From Gammaproteobacteria bacterium (GTDB lineage Bacteria > Pseudomonadota > Gammaproteobacteria > SZUA-152), in assembly GCA_021647505.1 (NCBI GenBank), contig JAKIUN010000024.1, positions 1 through 47,520 of the forward strand: DNA of 47,520 nt, in the 5' to 3' direction. This document shows, piece by piece, positions 1-47,520 of the stretch (position 1 is its first letter; each line of letters starts with the position of its first letter). The notes beneath the pieces are model-generated. The model did not search any database. It saw nothing but the letters and a program-made list of their open reading frames with translations, and was not told the DNA's origin. The translations under genes and the position numbers were made by a program.

Positions 1-117
1 ATCGGTATACTCGATAGCAATGTCCACTCGCTGCTCTGTTATGTTGAGATCCACGCTGTGGATATCCCACGGGGAATTGACACCCAGTAGCTGGCTGTAA
101 TGCTCTTCTATGTCCAT
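1..117 (-). pseudogene. ISL3-family transposase, N-terminal part, cut by the window edge
   Basis: Read on the minus strand from the ATG at 117, the first 39 codons are open to the window edge. They begin MDIEEHYSQLLGVNSPW and continue with a VDL...QRVDIAIEY stretch, the usual opening of ISL3-family transposases (LLG...PW, then a V-x-x-R-VDI strand before the zinc-finger region). An in-frame ATG at 129 is an alternative start. The rest lies outside the window, so this may be an intact gene rather than a fragment. A C-terminal ISL3 fragment in the same orientation lies at 17062-17328, at the far end of the AT-rich island. Confidence 0.6.
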
Positions 118-171
118 GGAAAAAACCATGGAAAAAACCGCCCCAATCAATGGCTAAAGCAGGGTATTTTA

Positions 172-201
172 CCGGAATTCCACACAGTTTTACGAAGAGC
201 C
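172..201 (-). repeat. candidate terminal inverted repeat of the ISL3 element
   Basis: On the minus strand the sequence upstream of the transposase start begins GGCTCTTCGTAAAACTGTG with its outer tip at 201. A terminus opening GGCTCTT about 80 bp before the transposase start fits ISL3-type ends as I recall them. The mate lies outside the window, so identity rests on position and the first bases only. The next outward bases (202-209) would be one copy of a target duplication. Confidence 0.35.
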
Positions 202-357
202 TGGTTTGTAGGGTAGAATGGTCATAAGCCTTGAGCTGTGCACCCCATGGATGATTTGTCGCTAACCATTATACAGCCAAGGCTTCTTGCGTTTTAGGGG
301 GGGCTATCTGGGGGTTGGGGTTATGCACTTATTTGGTTGAATCTAAGAAGGAAAAAT

Positions 358-1053
358 ATGCCTGTCAAGAAAACAATTAAAGAGGCGTCTATTCTGTACA
401 TTGAAGATGATGCCGTCACCAGAAAACAGTTATCAAAATATTTCAAATCAGAGTGCCGAGTGTTACATACGGCGGTAGATGGACAGGAGGGATTTGAGCT
501 ATATCAAAAACATGCCCCTGACATTGTTATTACTGATATTGAAATGCCTAAATTAAATGGACTGGAGATGGCAAAAAAAATCAGAAAACAATCTTTATCC
601 ACTCAAATTATCATTATTACTGCCTACAAAAAAGATGAGTATTTACTGCAAGCAGTCAATTTACAACTCACTCAGTATCTATTAAAACCACTAAGTATTG
701 AGAAAATTACCGATGCACTTAAGCTGTCTTCAAACTATCTGAATTGTAAAAACGCAAATACAAAAAAAATCATCATCAATAATGGATATTATGATACTTA
801 CACCAAAGAACTTGTTTGCGATGGTCAGATAGTTAATTTGTCAAAACATGAAAGAGCATTAATCGAATTGTTGGTAGAAAAGCATCCGGCACCTGTATCC
901 TATGAATCTATTAATGCAATAATTTACGATTATTGTGGTTCAAAAAATGCGATGAAGCTTTTAATCAGTGCATTAAGAAAAAAAATTAAAAAGGAATTTA
1001 TTGTTAGTGTTTCTGGGTTTGGTTATAAACTAAACCCCGATGGTGATGATTAA
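358..1053 (+). CDS. OmpR-type response regulator (receiver plus winged helix)
   Basis: A 231-residue two-component response regulator. Residues 10-120 form a receiver domain with acidic residues D17/D18 (YIEDD), phospho-acceptor D60 (ITDIEMP), T88 (IITAY) and K110 (LLKPL). Residues 135-230 look like an OmpR/PhoB winged-helix DNA-binding domain (LSKHERALIELLV, then a recognition-helix-like ALRKKI and a GFGYKL wing). I start at ATG 358 because AGAAGGA lies about 6 bases upstream; an in-frame TTG at 337 would add seven residues. The histidine kinase gene begins three bases after the stop, so the two are a cognate pair. Codon use is AT-rich, unlike the core genes after 17.4 kb. The likely targets are the envelope genes that follow (inference). 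Confidence 0.88.
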   Translation: MPVKKTIKEASILYIEDDAVTRKQLSKYFKSECRVLHTAVDGQEGFELYQKHAPDIVITDIEMPKLNGLEMAKKIRKQSLSTQIIIITAYKKDEYLLQAVNLQLTQYLLKPLSIEKITDALKLSSNYLNCKNANTKKIIINNGYYDTYTKELVCDGQIVNLSKHERALIELLVEKHPAPVSYESINAIIYDYCGSKNAMKLLISALRKKIKKEFIVSVSGFGYKLNPDGDD

Positions 1054-1055
1054 TC

Positions 1056-2345
1056 ATGCTTTTTTTAGGATTTTATTTTGGCACCTTAGCAATGATATGT
1101 TTAATTAATTTTCATTGGTATAACGTCACCAATGAAAAAAGCTATCTGTATTTAGCTATTTTTAAGACGTTTTTGATACTGATAACGCTTCAGACTAACC
1201 AGATTGTAGTCATCAATGAATTTTCTATTATTTTAAATATAAATATCATATTTATTTATGCTTTGTTATTTTCGAGAGAATTTTTAGCGTTAAATATCTA
1301 CGCCAAAAAGATGTACGTTGCCATTAATTATACGATGGGTTTCGTAATATTATATTTTACCTACAGTACCATCACTGGTGACTATTCAAATTATAACTTA
1401 CCCTATTCGCTAATATTTTCCCCATTATTCCTGTTAAGTGTTTTCATATACCTAAGAGGTTTTGAGCCAGCAAAATATTATGCACTTGCATGGGGAATTT
1501 CTCTTTCAATGACTGGGTTGAGTGACATAAACCGTTTCAACATCGCTAATTTCTATCCTGACATTCCTTTCACACTTATTGGTCATATTATCGAGTCCGT
1601 AATTCTGTCCTACGCCATATCCGTTAAGACCAATCTCATCATTAAAGAAAAAGAGGTGCAGAGTAAAATACTCATTCACCAGGCAAAACTCGCCGCTATG
1701 GGGCATATGCTGGAAAATATTTCTCATCAATGGCGGCAACCCTTAAATAGAATTTCCGCTTTTATGATTAACATGCATACGCATATCAAGGATAAATACA
1801 AAGATGAAAAGTATTTGTCAGATGCGCTCAATCAATCTCAGTTGCAACTTGAGTACATGTCAAATACCATCAATGACTTTACTAATTTCAATAAACAATC
1901 CACCGACAAAGAAAATTTTTCCGTATCGTCCGTTATTTCAGATGTTCACAATATCATTGGCCCAACACTCGAAAAAAACAGTATTTTATTCGACACAAAA
2001 ATACTCAATGATTTTTCAATGGTTTCGTATCCAAATGAACTGGCTCAGGTTATTTTGAATTTAATTCAAAATGCACAGGATGCGCTAGTCAACAGAGAGG
2101 TGGTGCAGCCGGTCATTGTAGTCATCATCGATAAAAACAGAATCAGCATACAGGATAATGCGGGAGGCATAGACGATGAAATCGTGGCGCAAATTTTTGA
2201 GCCTTATTTTACAACCAACGCTAAAACGTCATCATTAGGCTTAGGTTTGTATATGAGCAAGATTATCCTTGAAAAATATTACAATGCCAAAATAGAGCTG
2301 CACCAGACTAAACAGCGTATTTCATTTAACATTATTTTTATGTAG
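1056..2345 (+). CDS. membrane histidine kinase with 7TM sensor
   Basis: A 429-residue sensor kinase. The first ~190 residues are about seven hydrophobic helices with very short loops, resembling a 7TMR-DISM-type module but without that family's large periplasmic N-terminal domain. A short linker leads to the dimerisation helix with the phospho-accepting histidine H224 (GHMLENISHQWRQPLNR). The HATPase domain shows the N box (NLIQNAQDAL, N339), G1 (DNAGGID, 367-373), F box (IFEPYFTT) and G2 (GLGLYMSK). The GHMLENISHQWRQPL version of the H-box reminds me of kinases common in Campylobacterota and sulfur oxidisers. It starts two bases after the regulator's stop codon. The ligand cannot be read from the sequence; a sensor buried in the membrane suggests a membrane-borne signal (inference). 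Confidence 0.85.
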   Translation: MLFLGFYFGTLAMICLINFHWYNVTNEKSYLYLAIFKTFLILITLQTNQIVVINEFSIILNINIIFIYALLFSREFLALNIYAKKMYVAINYTMGFVILYFTYSTITGDYSNYNLPYSLIFSPLFLLSVFIYLRGFEPAKYYALAWGISLSMTGLSDINRFNIANFYPDIPFTLIGHIIESVILSYAISVKTNLIIKEKEVQSKILIHQAKLAAMGHMLENISHQWRQPLNRISAFMINMHTHIKDKYKDEKYLSDALNQSQLQLEYMSNTINDFTNFNKQSTDKENFSVSSVISDVHNIIGPTLEKNSILFDTKILNDFSMVSYPNELAQVILNLIQNAQDALVNREVVQPVIVVIIDKNRISIQDNAGGIDDEIVAQIFEPYFTTNAKTSSLGLGLYMSKIILEKYYNAKIELHQTKQRISFNIIFM

Positions 2346-2535
2346 GGTATTTATGTGGAACGAGCCTGCGGCGCAGTAACAAAACATTTTAAAAGCGATA
2401 AAGTCATTGTCGCGTATAGGGTTATTTCCACTTTCCTTAATGAATACCCTATTCCCTCCAAAAAAACCACACCGAATAGAAACTATTTTTTGATATAGTC
2501 CATCGAATTTATCGTAGTTTGCAACCTGGAAAAAA

Positions 2536-3627
2536 ATGAAAATGCGAACAAAATCATCCTGCTTGACTGGTTTTTCTTTAATCCTTACCGCTGTTTTTCT
2601 GCTTGCCGCTTGCGACTCTGAACCACCTTCATCTGAAGATAAAACCGAAGCCTTGGTCAGACCCGCAAAGTTGATAGAGATTGGCCAAACAAAAAGTGAT
2701 GATTTTCTGAATTACCCAGCAGTAATTAAATCGGCACAGCATTCAACCTTGAGCTTTGAAGTCGGTGGCGTGTTGAAGGCGCTGCTGGTTGTAGAAGCGC
2801 AAGAGGTAAAGCAGGGAGAGGTACTGGCAAAACTGGATCAACGAGACTTGCAAACACAACTAAAATCAGCCAAATCAGAATTTGACAATGCCAATGCAGA
2901 ATACCAGCGTGCGGTACGGCTGATGAAAGAGGATGCCATCTCACGCAGTAGTCTTGAGGAGCGAAAATCCAAACGTGATGTGCGTAAAGCACAACTTGAA
3001 ACAGCGGAAAAAGCGTTGCAGGATTCGGTGCTGATTGCCCCCTATGATGGAAATATTGCCAGGATACACGTAAAAGAACGGCAAGCTGTTCAAGCGGGTG
3101 CGGAGGCTATTAGTATCATTAGCAGAGGAAAACTCAAGGCCACCATCAATTTACCTTCTAGTATAATTGCCCGGACTGGTAAATCCCAAGCACTGGCAAC
3201 CGACTCCTATATCATATTGAATTCGGCATCTGATCGCCGTATCCCCGTCGCCTTCAAAGAAGCGTCTTTAGAGGCTGATGCGGATTCACAAACGTATGAA
3301 GTTGTCTTCGTTTTCGACACCCCTGAAGATTTAATTGTATTGCCAGGTATGAATGCCGTCGTCTGGTTTAGAGACCCTGGCAGATCGACTTCTGATAGTA
3401 ACAAGATACGTATTCCGCTTACCGCAATTGCCACCGATGGCGATCAAAAATATGTCTGGATTGTCGATCAAAATACGATGCTGGTTTCGAAAAGAAATAT
3501 TGTGATTGAAGCCAATGTCGGCACATTGGTTGGGGTCACCAATGGCCTGAAACCGGGTGATACCATTGTTGCATCAGGTGTTTCTGCACTTTCTGAAGGG
3601 ATGAAGGTGTCTAGATGGTCAAAATAG
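2536..3627 (+). CDS. RND efflux periplasmic adaptor (membrane fusion lipoprotein)
   Basis: A 363-residue HlyD/AcrA-type adaptor linking an inner-membrane RND pump to its outer-membrane channel. It has a lipoprotein signal ending FLLAAC, giving C26 followed by Asp at +2, the usual inner-membrane retention signal. Then come a biotinyl-lipoyl-like half (LSFEVGGVLKALLV...GEVLAKLDQRDL, about 70-105), an alpha-helical hairpin (about 105-155), the second lipoyl half (DSVLIAPYDGNIARIHV), a beta-barrel domain and a membrane-proximal domain ending GLKPGDTIVASGVSAL. It is the first gene of a three-gene operon: the pump follows after 49 bases. A short AT-rich gap (2346-2535) separates it from the two-component genes, so a promoter there could be regulator-controlled. 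Confidence 0.9.
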   Translation: MKMRTKSSCLTGFSLILTAVFLLAACDSEPPSSEDKTEALVRPAKLIEIGQTKSDDFLNYPAVIKSAQHSTLSFEVGGVLKALLVVEAQEVKQGEVLAKLDQRDLQTQLKSAKSEFDNANAEYQRAVRLMKEDAISRSSLEERKSKRDVRKAQLETAEKALQDSVLIAPYDGNIARIHVKERQAVQAGAEAISIISRGKLKATINLPSSIIARTGKSQALATDSYIILNSASDRRIPVAFKEASLEADADSQTYEVVFVFDTPEDLIVLPGMNAVVWFRDPGRSTSDSNKIRIPLTAIATDGDQKYVWIVDQNTMLVSKRNIVIEANVGTLVGVTNGLKPGDTIVASGVSALSEGMKVSRWSK

Positions 3628-3676
3628 ATCAGCTTACTTCGCTTTTGATCAGAATAAGATTAAACAGGAACACAGT

Positions 3677-6600
3677 ATGAACATCGCCGAATTTTCCATC
3701 AAAAATAAAATTCTTAGTGTTATCGCTATTCTAATTTGTCTGTACGGCGGTTGGAATGCTTACCAGACAATGCCGCGGTTTGAAGATCCAGAGTTTACCA
3801 TCCGAACAGCTTTGATATTTACACCTTATCCAGGGGCGAGTCCCGAGGAAGTAGCTACTGAAGTGTCACAGCCGCTAGAGACTGCCTTACAGCAATTACA
3901 GGAAGTCAAAAAAATAAAATCCAAGTCTACTGCGGGTATGTCTGAGATTACGGTTGAGATTAAATACAAATTCTCGAAAGACAAAACGGCCTTGCAGACT
4001 GTGTGGGCCAAAATGCGCAATAAGATAAAAGATACGGAATCTTCACTGCCACAAGGTACCGGAACACCATTAGTGAATGATGATTTTGGCGATCTTTATG
4101 GTTGGTCTTATTTCATCACAGGTGAAGACTATAGCCCCGCAGAACTACGCACCTATGCCAAGGCGCTGCAAAAAGAAATTTTACAAGTTAAAAATGTCGG
4201 TAAAGTCGCACTGGCCGGTGAGCAACAAGAACAGATTTTTGTTGAAATAACGCGTGAACAATCGGCTGCGCTAGGCGGCTCGATATCCAGGCTTTACGAT
4301 ATTCTCAGTCAGCAGAATGCAGTAGTATCAGCAGGCAGTGTCAATATTGGCGACCAACGATTGATCATTGATCCATCGGGTGCCATTGATACCATTGAAT
4401 CCATTAAAAACCTGCTGGTATCAACATCGTCTGATGGAAAAATCACCTATCTTTCTGACATTGCTAACGTTTATCGTGGCTACAAAACACCGGCGCAACA
4501 AATCATTCGTTACGATGGAAAATTTGCCATTGCCTTAGGAGTGTCCAGTACCACTGGCGGCAATGTGGTGGAAATAGGTGCAGCGGTCGATAAAAAAATT
4601 CGTGATGCCGAAAGTCGCCGACCTTTAGGGATAGATGTTTCAACTTATTATAATCAGGGCGAGGTTGTTAAAGCATCGGTTGATAATTTTGTAGTTAACG
4701 TTATTGCGGCTTTGGTCATTGTCATTGTTACCTTGCTTATTTTTATGGGTTTGCGCTCAGCGATAGTGATCGGCTTTATCCTGATTCTCACCATTGCAGC
4801 GACGCTACTCACCATGAAATTAATGGGCATTCCCATGCATCGAATCTCTCTGGGTGCGTTGATCATCGCACTGGGGATGATGGTGGATAATGCCATTGTG
4901 GTCACTGAGGGAATCCTGGTGGGCGTGCAAAAAGGTATTAAGAAGCTAGATATTGCCAAAAAAATTGTTACTCAGACTAAATGGCCATTATTAGGCGGGA
5001 CATTAGTGGGCATTATTGCCTTTGCACCGATTGGTTTTGCGCCAGGCCAAACCGCTGAGTATACCGGCGATCTGTTTTGGGTGATTATGATTTCCTTACT
5101 GTTTAGTTGGGTTTTTGCGATTACCATCACGCCGCTGAGTTGTTATGTGTTATTTCCTGAAGCTAAAGATAATGCCGAGGCAGAAAAAGAAGGCGCTTTT
5201 TACCGCAATTATAAAAAAATGATGCGCAGCGCACTGCATCTGCGTTGGTTGGTTATTCCTGCCGCCGCAGGATTATTAGTTCTCTCTGTTTGGGGCGCGC
5301 AATTTATGACGCAAGGGTTTTTCCCCAAGTCCACCACACCACAACTGGTGGTCGAGTACTGGTTGCCAGAAGGCACTCGTATAGAGCGCACTGAAAAGGA
5401 CATGAAGGAAATAGAAACCTTTATTCGCCAATTGGATAACGTGAAGTCGGTACAAACCTTGATTGGACAAGGCGGCATTCGCTATATGCTCACGTATGGA
5501 CCCGAGTCGCCTAACAGTTCTTACGGCCAATTTCTGGTGAAGGTCGATGATTACCGTAAAACCGATGCCATGATGCCAAAAATTCAGGAGTTCATTGAGG
5601 CCAACTACCCTGCTGCCGATGCTAAGGCATGGCGCTTTATTTTGGGGCCTGGCGGCGGTTCAGCGATTGAAGCTGAATTCAGAGGGTCAGACCCACAGAT
5701 TTTACGTCAACTGGCGAATCAGGCCACTGACATTATGCGTGCCGAACGCACTTTGTCAGTCAAAAATGACTGGCGTGATCCGGTGAGCATTATCGAGCCG
5801 ATTTATTCCGAAACCAAAGGCCGCCGTGCTGGCGTATCAAGACAAGACTTGGCAGATGCCCTAACTCGGCATTACTCCGGAAAGCAGGTCGGCGTTTACC
5901 GGGAAGGTGAAGACCTTATTCCCATTATCGCTCGCAGCCCAGAGACGGCAACCGCCTCGATTGATGACATTAAAAGCCTTCAGGTTTTGAGTTCGGCAAC
6001 AGGCAAAACATTACCGATTGCTCAGGTGACAGATGGTTTTAGAACTGTTTGGCGTGATGGACAGGTTCGCAGTGAAAATCGAATATTGGTGATTAAGGCG
6101 CAAGCTGATCCGTATCCTGATGAGCTGCCGGCCACCTTATTGAATCGTATGCGCGCAGATATTGCCGCTATCGAATTGCAAAACGGTTACACCTTGCAGT
6201 GGGGTGGGGTGGAGAAAGACTCCGCTGAATCTAGCGAAGATCTAATGTCGACGATTCCGATGGGACTGTTGGCCATGGTGTTGGTGGTGGTTATTCTATT
6301 TGGCAAAATCAAACAGCCGCTGGTGATCTGGCTAGTTGTCCCTGGCCTGTTTATTGGCGTGGTGTTTGGTCTGGTGGTTACAGGTGTTCCTCTCGAATTC
6401 ATGGGAATCTTAGGAATTCTTTCTCTGTCAGGACTATTGATTAAAAATGCCATCGTGCTCGTCGATCAGATGGATTTTGAAGTTGACAGTGGTAAAGCGC
6501 GATTTGATGCCGTAGTCGACGCTGCCACCAGCAGAGTTAGACCCGTTATGATGGGGACATTAACAACAGTGCTCGGTGTAACCCCGCTGTTTTTTGATGC

Positions 6601-6736
6601 CTTTTTTCAATCCATGGCCGTGGTTATTGTTTTCGGTTTGACGTTTGCTACTTTGTTAACGTTGCTGATTATACCTTTGCTTTACGCCGTATTTTTTAAC
6701 ATTCAATCAGGAGAGACCACTCATGAGAGTCAGTAA
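3677..6736 (+). CDS. RND efflux pump inner-membrane transporter (AcrB/HAE1-like)
   Basis: A 1019-residue resistance-nodulation-division transporter of normal length for the family. It has an N-terminal TM helix, a first large periplasmic loop (porter and docking domains, about 35-335), six TM helices, a second large loop (about 550-850) and the final TM block. The proton-relay helix reads GMMVDNAIVVTEG, with D404 present but the second acidic position of AcrB (D408) replaced by N405, as in several HAE1 subfamilies. The relay lysine is K923 (LLIKNAIVLVDQ). It exports small amphiphilic or hydrophobic compounds by proton antiport, but the substrate cannot be told from sequence. Its 3' end overlaps the outer-membrane factor gene by 14 bases, showing a translationally linked operon. 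Confidence 0.92.
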   Translation: MNIAEFSIKNKILSVIAILICLYGGWNAYQTMPRFEDPEFTIRTALIFTPYPGASPEEVATEVSQPLETALQQLQEVKKIKSKSTAGMSEITVEIKYKFSKDKTALQTVWAKMRNKIKDTESSLPQGTGTPLVNDDFGDLYGWSYFITGEDYSPAELRTYAKALQKEILQVKNVGKVALAGEQQEQIFVEITREQSAALGGSISRLYDILSQQNAVVSAGSVNIGDQRLIIDPSGAIDTIESIKNLLVSTSSDGKITYLSDIANVYRGYKTPAQQIIRYDGKFAIALGVSSTTGGNVVEIGAAVDKKIRDAESRRPLGIDVSTYYNQGEVVKASVDNFVVNVIAALVIVIVTLLIFMGLRSAIVIGFILILTIAATLLTMKLMGIPMHRISLGALIIALGMMVDNAIVVTEGILVGVQKGIKKLDIAKKIVTQTKWPLLGGTLVGIIAFAPIGFAPGQTAEYTGDLFWVIMISLLFSWVFAITITPLSCYVLFPEAKDNAEAEKEGAFYRNYKKMMRSALHLRWLVIPAAAGLLVLSVWGAQFMTQGFFPKSTTPQLVVEYWLPEGTRIERTEKDMKEIETFIRQLDNVKSVQTLIGQGGIRYMLTYGPESPNSSYGQFLVKVDDYRKTDAMMPKIQEFIEANYPAADAKAWRFILGPGGGSAIEAEFRGSDPQILRQLANQATDIMRAERTLSVKNDWRDPVSIIEPIYSETKGRRAGVSRQDLADALTRHYSGKQVGVYREGEDLIPIIARSPETATASIDDIKSLQVLSSATGKTLPIAQVTDGFRTVWRDGQVRSENRILVIKAQADPYPDELPATLLNRMRADIAAIELQNGYTLQWGGVEKDSAESSEDLMSTIPMGLLAMVLVVVILFGKIKQPLVIWLVVPGLFIGVVFGLVVTGVPLEFMGILGILSLSGLLIKNAIVLVDQMDFEVDSGKARFDAVVDAATSRVRPVMMGTLTTVLGVTPLFFDAFFQSMAVVIVFGLTFATLLTLLIIPLLYAVFFNIQSGETTHESQ

Positions 6737-8102
6737 ATTTATCATCTTACCGGCCATGGTGTTGTTGACTTCATCTTGTGCTCTCTTCAATACTGCAAAA
6801 CAAGATAGCCCGCAAGCGGTCAAACAGGCAGTTGAAACGCCTGAATCTTGGGCGATAAAAGCTAAGCAGTATGATGATGATTCGATCAATTGGCTAAAAA
6901 CCTTCAATGACCCAATGATGCTCAAGCTCATAGCCGAAGGTAAAGCCAATAATATCAATTTACGGGTGGCAGCGGGCAACATGGATAAAGCTTGGCTATT
7001 GGCTAAGCAATCCGGCGCGGCACTCAAACCCACCGCTGATCTGTCTCTGGGTGGAACTCAATCGGGTAGTGTTGATGGAGGTGCCTCGAACAGCAATGTG
7101 ACGGTTGGTTTACAAGCCAGTTGGGAACTGGATGTTTGGGGTCGTATGAAATCGGGCGTTGATGCAGCGACGGCAAGTGCACAAGCTGCGGAAGCTGATT
7201 ACATTTTTGCGCAACATTCACTGAGTGGGAATATTGCAAAAACCTATTTTAAAGTCATTGAAGCCAAGTTACAGGCTGATATTACACGTAAGAATCTGGC
7301 AACGCTTGAAAAGGGCATGCGTATTACCCAGGTAAAATATGACAATGGGCTCTCTTCAGGGCTAGATGTCGCACTCAATCGTACCAATTTGGCCTCTGCA
7401 AAAGAGCAATTGATTCAAATTGAAGGTTCCGAGCGCGATGCGTTGAGAGCGTTGGAAGTATTACTCGGTCGTTACCCATCTGCGAGCGCAGACATCCCCA
7501 ATATTTTGCCAGATTTACCGCTGCAACCCCCGGCCGGCATCCCCTCTGAACTATTGGAACGCCGCCCCGATATTGTTTCTGCCGAGAGAAAAATTGCTTC
7601 GGCATTTAATGCCACCGATCAGGCAAAAGCGGCTCGACTCCCCCGATTTTCATTAACGGCTTCAGTGAATAGTGCCTCGAGTTCGTTGTCTGACGTTCTC
7701 GATCCTGCCAACGCCGTCTGGCAATTGGCTGCAAATTTAATGGCTCCTTTAATGGATGGTGGCAGACGTAAAATAGACATTGAAATTGCCACAGTGGAGC
7801 AGAAACAGGCCATCGCAAATTATGCACAAGCCGCGTTAACTGCTTTTTCAGAAGTAGAAGATAACCTGGATCAAGGGGCTGTTCTAGCCCGTCGAGAAAC
7901 CGCTTTAAGTGAGGCATTCAGGCACAGCAATAAAGCCTATTCAATCGCAGAATTAAGATATAAAGAAGGCGAAATAGAATTACTGGATACGCTCCAAATT
8001 CAACAACAGGCCATCTCCGCTGAGAGCCAGTTATTATCCATCAAACGGGCACAACTGGAACAGCGCATCAATTTTTATCTGGCGTTGGGTGGCAGTTGGT
8101 AA
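6723..8102 (+). CDS. outer-membrane efflux factor, NodT/OprM-type lipoprotein
   Basis: A 459-residue TolC-superfamily channel. The signal peptide ends LLTSSC (C19), so the mature protein is probably a lipid-anchored outer-membrane factor. It shows the twofold repeat of the family: two sets of strand-forming segments (SLGGTQSGS..., WELDVWGRM; and LTASVNSASSSL..., LMAPLMDGGRRK) and long amphipathic helices (AQAAEADYIFAQHSLSGNIAKT). The GIPSELLERRPDIVSAERK segment between repeats is characteristic of NodT-type members. It begins inside the pump gene and completes a tripartite pump. It is separated by only 19 bases from the next gene, a K+ channel, which may be co-transcribed. Confidence 0.92.
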   Translation: MRVSKFIILPAMVLLTSSCALFNTAKQDSPQAVKQAVETPESWAIKAKQYDDDSINWLKTFNDPMMLKLIAEGKANNINLRVAAGNMDKAWLLAKQSGAALKPTADLSLGGTQSGSVDGGASNSNVTVGLQASWELDVWGRMKSGVDAATASAQAAEADYIFAQHSLSGNIAKTYFKVIEAKLQADITRKNLATLEKGMRITQVKYDNGLSSGLDVALNRTNLASAKEQLIQIEGSERDALRALEVLLGRYPSASADIPNILPDLPLQPPAGIPSELLERRPDIVSAERKIASAFNATDQAKAARLPRFSLTASVNSASSSLSDVLDPANAVWQLAANLMAPLMDGGRRKIDIEIATVEQKQAIANYAQAALTAFSEVEDNLDQGAVLARRETALSEAFRHSNKAYSIAELRYKEGEIELLDTLQIQQQAISAESQLLSIKRAQLEQRINFYLALGGSW

Positions 8103-8121
8103 AGAGAATGAATAACTAGCA

Positions 8122-8475
8122 ATGGAATTCACAGTCACGTTTGTCAAACTGTTTTTCTGGACGATTTATCTGGTTTATCCACTGTTGTTTTTTTTTAGCT
8201 TCTTGATCATCGCCTTGGGTCAAATTGTTTGTCGCGTCGAAAAATGGGAAACCTTTGATGGTCTTTATTGGTCATTTATTACTGCAACAACGGTTGGCTA
8301 CGGTGACATTCGTCCAATGAAGAAAGTATCCAAAGTACTGTCGGTGCTTATTGCACTGCTAGGGATGATGTTTACTGGAATCATTATCGCAGTAACACTT
8401 AATACGACAACTGTTGCAGTGGAAAAGCATGGAGATGAGAAAATTATAGAAAAAATGAAAGAAGAATTTAGCTAA
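8122..8475 (+). CDS. two-TM potassium channel
   Basis: A 117-residue protein with two transmembrane helices (about 7-35 and 70-95) flanking a pore loop whose filter is TTVGYGD (56-62), the hallmark of K+ channels (Pfam Ion_trans_2). There is no cytosolic RCK/TrkA-N domain, only a short charged tail (KIIEKMKEEFS), so it is a minimal pore with no obvious ligand gate. Four copies should assemble one channel. It lies just after the efflux operon; a K+ leak could reset membrane potential under envelope stress (inference). The function class is secure; the role is not. Confidence 0.88.
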   Translation: MEFTVTFVKLFFWTIYLVYPLLFFFSFLIIALGQIVCRVEKWETFDGLYWSFITATTVGYGDIRPMKKVSKVLSVLIALLGMMFTGIIIAVTLNTTTVAVEKHGDEKIIEKMKEEFS

Positions 8476-8644
8476 TACCGAAAACAAGGATTACGTGGCT
8501 GCTCGAACTTTGCCGCGATGACTTTGAAAAATTACAGATCCGTTTATCAGAACTTTGGGGCAATTATGAAAGATATTGAAAACACAACCCAGTACATCAG
8601 TAACTACTACTCAGCGAGTAGTCAATATAGAGGCTTGAATTCAT

Positions 8645-9322
8645 ATGAAATTTAGAAATTTATTGATAGTAACAATGACAGTATTAGTTTTAACATCTTG
8701 TACTACCACTTCTACTAAAATGTCAGAAACTTGGAAAGCGCCAGATTTTAAAACCAAGAACTTTAAAAACTTACTCATTTTAAGTGTTACTCAAGATGGT
8801 GTAGATAGACGGATGTTTGAAGTTTCTATGGTAGAGGCACTATCAAAAGCTGGTGTGGGATCTACTGCTAGTTATACAGTTTTACCAAATGGAGGCAAGC
8901 TCAATGAATCGACAGTTACTGAGGTCGTTAAGAAATATAAATACGATGCTGTTATAGTTACAAAATTGATTACTGTTTCCACAGACATTCAACATGTTGC
9001 TGCACAATCATATATAGCTTATCAAGCTGGCTACCCATCTGCCTACTATAGCTCTGGTTATAATGGATTTTATGCACCAGGCTATTATAATCACTATGCT
9101 ACTTCTTACACTATAGTTAATGAACCAACTTATAACATTGAAACAAAGACAGCCGTAGTGGAAACCAATCTTTACGACGTGGAAACTGAAAAATTAATAT
9201 GGTCTGGTCGATCTGCAACTATTAACCCAATGTCAGCAGGTAATGCTATTCCTTCTATTACATCTATGATTGCTAAAACATTGAAAGAAGAAAAAATAGT
9301 CATGGATAATAATGGAAATTGA
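8645..9322 (+). CDS. tyrosine-rich lipoprotein, unknown function
   Basis: A 225-residue predicted lipoprotein: the signal ends VLVLTSC (C19) followed by Thr, so probably sorted to the outer membrane. The early part (WKAPDFKTKNFKNLLIL, then D-x-x-x-R-x-x-FE and YDAVIVTKL) resembles the DUF4136-like lipoprotein pattern, in which a beta strand and FE helix are followed by a variable linker. The middle (about 118-155) is a Tyr/Gly/Ser-rich, probably disordered segment, then an amyloid-like strand pair (VVETNLYDVETEKLIWSGRS). I do not recognise a specific function. A 30-codon ORF starting at 8566 overlaps its start but looks spurious. The gene is strongly AT-rich. Confidence 0.75.
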   Translation: MKFRNLLIVTMTVLVLTSCTTTSTKMSETWKAPDFKTKNFKNLLILSVTQDGVDRRMFEVSMVEALSKAGVGSTASYTVLPNGGKLNESTVTEVVKKYKYDAVIVTKLITVSTDIQHVAAQSYIAYQAGYPSAYYSSGYNGFYAPGYYNHYATSYTIVNEPTYNIETKTAVVETNLYDVETEKLIWSGRSATINPMSAGNAIPSITSMIAKTLKEEKIVMDNNGN

Positions 9323-9369
9323 TTTATGAATAAACCTGTTTTACGAGTTGGACTAGGACTAGCAAACCA

Positions 9370-10923
9370 TTGAATCGCATCCGAGCACAAGTAAAAAAGG
9401 TAGTTTTTCGATTCCAGATTTGTCTGGTCGTTCTGCTTGTTGGCGGCTGTGCCACGGTTCCGTTGGATCAGCCCAAGTCCCACAGTGAAGCAATCACAGA
9501 CACTGGAGACATGACGCACTTCGGCAAATTAGCAAACAGTTGGGCAGATATTCACGATCAAAAGTCTGGGTTCTTCCCTCTGGTGCAGGGTATGGACGCA
9601 CTTGGCGCAAGACTGGATATGGCTAGTCAAGCCGAGAAGAGTCTCGATCTGCAATACTTCCTGATGAAAGACGACACAGCCGGTCGCGTCATTAAGACTG
9701 CCTTGTTGGAGGCTGCTGACCGAGGAGTGCGCGTACGACTTCTCTTGGACGACATATTTACAACAGCAACGGATCGGAATTTATCGCTGATCAATCAGCA
9801 CCAAAATATTGAGGTTCGGCTATTTAATCCGATATCCCGTCGCGGACTCCACTTTTTCAACCTCGTTGGAGATTTCAAGCAAGCCAATCGGCGCATGCAC
9901 AACAAGACCTTCACCGTCGACAATGCCCTCAGCATCGTCGGGGGGCGTAATCTTGCAGATGAATATTTTCAATTGAAAGAAGAATCGGTGTTCTCTGATT
10001 TCGACATCCTGGCTTTTGGACCGATCGTGCGAGAAATTTCGATATCGTTTGACACCTACTGGAATCACGCGCTTGCCGTACCGGTAGAGCAGGTATTGAA
10101 GCGCCAGGATGCCGATTCGCTGGAAACTGTGCGAAGTGGCATATCCGAGGAAGCTGACAATATTTACGCCAGCGTTTACCGACAGGCACTTGATAGCGAT
10201 CTGCTGCAAGATCTGATTACCGGAAAGCAAGCTCTTTTTGTGGCCGATGCCAGAGTCATGTCGGACGATCCTGATAAGCTTGTTAACAAGGCTGGTGCGG
10301 AAGAACACATGCAGCTTGTGACTGAACTCGAGGTGCTCCTGCGCGATGCGAACCGAGAAATCATGTTCCTTTCTCCTTACTACGTGCCCGGCGACGACGG
10401 CGTTCAGTATGTGCGCGATCTGGTCAGCAGGGGTCTACGTGTTGTCATGGTCACCAACTCTCTCAGGTCAACCAATCAAATTATGGTGCACTCGGGATAT
10501 GCGCGCTATCGAAAGGACGTGATTGACGCGGGCGTCGAACTCTATGAGGTGCGTGCAAATGCGGGACGAGATGCACATGGTGGCGAAAGCCCGGAAGCAC
10601 TCACAATGCATACAAAATTAATACTCATTGATCGTCGCTACCTGTTTGTTGGTTCCCTGAATCTAGATCCGCGTTCAATTGAGCTTAATTCTGAGTTTGG
10701 GTTGTTGATTGAATCTGAGGCATTAGCGAAAATAATTGCTTCGGGAATCGACGATGCGATCACAACACTTGCTTACCGTGTCGCAAAAGACAACAAGGGC
10801 CATCTAGAATGGCGAGGCATCGTTAACGGCGTAGAGACCATAGAAACGAACGAGCCTCAGGCGAGCGGATGGCGGCGATTCAAGGCCTGGTTCATGAAAA
10901 TAGTGCCGGAAAGCCAACTCTAG
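9370..10923 (+). CDS. phospholipase D-family lipoprotein, cardiolipin synthase C-like
   Basis: A 517-residue PLD-superfamily enzyme with two HKD motifs: H177-x-K179-x4-D184 (MHNKTFTVDN, then GGRN) and H414-x-K416-x4-D421 (MHTKLILIDR, then GSLNLDPRS). Length and layout fit ClsC/YmdC-like phosphatidyltransferases, which make cardiolipin from phosphatidylglycerol plus a second phospholipid. Start choice: the only start that keeps the signal peptide is TTG 9370. It gives VVLLVGGC with lipidated C27, whereas the next ATG lies beyond the lipobox. A lipoprotein form is unusual enough to note; the domain would face the periplasm. Base composition is less AT-rich than the flanking genes, hinting at a separate origin within the island. 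Confidence 0.85.
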   Translation: MNRIRAQVKKVVFRFQICLVVLLVGGCATVPLDQPKSHSEAITDTGDMTHFGKLANSWADIHDQKSGFFPLVQGMDALGARLDMASQAEKSLDLQYFLMKDDTAGRVIKTALLEAADRGVRVRLLLDDIFTTATDRNLSLINQHQNIEVRLFNPISRRGLHFFNLVGDFKQANRRMHNKTFTVDNALSIVGGRNLADEYFQLKEESVFSDFDILAFGPIVREISISFDTYWNHALAVPVEQVLKRQDADSLETVRSGISEEADNIYASVYRQALDSDLLQDLITGKQALFVADARVMSDDPDKLVNKAGAEEHMQLVTELEVLLRDANREIMFLSPYYVPGDDGVQYVRDLVSRGLRVVMVTNSLRSTNQIMVHSGYARYRKDVIDAGVELYEVRANAGRDAHGGESPEALTMHTKLILIDRRYLFVGSLNLDPRSIELNSEFGLLIESEALAKIIASGIDDAITTLAYRVAKDNKGHLEWRGIVNGVETIETNEPQASGWRRFKAWFMKIVPESQL

Positions 10924-10970
10924 TGCGCGCTCTATTGTCCATTAGATAATGACAGATATATAGGAATATT

Positions 10971-12176
10971 ATGGAAACTCAACCCATTGTTATTGTAAAT
11001 TTTATGACATTCACCATAGGCATAATGGTGTATTTCTCTGGGCGACTATTGACTCAGCGTGTTGGATTTTTACGCGAATATAATATTCCCGAACCTGTGA
11101 CCGGAGGGATTCTGGCATCTCTTGTGACTTTAGCGCTATTTTTGATTTTTAACATTGAACTCTCTTTTGAAATGGACATACGCAATACGTTGCTGATTTA
11201 TTTTTTTACGGCCATTGGCTTGAATGCGCGCTTTAGCGATCTTCTTAAGGGGGGCAAGCCGTTGCTGATTTTGCTTGTGATAACGCTCAGCTATATTGTC
11301 TTCCAAAATTTAATCGGTGTTACTGCGGCTCAGCTGTTGGGGTTGCCCAACGCGATGGGAGTGTTGACAGGTTCAGCGTCACTCTTGGGTGGGCACGGTA
11401 CGGTGATTGCGTGGGCGCCTGAAATTTCCGCTAATCACGGCGTTCCAAATGCGCTTGAGTTAGGTGTTGCATCTGCCACTCTTGGCTTGATCATTGCCAG
11501 TTTGCTAGGTGGACCCATTGCAAAATTTTTGATGGCCCGGCACAAAATTGTAGGCAGTTCGGGTGAAGAGTTAACCGTTGGTACGTCATATAAGGATGAA
11601 GCGACGGAAAAACTGTCTCATGTTAATTTTATGGCTGTGATGCTTGTTGTCCATATGGCGATAATATTTGGATATATGCTCAATGAGGTAGTGATCGAAA
11701 TAGGTATAAGGTTGCCGTTGTTTGTAACATGCCTGTTTGTTGGTATTTTAATGTCAAATACAATCCCATTGATGTTTAAAAAAATTCCATGGCCTGCGCA
11801 TACACCTGCTCTTGCGATGTTTTCTGAATTCTCTCTGGGGCTATTTATTGCTATGTCCCTGATGGGGATGCAATTATGGGCGGTTGCAGATCTTGCGGGG
11901 CCATTGATCATTCTATTAGGCTTGCAGGTACTTGTTGCCACCTTGTTTGTTGTGTTTATTTTCTTTAGGATTATGGGAAGTGACTATCAATCCGTTGTTT
12001 TAAGCGCGGGTTTTACAGGTTTTGTGCTTGGGGCAACACCAACAGCCATTGCCAACATGTCTGCTGTTACGAAATCGCATGGTGCCGCCCCAGCCGCCTT
12101 TATTATTCTACCTCTCGTTGGTGCGTTCTTTGTTGATCTCACCAACGCTTTCGTCATCCAGTTTTTCCTGGGCTAG
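10971..12176 (+). CDS. gltS: sodium/glutamate symporter
   Basis: A 401-residue integral membrane protein of the ESS family, matching E. coli GltS in length. It shows the two inverted-repeat halves, each with a glycine-rich reentrant region: GSASLLGGHGTVIAWAP in the first, and AGFTGFVLGATPTAIANM in the second. The N-terminus carries the conserved IPEPVTGGI after TM1. It takes up glutamate with Na+. It stands alone between a lipid-modifying lipoprotein gene and the patatin gene. Glutamate import commonly accompanies osmotic or K+ adjustment, which would match the nearby K+ channel (inference). Confidence 0.92.
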   Translation: METQPIVIVNFMTFTIGIMVYFSGRLLTQRVGFLREYNIPEPVTGGILASLVTLALFLIFNIELSFEMDIRNTLLIYFFTAIGLNARFSDLLKGGKPLLILLVITLSYIVFQNLIGVTAAQLLGLPNAMGVLTGSASLLGGHGTVIAWAPEISANHGVPNALELGVASATLGLIIASLLGGPIAKFLMARHKIVGSSGEELTVGTSYKDEATEKLSHVNFMAVMLVVHMAIIFGYMLNEVVIEIGIRLPLFVTCLFVGILMSNTIPLMFKKIPWPAHTPALAMFSEFSLGLFIAMSLMGMQLWAVADLAGPLIILLGLQVLVATLFVVFIFFRIMGSDYQSVVLSAGFTGFVLGATPTAIANMSAVTKSHGAAPAAFIILPLVGAFFVDLTNAFVIQFFLG

Positions 12177-12332
12177 CACAGACTGATAATAGGGGAGCGG
12201 TGCAATTACTAAACTAAGAGTGCGATGGTCATTTCCACTACTTAAACATTTATGCAGATACGTTGAATATTCCAATGACTATGGCGAAAGCCTTATTTAT
12301 TATGATCAACATGTACAGCGGTGAGGATTAGC

Positions 12333-13574
12333 TTGAATATAGTTAAACGATCTCAATGTTCTGTTTCTGTTTTGTTGGGTGTCATGCTGATATCTTTATC
12401 GGCATGTCAAACAGCGCCACCAAGGTCAATCACTGAGCAGGAACTTGCTGACGGACGACAGGAATATCTTCGTTCATATCAATCAGACTTAGAAAAAATT
12501 TCTAACAAAATAGAAGCACGCATGGTGCATGAATATAAATATGCCCAACTATCAATCAATAATGAATCACAAAGTATTGACATGCTTGTTATCTCCGGTG
12601 GAGGGGCTTTCGGTGCATTTGGTCTAGGTTTTCTTAAAGGCTGGGGGGAGGTCAATGAAGCGAATTATAAACGACCTCAATTTGATTATGTAAGCGGTAT
12701 TAGTACGGGGGCGTTAATTGCACCTTTTGCATTCATCGGGACTGAAACTGCATACGACCATGTTATTTCGTTATATAAAAGCCTGGGGCCTGATTCAGTT
12801 AGAGCGCAAGGTCTTCTTTCATATCTGCCTGGTAATGTTGCTTTATATGATGTTTCGAACTTGAGGGAAAAAATTAAGTCAACGATCACTGAAGAGTTAG
12901 TCAAACGTATAAAAATAGGTGCTACTGAAAATCGACAGTTAGTGGTCGGCGCAACAAACATGGATTACGGCATGCTGCGTGTGTGGGATATTGCTCAAAT
13001 CACATCAGAAGCATCTACAGGAGATGCTGCAAAACAAATAGTCGACATACTACATGCATCTACAGCATTCCCCATTCTGTTTCCACCCGTAATAATTGAT
13101 AATATAATGTATATAGATGGTGGTGCGACGATGCAGATTGTTGGCGGAATAAATGATCGTAGTTGGGCATATGATTTTGAAAAAATGACTTTAAATATCG
13201 TTAATTTGAAGGAGCCGGTAAAAATTCGAGTATGGATTATAGTTAATGAAAAATTATTGCCAGACTCTAAAGTTGTTCAGTCAAATTGGCCATCGGTAGC
13301 GGAACGTAGTATGAAGACACTTCTTAACGCCTCAATACTTAAGAGCATTCAGGATGCTGATACTTTTGTTAACCTTATTAATCAGCGTCCTGAATTTGAC
13401 GCACAGATGAAGTTTGTCACTATCCCACAAGATTTTCCTATTGCTGATTCTGATGTGATGTTTGAGCCAGAAATAATAAAAAAACTGCTTAAATTAGGGA
13501 AGAAAATGGGGGCGGATCCTATGAGTTGGAAAGAAGAAGCGTTGCGCCCCGGCGCTCCTTTTGAACTGAATTGA
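12333..13574 (+). CDS. patatin-like phospholipase lipoprotein
   Basis: A 413-residue lipoprotein with a patatin hydrolase domain. The signal ends LISLSAC (C25). The oxyanion loop is SGGGAFGAFG, the nucleophile S124 sits in GISTG, and the dyad aspartate D262 in IDGGAT. Patatin-type enzymes cleave acyl chains from phospholipids. I prefer TTG 12333 because GAGG lies about six bases upstream; GTG 12321, in frame, would add four residues and lacks its own ribosome site. Only five bases separate the stop from the cis/trans isomerase gene, so the two are co-transcribed. A lipidated patatin next to an enzyme that isomerises membrane acyl chains suggests joint action on phospholipids (inference). Confidence 0.85.
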   Translation: MNIVKRSQCSVSVLLGVMLISLSACQTAPPRSITEQELADGRQEYLRSYQSDLEKISNKIEARMVHEYKYAQLSINNESQSIDMLVISGGGAFGAFGLGFLKGWGEVNEANYKRPQFDYVSGISTGALIAPFAFIGTETAYDHVISLYKSLGPDSVRAQGLLSYLPGNVALYDVSNLREKIKSTITEELVKRIKIGATENRQLVVGATNMDYGMLRVWDIAQITSEASTGDAAKQIVDILHASTAFPILFPPVIIDNIMYIDGGATMQIVGGINDRSWAYDFEKMTLNIVNLKEPVKIRVWIIVNEKLLPDSKVVQSNWPSVAERSMKTLLNASILKSIQDADTFVNLINQRPEFDAQMKFVTIPQDFPIADSDVMFEPEIIKKLLKLGKKMGADPMSWKEEALRPGAPFELN

Positions 13575-13579
13575 ATTGA

Positions 13580-16033
13580 GTGTTATTGCTTTTGTCTAAA
13601 ATTAGAAAGGTGTTTTATAAAGTGTCCATACAAAAACAAAGTTTCGTTGTCTACTTTTTTATGACTATTCTTATATTGTCAGGTTGTACTCTAAGCAAAG
13701 TAGACATCACACAGGAGCAGACAACAGTCGATGAAAATTTATTGCTCACGCTGCCGAGTGAACCTATTTCCTACTTCAATAGCGTCAAGCCTCTGCTTGA
13801 ACGCCGTTGTATCTCATGCCATGGTTGTTACGATGCGCAATGCCAGTTGAAACTGACTTCTATAGAAGGCATACAACGCGGAGCCAACAAAGACAAAGTG
13901 TATGACGGTACCCGGATGTTTGGTGTTAATCCCACGCGCCTGATGATTGATGCTAAAACTACAGCACAGTGGCGTAAGAAAAATTTTCACACGGTGCTCA
14001 ACGAAGGTGAAAATACGCCCAGAAAAAATCTGCAAGAGTCTACATTATATAAGTTTTTACATTTAAAACAGCGCCATCCTCAGGCACGCATTGGCATGTT
14101 GTCAAATGATTTTGATCTCTCCCTGGATCGGAAACAAACCTGTCCAACATCTGATGAATTTCAGAGTTACGCACAAAAACACCCTAAGGGAGGTATGCCT
14201 TACGCCATGCCTAACCTTAATCATCAGGAATATACAACTCTCGTGCAATGGATAGCCCAGGGCTCACCGGTTGACTCAAAGCCGGTAGCATCAAAGCAAA
14301 CAACGAAGCAAATAGCGCAGTGGGAACAATTCTTCAACAAACGCAGTAGCAATAAAGAAAAACTGATGAATCGTTATCTCTACGAACATTTATTCCAGGC
14401 GCATATTCACTTTACTGATGCGCCGCCGCGTGAATTTTTTCGACTGGTTCGCTCTCGCACAGCGCCGGGGCAGGAGATTGACGAAATAGCGAGCACACAC
14501 CCTTATGATGATCCTGGAGTGGCTTCTTTTTATTACCGATTGCGTCCCTACCATGCCTCTATTGTGGCAAAGAACCATGTTGTATATGAGCTGTCCCCAC
14601 AGAAGATGGATCGCTACCGAGAGTTGTTTTTGAAGCCGGATTATAAGGTTGAAAACCTGCCTTCCTATGACCCCGGTATTACAGCAAATCCATTTAAGGT
14701 TTATCAATCTATTCCTGCTAAACTGCGTTATCGGTTTTTACTGGATGATGCCAGATTCTTTATTGAAGGGTTTATTAAAGGGCCTGTATGCCGTGGTCAA
14801 GTTGCGCTAAATGTCATTGAAGATAATTTTTGGGTTTTCTTTCATAACCCTGATCTAGATTCAATAACGGATGATGCTGATTTTTTAGCGGCTATTTCGA
14901 ACGATCTGGATATACCCGCAGGCGATACTTTAAATATTTTAGCTGCGTCGACAACATACAAGAAAAAAGTAGAACGCTATTGGGAGGCTTTACGCGAAAA
15001 TTTTACTAACATATCAGGACAGGCTGATGTGAAACAAGCGCTCGCGGCATCCATTTGGGATGGAGGTGGCACAAACCCGAATGCCGCGTTGACTATCTAT
15101 CGACACTCCGACAGTGCCTCGGTTCACTTCGGGCTGACTGGCCGTCCTCCAGAAACAGCCTGGGTGATTAATTACCCATTATTGGAACGTATTCACTATT
15201 TGCTGGTAGCGGGTTTTGATGTGTACGGTAATGTTGGACATCAATTGAATACCAGGGTCTACATGGATTTTCTCAGGACGGAAGGTGAAAACAACTTTCT
15301 GATGTATCTTCCTGCAAGTAAACGCAGGGCTATCCGAGATTCCTGGTATTTAGGCATTCGTGAAGGTCAAAACAAGAAACTGGACGACAGTAGCGGGTGG
15401 CTGGATAAAGAAATCGTGATTGGCTACCAAACCGACGACCCGCAAGCCGAATTATATCAGCACCTCCAACAGCGTCTGGGTAAGATGACTGGCCCAATAG
15501 ATTTGCTAAACCGCTGCAAATCTCAATCATGTATAGCTGCTGCATATAACACAGCACCTTCCGCCGAACAAAAGGCCGACATGGCATTGGCAAAAGTGGC
15601 TGATATTAATGGAGCCATACTGCAGGTTTTTCCTGATCTCGCCTTCGTTAGAATCAGGGATGCTGAGCAGCAAGCAGAATTTGCCTATACATTAATACGC
15701 AATAAATCCTATAAAAATGTAAGTTCTATGCTGACAACTGTATCTTATAATGATAGTGATGTTGACAATGACACGCTGACGGTAATGAAAGGTTTGCATG
15801 GATCCTATCCCAATTTTTTCTTTGATATTCAATTGCAGCAAGTGGATGATTTTGCTGAACGCTATGCCGCAATAAGTAGCCGTAAGGACTATGAGCAGTT
15901 TGTATCAATATATGGTGTGCGCCGCACTCGTACTGAATTTTGGGCAATTACCGATTGGTTTCAGGATTACTACGCGAAGCAGGAACCGGTGCTTTCTGGG
16001 GTGTTTGATTTGAGTCGATACAACAACCGATAG
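13580..16033 (+). CDS. cti: fatty acid cis/trans isomerase, haem-binding lipoprotein
   Basis: An 817-residue protein of the Cti family (Pfam CTI). Near the N-terminus is a cytochrome-c-type haem site, C77-x-x-C80-H81 (RRCISCHGC), characteristic of the family. Later family-like segments include CRGQVALNVIEDNFWVFF and GRPPETAWVINYPLLERI. Cti converts cis-unsaturated acyl chains of membrane phospholipids to trans, stiffening the membrane without new synthesis, and is known for solvent tolerance in Pseudomonas. The N-terminus carries a hydrophobic stretch ending LILSGC (C36), so it appears lipidated, whereas characterised Cti is described as periplasmic. The start is uncertain: GTG 13580 is taken, but a later GTG at 13622 has AGAAAGG upstream and still keeps the signal. 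Confidence 0.88.
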   Translation: MLLLLSKIRKVFYKVSIQKQSFVVYFFMTILILSGCTLSKVDITQEQTTVDENLLLTLPSEPISYFNSVKPLLERRCISCHGCYDAQCQLKLTSIEGIQRGANKDKVYDGTRMFGVNPTRLMIDAKTTAQWRKKNFHTVLNEGENTPRKNLQESTLYKFLHLKQRHPQARIGMLSNDFDLSLDRKQTCPTSDEFQSYAQKHPKGGMPYAMPNLNHQEYTTLVQWIAQGSPVDSKPVASKQTTKQIAQWEQFFNKRSSNKEKLMNRYLYEHLFQAHIHFTDAPPREFFRLVRSRTAPGQEIDEIASTHPYDDPGVASFYYRLRPYHASIVAKNHVVYELSPQKMDRYRELFLKPDYKVENLPSYDPGITANPFKVYQSIPAKLRYRFLLDDARFFIEGFIKGPVCRGQVALNVIEDNFWVFFHNPDLDSITDDADFLAAISNDLDIPAGDTLNILAASTTYKKKVERYWEALRENFTNISGQADVKQALAASIWDGGGTNPNAALTIYRHSDSASVHFGLTGRPPETAWVINYPLLERIHYLLVAGFDVYGNVGHQLNTRVYMDFLRTEGENNFLMYLPASKRRAIRDSWYLGIREGQNKKLDDSSGWLDKEIVIGYQTDDPQAELYQHLQQRLGKMTGPIDLLNRCKSQSCIAAAYNTAPSAEQKADMALAKVADINGAILQVFPDLAFVRIRDAEQQAEFAYTLIRNKSYKNVSSMLTTVSYNDSDVDNDTLTVMKGLHGSYPNFFFDIQLQQVDDFAERYAAISSRKDYEQFVSIYGVRRTRTEFWAITDWFQDYYAKQEPVLSGVFDLSRYNNR

Positions 16034-16094
16034 CTTGGCCGATGAAATTAGTTTAGTGAAAAACACCTATATAAACTGGTAAATTGCATAGATC

Positions 16095-16994
16095 ATGATG
16101 AGCAAATTTTCTTATTCACAAATTTTATTAGCATTGGCAATAGTTTTTTTAGCCTTTTCTTTGATAAAAATATCCAGTCACATCCCTGAAGTTCTCCACG
16201 TTATTGATAAAACCAGTCCACAAGTAGATACCATTGTTGATGAAATTACGTTAATAAGAGAGGAAGTGAAATTAGTTCGCCTGTTAGTTGCCAAACAAAC
16301 CCCTGAAATTTTAGCGCAAGTTGAAAATGCCTTACCTGTCATTGAGCAAGTTGTCGCCGAAAGCGAACGCTATTCCAGTCAATTGCCTAGCATTATTGAA
16401 CAAATAGAAAAATTAACACAAAATGTTCAACAACTAGAGAAAAGTCTGCCAAGTATCTTACAACGCGTGGATGCCGTAACGGCTACTACTAATAACACCA
16501 TTGCAGAAGTTGCCTTATGGCGACCACATTCACGTGATTATTTAGCTGAAATGGCCTTGTATAGAGAAAATATTCCTCAATATTTAACACGAGCTGAATA
16601 TATTGTTAGTGATGCAAAAAGTATTGGAAAAGAAGCCAGTAGTGGCATAGCGACAGGGTTGTTTAAGGGAGTTATTTCAATGCCTTTTGACGTGATCTCC
16701 GGGCTTGTGGGTATTGTTGGCTTGAGTTCTCTCTCTGCTAAGCATTTAACTGCTACTGACGTTAATTTAATGAAAGAGAAAATCATTGCACTATTAAATG
16801 ATGAGAACCAGACTAAAGCTGTTTGGCAAAATGTTGATAGTCGCAATCGAGGCCGTATTATTAAAGGCGAGCTTATTAGAAAAAATCAAAAAAATTGTCA
16901 TTACCTTACTTTTAAAAATTATTTTGGCAAAGAAAAAGAAACGTTAAAAAAACTTATGTGTCTTGATAGTGAAGGTTTATGGAAAGTGATGTAA
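16095..16994 (+). CDS. membrane-anchored coiled-coil protein, unknown
   Basis: A 299-residue protein I do not recognise as a named family. An N-terminal TM helix (about 9-24) is followed by a long heptad-rich region (about 30-150) with regularly spaced I/V/L and repeated P-x-I/V units. Next come a glycine-containing hydrophobic stretch (about 190-215, GLFKGVISMPFDVISGLVGIVG) and a basic C-terminal domain with W-x-N, S-x-x-x-G, C-x-x-LTF and CLDSEGLWKV. That tail pattern recalls the end of 17-kDa surface-antigen/RT0821-like lipoproteins. Both tail cysteines could pair. It lies 61 bases after cti and is the last gene before the ISL3 remnant, so it may belong to the same transcript. Confidence 0.7.
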   Translation: MMSKFSYSQILLALAIVFLAFSLIKISSHIPEVLHVIDKTSPQVDTIVDEITLIREEVKLVRLLVAKQTPEILAQVENALPVIEQVVAESERYSSQLPSIIEQIEKLTQNVQQLEKSLPSILQRVDAVTATTNNTIAEVALWRPHSRDYLAEMALYRENIPQYLTRAEYIVSDAKSIGKEASSGIATGLFKGVISMPFDVISGLVGIVGLSSLSAKHLTATDVNLMKEKIIALLNDENQTKAVWQNVDSRNRGRIIKGELIRKNQKNCHYLTFKNYFGKEKETLKKLMCLDSEGLWKVM

Positions 16995-17061
16995 TACCAA
17001 CAATTCCCGCCAAATCTGTTTGAGCTCAGATAGAGGCCCAATTGTATAAAAAATACAGTGC

Positions 17062-17328
17062 CTACGGGGCCATTTTCAGGCCGCCACAATAAAACAATAT
17101 GCTATTTCTGAATCCATCGAATGAACGATAACCCCTGGCATTCGACTTGACGGTCTGAATCTTCGAGTTCAGTCCTTCGACAACCGCGTTACTAATCCGA
17201 TGTTGGAAATAGGTTAGCAAGTTGGGTAAGTGACTTTTAATCATTCTGGCTTTTTCTTTGATCGGCTCTAAGCGGCTTCTAATAGCCCATGAATACCACT
17301 TGTCAAAATGTCGCTCAGCACATCCTGA
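17062..17328 (-). pseudogene. ISL3-family transposase remnant, C-terminal end
   Basis: On the minus strand an 89-codon stretch reads SGCAERHFDKWYSW, AIRSRLEPIKEKARM, then ISNAVVEGLNSKIQ and ends FYCGGLKMAP with a stop at 17062. These are the conserved C-terminal blocks of ISL3 transposases (WAIRSRLEPIK; NA-x-EGLN-x-KIQ; the final GGL). The frame stays open for a few codons upstream but homology seems lost near 17328, so the catalytic N-terminal two thirds are gone. Orientation matches the N-terminal ISL3 sequence at 1-117. Composition jumps to GC-rich core DNA immediately to the right. Confidence 0.75.
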
Positions 17329-17541
17329 TATAGGTATATGTCCAAAAGTGTCGAAAGAGCTTCTTAACGCGGTAGGTTCGACAGGTCACGATGTCATCCT
17401 GCACCCGCTGAACTCACGCGAATAATCCTACAAACCGCCGGGTAGAGGCGTCGTTAAACTGTAGTACACTGACCGGATGCTCCAGCCCGGCCGTTTCTCT
17501 GACCTGCAAGCTTTTTTTCGCCCCTTGGGCATACTCCGCGC
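17329..17541. promoter_or_regulatory. junction of island and core; candidate glcD promoter and 22-codon leader ORF
   Basis: This 213-base gap spans the change from AT-rich to GC-rich DNA. At 17459-17479 is CTGTAGTACACT, two bases, CCGGATG. The same motif (19 of 21 bases) ends exactly on the ruvB start codon at 22657-22677. TACACT at 17465-17470 could be a -10 hexamer. The ATG of the motif (17477) opens a 22-codon ORF, MLQPGRFSDLQAFF..., whose TGA (17543-17545) overlaps the glcD ATG, so a translationally coupled leader is possible. Confidence 0.35.
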
Positions 17542-18996
17542 ATGAACCGCCAGGCGCTGCTTAAACGGCTGTTTGGTGTGCTGTCGGAGGATCAGCTGCT
17601 GCACCGCGTCGAGGATCTCAAGCCCTACGAGTGTGACGCCTTGTCGGCCTACCATTGCCTGCCGCTGGCGGTGGCCATTCCCGACGAAGAGGCCCAAGTG
17701 AAAGCCATCCTCGCCCTCTGTTATGCCGAGGGCGTGCCGGTCGTGGCGCGCGGCGCCGGCACCGGGCTGTCCGGCGGCTCGCTGCCGCACGAGGACGGTA
17801 TCCTGCTCAGCCTGGCGCGCTTCAACCGCATCCTCTCCGTGGATCCCGAGAGCATGACCGCGGTGGTGCAGCCGGGGGTGCGCAACCTGGCCATCTCCGA
17901 GGCGGTGCAGGAGCACGGCCTGTACTACGCCCCCGATCCCTCCTCGCAAATCGCCTGCTCCATCGGCGGCAATGTGGCGGAGAACGCCGGCGGCGTGCAT
18001 TGCCTGAAGTACGGCCTCACGGTGCACAACATCGTCAAGCTGAAGGTGCTGACCATCGAGGGCGAGGAGCTGACCATCGGTTGCGACGCGCTGGATTCCC
18101 CCGGCTACGACCTGCTGGCCCTGCTCACCGGCTCCGAGGGCATGCTGGCCATCATCACCGAGGTCACCGTGCGCCTGCTGCCCATCCCGGCGCTGGCGAA
18201 GGTGGCGCTGGCCTCCTTCGACGACATCGCGGTGGCCGGCGAGGCGGTCAGCCGGATCATCGCCCGCGGGGTGATCCCTGCGGGCCTGGAGCTGATGGAT
18301 AACGCCGCCCTGTGCGCTGCCGACGACTTCGTGCAGGCCGGCTATCCGCGCGACGCCGAGGCCATCCTACTGTGCGAGGTGGACGGCTCGTTGGAGGAGG
18401 TGGAGGATCAGCTGGTGCTGGTGCTGGAGATCCTGCGTGAGGCCGGCGCCACAGACATCCGCGTGGCTCGCGACGAGGCCGAGCGGGCGCAGTTCTGGGC
18501 CGGGCGCAAGGCCGCCTTTCCCGCCGTCGGTCGCCTCTCGCCCGACTACTACTGCATGGACGGCACTATCCCCCGTCACCGCATCGCCGGGGTATTGCGT
18601 TACATCCGCGACCTGTCGAAGGAATACGGCCTCGCCGTGGTCAACGTGTTCCATGCCGGTGACGGCAATCTGCATCCGCTGATCCTCTACGATGCCAATA
18701 ACCCTGGCGAGCTGGAGCGCACCGAGGAGCTGGGCGGCAGGATTCTTGACTACTGCGTGGCGGTGGGCGGCGCCATCACTGGCGAGCACGGCGTGGGCAT
18801 CGAGAAGATCAACCAGATGTGCCACCAGTTCGGCAGCGACGAGATCACCCAGTTTCACCGCATCAAGGCCGCCTTCGACGAGAAGGGCCTGCTCAATCCC
18901 GGCAAGAACATCCCCACCCTGCAACGCTGCGCCGAGTTCGGCGCCATGCACGTGCATCACGGCCAGCTGTCGCATCCCGAACTGGAGCGTTTCTGA
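17542..18996 (+). CDS. glcD: glycolate oxidase subunit GlcD (FAD)
   Basis: A 484-residue FAD-linked oxidase of the GlcD family. The FAD-binding PCMH domain shows ARGAGTGLSGGS, the VVQPGV strand, and PDPSSQIACSIGGNVAENAGG (split by the diphosphate loop). The C-terminal domain has the conserved NVFHAGDGNLHPLI and GEHGVG histidine motifs and ends with FDEKGLLNPGKN. GlcDEF oxidises glycolate to glyoxylate and passes electrons to quinone. Stop and the glcE start share one base (TGATG), so translation is coupled. This is the first GC-rich gene after the island. No GlcC-like regulator or GlcG lies beside it. Confidence 0.95.
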   Translation: MNRQALLKRLFGVLSEDQLLHRVEDLKPYECDALSAYHCLPLAVAIPDEEAQVKAILALCYAEGVPVVARGAGTGLSGGSLPHEDGILLSLARFNRILSVDPESMTAVVQPGVRNLAISEAVQEHGLYYAPDPSSQIACSIGGNVAENAGGVHCLKYGLTVHNIVKLKVLTIEGEELTIGCDALDSPGYDLLALLTGSEGMLAIITEVTVRLLPIPALAKVALASFDDIAVAGEAVSRIIARGVIPAGLELMDNAALCAADDFVQAGYPRDAEAILLCEVDGSLEEVEDQLVLVLEILREAGATDIRVARDEAERAQFWAGRKAAFPAVGRLSPDYYCMDGTIPRHRIAGVLRYIRDLSKEYGLAVVNVFHAGDGNLHPLILYDANNPGELERTEELGGRILDYCVAVGGAITGEHGVGIEKINQMCHQFGSDEITQFHRIKAAFDEKGLLNPGKNIPTLQRCAEFGAMHVHHGQLSHPELERF

Positions 18997-20093
18997 TGGA
19001 TCGCGACCTGACCGATGACCTGCAGGCACGGGTGCGCGAGGCGCACGCGGCGCGCAGCCCGCTGTGCATCGTCGCCGGCGGCACGCGCGGCTTCTACGGG
19101 CGCCGCGTGGAGGGCGTGGAACTGGCCGTGGGCGGGCATCGCGGTATCATCGAATACCAGCCCAGCGAGCTGGTGGTGACGGTGCGCGCCGGCACCCCGC
19201 TGGCCGAGCTGGAGGAAGCGCTGCGTGAGCAGCACCAGATGCTGGCCTTCGAGCCGCCGCACCACGGCGAGGACAGCACCATCGGCGGAACCATCGCCTG
19301 CGGCCTGTCCGGGCCGCGCCGGGCGGCTGCGGGCGCGGCGCGCGACTTCGTGCTTGGCGTCACGGTGATCAACGGCCTCGGCCAGCGCTGCCGCTTCGGC
19401 GGCCAGGTGATGAAAAACGTCGCCGGCTACGATGCCGCGCGCCTGATGGTGGGCGCGCAGGGCACCCTGGGGCTGCTGCTGGACGTGTCCCTCAAGGTGC
19501 TGCCTATGCCCAAGGCGGAGGAGACGCTGAAGCTAGCACTGGGGGCCACCGAGATGCCCGCCCGCGTGCTGCGCTGGGTGCGTCAGGGCCTGCCCATCAC
19601 CGCCAGCTGCCACCTTGAGGGGACACTCTGCCTGCGCCTCGGCAGCACCCCCTCGGCGGTGCGCGCGGCGCGCGCGCGCATCGCCCGCGAACACACTTGC
19701 GAACAAACCTGCGGGGAGGTGACGGCGGACTTCTGGAGGCAGATCCGTGACCAGCGTCACCCCTTCTTTCGCGCCTCCGGGAACCTCTGGCGCCTGTCTC
19801 ATCTGCCCACCACGCCTTTCTACAGCGGCGATCCCGAGGCGGCGCTGCTGGAGTGGAACGGCGCGCTGCGCTGGGTGCACGCCGAGGAGGACATGTACGC
19901 CGAGGCCGAGCGCCACGGCGGCCATGCCCAGCGTCATCCGCTGCACGCCCGTGAAGGGGCCGACGGTGACATCTTCCCGGCCCTGGCGCCGGGGCTGGCG
20001 AGGATCCAGCGGCGCCTGCGCGAGGCCTTCGACCCGCACGGTATTCTCAACCCGGGGCGCCTGTGTGTGCGCGACGCGGCGGCGCAGGCATGA
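18996..20093 (+). CDS. glcE: glycolate oxidase subunit GlcE (FAD)
   Basis: A 365-residue second FAD-binding subunit of glycolate oxidase. It starts at ATG 18996, overlapping the glcD stop by one base; an open frame extends upstream inside glcD but carries no homology. The PCMH-type FAD domain shows VVTVRAGTPLAELEEAL, FEPPHHGEDSTIGGTIACG and GQVMKNVAGYDAARLMVGAQG, and the protein ends FDPHGILNPGRL. It is shorter than GlcD, as usual. Its stop overlaps the glcF start (ATGA), so the three subunits are made from one coupled message. Confidence 0.93.
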   Translation: MDRDLTDDLQARVREAHAARSPLCIVAGGTRGFYGRRVEGVELAVGGHRGIIEYQPSELVVTVRAGTPLAELEEALREQHQMLAFEPPHHGEDSTIGGTIACGLSGPRRAAAGAARDFVLGVTVINGLGQRCRFGGQVMKNVAGYDAARLMVGAQGTLGLLLDVSLKVLPMPKAEETLKLALGATEMPARVLRWVRQGLPITASCHLEGTLCLRLGSTPSAVRAARARIAREHTCEQTCGEVTADFWRQIRDQRHPFFRASGNLWRLSHLPTTPFYSGDPEAALLEWNGALRWVHAEEDMYAEAERHGGHAQRHPLHAREGADGDIFPALAPGLARIQRRLREAFDPHGILNPGRLCVRDAAAQA

Positions 20094-21304
20094 AGACCCG
20101 TCTCGTCGAAGCCCTGCGCCGCAGCCCCGAGGGGGCCGAGGCGGAGAAGATCCTGCGTAGCTGCGTGCACTGCGGTTTCTGCAATGCCACCTGCCCCACC
20201 TACCAGCTGCTGGGCGATGAGCTGGACGGCCCGCGCGGGCGCATCTATCTCATCAAGCAGGTACTGGAGGGCAGCGAGCCCGGCCGCCAGACCCAGCTCC
20301 ACCTGGATCGCTGCCTGAGCTGCCGCAACTGCGAGACCACCTGTCCCTCCGGGGTGCAGTACAGCCGCCTGCTGGAGATCGGCCGCGAGCAGGTCAATCG
20401 CCGCGTGCCACGTCCCCTGGGCGAGCGTCTTGGCTGCGCCGTGCTGCGCCGTCTGCTCCTCCAGCGCCGCCTGTTCAACGCCCTGCTGGGCCTCGGCCGC
20501 GTCCTGCGTCCGCTGCTGGGCGGCAGGCTGAAAGCGGCCATTCCGCAGCCCGCTCCGACACTGGCCGTGCAGGCGCGGCCGCATCTACGCAAGGTGCTGC
20601 TGGTGCCCGGCTGCGTGCAGCCTGGCCTGCGTCCGGCCATCGACGATGCTGCGCGCATCATCTTCGACCGCCTGGGCATCGAATGCCTGACGCCGGAGGG
20701 CGCGCGCTGCTGCGGCGCCCTGGAACACCACCTCGATGCCGGGCATCAGGCGCTGGCCCGGGCGCGCACCAACATCGATGCCTGGTGGCCGCGCATCGTC
20801 TCGGGCGAGGTGGAGGCCCTCTGCATGACCGCCAGCGGCTGCGGGGTGATGATCCGCGACTACGCGCGCCTGCTGGCCCACGATCCGGACTATGCCGACA
20901 AGGCGAGGCGGGTCAGCGAGCGCTACCGCGACCCGGCGGAGATCGTTACCGCGATCCTCGCCGAGGGGCGCAGCCTGGCGCCAGGGCAGGGCGGGCAGCG
21001 CATCGCCCTCCATCCGCCCTGCACCCTGCAACACGGCCTGCGCCTGCGCAACGTCATTGAACCCCTCCTTGAGGCCTGCGGCCACACCCTGCTGCCCTTC
21101 CGTGAGAGCCACCTGTGCTGTGGCTCTGCGGGCACTTACGCCATCACCCAGAAGTCCCTCTCACGGCGCCTGCGCGAACGCAAGCTGGGGCACCTGCTGG
21201 CGGGTCGGCCGGAGGTCATCGCCACCGCTAACATCGGCTGCCTCATTCACCTGCAGGCCGGCACCGAGACCCCGGTGCGGCACTGGCTGGAGCTGCTGGT
21301 ATGA
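20090..21304 (+). CDS. glcF: glycolate oxidase iron-sulfur subunit GlcF
   Basis: A 404-residue protein with two 4Fe-4S ferredoxin motifs (CVHCGFCNATCP and CLSCRNCETTCPSG, within the first 95 residues). Two CCG domains follow: one with VPGCVQP...ARCCGALEHH, the other with HPPCTLQHG...HLCCGSAGTY. This is the electron-transfer subunit that delivers glycolate electrons towards the quinone pool, at the inner face of the membrane. I start at ATG 20090 (4-base overlap with glcE); an in-frame GTG-type extension from 20063 inside glcE is not needed. Confidence 0.94.
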   Translation: MKTRLVEALRRSPEGAEAEKILRSCVHCGFCNATCPTYQLLGDELDGPRGRIYLIKQVLEGSEPGRQTQLHLDRCLSCRNCETTCPSGVQYSRLLEIGREQVNRRVPRPLGERLGCAVLRRLLLQRRLFNALLGLGRVLRPLLGGRLKAAIPQPAPTLAVQARPHLRKVLLVPGCVQPGLRPAIDDAARIIFDRLGIECLTPEGARCCGALEHHLDAGHQALARARTNIDAWWPRIVSGEVEALCMTASGCGVMIRDYARLLAHDPDYADKARRVSERYRDPAEIVTAILAEGRSLAPGQGGQRIALHPPCTLQHGLRLRNVIEPLLEACGHTLLPFRESHLCCGSAGTYAITQKSLSRRLRERKLGHLLAGRPEVIATANIGCLIHLQAGTETPVRHWLELLV

Positions 21305-21377
21305 GGCGGGCCGGCTATTTCCCCCATCCGGCCCATGTTTTTGCCGCTGCCGAGTTCTGGCAGAATGGCCCCGAACC

Positions 21378-21413
21378 AACCATTTCAGTCAACCATTTCA
21401 GTCAATCATTCAG
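21378..21413 (+). repeat. 13-bp direct repeats upstream of the aminotransferase
   Basis: AACCATTTCAGTC occurs twice head to tail (21378-21390, 21391-21403), followed by a degenerate third unit AATCATTCAG (21404-21413). It lies 31 bases before the aminotransferase start, in an otherwise GC-rich gap. It could be an operator or a replication-slippage scar. Confidence 0.4.
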
Positions 21414-21444
21414 AAGCCCCACGGCGATAACACGAGAAGACATC

Positions 21445-22626
21445 ATGACCATTTCCTCTTTCAATCCCCCCGTCCGCACCCTCATGGGCCCCGGCCCCTC
21501 CGACGTGCACCCGCGTGTCACCGGCGCCATGGCGCGTCCCTGCATCGGCCACCTGGATCCGGCCTTCGTCGGTATGATGGACGAGGTCAAGCAGATGTTG
21601 CAGTACGCCTTCCAGACGAAGAACCAGCTCACCATCCCGGTCTCCGCGCCTGGCTCGGCGGGTATGGAGACGGTGTTCCAGAACCTCCTGGAGCGCGGCG
21701 ACAAGGCCATCGTGTGCCAGAACGGCGTGTTCGGTGGGCGTATGAAGGAAGTGGTGGAGCGCTGTGGCGCTATCCCGGTGATGGTAGAGGACGAGTGGGG
21801 CAAGCCAGTGGATCCGCAGAAGGTGGAAGACGCCCTCAAGGCCAATTCGGACGCCAAGCTGGTGGCCCTGGTGCATGCCGAGACCTCCACCGGCGCACGT
21901 TCCGATGTGGAGACCATCAGCCGCATCGCCCACGAGCATGAGGCCCTGGTGCTGGTGGACGCCGTGACCTCCCTGGGCGGCAGTGAGCTGCGCGTGGACG
22001 ACTGGCAGATCGACGCCATCTATTCCGGCACCCAGAAGTGCCTCTCCTGCACCCCCGGTATCTCTCCGGTGAGCTTCAGCGAACGTGCTGTGGAAGTGAT
22101 TACCTTGCGCAAGAGCAAGGTGCAGAGCTGGTTTCTCGACACCAACCTGGTGATGGGTTATTGGGGGCCCAACGCCAAGCGTGCCTACCACCACACGGCA
22201 CCGGTCAACGCCCTCTACGCCCTGCACGAGTCCTTGGTGATGCTGCAGGAGGAGGGACTGGAGAACGCCTGGGCGCGCCATGATCGCAACCACCTGGCGC
22301 TGCGTGCCGGCCTCGAGGCCATGGGCCTGTCCTTCGTGGTGGAAGAGGAATACCGCCTGCCACAGCTCAACTCGGTGACCATCCCCGAGGGCGTGGACGA
22401 CACCGCAGTGCGTGGCCGTCTGCTCAACGAGTTCAACCTGGAGATCGGCGCCGGCCTTGGCGCACTGGCCGGCAAAGTGTGGCGCATCGGTCTGATGGGC
22501 CACAGCTCGCGCGCCGAGAACATCTTCCTCTGCCTGTCCACCCTGGAGGCGGTGATGAAGGAGATGGGTGCCGACATCCACACCGGCGCCGCCCTCGCTG
22601 CGGCCCAGGCGACGCTGGCCGACTGA
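21445..22626 (+). CDS. serine/alanine-glyoxylate aminotransferase (class V, PLP)
   Basis: A 393-residue PLP enzyme of the alanine-glyoxylate/serine-glyoxylate aminotransferase family. It has MGPGPSDVHPRV at the N-terminus, the cofactor aspartate in VDAVTSLGG (D172) and Schiff-base lysine K198 (YSGTQKCL). The C-terminal domain has the typical EIGAGLGALAGKVWRIGLMGHS. It turns glyoxylate into glycine using serine or alanine as amino donor. Placed 140 bases after glcDEF, it consumes the glyoxylate those subunits make, a C2 or photorespiration-like salvage of glycolate. I chose ATG 21445 (GAGAAGA upstream, family-like first residues); the frame is open further upstream without homology. Donor preference cannot be decided from sequence. 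Confidence 0.9.
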   Translation: MTISSFNPPVRTLMGPGPSDVHPRVTGAMARPCIGHLDPAFVGMMDEVKQMLQYAFQTKNQLTIPVSAPGSAGMETVFQNLLERGDKAIVCQNGVFGGRMKEVVERCGAIPVMVEDEWGKPVDPQKVEDALKANSDAKLVALVHAETSTGARSDVETISRIAHEHEALVLVDAVTSLGGSELRVDDWQIDAIYSGTQKCLSCTPGISPVSFSERAVEVITLRKSKVQSWFLDTNLVMGYWGPNAKRAYHHTAPVNALYALHESLVMLQEEGLENAWARHDRNHLALRAGLEAMGLSFVVEEEYRLPQLNSVTIPEGVDDTAVRGRLLNEFNLEIGAGLGALAGKVWRIGLMGHSSRAENIFLCLSTLEAVMKEMGADIHTGAALAAAQATLAD

Positions 22627-22656
22627 GCCCAGCGACCCGCGCACATGGCCCGGTGC

Positions 22657-22674
22657 CTGTAGTACACTCTCCGG

Positions 22675-22677
<3 letters not shown>
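22657..22677 (+). promoter_or_regulatory. candidate -10 directly before ruvB (possible leaderless start)
   Basis: CTGTAGTACACT, CT, CCGGATG ends on the ruvB ATG. TACACT at 22663-22668 would place a transcription start at or next to the ATG at 22675, and no Shine-Dalgarno sequence is visible. The same motif precedes glcD at 17459-17479. No convincing -35 hexamer is seen. Confidence 0.35.
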
Positions 22678-23724
<1,047 letters not shown>

Positions 23725-23841
23725 TCGCGCATAATGCGCGCTTCGCTGGCGGGAGTCTGGGCCGGTGATGAATTATTTCATTCAGTTGCTGTCTTTCTGG
23801 CTGATTGATTGTTTTCTTCAAATACGGGTTGTATCAATCCC

Positions 23842-24264
23842 ATGGACGATTTTCGCTGGCCGGTGCGGGTTTATTATGAAGACACCGACAATGGCGGTGT
23901 GGTGTATTACGCCAATTATCTCAAATTTATGGAGCGAGCCCGCACCGAGTGGCTGCGTGAGAAAGGTATTGAGCAGGATGCCTTGCTCGGGCAACACGGT
24001 GTGATGTTTGCCGTGGCCTCGGCGCAGGTGGACTTTCTCAAGCCCGGGCGCTTTAACCAGCAGTTGCTGGTGAGCGTTTGTCCGCAACAGATCCGGCGGG
24101 CAAGCGCAGTACTTGAACAAAAGGTTTGTCGGTTGTCAAAAAGTGGAGGATATAGTGATGTCCTGTGTTGTGGCAGCATCAAGATTGTGTGTGTTGATGC
24201 CGTGAATTTGCGTCCGCGGCCTTTTCCCGAAATAGTGCGGAGGGAGATTCTCAGTGACCACTGA
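23842..24264 (+). CDS. ybgC: acyl-CoA thioesterase YbgC of the Tol-Pal operon
   Basis: A 140-residue single hot-dog-fold thioesterase. The catalytic aspartate region is YYEDTDNGGVVYYANYL near the N-terminus, followed by the long hot-dog helix FMERARTEWLREKGIEQ. It hydrolyses short- or medium-chain acyl-thioesters and is nearly always the first gene of tol-pal operons. I start at ATG 23842, which gives the family's usual beginning; the frame runs upstream to 23809 without homology. It overlaps tolQ by 11 bases. Confidence 0.92.
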   Translation: MDDFRWPVRVYYEDTDNGGVVYYANYLKFMERARTEWLREKGIEQDALLGQHGVMFAVASAQVDFLKPGRFNQQLLVSVCPQQIRRASAVLEQKVCRLSKSGGYSDVLCCGSIKIVCVDAVNLRPRPFPEIVRREILSDH

Positions 24265-24931
24265 TATGTCAATTCTTTCATTGATTCTCGGCGCCAGCGT
24301 GCTGGTGCAGATGGTGATGCTGCTGTTGCTCATTGCCTCGCTGTTTTCCTGGAATGTGATCTTCCAGAAACACAGGGTGATGACGCGTGCGCGGGTGGCC
24401 GCCGACGAGTTCGAAGAGAAATTCTGGTCCGGTGGCGACCTTGCCGGCCTCTATGCGCAGGTGACCTCCGGGCACTACGAACACGATGGCGGCCTAGCGA
24501 CGATTTTTGAGGCCGGTTTCAAGGAATATGCCCGCCTGCACAAGCAGCCAAACATTGATCCGGCCTTCGTGCTGGAGGGTGCGCAGCGCGCCATGCGCAT
24601 TGCCCTGGCGCGCGAGACGGACAGGTTGGAAGTGCACCTGCCCTTCCTCGCCACGGTCGGCTCCACCAGTCCTTACGTCGGCTTGTTCGGCACCGTGTGG
24701 GGCATCATGAATTCCTTTCGTGCGCTCGGTAATGTCAAGCAGGCCACCATTGCCATGGTGGCGCCGGGTATCGCCGAGGCACTGGTGGCCACCGCCATGG
24801 GCCTGTTTGCCGCCATCCCGGCGGTGATTGGTTACAATCGTTTCAACACCGAACTGGAACGCATCATCGGCCGCTACGAAGTGTTCATCGAAGAGTTCTC
24901 CAACATCCTGCAACGGCAGTCGCACAAGTGA
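24254..24931 (+). CDS. tolQ: Tol-Pal proton channel subunit TolQ
   Basis: A 225-residue MotA/TolQ/ExbB-type inner-membrane protein with three TM helices: one near residues 8-33, two after residue 130 (LATVGSTSPYVGLFGTVWGIM and AEALVATAMGLFAAIPAVIGY, each a single segment). GTG 24254 is the best start: GGAGGGAG lies about 7 bases upstream, while ATG 24266 is too far. The gene overlaps the end of ybgC. TolQ and TolR form the proton-driven motor that energises TolA during cell-envelope constriction. Confidence 0.96.
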   Translation: MTTDMSILSLILGASVLVQMVMLLLLIASLFSWNVIFQKHRVMTRARVAADEFEEKFWSGGDLAGLYAQVTSGHYEHDGGLATIFEAGFKEYARLHKQPNIDPAFVLEGAQRAMRIALARETDRLEVHLPFLATVGSTSPYVGLFGTVWGIMNSFRALGNVKQATIAMVAPGIAEALVATAMGLFAAIPAVIGYNRFNTELERIIGRYEVFIEEFSNILQRQSHK

Positions 24932-24968
24932 GAGCCCGGATGGAAAACGACGACGGATCCAGGTACTA

Positions 24969-25406
24969 ATGGCCTGCCCGCCACCACGCAAAAAGCGCCG
25001 GCCCATGTCCGAGATCAACGTGGTGCCGTACATCGACGTGATGCTGGTGCTGTTGGTGATCTTTATGATTACCGCGCCGCTGCTGACTCAGGGCGTGAAT
25101 GTGGAGCTGCCACAGGCCGAGTCGGAGGTCATGACCGAGGAGACGGATGAACCGCTGGTGGTGACGGTGACGGCCAACGGCGACTATTACCTCAATGTGG
25201 GTGACAACATCGACGATCCCATCGATCATCAGATGCTGGTAACGCGTGTCGCTGCGGTGTTGCGGCACAAGCCGAAGACGCCGGTGATGGTGCGTGGCGA
25301 CACGCATGTGGAGTATGGCAAGGTGGTCGTTGCCATGTCTCTGTTGCAGAAGGCCGGTGCGCCGAGTGTGGGCTTGATTACCGATACTCCGGAAGACGTG
25401 AGATAG
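24969..25406 (+). CDS. tolR: Tol-Pal motor subunit TolR
   Basis: A 145-residue ExbD/TolR protein. A short basic cytoplasmic tail (PPPRKKRRPMSEINVVPY) leads into a single TM helix with the essential proton-binding aspartate in YIDVMLVLLVIFMITAP, then a periplasmic domain. ATG 24969 is chosen because it gives the family's N-terminus; the frame extends upstream inside tolQ without homology. It lies 37 bases after tolQ and ten before tolA. Confidence 0.95.
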   Translation: MACPPPRKKRRPMSEINVVPYIDVMLVLLVIFMITAPLLTQGVNVELPQAESEVMTEETDEPLVVTVTANGDYYLNVGDNIDDPIDHQMLVTRVAAVLRHKPKTPVMVRGDTHVEYGKVVVAMSLLQKAGAPSVGLITDTPEDVR

Positions 25407-25416
25407 CAATAACGCC

Positions 25417-26352
25417 GTGAGAGAACTGCTGAAGGAAGTTGCCCAGGATCCGCTGGCCATGTTTTATGCCGTACTGGTACATGTGGCATTGGCTGCGGTT
25501 CTGTTCGTCGGTTTGGAGTTGCATGAAACCCCGCTGCCGGCGGCCTCGCCGAAGGTCAATGTCGTCCAGGCCGTGGCGATCAACGAACAACAGGTGCAGG
25601 CCGAGCTGGATAAACTGAAAAAGGCCGAGTCCCAACAGCAAAAGACGGTCGAGGCCCAGCGTGAGAAAGAGGAAACGCGCAAGCGCAAGCTGGAACGCGA
25701 GATGCGCGAGACGGAAAAGAAGCGCAAGGCGGAAGAGCAACGTCTGACACAGCTGAAAAAGGAACGTGAAACAGAAAACCAGCGTCAGAAAGAGGCGGAG
25801 AAAAAGCGCAAGGCCGAGGCAAAGCGTCTGGCGGCCAAGAAGGCTGAAGAGCAGAAAAAACTAGAGCGTCTGAAGGTCGAGCAGGCGGCGCTGGAGAAAA
25901 AACGTCAGGCCGAAGAAAAACGTTTGGCCGAAATGGCGGTCAAACGCCAGCAGGAGCAGGAGGCGGCCCGCAAGCGTGCTGAAGAAGAGAGTAAGCGTCG
26001 AGAGCGGGAGGCGGCCATGCGTGCCGAAATTGCTGCGGAACAGGCGCAGCTGGATGCGGCAAAACAGCGCCGGCTGAATTCCCTGCGTATGCAGTATATA
26101 GCCGCGATTGCCGGCAAAGTGGAGCGCCACTGGCTGAAGCCGCCGAGTGCGCGGGTCGGTTTGTCGTGCAAGGTGCGGGTGAAGCAGATTCCGGGGGGGG
26201 AGGTGGTCGATGTGCAGGTGACGCAGTGCACCGGTGACGATACCTTTCGCCGTTCGGTGGAGAAAGCGGTGAAGAAATCCTCGCCGCTGCCCATGCCGAA
26301 AGATCCCCGCCTGTTCGAGCGTGAGATCATTTTCAACTTTAAACCGCAGTAA
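25417..26352 (+). CDS. tolA: Tol-Pal inner-membrane linker TolA
   Basis: A 311-residue protein with an N-terminal TM helix (about 15-37). Next is a very long charged helix (about 60-225) made almost only of K, E, R, Q and A, which spans the periplasm. The globular C-terminal domain (about 225-311; YIAAIAGKVERHW, CKVRVKQIPGGEVV, CTGD) binds TolB/Pal and is hijacked by colicins and phages in relatives. Two C-terminal cysteines fit a disulfide. GTG 25417 is the start. The gene is followed by tolB after 13 bases. Confidence 0.94.
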   Translation: MRELLKEVAQDPLAMFYAVLVHVALAAVLFVGLELHETPLPAASPKVNVVQAVAINEQQVQAELDKLKKAESQQQKTVEAQREKEETRKRKLEREMRETEKKRKAEEQRLTQLKKERETENQRQKEAEKKRKAEAKRLAAKKAEEQKKLERLKVEQAALEKKRQAEEKRLAEMAVKRQQEQEAARKRAEEESKRREREAAMRAEIAAEQAQLDAAKQRRLNSLRMQYIAAIAGKVERHWLKPPSARVGLSCKVRVKQIPGGEVVDVQVTQCTGDDTFRRSVEKAVKKSSPLPMPKDPRLFEREIIFNFKPQ

Positions 26353-26365
26353 TCAACAGCAGTCT

Positions 26366-27685
26366 ATGATAAGTATGCCCACATTGAAAAAAACCTTTCT
26401 GTCCGCCACCGTGCTTGTGTTGTCACTGCTGGTCGGTGCTACCCATGCCGCACTCAATATTGAGATCACCCAGGGGGTCGAGGGCGCGGTTCCCGTTGCC
26501 GTTGCACCCTTCAAATGGACCGGCCCAGAGCCAAGACCGCCGCAGGACATTGCTGGCATCATTAACAAAAATCTGGCACGCTCCGGGCGCTTTGCGCCTC
26601 TGCCGGCAAAGGATATGCTGGCCCGGCCGGACAGTGATTCCGAGATCAATTTCAAGAACTGGCGGCTGATCGGCAGTGACTACTTGGTAGCCGGTAACAT
26701 CGATTACCAGGGAGGGGATCGCTACAAGATCCGTTTTCGCATCTACGACATCTTCAAGGGCAAGCAGCTTGACGGCTACGTGATGTCGGTCAGTGGCACC
26801 CGCCTGCGCCGTGCTGCGCACCATGCCAGCGACATCATCTATAAGGCACTGACCGGTGAGCGGGGTGCGTTCAATACGGAAGTGGCCTATGTGACCGCCA
26901 GCGGTGTGGGAAAACAGCGGCGCTATACCCTGTGGGTGGCCGATTCTGACGGCCACAACGCCCAGGCGTTGATGAATTCTGACGAGCCCATTCTCAGTCC
27001 GTCCTGGTCACCGGATGGCAAGCGCCTGGCTTACTCCTCGTTGGAGGACGATGGGCATCAGGTGGTCTTTATCCAAGAGGTGGCCAGTGGCCGGCGTCAG
27101 TTGGTGTCATCCAATCTTGGCTTGAACGGTGCGCCGTCCTGGTCTCCGGACGGCAAGTCACTGGCCCTGAGCCTGTCAAAGGATGGCAACCCCGAGATAT
27201 ATGTCATAGACTTGGGCAGCAAAAAGGTACGGCGTATAACGCGCCATTGGGGCATTGATACCGAGCCGGCGTGGATGCCCGACGGCAAGAGTATTATCTT
27301 TACCTCGGATCGAGGGGGGCGGCCCCAGCTTTATCGTGTATCCAGCCAGGGTGGCAAGGTAAAACGGCTGACCTATGAAGGCAATTTCAATGCCCGCGCG
27401 GCGATTTCGCCGGATGGCAAAATGGTGGCCATGATCCACCGCAGCAATGGCAAGTATCGTGTCGCCGTGCTGGAACTGGAAACAGGCTATCTGCGGGAAC
27501 TGACCGATGGGTCGCTGGATGAATCACCCAGCTTCGCGCCCAACGGGAGTATGATTCTTTATGCAACGAGTTCTGGCCGGCGAGGTGTGCTGGCAGCGGT
27601 GTCCGTCGATGGACGGGTTCGCCAGCGACTGACTGTGCAAGAGGGTGATGTGCGGGAACCGGCATGGTCCCCATTCAATAAATAA
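26366..27685 (+). CDS. tolB: Tol-Pal periplasmic protein TolB
   Basis: A 439-residue exported protein: the signal peptide ends VGATHA before ALNIEITQG. An N-terminal alpha/beta domain (about 25-155) is followed by a six-bladed WD40-like propeller with repeated SPSWSPDGKRLAY-type blades (five clear copies between about 205 and 400). TolB shuttles between TolA and Pal. ATG 26366 is used; ATG 26375 is an equally possible start. The last 39 bases of the gene region are tandemly duplicated just downstream (see repeat). Confidence 0.95.
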   Translation: MISMPTLKKTFLSATVLVLSLLVGATHAALNIEITQGVEGAVPVAVAPFKWTGPEPRPPQDIAGIINKNLARSGRFAPLPAKDMLARPDSDSEINFKNWRLIGSDYLVAGNIDYQGGDRYKIRFRIYDIFKGKQLDGYVMSVSGTRLRRAAHHASDIIYKALTGERGAFNTEVAYVTASGVGKQRRYTLWVADSDGHNAQALMNSDEPILSPSWSPDGKRLAYSSLEDDGHQVVFIQEVASGRRQLVSSNLGLNGAPSWSPDGKSLALSLSKDGNPEIYVIDLGSKKVRRITRHWGIDTEPAWMPDGKSIIFTSDRGGRPQLYRVSSQGGKVKRLTYEGNFNARAAISPDGKMVAMIHRSNGKYRVAVLELETGYLRELTDGSLDESPSFAPNGSMILYATSSGRRGVLAAVSVDGRVRQRLTVQEGDVREPAWSPFNK

Positions 27686-27727
27686 TTAATGTGCGGGAAC
27701 CGGCATGGTTCCCATTCAATAAATAAT
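27648..27727 (+). repeat. 39-bp tandem duplication of the tolB 3' end
   Basis: The segment beginning ATGTGCGGGAACCGGCATGG at 27648-27686 (the last codons of tolB, its stop and six following bases) recurs at 27689-27727 with one substitution and a 41-base period. The second copy is non-coding and sits immediately before the pal ribosome site (GGAAGGAG at 27729-27736). Confidence 0.9.
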
Positions 27728-27739
27728 AGGAAGGAGTTT

Positions 27740-28327
27740 ATGATGAAATTTTTGGCCAAGGCTGCGTTCGCTATTTTGCCTGCGTTGTTGTTGCTGGGTT
27801 GCGGTACCTCGGGTGAAGTCAAGGACGAGCTTGAGGGCGAGGCTGGCCAGGGCAGTGAGCAGGTGACCGACATGGATTCATCCACCTCGACCCAAGGCGT
27901 CGGCGACGGCAGTGACCTGACGGGCGAACGCATGGACGGTGGCGCGGAAGATATGAGCGCTGCTGTTGACCCGCTGAATGACCCCAATAGCCTGCTCAGC
28001 AAGCGCGTGATCTATTTCGACTTCGACAAGAGCGACATCCAAGACGAGTTTCGTGACATTATCAACGCCCATGCCGAATATCTGGCCATCAACCAGGGGG
28101 TCAACATTACCATCGAGGGCCATACCGATGAGCGTGGCACCCGTGAGTACAATATTGCACTGGGTGAACGTCGTGCCAATGCCATCAAGCGTATGCTGAC
28201 CCTGCAGGGTGTTTCCGCCAGCCAGATTCGTGTGATCAGCTACGGTGAAGAGCGTCCTGCAGCATTAGGTCACGGCGAAAATGCCTGGGCGCTGAATCGA
28301 CGCGCGATTCTCGACTACCTGCGTTAA
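27740..28327 (+). CDS. pal: peptidoglycan-associated lipoprotein Pal
   Basis: A 195-residue outer-membrane lipoprotein (signal ends LLLLGC, C21, followed by Gly). After an acidic, Ser/Thr-rich linker comes an OmpA-C domain: YFDFDKSDI, ITIEGHTDERGT, YNIALGERRANAI and a final RRAILDYLR. It binds meso-DAP peptidoglycan and TolB. ATG 27740 or 27743 may be used; GGAAGGAG ends at 27736, which slightly favours 27743. The linker is longer than in E. coli Pal, which accounts for the greater length. Confidence 0.95.
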   Translation: MMKFLAKAAFAILPALLLLGCGTSGEVKDELEGEAGQGSEQVTDMDSSTSTQGVGDGSDLTGERMDGGAEDMSAAVDPLNDPNSLLSKRVIYFDFDKSDIQDEFRDIINAHAEYLAINQGVNITIEGHTDERGTREYNIALGERRANAIKRMLTLQGVSASQIRVISYGEERPAALGHGENAWALNRRAILDYLR

Positions 28328-28383
28328 ATTCAGATTACCAAATTAATTTAGGTCAAACACGTTAAACACTGCAGAAATACGCT

Positions 28384-29283
28384 ATGTCGAAACGCTACTC
28401 TTCCATCTTCGTGTTCACTGCCGGTGTGCTGCTGTCGCCAGTGCCGGCCTTAGCGGCGCCAGCGCCAGTGATCGAGGCCTCCAGCCAGCCGGGCGCACCT
28501 GCCGAGACTGTTAAAGCCCTGGACGCGCGGCTGGCGCGTGTCGAGCGGCGGCTGGAAAACCGAACCCTGGTTGATATGGCGCTGGCCTTGGAGAGCCTGC
28601 AACGGGAAAACCAGCAGTTGCTGGGACAGTTGGAAGAACAGGCCTATGAGCTGGAAAGCCTGAAGAAACGCCAGCGCGACCTGTATCTGGACGTCGATCG
28701 TCGCCTGGCCCAGTTGGAGGCCGCACAGGCAAAGGTAACGGCAGGTGCCTCAGCGGCAGGGCTCCGCCCAATTGCCCCGGTGGCGGGGGGGGCTGCTCCG
28801 TTGAAAAGCGGGTTGGCAGCGGTGGGGTCGGTAGCGGCCTCGGTGGCGCCGACGGCCTCGCCCCCGGTTTCTGTCGCGGTGGATCCCGTGCCCGAGGTGG
28901 GCACACAGCAAGAACATGATGATTACGAGCGCGCCTTCAATCTGCTGAAAGAGGGGCGTTATGACCTCGCGGTGGAGGCCTTCAAGGCCTTTGTGCAGAC
29001 TTACCCGAGGGGGCGCTACACCGACAATGCACAGTACTGGCTGGGTGAAGCCAATTATGTGCAACGTAATTTCAAGGCGGCCCTGAGTGAGTTTGAACAG
29101 GTGGTCAACAATTTTCCGGACAGTCCCAAGCGCCCCGACGCCCTGCTGAAGATGGGTTATACCTATCAGGCGCTGGGCGACAATGACAAGGCACGCCTGT
29201 CTCTCAACGGTGTACGAATGAACTACCCTGACACAACCGCAGCGCGTTTGGCGGGCAAGCGTCTACAGGAGCTTACACCCTGA
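28384..29283 (+). CDS. cpoB: Tol-Pal accessory protein CpoB (YbgF)
   Basis: A 299-residue periplasmic protein. The signal peptide ends ALAAPAP, followed by a coiled coil (about 35-115) rich in L/E/R/Q, an Ala/Val/Pro-rich linker (about 120-170) and three tetratricopeptide repeats (YERAFNLLKEGRYDLAVEAF, YWLGEANYVQRNFKAAL and LLKMGYTYQALGDNDKARL). CpoB coordinates Tol-Pal with PBP1B during septation. It is the last gene of the tol-pal operon in the usual order. The linker is longer and lower in complexity than in E. coli. Confidence 0.93.
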   Translation: MSKRYSSIFVFTAGVLLSPVPALAAPAPVIEASSQPGAPAETVKALDARLARVERRLENRTLVDMALALESLQRENQQLLGQLEEQAYELESLKKRQRDLYLDVDRRLAQLEAAQAKVTAGASAAGLRPIAPVAGGAAPLKSGLAAVGSVAASVAPTASPPVSVAVDPVPEVGTQQEHDDYERAFNLLKEGRYDLAVEAFKAFVQTYPRGRYTDNAQYWLGEANYVQRNFKAALSEFEQVVNNFPDSPKRPDALLKMGYTYQALGDNDKARLSLNGVRMNYPDTTAARLAGKRLQELTP

Positions 29284-29343
29284 TCCTGCCTGGCTGCCGG
29301 GAAGCTCGCTGGGCCTGTTTATGGATCGCACTTCCTCCGCTCA

Positions 29344-30027
29344 ATGAATGACTGTATACCGCACGCCGTAGCGCAGCCGTCCCGGCCGGGGTCGCTGAAA
29401 ATCAGTGAAATCTTCTATTCCCTGCAAGGCGAGTCGCGCAGTGTGGGCCAGCCCACGGTGTTCGTGCGTCTCACCGGCTGCCCGCTGCGTTGTGCCTATT
29501 GTGACACCCGCTACGCCTTTCACGGCGGTGAATGGCGGGACATGCAAGACATCCTCGCTGATGTGGCCGGTTACCAGCCGCGATTCGTGACCGTCACCGG
29601 GGGGGAGCCGCTGGCGCAGGCGGGCTGTCCGGCTCTGCTCGAAGCCCTGTGTGATGCCGGTTATGAGGTCTCGCTGGAGACCAGCGGCGCGCTGGATATC
29701 TCGGCGCTGGATCCGCGTGTTATCCGGGTGATGGATCTGAAGACACCGGGCTCGGGAGAAGCGTCGAAAAATCGCTGGGACAATATCGCTTATCTCACGA
29801 CGCAGGATCAGATCAAATTCGTACTGTGTAGCCGCAGCGATTACGAGTGGGCCTGCGAGATCATACAGACCCATCGGCTTGCGAATCGTTGCGAGGTGCT
29901 GATGTCGCCCTGCTTTGCCGAGCTGGATGCCCGCCAGCTGGCCGAGTGGATCCTGCAGGATCGTTTACCGGTTCGCTTTCAGTTACAGCTGCACAAAATT
30001 CTCTGGGGCGAGGAGCAGGGGCGATGA
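29344..30027 (+). CDS. queE: 7-carboxy-7-deazaguanine synthase QueE
   Basis: A 227-residue radical-SAM enzyme. The cluster motif is C46-x3-C50-x2-C53 ([10 protein letters not shown]), the SAM-binding [10 protein letters not shown] follows, and the N-terminus [11 protein letters not shown] is typical of QueE. It converts carboxytetrahydropterin to CDG, the ring-contraction step towards queuosine and other deazapurines. It follows cpoB by 60 bases, a common gammaproteobacterial arrangement, and overlaps queC by four bases (ATGA). Confidence 0.95.
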
Positions 30028-30755
30028 GCGCTGCCGGGCAGAAGGCGCGGGCGGTGGTGTTGGTCTCCGGCGGGCTGGACTCCGCCACCACCCTGGCCAT
30101 GGCGCAGGCGCAGGATTACGACTGTTATGCGCTGAGTTTTGATTATGGCCAGCGTCACCGCATTGAACTGGCCGCCGCACAGCGTGTGGCATTGGCACAG
30201 GGTGCGCGGGAGCATCGGGTCATTAAACTGGATCTGTGCGCCATCGGCGGCTCGGCGCTGACCGACAGCGCCATTGCCGTGCCGAAGTCGTCGCCGGGCG
30301 AAGGGATTGCCGAGGGCATTCCGGTAACCTATGTGCCGGCGCGCAATACCATCTTTCTCGCTTATGCACTGGGCTGGGCCGAGGTGCTGACGGCACGGCA
30401 TATTTTTATCGGCGTCAATGCGGTGGATTATTCCGGTTACCCCGACTGCCGTCCTGAATTCATTGCGGCCTTTCAGACCCTGGCCAATCTTGCCACCAAG
30501 GCCGGAGTGGAGGGGCAGGGCATGCATATTCACACGCCGTTGATCCAGTTCAGCAAGGCCGATATCATCCGCGAGGGCACACGCCTGGGAGTGGACTATC
30601 GTGCCACCATTTCCTGTTATGATCCGGATCCGGCCGGTCGTGCCTGCGCCTGCTGTGATTCCTGTCACCTGCGGACGGCGGGTTTTAGCGCCGCAGGTGT
30701 GGCCGATCCCACCCGCTATCAATCGCCGCTGATTACCGGGCGGGCTACGGAATGA
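30024..30755 (+). CDS. queC: 7-cyano-7-deazaguanine synthase QueC
   Basis: A 243-residue N-type ATP pyrophosphatase. It has the PP-loop [13 protein letters not shown] (SGGLDS at 15-20) and four zinc-binding cysteines near the C-terminus (SCYD...CACCDSC), with the usual [17 protein letters not shown] core. It makes preQ0 from CDG, ammonia and ATP. ATG 30024 overlaps the queE stop, and its own stop overlaps the next gene's ATG, so queE, queC and the SAM hydrolase are translated as one coupled block. The frame upstream of 30024 lies inside queE and is not used. Confidence 0.95.
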
Positions 30756-31477
30756 TCGTCTTGTTCACCGACTTTGGTCTTCGCGGGCCCTATGTCGGGC
30801 AGATGAAGGCGGTGCTATTGCGCGCGGCGCCCGCAGTGCCCGTGGTGGATCTGATGCATGATGCGCCGGCCTTCGACGTGCAGTCTTCCGCCTATTTGCT
30901 GGCGGCATTGGTGGATGCCTTCCCCGCCGGCACGGTGTTTCTCTGCGTGGTGGATCCGAGCGTGGGTAGCAGTGATCGCCGTCCGTTGATACTGCGGGCG
31001 GGTGAACACTGGTTCGTGGGGCCGGACAATGGTCTGTTCGAGCTTGTCGCCCGTCATCAGGCGGCAGCGGTTGAGTGGCGTGAGATCCTGTGGCGCCCGC
31101 AAACCTTGTCGGCTAGCTTCCACGGCCGTGATTTGTTTGCCCCGGTGGCGGCGGCGCTGGCTTGTGGGGAGACGCCGCACAGTGCCCGACTGGTGCGGGA
31201 GCCAGTGGAGGATTGGCCAGAGGATCTGCCGCGTATCATTTACCTCGATAACTTCGGCAATGCGATGACCGGGCTGCGTGCCTGCCGATTACCCGTGGCC
31301 GCATGCTTACAGGTGGCTGGACAGGTCTTGCCTCGGGCAAACACCTTTTCCGATCTGCCACCGGGGCAGGGGTTCTGGTACGAAAATGCCAACGGTCTGG
31401 CCGAGATTGCCGTCAACCAGGGGCATGCCGCCAGCGTACTGGGGCTGTCGTTGCGACAGCCGGTTCGCGTTGTATAA
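30752..31477 (+). CDS. S-adenosyl-L-methionine hydrolase / hydroxide adenosyltransferase (DUF62)
   Basis: A 241-residue protein of the SAM hydroxide adenosyltransferase family. It opens MIVLFTDFG, with the conserved metal- or substrate-binding aspartate region, and continues with [28 protein letters not shown] and [13 protein letters not shown], all family blocks. Members split SAM to adenosine and methionine using water, in the same superfamily as fluorinase and chlorinase. The four-base overlap with queC is unusual. QueE consumes SAM catalytically as cofactor; whether SAM disposal links the genes is unknown. The next gene begins 72 bases on. Confidence 0.9.
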
Positions 31478-31549
31478 CACCTGAAACCACGAATTCAGGC
31501 CAATAATTATAGCCGGCATGCGAGCCGGTATCAGAGGGGAGCAGGGTAT

Positions 31550-33136
31550 ATGCAGGAAGAAGAACATCACGATTCACGGATTTTTCTGGCCTATCTGTTA
31601 CTGACCACGGTTGTCAGCGGTGCACTGGTGATGGTCATCGAGGTCATGGGCTCGCGCGTGATGGGGCCGTTTTTCGGTGTCAGCCTGTTTGTCTGGACCT
31701 CGTTGATCACCGTCGCACTGTTGGCCCTGGCCATCGGCTATGCACTGGGCGGCATGATTGCGGATCGCACCCAAAGGCCGGCCCTGCTGCTTTTCGCCAT
31801 TCTGTTTGTGGCCGGTGTGCTGGCCCTGTTGGTGCCGGTACTGAAGGGGCCGATCCTCAAGGCCAGCCTGCCGCTGGGACTGCGTAGCGGCGCCTTTGCC
31901 AGCACCCTGGCGCTGTTTGGCCCGGTATTGCTGCTGCTGGGTTGTGTGTTCCCTTTCCTGGTCAAACTCGTGGCGCGTGAATTGCACAATATTGGCCGCG
32001 TGGTGGGCGGGTTGTCGGCGTTGTCGACCATCGGCAGTACCGTGGGAACCGTCGCCACCGGCTTTTTCCTCATTGCCTATCTGAGCGTAGATCAGATTTT
32101 TGCCTTTACCGGTGGCCTGCTGATCCTGCTGTCGGTGGGTTATTTCGTCTTTTTCCAGCGCCGCTGGTGGGCCTTGGTCTTCCTCGCTCTACCCGTCGTG
32201 CTGTATCAACCGCAGCAGGCGGTGTCGCGGATCATGGAAGATGGCACGGCGGTGAATTTGATCCACAGCGAGGAAAACCATTATGGCAGCCTCAAGGTGG
32301 TGGACTACAGCTTTGGTGATATCCGGCATCGGGAAATGATCATCGACGGCATGGTTCAGGGGGGAATGGATCTCAGCAGTCGTTACTCTACCTATGAATA
32401 CACGTATTTTTTGCAGTATCTCAGTCGTGCCCTGGTGCCGCAGGGTGAGCGTTGCCTGATGATCGGCCTGGGAATGGGGGTGGTTCCGAGCTGGCTTGAA
32501 CGGCAAGGGGTCAGTTGCGACGTGGTGGACATCAACTCGGCCGTGGTGGCGGTGGCCCGCGAGTATTTTGATTTCCACATCAGCGGTGACATGCTCATAG
32601 AGGACGCCCGCTATTTTCTCAATGCCACTGACCGACGTTATGACTATATTGTATTGGACGTCTTCAGCGGTGATATCACCCCGGGGCATCTGCTCAGTGT
32701 CGAGGCGCTGAGCCTGATGCGAGAGCGCCTGCGGCCGGGAGGGGTGCTGGCCGTCAATCTCATCGGCAGCCTCAAGCGCGAGACCTATATGACCGCTTCG
32801 GTGGTGAAGACGCTGGCGGTGGCCTTTGATCAGGTGGTCGTGTACCCGGCCTTCGACCCGCAGGAATCCACGCAGGGCGTCGGTAATCTGATCATCATGG
32901 CCTATCAGGGGACGGAGCGCCGTCTACAGCTGGATCGCAACACCATTAGCGGTCACCACAGCCTGCTACCGTTGCTGCGCACCCAGATGGGACAGCGTTT
33001 CAATTTTCCTGCGGACACCCCGGCGATGGTGTTGACGGATGCCTACAATCCCATCGATTTCTTTGATGGCTGGCTGCGGGAATTCGTGCGTGGCAGCATT
33101 CTCGACTCCACCAACTGGGATATTTTGATCAATTAG
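31550..33136 (+). CDS. membrane-fused spermidine synthase-like protein
   Basis: A 528-residue two-part protein. The first ~220 residues contain six or seven hydrophobic helices (for example LLTTVVSGALVMVIEVMGSR and LFVAGVLALLVPVLKG). The remainder is a class-I Rossmann methyltransferase-like domain of the spermidine synthase type: CLMIGLGMGVVPSWL, DVVDINSAVVAVAREYF, and the DYIVLDVFSG active-site strand. Such fusions are widespread, often annotated as fused MFS/spermidine synthase, and their real product is mostly unknown. It may share the queE-queC-SAM hydrolase transcript; SAM-derived chemistry would be a common theme (inference). A rho-independent terminator lies 155 bases downstream. Confidence 0.85.
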   Translation: MQEEEHHDSRIFLAYLLLTTVVSGALVMVIEVMGSRVMGPFFGVSLFVWTSLITVALLALAIGYALGGMIADRTQRPALLLFAILFVAGVLALLVPVLKGPILKASLPLGLRSGAFASTLALFGPVLLLLGCVFPFLVKLVARELHNIGRVVGGLSALSTIGSTVGTVATGFFLIAYLSVDQIFAFTGGLLILLSVGYFVFFQRRWWALVFLALPVVLYQPQQAVSRIMEDGTAVNLIHSEENHYGSLKVVDYSFGDIRHREMIIDGMVQGGMDLSSRYSTYEYTYFLQYLSRALVPQGERCLMIGLGMGVVPSWLERQGVSCDVVDINSAVVAVAREYFDFHISGDMLIEDARYFLNATDRRYDYIVLDVFSGDITPGHLLSVEALSLMRERLRPGGVLAVNLIGSLKRETYMTASVVKTLAVAFDQVVVYPAFDPQESTQGVGNLIIMAYQGTERRLQLDRNTISGHHSLLPLLRTQMGQRFNFPADTPAMVLTDAYNPIDFFDGWLREFVRGSILDSTNWDILIN

Positions 33137-33228
33137 CCCTGCCGGGTGCTGATCCATCGGGCGGCAGCATTTGGGATACCCTAAATCATAAAAAGCTATT
33201 AAATAATAGTTATATATTACTTTTAGAG

Positions 33229-33324
33229 AATAGCGGCTTACGCTATTGTTTACCCACTCACAGACAAACCCCCTGATTTGTTTGAGTTGGCCGCGACTTC
33301 CCTCCCTGGAGTCGCGGTTTTTTT
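33229..33324 (+). terminator. hairpin and rho-independent terminator after the spermidine synthase-like gene
   Basis: CCGCGACT (33291-33298) pairs with AGTCGCGG (33310-33317) and is followed by seven T (33318-33324), a textbook terminator. A weaker hairpin without T tract (AATAGCG / CGCTATT) sits at 33229-33247 in an AT-rich stretch. The rest of the gap (33137-33494) holds no gene I can support; its last 170 bases presumably carry the cytochrome promoter, but no clear hexamers are seen. Confidence 0.85.
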
Positions 33325-33494
33325 ATGCTGTTTTTGCTGTCCCGACGTGTACCATTGGCGGATGCTGGAGAACTGAAAACCCTACTTAATTCCAGGCATT
33401 AACCCCGTTGTCCTGTGCAAACCCTGGTGATCGATGCCGATGAGCAACGACACAGCGGCGTTGATTGTTTGCCTTTAAATTAGAGACAGTAACG

Positions 33495-35240
33495 ATGAAA
33501 TCAAGAACGATTTTTCCCGCTTTCCTCCTGATCGCGCTGACGGCCTGCGGTTCAGAAGAGGTGGGTACAGGCTTCGCCGTCGCCAGTGTTCCCGAGCTTG
33601 TTGACGAACAGGGCATCATCGCTGCCTGCAATATTTGCCATGGCAAAGATGGTGCGAACAGCGATAACGGTGTGCCCTTCCTTGCCGGGCAGCACCAGCC
33701 ATACCTGATTGCGGCGATTCGTGAATACGTGGTCGGTGAGCGGCAGCACACAGCCATGCGTGACGCAGTGGTGGCATTGACGGATGCCGAACGCCTGAGT
33801 GTCGCCAAACACTACGCAAGACTGGATACGCCCTGGAAAGGGGCGGGGAAGGGAAGGCCGGCCAGCACCGGGAGCATCGACAAACATGCCGTTGCCGCCG
33901 GTAAGCGCATTGCTCGCCAGTGTACCTCCTGCCACGGCGGCAAAGGCATCAGTACCCGCCCGGGGGTACCGAGTCTTGCCGGCCTGCAGCCAGACTATTT
34001 CAAACGATCCCTGCGCGCTTACCTGAGTGGCGAGCGCGTGGGCGCCGACATCATGAAGAATTTCAAGTATTCCCTGTCGACGCGGGATATGGATAATCTA
34101 GCGGCCTATTTTGCCGCTCTCAAGCCTGGCAAGGCAGCGCTGGCGACCAAGGGCAGTGTCAAGCAGGGACGCAAGTCGGCGGCCAGCTGCGTGGGTTGTC
34201 ATGGCGCCAATGGCAACAGCATCAACCCCGATATCCCCAGTCTCGCCGGCCAGGATGGCCGTTACCTGAAAATTGCTCTGCAGGACTACCGTGATGGTGG
34301 GCGTAAAAATGCCCTGATGGAGGCGGCCGTTGCCGGTTTCAGCGACCGCAGGATCGATAACTTGGCCGCCTATTACTCACGTCAGAAACCGGCCTCGCCG
34401 GCCCTGGGTGGAAGCAGTCAGCCCGGTGTCTTCAATCCCCTGGGCGATGGCGCAAAACTGGCGGCTTCCTGCGATGGCTGTCACGGCAAAAATGGCAATG
34501 GTGGCCAGCGTGGTATCCCGCGTCTGACCGGCCTCTCTCCGGATTACCTGTTTACCGCTATTCAGGCCTACAAGACCGGCGAACGCAAGAATGAGACCAT
34601 GCAAATGTTTACCCGAACCCTGAGCGACTTGGCCATCGAAAAGGTCAGCCTGTTCTATGCCACTCAGGAACCCTTAGAGAACAAACAGTTGGGCGAGGGC
34701 GATGTGCCAGCCGGTGAAAAGATCGGCGCGGCCTGTGCCGGTTGTCACGGAGAACAGGGTGTCAGCACTGATGCCAAGGTCCCCAGCTTGGCCGGACAGG
34801 ATGCCGTATATCTGCTGTCGGCGATCCGCGAATACGCCAGCGGCAAGCGCCGGCACGAGGCCATGACCGATGCCGTCAAGGGGTTGGACAAGCAGGCCAT
34901 TGAGGATGTAGCGAGCTGGTATGCTGCGCTGAGTGGTGCTCGCCCCGAGGTTCGGCTGCCGGAGCCACCTATCCGTTGGGTGGTGAAGTGTGATCGTTGT
35001 CATGGTCCGGCGGGTAATAGCGAGCAGCCGGACAAGCCCATTATCGCTGGGCAGGTGGAATCCTATCTGCTCAAATCACTGATCGCCTATCGTGACGGGA
35101 CACGCAAGCACTCTATGATGAATGCCATGCTGAGTGGAATGAGCTTGAGCGAGATCACCGCGCTGGCGGCCCATTATGCGCGACAGAGTAGGCCGGAGAA
35201 AAAACTGGACAAGGCACAGTCTGTATCACAAGCCAAATAG
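33495..35240 (+). CDS. hexahaem c-type cytochrome lipoprotein built of six class-I domains
   Basis: A 581-residue exported cytochrome. The signal ends LLIALTAC (C18, then Gly), so it is probably lipid-anchored. Six CxxCH haem sites follow: CNICH (45), CTSCH (143), CVGCH (232), CDGCH (326), CAGCH (414) and CDRCH (499), spaced 85-98 residues. Each heads a unit with HGxxG, a P-x-L-(A/T)-G block, Y-L-x-x-(A/S)-I/L-x-x-Y and a downstream Met that can be the sixth ligand. The units resemble cytochrome c4/c553, which normally has one or two domains; three c4-like didomains fused in line fit well. It would work in the periplasm as a long electron wire. ATG 33495 is chosen for the signal; the frame opens 30 bases earlier. 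Confidence 0.9.
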   Translation: MKSRTIFPAFLLIALTACGSEEVGTGFAVASVPELVDEQGIIAACNICHGKDGANSDNGVPFLAGQHQPYLIAAIREYVVGERQHTAMRDAVVALTDAERLSVAKHYARLDTPWKGAGKGRPASTGSIDKHAVAAGKRIARQCTSCHGGKGISTRPGVPSLAGLQPDYFKRSLRAYLSGERVGADIMKNFKYSLSTRDMDNLAAYFAALKPGKAALATKGSVKQGRKSAASCVGCHGANGNSINPDIPSLAGQDGRYLKIALQDYRDGGRKNALMEAAVAGFSDRRIDNLAAYYSRQKPASPALGGSSQPGVFNPLGDGAKLAASCDGCHGKNGNGGQRGIPRLTGLSPDYLFTAIQAYKTGERKNETMQMFTRTLSDLAIEKVSLFYATQEPLENKQLGEGDVPAGEKIGAACAGCHGEQGVSTDAKVPSLAGQDAVYLLSAIREYASGKRRHEAMTDAVKGLDKQAIEDVASWYAALSGARPEVRLPEPPIRWVVKCDRCHGPAGNSEQPDKPIIAGQVESYLLKSLIAYRDGTRKHSMMNAMLSGMSLSEITALAAHYARQSRPEKKLDKAQSVSQAK

Positions 35241-35315
35241 ACCGTAGTTCTACTTTGTCATATTAGATTTAAATAAAATCATGGCGTTACGGATTTACTG
35301 CCTATTTCGTAACGA

Positions 35316-35579
35316 CTTACACCATGAAGAACATAAAGCGCATAAAGGTTCACAGGGCAAAGCTTTCGATATTCTGCTCCAGCAGCTTTACGTTGAAATT
35401 AATCAGGAAGCCCTGTTGTTTTTTTGCAAACCGTTAGACAGGCCGGCAATTGTGCCTCATGGATATCCGGCAATGTTCCTACACGTTTCAGCGCCAATAC
35501 AATCTATATGCTAGCCACTATCGAGGTGAGCGGCTTTGTATTCAACGGCTACATGGCTTCATGTTCTTCATGATGTAAG
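35316..35579. repeat. 24-bp inverted repeats flanking a decayed GxxExxY gene
   Basis: CTTACACCATGAAGAACAT (start of a 24-base unit at 35316-35339) is matched in inverse orientation at 35556-35579 with 22 of 24 bases identical. The 216 bases between them contain the GxxExxY remnant. Short inverted repeats around such genes suggest the unit moved as a cassette (inference). Confidence 0.6.
35350..35515 (-). pseudogene. GxxExxY-family protein remnant, C-terminal, frameshifted
   Basis: On the minus strand one frame reads IVLALKRV, then LPDIHEAQL, and another continues GFLINFNVKLLEQNIESF up to the stop at 35350. Together these are the C-terminal half of GxxExxY proteins (E-(L/I)-KAV...L-x-x-IHEAQLL...GxLINFNVKLL). 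A frame change and small lesion lie between the two parts, around 35410-35440, and nothing N-terminal remains. GxxExxY proteins are a PD-(D/E)xK-like family of unknown role. A plus-strand open frame over the same bases is only a shadow. Confidence 0.65.
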
Positions 35580-35619
35580 CAGCCAACTTTAATCGCTGAG
35601 GACTCCCCACAAAACCCTG

Positions 35620-35724
35620 GTAGGGTGGGCAGGCTTTCCATGCCCACGCGGAATATGCACTAACGGCGTGGGCACAAAAAACGTGCCCACCCTACATGGC
35701 TTCGCGGGCATGGCCCGCTCCTAC
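35620..35724. repeat. REP-like nested palindromes
   Basis: GTAGGGTGGGCA (35620-35631) pairs with TGCCCACCCTAC (35684-35695). Inside, TGCCCACGC (35641-35649) pairs with GCGTGGGCA (35666-35674), and GTGGGCAC (35668-35675) pairs with GTGCCCAC (35683-35690). Directly after, GCGGGC-ATG-GCCCGC followed by TCCTAC (35704-35724) is a REP-type hairpin like those of pseudomonads. These are dispersed intergenic repeats, not genes; 35241-35737 otherwise holds only the GxxExxY relic. Confidence 0.7.
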
Positions 35725-35737
35725 CCCAATCCATGAG

Positions 35738-35998
35738 CTAACGGGTTTTAGCGATCCCAGTCCAGCGTGTGTTGCCCAGGTGCTGTTCCTGTGCATGTAT
35801 TTTGACATCTTTTTCCGCTGCCTCACGGGTGGTGTGGCATCCAGGGCCAAACCAGCCTTCGAGATTGTGCAGGCTGTGGGTACAGATGGCGTAGTAGGGC
35901 TTATCCTGCGGGCAAGCGCCAGCCTCCGGGTAATTGCCCATGGCGAGGGCTTGGATGGGCACGCTGGCGCAAAACAAAATGGCGGTGAGAATGCGCAT
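35738..35998 (-). CDS. small exported protein, unknown
   Basis: An 86-residue protein with a clear signal peptide (MRILTAILFCASVPIQALA, cleaved before MGNYPEAG). The mature part of about 67 residues has three cysteines (AGACPQDK, YAICTHSL, GPGCHTT) and a GWFGPGC motif; I do not recognise the family. Its ATG shares one base with the stop of the GNAT gene (TGATG), so it is translated as the last gene of the roxA operon. Start and coupling argue that it is real despite its size. Confidence 0.65.
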   Translation of the reverse strand: MRILTAILFCASVPIQALAMGNYPEAGACPQDKPYYAICTHSLHNLEGWFGPGCHTTREAAEKDVKIHAQEQHLGNTRWTGIAKTR

Positions 35999-36966
35999 CA
36001 GATATACAGTCGCCGCAGCTCGGTCTCGGGCACACTGCGCTCCCAGGCGTCGTGAAAATACTTCAGTAATTGCCGGGCTTCACCCGGATTGCAGAACTCT
36101 GCCGTGCCCTCGAAGCGTGCGCCGTGGGCGCGACGCAGAATCCCCACTTCATCGACGATCATGAAACTGTCGATGCGATTCTGATCCTCTTCTGCGGCGC
36201 GATGAATAAACACATGGCTGCTGATGCGCCGTGCGAGTTCCACGATACGGTGCCCGCGGGTGATGGCGGTGCTGGGGTCTTTGAGCAGGATGCAGACCTT
36301 GGAACGGGTGTTGTGAATCGCCAGTTGTTTGACGGCCTCGATGAAATCGCTGGTGTCGTACAGTACCGGGTCGAGGTTCTGGGTGAACAGATGCAATGAG
36401 CGGTGCCCTTGCTGCACCAGGCGCAGTGCCACGTCGCGATTGTCGCCACGGGTTTTTAGATAGAGGATGTCACGGGTCTTGCCCAGTGTTTGGGCTGACA
36501 GATCCAAGCTTGCTTCAGGCTCGCTTGTCGTGGAGTCGGGCAGCATCATCTGCATGCGTTGATGCAGAATGCCGGCATCCATAAACACCTTGCCAACGGT
36601 GTGGAACCCCTGTTGTTGATAAAATCCCAGGGCCTGGGTCTGCGCATCCAGCTCGACGCTGGGCAGGCGCATTTTCTGCGCAATGGCGATCAGCGCCGTG
36701 AGTAGGGCCGTGCCCACACCCTGGTGCCGCCACGCTGGTAACACAGCCATGCGGCCGATGTGTCCGTCGGCCAGCAGGCGGCCGGTGCCGATGAGGCGAT
36801 CCTGCTCATCAAAGGCCAGCACATGGCTGCAGTTGTCGTCCCGGCCGTCCCATTCCAGTTCTTCCGGTACCTGCTGTTCGTTGATGAAAACGGTTTCACG
36901 CAGGGCGCGAAGTTCCTTTTCCGCTGACTGCCAGCTGACTCGTTCGATGCGAATCTTTTTTTTCAT
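35998..36966 (-). CDS. GNAT acetyltransferase fused to a C-terminal domain of unknown function
   Basis: A 322-residue fusion. Residues 1-140 are a GNAT domain of the ElaA/YjcF sort: FINEQQVPEELEWD, LIGTGRL, IGRMAVLPAWRHQGVGTALL (acetyl-CoA loop RHQGVG) and LGFYQQQGFHTVG. Residues about 150-320 are a second domain (ALRLVQQGHRSLHLFTQNLDPVLYD...SKVCILLKDPS...RIVELARRISSHVFIHR), found with such GNATs in gammaproteobacteria, with a layout recalling a PLD-like half domain but no HKD motif. The acceptor is unknown. It overlaps roxA by four bases upstream and the 86-residue gene by one base downstream. Confidence 0.82.
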   Translation of the reverse strand: MKKKIRIERVSWQSAEKELRALRETVFINEQQVPEELEWDGRDDNCSHVLAFDEQDRLIGTGRLLADGHIGRMAVLPAWRHQGVGTALLTALIAIAQKMRLPSVELDAQTQALGFYQQQGFHTVGKVFMDAGILHQRMQMMLPDSTTSEPEASLDLSAQTLGKTRDILYLKTRGDNRDVALRLVQQGHRSLHLFTQNLDPVLYDTSDFIEAVKQLAIHNTRSKVCILLKDPSTAITRGHRIVELARRISSHVFIHRAAEEDQNRIDSFMIVDEVGILRRAHGARFEGTAEFCNPGEARQLLKYFHDAWERSVPETELRRLYI

Positions 36967-38144
36967 TTTCCACCGTTCTGCGGAAATTCGACATAACCGG
37001 CATTGTAGAGCTGACTGAGCAGCCGGGTGAAGGGTTCATCGTGCAGTGCCTTGCCGAACTCATCGTTGGTGATTTGCCGTTGGTCGCAGAGTCGGCTCAC
37101 ATGCTTCGCCAGGGCGCGCGACAGTGGCCAAGCCTGGCCGTCGACGAACAGGATTATCTCATCTGCGTCGTTGTCGATGAAGGAGAAGCGGGCATACTCG
37201 CTGCGCCACAGGGCGCCGGCGGCGTGCAGCTGTTGTAAAAATTCGTCCGTGGACAGAGGCTGTGCCGGCGGTGTCGCGATCTGTCCAGATTTGCTCTCGG
37301 TGATATAACGCCCGAACCACTGGTCGATGACCGCATCATCGGCCATCGTGCTGCGAATGATGCGCCGTATGCGTGCGCGTGCGCCTGCAGTGATTTCACC
37401 GGGATGGGTTTGCAGAGGCAGGTCGGGGTCGTGATAGCGCTGGTGATCGTTCAGTCCACTGGCGATCTCGTCGAGAAAGCCGGTGAGCAGTTCACTCACG
37501 GTGGGTGTGCGGAAGCCCACGGAGAAGGTCATGCAGTCGTCTAAAGCCACGCCGTAGTGGGCGACGCCGGGCGGCAGGTAGAGCATGTCACCGGGCTCCA
37601 ACACCCATTCGTCGGTCGCTTGAAAGTCACGCATGATGCGCAGATCAAGGTCGGGGATGACGTTGTCGGCGGCCACCGGGTCAGTGCTGATCTGCCAGCG
37701 GCGGTGGCCCAGGCCTTGAATCAGGAATACATCATACTGATCCATATGTGGGCCGACAGAGCCGTGTTCCGGGGCATAGCTGACCATGATGTCATCGATG
37801 CGCCAGTTGGGGATGAAGTTGAACTGTTCGAGCAGCGTGATCAGCTCCGGGAGGTATTTGTTGCACTCCTGCACCAGCAGAGTCCAGTGGGTTTCTGGCA
37901 GATGGGCAAAATGCTCGTCGTCGAAGGGGCCGATTTCCAGCGCCCAGGGCTGCGGGCCATCGCGTTCCAGCACGATGCGGGATTCTACCTCGTCCTCGCA
38001 GGCCAGGCCGGCCAGCTCGTCCGGGCTGATGGGGCTGGTGAAATCAGGCAGGGCATTTTTCACCAGCAGAGGTTGTTTTTGCCAGTAATCGGCGAGGAAG
38101 CGGGCAGGGCTGAGTCCATCCAGCAAGGGGCTGTGTTTAGTCAT
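36963..38144 (-). CDS. roxA: ribosomal protein uL16 3-hydroxylase RoxA (cupin, JmjC-like)
   Basis: A 393-residue Fe(II)/2-oxoglutarate oxygenase matching E. coli YcfD in length and order. The iron ligands are H133 and D135 (GPHMDQYDVFLIQ) and H196 (LPPGVAHYGVAL) in the double-stranded beta-helix. A dimerisation region and winged-helix-like C-terminus follow. It hydroxylates an arginine of ribosomal protein uL16. ATG 38144 gives the family's start (MTKHSPLLDGLSPARFL); the frame extends 24 bases further. It heads a minus-strand operon with the GNAT fusion (4-base overlap). Confidence 0.92.
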   Translation of the reverse strand: MTKHSPLLDGLSPARFLADYWQKQPLLVKNALPDFTSPISPDELAGLACEDEVESRIVLERDGPQPWALEIGPFDDEHFAHLPETHWTLLVQECNKYLPELITLLEQFNFIPNWRIDDIMVSYAPEHGSVGPHMDQYDVFLIQGLGHRRWQISTDPVAADNVIPDLDLRIMRDFQATDEWVLEPGDMLYLPPGVAHYGVALDDCMTFSVGFRTPTVSELLTGFLDEIASGLNDHQRYHDPDLPLQTHPGEITAGARARIRRIIRSTMADDAVIDQWFGRYITESKSGQIATPPAQPLSTDEFLQQLHAAGALWRSEYARFSFIDNDADEIILFVDGQAWPLSRALAKHVSRLCDQRQITNDEFGKALHDEPFTRLLSQLYNAGYVEFPQNGGK

Positions 38145-38240
38145 AATGAGCGAGTTTACGCTATTCACAGAGACTTGTTTATGCGGTGACTGTGAACGCT
38201 AGATCGCCGTGTGTTGGTGCCGGTATTTGGCAAAAATACG

Positions 38241-38274
38241 AAAAAAAAAGGCTGCACGATGGGATTGTGCAGCC
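38241..38274 (-). terminator. minus-strand rho-independent terminator (distal)
   Basis: GGCTGCAC (38250-38257) pairs with GTGCAGCC (38267-38274). On the minus strand the hairpin is followed by nine T (38241-38249 are A on the plus strand). It lies about 170 bases beyond a first minus-strand terminator, so it may end a separate short transcript starting in 38275-38440. No protein gene is seen in the interval. Confidence 0.75.
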
Positions 38275-38437
38275 AACACGATAGAGGTAATTGAAGTGCG
38301 ACGGCGAATTACGAAGGGAGGAGGAATTGCCGTCACTCTTCAGTCATGGATTATCCGGGTTCAAACTGAACGCTCGATGAACAAGTTTAATATATTGATG
38401 GCTATTGATTTCTTTTTTTGTGATAAGCAGGGTTTTT

Positions 38438-38470
38438 GTCGAGGTAAAAAAAAGGGGCACTGAGTGCCCC
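38438..38470 (-). terminator. purB rho-independent terminator
   Basis: AAGGGGCAC, TGA, GTGCCCCTT forms a nine-pair stem in the middle of this interval, with an A run on the plus-strand left side that becomes a T run on the minus strand. It stands about 200 bases after the purB stop. The bases between it and purB hold no recognisable gene. Confidence 0.75.
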
Positions 38471-38673
38471 TTAAAAGGGAACGCAATGTCACGGCCGGTC
38501 TCGGGGGGCCAAGTCCGGCCACACATCGCTATTTGCATAAAGCAAGCTCCGTGCCAATTTTCAGAACACGGTATATTGCGGCTTCCGGGCCGGATCTTCC
38601 CCCCGGAAAGGTCAGATTTCTGCCAGATTGACGGTTTTCTGTGAGTGGCCTGACCAAAATTTGACGGTCGGGA

Positions 38674-40104
<1,431 letters not shown>

Positions 40105-40141
40105 TCACCAACGTCGTTCGCCCGAATGGGGGCGATTCGGC

Positions 40142-40235
40142 TATAATCGACAGCTATTTGCCATGGATTTCCGACGTTTCACTGTACGGAACGTGGTCTT
40201 GAAAACGACAATCGTAGGGCGCGGCCGCTCCTACG
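40142..40235 (+). promoter_or_regulatory. acnB upstream region: -10-like box and REP-type palindrome
   Basis: TATAAT at 40142-40147 is a consensus -10 for acnB, but no good -35 is visible upstream. Further on, CGTAGG-GC-GCGGCCGC-T-CCTACG (40213-40235) is an almost perfect palindrome of the same kind as the REP at 35704-35724. It sits in the untranslated leader about 60 bases before the acnB ATG. Confidence 0.5.
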
Positions 40236-40295
40236 GCATCTTGTGGTGTCGTGCGGATCTCCCCGGCGTCGCCTCTATCAGACACAGGAATAAAC

Positions 40296-42854
40296 ATGCT
40301 CGAAGCCTATCGCCAACACGTCGAAGAACGCGCCCAACAAGACCTGCCGCCCCAGCCGCTGAATGCCGAACAGGTGGCGCAACTGGTCGAGCTGCTGAAA
40401 AATCCCCCCACCGGTGAAGGCAAGGCCCTGGTCGAACTGCTGACCCATCGCGTGCCGCCGGGCGTGGATCAGGCCGCCTTCGTCAAGGCTGGTTTTCTCG
40501 ACGCCGTGGCGCGTGGCGAAACCGTCTGCCCGCTCATCGACCGCAAACGCGCCACCGAACTCCTGGGCACCATGCTCGGTGGCTACAATATCACCCCGCT
40601 GGTGAACCTGTTGGATGACGATGACATGGCGCCTATCGCCGCCCGTGCCCTGTCTCGTACGTTGCTGATGTTTGACGCCTACCATGATGTCATCCACAAG
40701 GCCAAGAGCAACAGCTGGGCCAAGACGGTCGTCGATGCCTGGGCCGATGCCGACTGGTTTACCCGGCGCGAGCCACTGCCCGAGGCCGTCACCGTCACCG
40801 TGTTCAAGGTGCCGGGCGAGACCAACACCGACGACCTGTCGCCGGCCTCCGAGGCCTGGAGCCGCCCGGACATCCCCCTGCACGCCAAGGCCATGCTGAT
40901 CAGCAAGATGCCCGACGGCCTGGAAAAGATCGAGGCGCTGAAAGCCAAGGGTCACCCGCTGGCCTATGTGGGTGATGTGGTGGGCACCGGTTCGTCGCGC
41001 AAGTCAGCCATCAACTCTGTGTTATGGCACATGGGCAACGATATTCCCTTTGTGCCCAGCAAGCGCCAGGGCGGGGTCGTGTTGGGTGGCGCTATTGCCC
41101 CCATCTTCTTCAACACCGCCGAAGACTCCGGCTGTCTGCCCATTGAGTGTGACGTGTCCAAACTGGCCATGGGTGACGTCATCACCATCCATTCCTACGC
41201 GGGCAAGATCACCAACGAGGCCGGCGAGACCGTCGCCACCTTCGATCTTAAGCCCAGCACGATGGCCGATGAGGTGCGTGCCGGTGGTCGCATCCCGCTG
41301 ATCATTGGTCGTTCACTGACGGACAAGACTCGCGAGGCATTGGGTCTGGCGCCCTCCGAGGTGTTCAGCCGTCCGGCGCCAGTTATCGACAGCGGCAAGG
41401 GTTACACCCTGGCACAGAAAATGGTCGGCAAGGCCTGCGGCGTCGATGGTATTCGCCCCGGCACCTATTGCGAGCCGCGCATGACCACCGTCGGTTCGCA
41501 GGACACCACCGGCGCCATGACCCGCGATGAACTGAAAGAACTGGCCTGCCTTGGTTTTTCCGCTGACCTGGTGATGCAGAGCTTCTGTCACACCGCCGCC
41601 TACCCCAAGCCGGTGGACATCAAGCTGCAACACGAGCTACCCGAGTTTATCCAAAGCCGTGGCGGCATCAGCCTGCGCCCCGGTGATGGCGTCATCCATT
41701 CGTGGCTCAATCGCATGATCCTGCCTGACACCGTCGGCACCGGCGGTGATTCCCACACCCGCTTCCCCATTGGCATCAGCTTTCCTGCCGGGTCTGGTCT
41801 GGTGGCCTTCGGTGCGGCGTTGGGCGTGATGCCACTGGATATGCCCGAGTCCGTGCTGGTGCGTTTCAAAGGCGAGATGCAGCCCGGCATCACCCTGCGT
41901 GACTTGGTCAACGCCATCCCCTATGTGGCGATACAGAAAGGTTTGTTGAGCGTGGAGAAGGCCGGTAAGAAAAATATCTTCTCCGGCCGCGTACTGGAAA
42001 TAGAGGGTCTGCCGGATCTCAAGGTGGAGCAAGCCTTTGAACTTTCCGATGCCTCTGCCGAGCGCTCCGCCAACGGCTGCACCGTGCGCCTCAACAAAGA
42101 GCCTGTCATCGAGTTTCTCAACTCCAATATTACCCTGCTCAAATGGCTGATCGCCACTGGCTACGAAGATAAGCGCACCCTGCAGCGCCGCATCGACGCC
42201 ATGCAGGCCTGGCTGACCAAGCCACAGCTGTTGGAACCTGATGCTGACGCCGAATATGCCGAAATCATCGAGATTGACCTAGCCGAAATCAGCGAACCCT
42301 TGCTCGCCTGCCCCAACGACCCGGACGATATCAAGCCCCTGTCTGAGTTAGCTGGCGAGAAGATTGACGAAGTGTTCATCGGCTCCTGCATGACCAACAT
42401 CGGCCATTACCGTGCCGCCGGCAAGGTACTGGAAAATAGCGGCACGGTGCCCACCCGCCTATGGATCGCCCCGCCCACCAAGATGGATGCGCATCAACTG
42501 ACGGAAGAGGGTTATTACGCCATTTTTGGTCGTGTTGGTGCGCGTACCGAAGTGCCCGGCTGTTCCTTGTGCATGGGTAACCAGGCGCGTGTCGCCGATG
42601 GAGCCACCGTGGTTTCCACCTCCACCCGCAACTTCCCCAATCGTCTGGGCAAGGATGCCAATGTCTATTTATCATCAGCCGAACTGGCTGCCGTGGTCGC
42701 CAGCCAGGGAAAACTACCCACCGTGGCGGAATATATGGAAGCGGTGAAACACCTGAAACCCATGGAGAGCGAGATTTATCGTTATCTCAACTTCCACCAG
42801 ATTGCGGAATACAAGAACGTGGCGGATAAGGTGATTCCGGTGACGCTGACCTGA
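40296..42854 (+). CDS. acnB: bifunctional aconitate hydratase 2 / 2-methylisocitrate dehydratase
   Basis: An 852-residue aconitase B. The 4Fe-4S ligands are C698 (GSCMTNIG), C756 and C759 ([12 protein letters not shown]). The order is that of AcnB: HEAT-like N-terminal domain, then the swivel domain ([16 protein letters not shown]), then the aconitase core ([31 protein letters not shown] in part). It isomerises citrate to isocitrate in the TCA cycle. ATG 40296 (AGGAATAAAC upstream) gives the family start [14 protein letters not shown] terminator follows. Confidence 0.97.
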
Positions 42855-42878
42855 AATAAAAAAGAGTCTGATAAATCA

Positions 42879-42912
42879 AACCCGCTTGGCTGAATGGCGA
42901 GCGGGTTTTTTT
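42879..42912 (+). terminator. acnB rho-independent terminator
   Basis: AACCCGCT (42879-42886) pairs with AGCGGGTT (42900-42907), followed by a run of T to 42912. It marks the end of GC-rich core DNA; composition falls sharply after it. Confidence 0.88.
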
Positions 42913-42970
42913 GGATCCCGGAAACCAGTTTTGCACACATCTAAATTGAAGGTTTATTAGAGGTGGGAAA

Positions 42971-43045
42971 ATGGCCAGAAAAGCAAAATACGACTATTAT
43001 GATGGCGTTAGATTTATTGAGCATGGGAAGCATAGGGAAAAATGA
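42971..43045 (+). CDS. 24-codon ORF coupled to the hydrolase gene
   Basis: A short ORF, MARKAKYDYYDGVRFIEHGK and four more residues, preceded by GAGGTGGG with good spacing. Its TGA overlaps the next gene's ATG (ATGA, 43042-43045). It is basic and Tyr-rich with no TM segment and matches nothing I know. It could be a leader that couples translation, the tail of a lost gene, or chance; the ribosome site and overlap favour the first two. Confidence 0.4.
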   Translation: MARKAKYDYYDGVRFIEHGKHREK

Positions 43046-44118
43046 AGCCTCTTATTAAAGTTTTAGCCGGAATGGTAATAGTATTTACGGTGTCATTCGC
43101 GTGTTCCGCTACATTTTCTCAGGATGATGAGCAACGGGTAATGGAAAATAATCCCGAGCATCATACTGCCACTGGTTTTCAAAACCATCCTTTTGTGGAA
43201 ACCTCTGCTTCAAAGGGGGTGCTGTTTTATCTGCGCAGATTTTGGGGTTCGGTTTTTACTCCGGATGTCCCTGATGGACATGTTTTATCTGAGTCTGAGT
43301 CCATACGGATGCTGAACTCTGTGAAAGGGGATAGTCTTACTTGGTTAGGGCATGCCAGTTTTTTGATAAAAATGTCTGAAAAAACAATTTTAACAGATCC
43401 TTTCTTAACAGAGTTTGCCAGCCCGGTTTCGTGGGCCGGTCCTCGGCGTTTTGTAAAGCACGGTGTTCCGCCCGATAAATTGCCATCTATAGATATCCTG
43501 CTTGTTTCACATAATCATTATGATCATTTGGATGATGAAACAGTACGAAGTTTGGAAAATAAAGAAAAAATCCACGTTATTGTTCCATTGGGCTTAAAGC
43601 AATTTTTTTCTGAACGAGGATATAGCAATGTAACTGAGTTGGATTGGGGAGAATCAATATCTATTGATGGCGTAGAGTTTGTTTCGTTGCCCGCAGTCCA
43701 TGATTCAGCGCGAAGTACTGATGACCATGATCAAACGTTATGGGTATCCTGGGCAATAGTGAGTTCTGGAAACAGTGTTTTTTTCATTGGTGACACCGGT
43801 TATTCAGATACGATTTTTAGCAACATTGGTAAGAAGTACGGATCGTTTGATTATGCGATTTTGCCTATAGGGGCATACGCACCTAGAGAGCTGATGTGGA
43901 TGTCACATGTTACTCCTGAAGAAGCAGTTGCTATCGGAAACAAAATTCATGCGAATACATTAATAGCATCACACTGGGGAACAGTAAGCAGCTTGTCTGA
44001 TGAGCCGATCTGGGAGCCACCAAGGCGGTTTAAAAAGGCTGGTCTTAATAACGGTTTCTCAGAAAATACACTATGGATAATGAAAATTGGTGAAACTCGT
44101 CCTCTTTTTAAAAAATAA
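43042..44118 (+). CDS. exported metallo-beta-lactamase-fold hydrolase, NAPE-PLD/UlaG-like
   Basis: A 358-residue MBL-fold hydrolase. The N-terminus is a hydrophobic export signal ending FTVSFAC; the cysteine context is a poor lipobox, so either cleavage type is possible. Core motifs are LGHASFLI, the metal site SHNHYDHLDD, AVHDS, FIGDTGYSD and ASHWGT. The WLGHAS start and TDPFL...WAGPRR are characteristic of the N-acylphosphatidylethanolamine phospholipase D-like branch. It may act on phospholipid-derived substrates in the periplasm (inference). It is AT-rich and lies in an accessory stretch. Confidence 0.85.
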   Translation: MKPLIKVLAGMVIVFTVSFACSATFSQDDEQRVMENNPEHHTATGFQNHPFVETSASKGVLFYLRRFWGSVFTPDVPDGHVLSESESIRMLNSVKGDSLTWLGHASFLIKMSEKTILTDPFLTEFASPVSWAGPRRFVKHGVPPDKLPSIDILLVSHNHYDHLDDETVRSLENKEKIHVIVPLGLKQFFSERGYSNVTELDWGESISIDGVEFVSLPAVHDSARSTDDHDQTLWVSWAIVSSGNSVFFIGDTGYSDTIFSNIGKKYGSFDYAILPIGAYAPRELMWMSHVTPEEAVAIGNKIHANTLIASHWGTVSSLSDEPIWEPPRRFKKAGLNNGFSENTLWIMKIGETRPLFKK

Positions 44119-44279
44119 TTGTTTTATCCTTTACTTCAGCCCTTATGGGACTTGAATAGCCGTTGTTGGCTTGCTCTTGACTCCTAGACTCTTTTGACTT
44201 GTGGTTTTTATAGGGATGTGCTAGTACGCTATAGGTCGAAATGCAGGGGTAAGTGTTTGTTTTAAGGCATGGGAAGTAT

Positions 44280-44680
44280 GGGGTCAGGTCTTGCTTTTTG
44301 CTATATCTGGACTAAGCTCTGAGCATGTCAAGACCGCTGAGAATTGAATATCACGGAGCGCTTTACCATGTGACCTCCAGAGGTGATGGGCGTGATGATA
44401 TCTATCTTGACGATGAGGATAGGAAAGAATTTCTGACGGTTCTTACTGATGTTTGTCGACGATTCAATTGGGTACTGCATGCTTACTGTCTGATGACAAA
44501 CCACTACCACCTGCTGGTGGAGACACCGGATGCAAATCTATCGTTGGGAATGCGCCAGCTCAATGGCGTTTACACCCAACGCTTCAATCGTATCCACAAA
44601 CGAACGGGCCATGTATTTCAAGGCCGCTACAAGGCGATATTGGTAGGGGAAGAGGCGGGCAAAAGGCAAGACCTGACCCC
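44280..44680. mobile_element. 401-bp element: truncated REP-associated transposase between 22-bp inverted repeats
   Basis: GGGGTCAGGTCTTGCTTTTT starts a 22-base unit at 44280-44301; its inverse is at 44659-44680 with one mismatch. GGGGTCAGGTCTTG ends commonly border IS200-like REP-associated transposase genes. Here the right repeat falls inside the coding frame, so the element retains only the first part of the gene. The tandem repeat starts at the very next base, 44681. Confidence 0.7.
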
Positions 44681-44870
44681 ATTCTATGCATGCATTCTAT
44701 GCATGCATTCTATGCATGCATTCTATGCATGCATTCTATGCATTCTATGCATTCTATGCATTCTATGCATTCTATGCATTCTATGCATTCTATGCATTCT
44801 ATGTTATCAATGTCTGAGCAAGAAGGCTGTTGGCGAGCGCATGCCTTATAAAAGAACAGAAAGGTGTTAA
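44325..44870 (+). pseudogene. REP-associated tyrosine transposase, truncated
   Basis: The first ~112 codons are a Y1 (IS200-like) transposase of the RAYT group: MSRPLRIEYHGALYHVTSRG, then LHAYCLMTNHYHLL with the HUH metal pair H60/H62, and RTGHVFQGRYKAILV. A normal protein would continue through the catalytic tyrosine helix (RYIHLNP-type) to over 200 residues. Here the frame instead runs into the inverted repeat (GKRQDLTP) and then into the tandem repeat, which reads as repeated Ile-Leu-Cys. The catalytic tyrosine block is lost, so it should be inactive. Confidence 0.85.
44681..44803 (+). repeat. compound 13-bp / 9-bp tandem repeat
   Basis: Four perfect copies of ATTCTATGCATGC (44681-44732) are followed by seven perfect copies of ATTCTATGC (44733-44795) and a partial eighth (44796-44803). 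The 13-mer is the 9-mer plus ATGC. Perfect copies point to recent slippage. Units contain palindromic ATGCAT and GCATGC. Confidence 0.97.
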
Positions 44871-45398
44871 ATGAACATGGGTTTATTGACGGTTGTCAAC
44901 GTTGCGATTTTAGTGACTATCGGTTGGAGCAGTATAAATACATTGGCTTTTGCCAAAGAGAAGCACACAGAAGAGCATAGCGGTCATGAGTTGAATGAAA
45001 TGGAGGTGGGTCTTTCGATTGGCTATGCATATTTACAAGAAGAAAAGGAAAGTGGTCTTAATCTTCACCTGCATGTAATGAAAAGGTTGTCGGGTGAAGG
45101 GTTCCAGAGGTATTTGTCTATAGGGTGGGGTGTAGAGACAATTATCTCTAAAGAAAAACATTTTGGTACTATGGTTTCATTGGCGGTTCATCCGTGGAGA
45201 AATCTTGTTTTATCTATTTCGCCCGGAATTGAATGGGCAGAACATGATGGGAAATGGGGGTCAAAATATGCCAGTCATATTGAAGCAGTCTATACTTTTG
45301 AAGGTTTAGGTTTTCACTACGGGCCGGTAGTGGGTTATTCAAGAACCAGTGAAGAGCAGCATTACACTGTTGGCGTCCATTTTGGTATTCCGTTTTAA
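44871..45398 (+). CDS. small exported, probably outer-membrane beta-barrel protein
   Basis: A 175-residue protein with a signal-like N-terminus (MNMGLLTVVNVAILVTIGWS...LAFA) and a short His/Glu-rich segment (KEKHTEEHSGHELNE) that could bind metal. Alternating polar/hydrophobic strands follow (EVGLSIGYAYL, LNLHLHVMKRL, YLSIGWGVETI, SLAVHPWRNLVLSISPGIEW, HYTVGVHFGIPF). It ends in Phe, as outer-membrane barrels do. I do not recognise a family. It lies directly after the tandem repeat, and its stop falls in a 20-bp palindrome. Confidence 0.65.
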   Translation: MNMGLLTVVNVAILVTIGWSSINTLAFAKEKHTEEHSGHELNEMEVGLSIGYAYLQEEKESGLNLHLHVMKRLSGEGFQRYLSIGWGVETIISKEKHFGTMVSLAVHPWRNLVLSISPGIEWAEHDGKWGSKYASHIEAVYTFEGLGFHYGPVVGYSRTSEEQHYTVGVHFGIPF

Positions 45399-45410
45399 TA
45401 TATTAAAACG
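45391..45410. repeat. perfect 20-bp palindrome over a stop codon
   Basis: CGTTTTAATATATTAAAACG reads the same on both strands and includes the stop codon of the preceding gene. It could act as a weak bidirectional transcript end. No T tract follows. Confidence 0.6.
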
Positions 45411-45458
45411 CACAAGGGGACAGTTCGCACGCCGTCATCGGCAGCGTGTCTAGGGCGT

Positions 45459-45539
45459 AATAGGGGACAGACCACAATTAAGATGTTATTCCTCGATTTC
45501 TAGAAATAGGGGGCTTTTAATCGTGGTCTGTCCCCTATT
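45459..45539. mobile_element. 81-bp palindromic MITE
   Basis: AATAGGGGACAGACCAC opens a 23-base unit at 45459-45481; the inverse is at 45517-45539 with one mismatch and a 35-base AT-rich loop. A further half-site-like GGGGACAG occurs at 45417-45424. GGGGACAG(A/T)-type ends are common for short palindromic repeats mobilised by IS200-like transposases. It carries no gene; with the palindromes it fills most of 45399-45783. Confidence 0.7.
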
Positions 45540-45676
45540 CTACTATCCTACAAAATGTCTTATTTGCCCGTTCAATATTCGGTGGGAATTGCAGACTGCA
45601 TGTCCATGGCGTAAAATACGATGATGTAAGTGATTGATTGTTTAGCAGGTTTGTAGGAGTATTTGGAGAGGTCGGG

Positions 45677-45736
45677 AATCACCGGCGAATAAATCACCGG
45701 ATTTCGGGGCGGAGTTCTACCCCACTTTGGGGTAGA
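45677..45736 (+). promoter_or_regulatory. direct repeats and hairpin upstream of the DUF262 gene
   Basis: AATCACCGG occurs at 45677-45685 and again at 45692-45700, one and a half helical turns apart. Next TCTACCCCA-CTT-TGGGGTAGA (45716-45736) forms a nine-pair hairpin. The gene starts 47 bases later. These could be operator sites or an attenuator; no regulator gene is adjacent. Confidence 0.4.
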
Positions 45737-45783
45737 TTAAGCGTTATACGTAAAAGACAATCAACAATCATTAGGAGAATCTG

Positions 45784-46866
45784 ATGGTGGATAAATTTTC
45801 AGAAGATGACCTCGCTGTGGAAGAAGAGGCGGATGAAGTAACCGTCGCAATAAATTACGATATTGCGAGCTATCCGTCAGACTTCACCCTTGCTGGTATA
45901 GCCCAAATGTGGGAAGACAAGGATATTGTAATACCAGATTACCAACGAGAATTTGTTTGGTCTATCAACCAAGCGTCGCTGTTAATTGACTCGTTTCTTT
46001 GTGGATTACCTGTTCCACCTGTGTTCTTTTATATAGATGAAAAAAATAAAAACCTTGTCATTGATGGACAACAGCGAATATTGAGCGTTGTTTTTTTCTT
46101 TGAGGGGTATTTTGGCAAAGAGAGTACACAAGGCAAACGCAAAGTGTTCCGCTTGTCTGGGCTAGATGAAAGTAGTCCATACTACAATATGAGATTTGAA
46201 GATCTCGACAAAACCTCACAACGAAAGCTCAAGCAAGCGGTACTAAGAGCAGTAAACATACGGCAATTAAATCCCGTGGGGGAAAGCACGAGTGCTTATC
46301 ACATATTCGAACGACTAAATACTGGAGGCACTCCGCTGAAACCACAGGAAATACGAAACTGTGTATTTCGAGGTGAGTTTAATAGGCTTCTTAAGAAGGC
46401 CAATAAAAATGAAAATTGGAGAAAAATACTGGGCAAGCCTTACCTGGATAAACATCAAAAAGATGTTGAGCTGCTCTTAAGGGTTTTTTCTCTCGTCGGT
46501 GCCGGCAAGAAATACGAAAAGCCAATGAAGGAGTTTCTTAATAAGGCGATGATAAAGCATGATTCAGGTGACACAAATAAAGTTAAAAAGTTTTTTGCGG
46601 TTTTTGAAGATGTAACCGAAATAGTGGTTAGCTCTCTTGGAGAAAAGCCATTTCATTTAAGAGGCCCTCTCAATGTGTCGGCTCTAGATTCTATAATGAG
46701 CGTGCTAATTGAGAATTATCAAAAGCTTGACTCTTTGAATATTGAACAGAGTTACTCTGAATTGCTAGAAGATGGAGAGTTCGACGAATACACACGATAT
46801 AACACCACCGATACTAAAACTGTTGTTGATCGTATAAAGAAAGTGAAAGAAATATTGATTGGATAG
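45784..46866 (+). CDS. DUF262 (ParB-like/GmrS-type) protein
   Basis: A 360-residue protein with an N-terminal DUF262 domain: IPDYQREFVWS (50-60), the DGQQR motif (94-98) typical of its ParB-like nucleotide-binding fold, and later FERLNTGGTPLKPQEIRNC. The helical remainder (DVELLLRVFSL...) resembles the second part of DUF262 proteins. Unlike GmrSD and BrxU, which continue into a DUF1524 His-Me nuclease, the protein ends without an HNH domain. AGGAG lies seven bases before ATG 45784. The HEPN gene begins four bases after its stop, suggesting the two form one system, with DUF262 as sensor or NTPase. Confidence 0.88.
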   Translation: MVDKFSEDDLAVEEEADEVTVAINYDIASYPSDFTLAGIAQMWEDKDIVIPDYQREFVWSINQASLLIDSFLCGLPVPPVFFYIDEKNKNLVIDGQQRILSVVFFFEGYFGKESTQGKRKVFRLSGLDESSPYYNMRFEDLDKTSQRKLKQAVLRAVNIRQLNPVGESTSAYHIFERLNTGGTPLKPQEIRNCVFRGEFNRLLKKANKNENWRKILGKPYLDKHQKDVELLLRVFSLVGAGKKYEKPMKEFLNKAMIKHDSGDTNKVKKFFAVFEDVTEIVVSSLGEKPFHLRGPLNVSALDSIMSVLIENYQKLDSLNIEQSYSELLEDGEFDEYTRYNTTDTKTVVDRIKKVKEILIG

Positions 46867-46870
46867 AAAA

Positions 46871-47377
46871 ATGACTTATACCGATCATTTTCTGCATGCA
46901 GATGATGTTATAGCGCATCTTAATAGTATCGTTCCTTCAATTACTGATCCATTGCTTTTACCAAAGTATGTAGGTTTCGTTTCTGTTGCGGCGGTAACTG
47001 TATATGAGTTAGCTATGAAAGATATTTTCATTGATTTTGCGCGAAAAAAACATAAGGTACTTGGAAACTTCACTGAAGCGTATTTCGACAGGATTAATGG
47101 GCGCATAAAATTAAAAATAATTAAAGAAGACTACATCGGTAAGTTTGGTAGAAAGTATCAAATAAAATTTCAAAAAAACATAGAAAAAAAGTCGAAAGAA
47201 TACCTTCAAATAAACCATCGAGATATTAGAAGCTCCTATGCTAATTTGATTACTTGGCGCAACGAATTTGCACATGAAGGTATTATTAATTCAACTACCA
47301 CGTATGACGAAGTGATTAAGGCGTATGAAGATGGCAAAGAAGTTATTCACTGTCTTGCAGAATCCATGACACGGTAA
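46871..47377 (+). CDS. HEPN-domain protein, MAE_28990/MAE_18760-like
   Basis: A 168-residue mostly helical protein with a canonical HEPN active-site motif R130-x4-H135 (WRNEFAHEG). The N-terminal helices (KYVGFVSVAAVTVYELAMKDIFIDFA) match the HEPN family often found beside DUF262 genes. HEPN proteins with this motif are usually metal-independent RNases in toxin-antitoxin or phage-defence systems. ATG 46871 is used; a TTG at 46859 would overlap the upstream gene. It follows the DUF262 gene by four bases and is the last gene seen. Confidence 0.82.
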   Translation: MTYTDHFLHADDVIAHLNSIVPSITDPLLLPKYVGFVSVAAVTVYELAMKDIFIDFARKKHKVLGNFTEAYFDRINGRIKLKIIKEDYIGKFGRKYQIKFQKNIEKKSKEYLQINHRDIRSSYANLITWRNEFAHEGIINSTTTYDEVIKAYEDGKEVIHCLAESMTR

Positions 47378-47399
47378 TGGCTAAGTTTACGTATAATCG

Positions 47400-47520
47400 G
47401 GTAACCGGGGGTCTCTAACCCCCAGTCCCCACAACACCCTGCATGCGGCTCCGCACAGGGCGTTTCATTTAGCATGGTGAAGCGCAATCCATCCATCACG
47501 TAACGCATAAAGTCCCTGGG
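47400..47520 (-). other. possible group II intron edge, cut by the window
   Basis: Two hairpins stand here: GGGGGT/ACCCCC at about 47408-47424, and on the minus strand CCCTG-TGCGG-AG-CCGCA-TGCAGGG around 47440-47462. This arrangement, a CCGCATGC-type hairpin then a C-rich stem, is what I remember next to bacterial group II intron reverse-transcriptase genes. No protein homology is visible in the 120 bases available. Confidence 0.3.

What the first reader, a model, noticed from the sequence alone, without database searches (positions are those of the whole stretch)
1..17328. Envelope-remodelling island bracketed by two ISL3 transposase pieces
Seen: AT-rich DNA from about 0.3 to 17.3 kb, an N-terminal ISL3 transposase sequence at the left end and a C-terminal ISL3 remnant at the right, both minus strand, and a sharp change to GC-rich core after 17.4 kb. 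Contents are nearly all envelope functions: a two-component system, RND pump, K+ channel, cardiolipin-synthase-like lipoprotein, GltS, patatin lipoprotein, cis/trans isomerase and a coiled-coil membrane protein. Known: RND pumps and Cti are both parts of solvent tolerance in Pseudomonas. Inference: this is one horizontally acquired module that senses membrane perturbation and answers by efflux, ion release and lipid change.
Basis: partly seen in the sequence, partly recalled or inferred. Interest (0 to 1): 0.62.

Follow-up and report, generated by a model that had tools for sequence, protein, structure and literature searches.

The report
Patchwork island of acquired envelope genes
A 17-kb stretch of AT-rich, mostly foreign genes for pumping out toxins and altering membrane lipids has been patched together in this bacterium; it is not one clean mobile unit, but some of the same genes keep turning up side by side in unrelated bacteria, which hints that they work together under membrane stress.

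Summary
Composition and gene content hold up; the IS bracket does not. The window is a whole contig (C59). Its left ISL3 piece is the contig end inside an insertion sequence with about 20 copies, which breaks many contigs. The right piece is a decayed fragment lacking both ends. No empty site was found. The 12 genes are real: GC 0.42 against a genome median of about 0.57. The flanking glc cluster (0.67) is itself an outlier, so the GC step is exaggerated.

The genes are a mosaic. The fatty-acid isomerase Cti groups with lipoprotein Ctis of other families, and a clade with congeneric Ctis is rejected (AU p=7e-5). The MexK/TriC-type pump is 91% identical to one in another family, but the next gene only 65%. 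No searched relative carries the set.

Yet parts recur together: MFP-RND-OMF-GltS with Cti downstream (G165); Cti, coiled-coil protein, AbiE, same response regulator (G216); PLD lipoprotein with patatin (G200, G071); pump with K+ channel. So "one module" is partly supported, as a loosely recurring envelope-stress repertoire. Most specific hypothesis: the patatin lipoprotein, 5 bp upstream of cti, releases free fatty acids that Cti needs to isomerise phospholipids, with the coiled-coil protein as a Cti partner.

The parts
1..202 (-). 5' end of a multicopy ISL3-family IS (terminal repeat GGCTCTTCGTAAAACTG, start of transposase), cut by the contig end
337..1053 (+). OmpR-type response regulator (RR); 63% identical over 75 residues to the RR after Cti-COIL in G216
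1056..2345 (+). 7TM-DISM histidine kinase (HK), SHQWRQPL H-box
2536..3627 (+). RND adaptor (MFP), lipoprotein
3677..6736 (+). RND permease, closest solved structures MexK and TriC; 91% aa / about 83% nt identical to G278
6723..8102 (+). NodT-family outer-membrane channel (OMF); only 65% identical to G278
8122..8475 (+). 2TM K+ channel, TVGYGD filter
8645..9322 (+). lipoprotein, marginal DUF4136 similarity (E=0.003)
9370..10923 (+). PLD/cardiolipin-synthase-like lipoprotein, two HKD motifs
10971..12176 (+). GltS glutamate symporter (above the NCBIfam equivalog cut-off); 67% identical to the GltS next to the RND operon of G165
12321..13574 (+). patatin-like phospholipase lipoprotein (PAT) with oxyanion hole, GISTG and DGG
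13580..16033 (+). lipoprotein-type fatty acid cis/trans isomerase (CTI), CISCH heme motif; 5 bp after PAT by the longest ORF
16095..16994 (+). COIL: N-terminal TM, long coiled coil, C-terminal 17-kDa surface-antigen-like domain; possible Cti partner
17060..17365 (-). decayed ISL3 fragment (C-terminal part of transposase), about 95% identical to other genome copies, without 3' terminal repeat and N-terminal half

Best explanation
A mosaic of horizontally acquired envelope genes in three or four transcription units (RR-HK; MFP-RND-OMF-Kch; lipoprotein, PLD, GltS; PAT-CTI-COIL), assembled over time at a spot rich in IS and repeat debris rather than carried in as one IS-bounded transposon. It draws on a repertoire of envelope-stress genes that recur together, in shuffled order, in unrelated gammaproteobacteria. 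Most likely working, inferred: the 7TM-DISM kinase and OmpR-type regulator respond to a membrane or envelope signal; the MexK/TriC-type pump exports hydrophobic compounds; the patatin lipoprotein cuts phospholipids to release free fatty acids, which serve as substrate for and license the heme lipoprotein Cti to make trans fatty acids and stiffen the membrane; COIL assists Cti at the membrane; the PLD lipoprotein adjusts phospholipid head groups; the K+ channel and GltS alter ion and osmolyte balance. Shown here: gene identities, catalytic motifs, lipoboxes, spacing, phylogeny of CTI, recurrent neighbourhoods. Not shown: any activity, co-regulation or signal; operon boundaries are read from spacing only.
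For: GC/GC3 outlier. CTI outside its family clade, AU p=7e-5, and of the lipoprotein type unlike congeners. PAT not found in the rest of the family beyond one marginal hit. RND 91% in another family, with a break to 65% at OMF. Recurrent neighbourhoods: G165, G216, G311, G200, G071, G252, G047, G025; in control loci (17 glcD loci, 14 random 20-kb blocks) no GltS, PLD, PAT, CTI, COIL or K+ channel hit. COIL has one other clear homologue in 331 class genomes, 22 bp behind a Cti. P. aeruginosa Cti isomerises phospholipid chains in liposomes only if free fatty acids are present (PMC11727003).
Against: No other genome examined has the full set, nor PAT directly beside CTI: about 60 Cti-bearing loci were scanned by motif, and only two had any patatin within the fetched DNA, neither abutting Cti. 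Gene order differs everywhere. GltS and K+ channels have many unrelated roles. The TCS has no demonstrated targets and no shared upstream repeat was found. Several supporting contigs are short.
Confidence: 0.5

Rival explanations
1. A single composite transposon or translocatable unit: two same-orientation ISL3 copies carried the whole island in one event, and the right copy decayed afterwards.
For: Same-orientation ISL3 sequences on both sides. Uniformly low GC and all genes on one strand. G216 has COIL followed by RR, as if the two ends of the island were joined in a circle.
Against: The left copy is one of about 20 and coincides with the contig end. The right copy has lost both ends. RND and OMF have different histories. 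GC3 varies from 0.23 to 0.53 between genes. No empty site.
Confidence: 0.15
2. Independent unrelated insertions: the genes share an envelope theme only because such genes are common in genomic islands; there is no functional unit.
For: Different nearest relatives for different genes; Cti usually solitary in relatives; no genome with the full set.
Against: Recurrent linkage in G165, G216, G311, G200 and G071 but not in control loci.
Confidence: 0.3
3. An acid or osmotic fitness island comparable to the E. coli gadE-mdtEF-hdeAB island: pump, glutamate transporter, K+ channel and lipoproteins serve pH/osmotic stress, with lipid enzymes as add-ons.
For: In G165 and G311 the same pump type sits beside GltS, an HdeA-type gene (HdeA by Pfam in G165) and DUF3313/DUF4136 lipoproteins.
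Against: No HdeA or glutamate decarboxylase among the island's genes; GltS imports glutamate with sodium and is not the GadC antiporter (general knowledge).
Confidence: 0.05

Closest known systems
Solvent-tolerance functions of Pseudomonas (RND pumps plus Cti)
   Same: RND efflux and Cti, both known contributors to membrane-stress tolerance
   Different: In this island they are neighbours, the pump is MexK/TriC-like, and a patatin, a PLD lipoprotein, GltS and a K+ channel are added; Cti is a lipoprotein
MexJK / TriABC RND pumps
   Same: RND permease matches MexK (E=1e-157) and TriC (6vej, E=6e-151) end to end
   Different: Carries its own OMF gene and a K+ channel gene in the same run; substrates unknown
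Periplasmic Cti of P. aeruginosa (PMC11727003)
   Same: CTI Pfam family, CxxCH heme motif
   Different: Lipobox-bearing form, in an operon-like arrangement with a patatin lipoprotein and COIL
E. coli acid fitness island (gadE-mdtEF-hdeAB)
   Same: RND pump plus glutamate transport plus lipoproteins in the wider recurring cluster (G165, G311)
   Different: No HdeA/Gad enzymes here; different transporter types; Cti and lipid enzymes

Membership tests
Composite transposon with ISL3 ends | Two transposition-competent flanking IS copies | tested here: not met
   Right copy lacks 3' terminal repeat and N-terminal half; left copy cut by contig end
Composite transposon with ISL3 ends | Target-site duplication or empty site in relatives | tested here: inconclusive
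   Left flank not in the contig; relatives have different genes upstream of glcD; the kinase found there in G001 and G014 gave no match in G000
Genomic island (foreign DNA) | Atypical composition and absence from close relatives | tested here: met
   GC 0.42 vs about 0.57; the gene set was not found in the same-genus and same-family genomes examined (RND in three of them)
Genomic island (foreign DNA) | Integrase or attachment site | tested here: not met
   No integrase-like ORF in the island's ORF list and no tRNA in the contig
Fatty acid cis/trans isomerase (Cti) | CTI domain with CxxCH heme-c motif and export signal | tested here: met
   PF06934 E=9e-261; CISCH at residue 77 and lipobox
Fatty acid cis/trans isomerase (Cti) | Cis-trans isomerase activity | not testable with these tools
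   Needs an enzyme assay
MexK/TriC-type RND permease | End-to-end similarity greater than to other RND classes | tested here: met
   MexK/TriC bit scores 508-530 vs at most 215 for the others
Cardiolipin synthase-like PLD | Two HKD motifs; cardiolipin synthase activity | tested here: inconclusive
   Two HKD motifs, but below the NCBIfam equivalog cut-offs for cardiolipin synthases; activity not testable
Patatin-like phospholipase | Oxyanion-hole GGG, G-x-S-x-G serine, DGG aspartate | tested here: met
   PF01734 E=1e-23

The most novel reading that the evidence does not exclude
PAT, CTI and COIL form a dedicated membrane-stiffening unit: a patatin phospholipase lipoprotein releases free fatty acids that switch on a lipoprotein Cti, and COIL is a conserved membrane-anchored Cti partner, controlled by the linked 7TM-DISM/OmpR-type two-component system. 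This would answer what supplies the free fatty acids that Cti needs in vitro.
Probability: 0.22. Interest if true: 0.65.

Novelty: new variant of a known kind. Interest (0 to 1): 0.42.

Why it matters
Cti changes membrane rigidity quickly and is studied as a stress-tolerance factor, yet what lets it act on phospholipids in cells is open. A phospholipase gene and a membrane coiled-coil gene next to cti, the latter also linked to cti in another family, give two concrete candidates to test. The recurring pump/GltS/K+ channel/lipid-enzyme neighbourhoods suggest that gammaproteobacteria trade envelope-stress functions as loosely linked parts.

Tried and rejected
IS-bounded transposon: rejected as shown above. 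Empty site: the kinase found upstream of glcD in G001 and G014 gave no match in G000, so there was no neighbour to test. Plasmid origin: no near match of the island in 72,556 plasmids, and patatin only as <60% identical homologues. Close patatin relatives in 84,980 species genomes: none found by exact-pattern scan. PAT next to Cti elsewhere: a first motif scan was too strict and found none; a relaxed one found only two distant patatins. AlphaFold of COIL from two sequences was poor overall (pLDDT 51); only the C-terminal beta domain is moderately confident, so no fold search was made. Defence reading of PAT/PLD: weak partial hits to CBASS lipases and DrmC only. Shared regulator sites upstream of the transcription units: none beyond 9-10-mers. 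Consensus promoters in the island are no more frequent than in shuffles. No donor for the two-component system was sought by its own class-wide search.

Full report
Observation. The window is all of contig C59 (47,520 bases) of a 3.74-Mb, 117-contig genome, 98% complete. ORFs of the claimed kinds fill 337-16994, all on the plus strand, and Pfam confirms them: response regulator, 7TM-DISM histidine kinase, RND adaptor/permease/outer-membrane channel, 2TM K+ channel, PLD protein, GltS, patatin, CTI. Catalytic motifs are intact: two HKD motifs in PLD, GGGAFG/GISTG/DGG in the patatin, TVGYGD in the channel, CISCH in CTI, and lipobox-like sequences in PLD, patatin and CTI.

Composition. The island has GC 0.423. 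Fourteen 20-kb samples of the same genome give a 2-kb-window median of 0.572, with 3% of windows at or below 0.43. The sharp step at 17.4 kb is real, but it joins two outliers: the glc/aminotransferase cluster at 17.4-23.7 kb has GC 0.67 and GC3 about 0.87, against a 95th percentile of 0.77 for GC3.

The ISL3 bracket. Searching the genome with either piece finds about 19-22 places, nearly all at contig ends: the IS is a repeat that breaks the assembly. The left piece is simply the contig end inside such a copy, with its outer terminal repeat intact at about position 202. The right piece (17060-17365) is about 95% identical to two other copies, but stops before the 3' terminal repeat and lacks the N-terminal half; its protein matches DDE_Tnp_ISL3. 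Both are in the same orientation. Because the fragments belong to the genome's own IS family, the island is unlikely to be an assembly contaminant, but the bracket is no evidence of one transposition. Upstream of glcD the relatives carry other genes. The arrangement IclR, dehydrogenase-like, DUF1537-like kinase seen in G001 and G014 (names from reading the sequences, not from a family search) could not be traced here, since the kinase gave no match in G000, so no empty site could be shown.

Vertical or horizontal. CTI occurs in 14 of the 23 other f1-family genomes in the relatives set, at 46-56% identity, and none of these loci holds another island gene by tblastn. The window CTI bears a lipobox, whereas those of its genus and nearly all of its family do not. 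In a tree of 45 Ctis it pairs with G226 (family f80, 64%) within a clade of Ctis from other families that are of the lipoprotein type; forcing it with family members is rejected (p-AU 7e-5) (quick tree, LG+G4). The patatin was not found in the rest of the family beyond one marginal hit, and PLD has only distant paralogues in the genus. The RND permease is 91% identical (about 83% in DNA) to G278 of another family, but identity falls to about 65% (58-70% in DNA) at the RND/OMF junction, and in G278 a DUF3313 lipoprotein gene follows instead of the K+ channel. GC3 ranges from 0.23 to 0.53 within the island. These are signs of a mosaic.

Shared neighbourhoods. They do, in parts. G165: K+ channel, MFP-RND(60%)-OMF(48%)-GltS(67%), DUF4136 and DUF3313 lipoproteins, HdeA, then CTI (46%) and a second GltS. 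G216: CTI C-terminus (43%), COIL (48%) 22 bp later, an AbiEi/AbiEii pair, then the response regulator (63% over 75 residues), all in one orientation. G311: GltS divergent from MFP-RND, with a DUF3313-like lipoprotein next to the pump. G200: PLD followed by patatin; G071: patatin, K+ channel, PLD. K+ channel-like genes lie beside the pump in G252, G047, G161 and, weakly, G025. In 17 glcD loci and 14 random blocks none of the GltS, PLD, PAT, CTI, COIL or K+ channel queries hit. The controls are fewer and partly shorter than one would wish, and the loci were found by searching with island genes, so this is an apparent enrichment, not a formal test.

COIL. Among 331 genomes of the class the only other clear homologue is the one in G216, directly behind a Cti. 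It has an N-terminal helix suited to a TM segment, a long helical (coiled-coil) stretch and a C-terminal beta domain; the G216 homologue passes the Pfam cut-off for the 17-kDa surface antigen domain (PF16998), and the window copy hits it weakly.

Mechanism. Purified P. aeruginosa Cti acts on free fatty acids, and on phospholipid chains in liposomes only when free fatty acids are also present; the role of the free acids is unexplained (PMC11727003). A patatin phospholipase gene 5 bp upstream of cti (longest-ORF start; a later start would widen the gap) could supply them. That step, the role of COIL, and control by the two-component system are inference. RND type is by sequence; substrates are unknown. 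A search for papers combining Cti and patatin found none whose title or abstract is on this subject.

Verdict. Observation partly confirmed, interpretation partly supported: foreign, envelope-themed, but a patchwork rather than one IS-borne module. Interest comes mainly from the PAT-CTI-COIL unit and the recurring partial neighbourhoods.

Noticed in passing
203-212 (+), 17427-17436 (-), 45648-45657 (+): GGTTTGTAGG occurs three times (0.04 expected in shuffles), twice at the island edges; possibly GTAG-headed REP-like repeats, perhaps linked to the Y1 (RAYT-like) transposase at 44325-44870
   Followed up: partly
17400-23700: glcDEF/aminotransferase cluster is a GC-rich outlier (GC 0.67, GC3 0.87) next to the AT-rich island; it may itself be acquired
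   Followed up: partly
45784-47377: GmrSD-like plus RiboL-PSP-HEPN gene pair; the first gene matches PADLOC NsnA and PD-T4-2_A, a possible anti-phage pair at the AT-rich right end of the contig
   Followed up: partly
45455-45540: Inverted repeat of GGGGACAGACCACAATTAA type near the Y1 transposase; a similar word occurs beside an ISL3 copy in L004
   Followed up: no
L274 (G216:C108) 5-3343: AbiEi/AbiEii toxin-antitoxin pair sits between COIL and the response regulator; genes from the two ends of the window island are neighbours there, as in a circular permutation
   Followed up: partly
L267/L268 (G165:C2): Larger cluster with RND, two GltS genes, HdeA, DUF3313/DUF4136 lipoproteins and Cti, reminiscent of an acid or envelope fitness island
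   Followed up: partly
L061 (G001), L062 (G014): Shared IclR-like, dehydrogenase-like 735-aa and DUF1537-like kinase genes upstream of glcDEF; the kinase gave no match in the window's genome
   Followed up: partly
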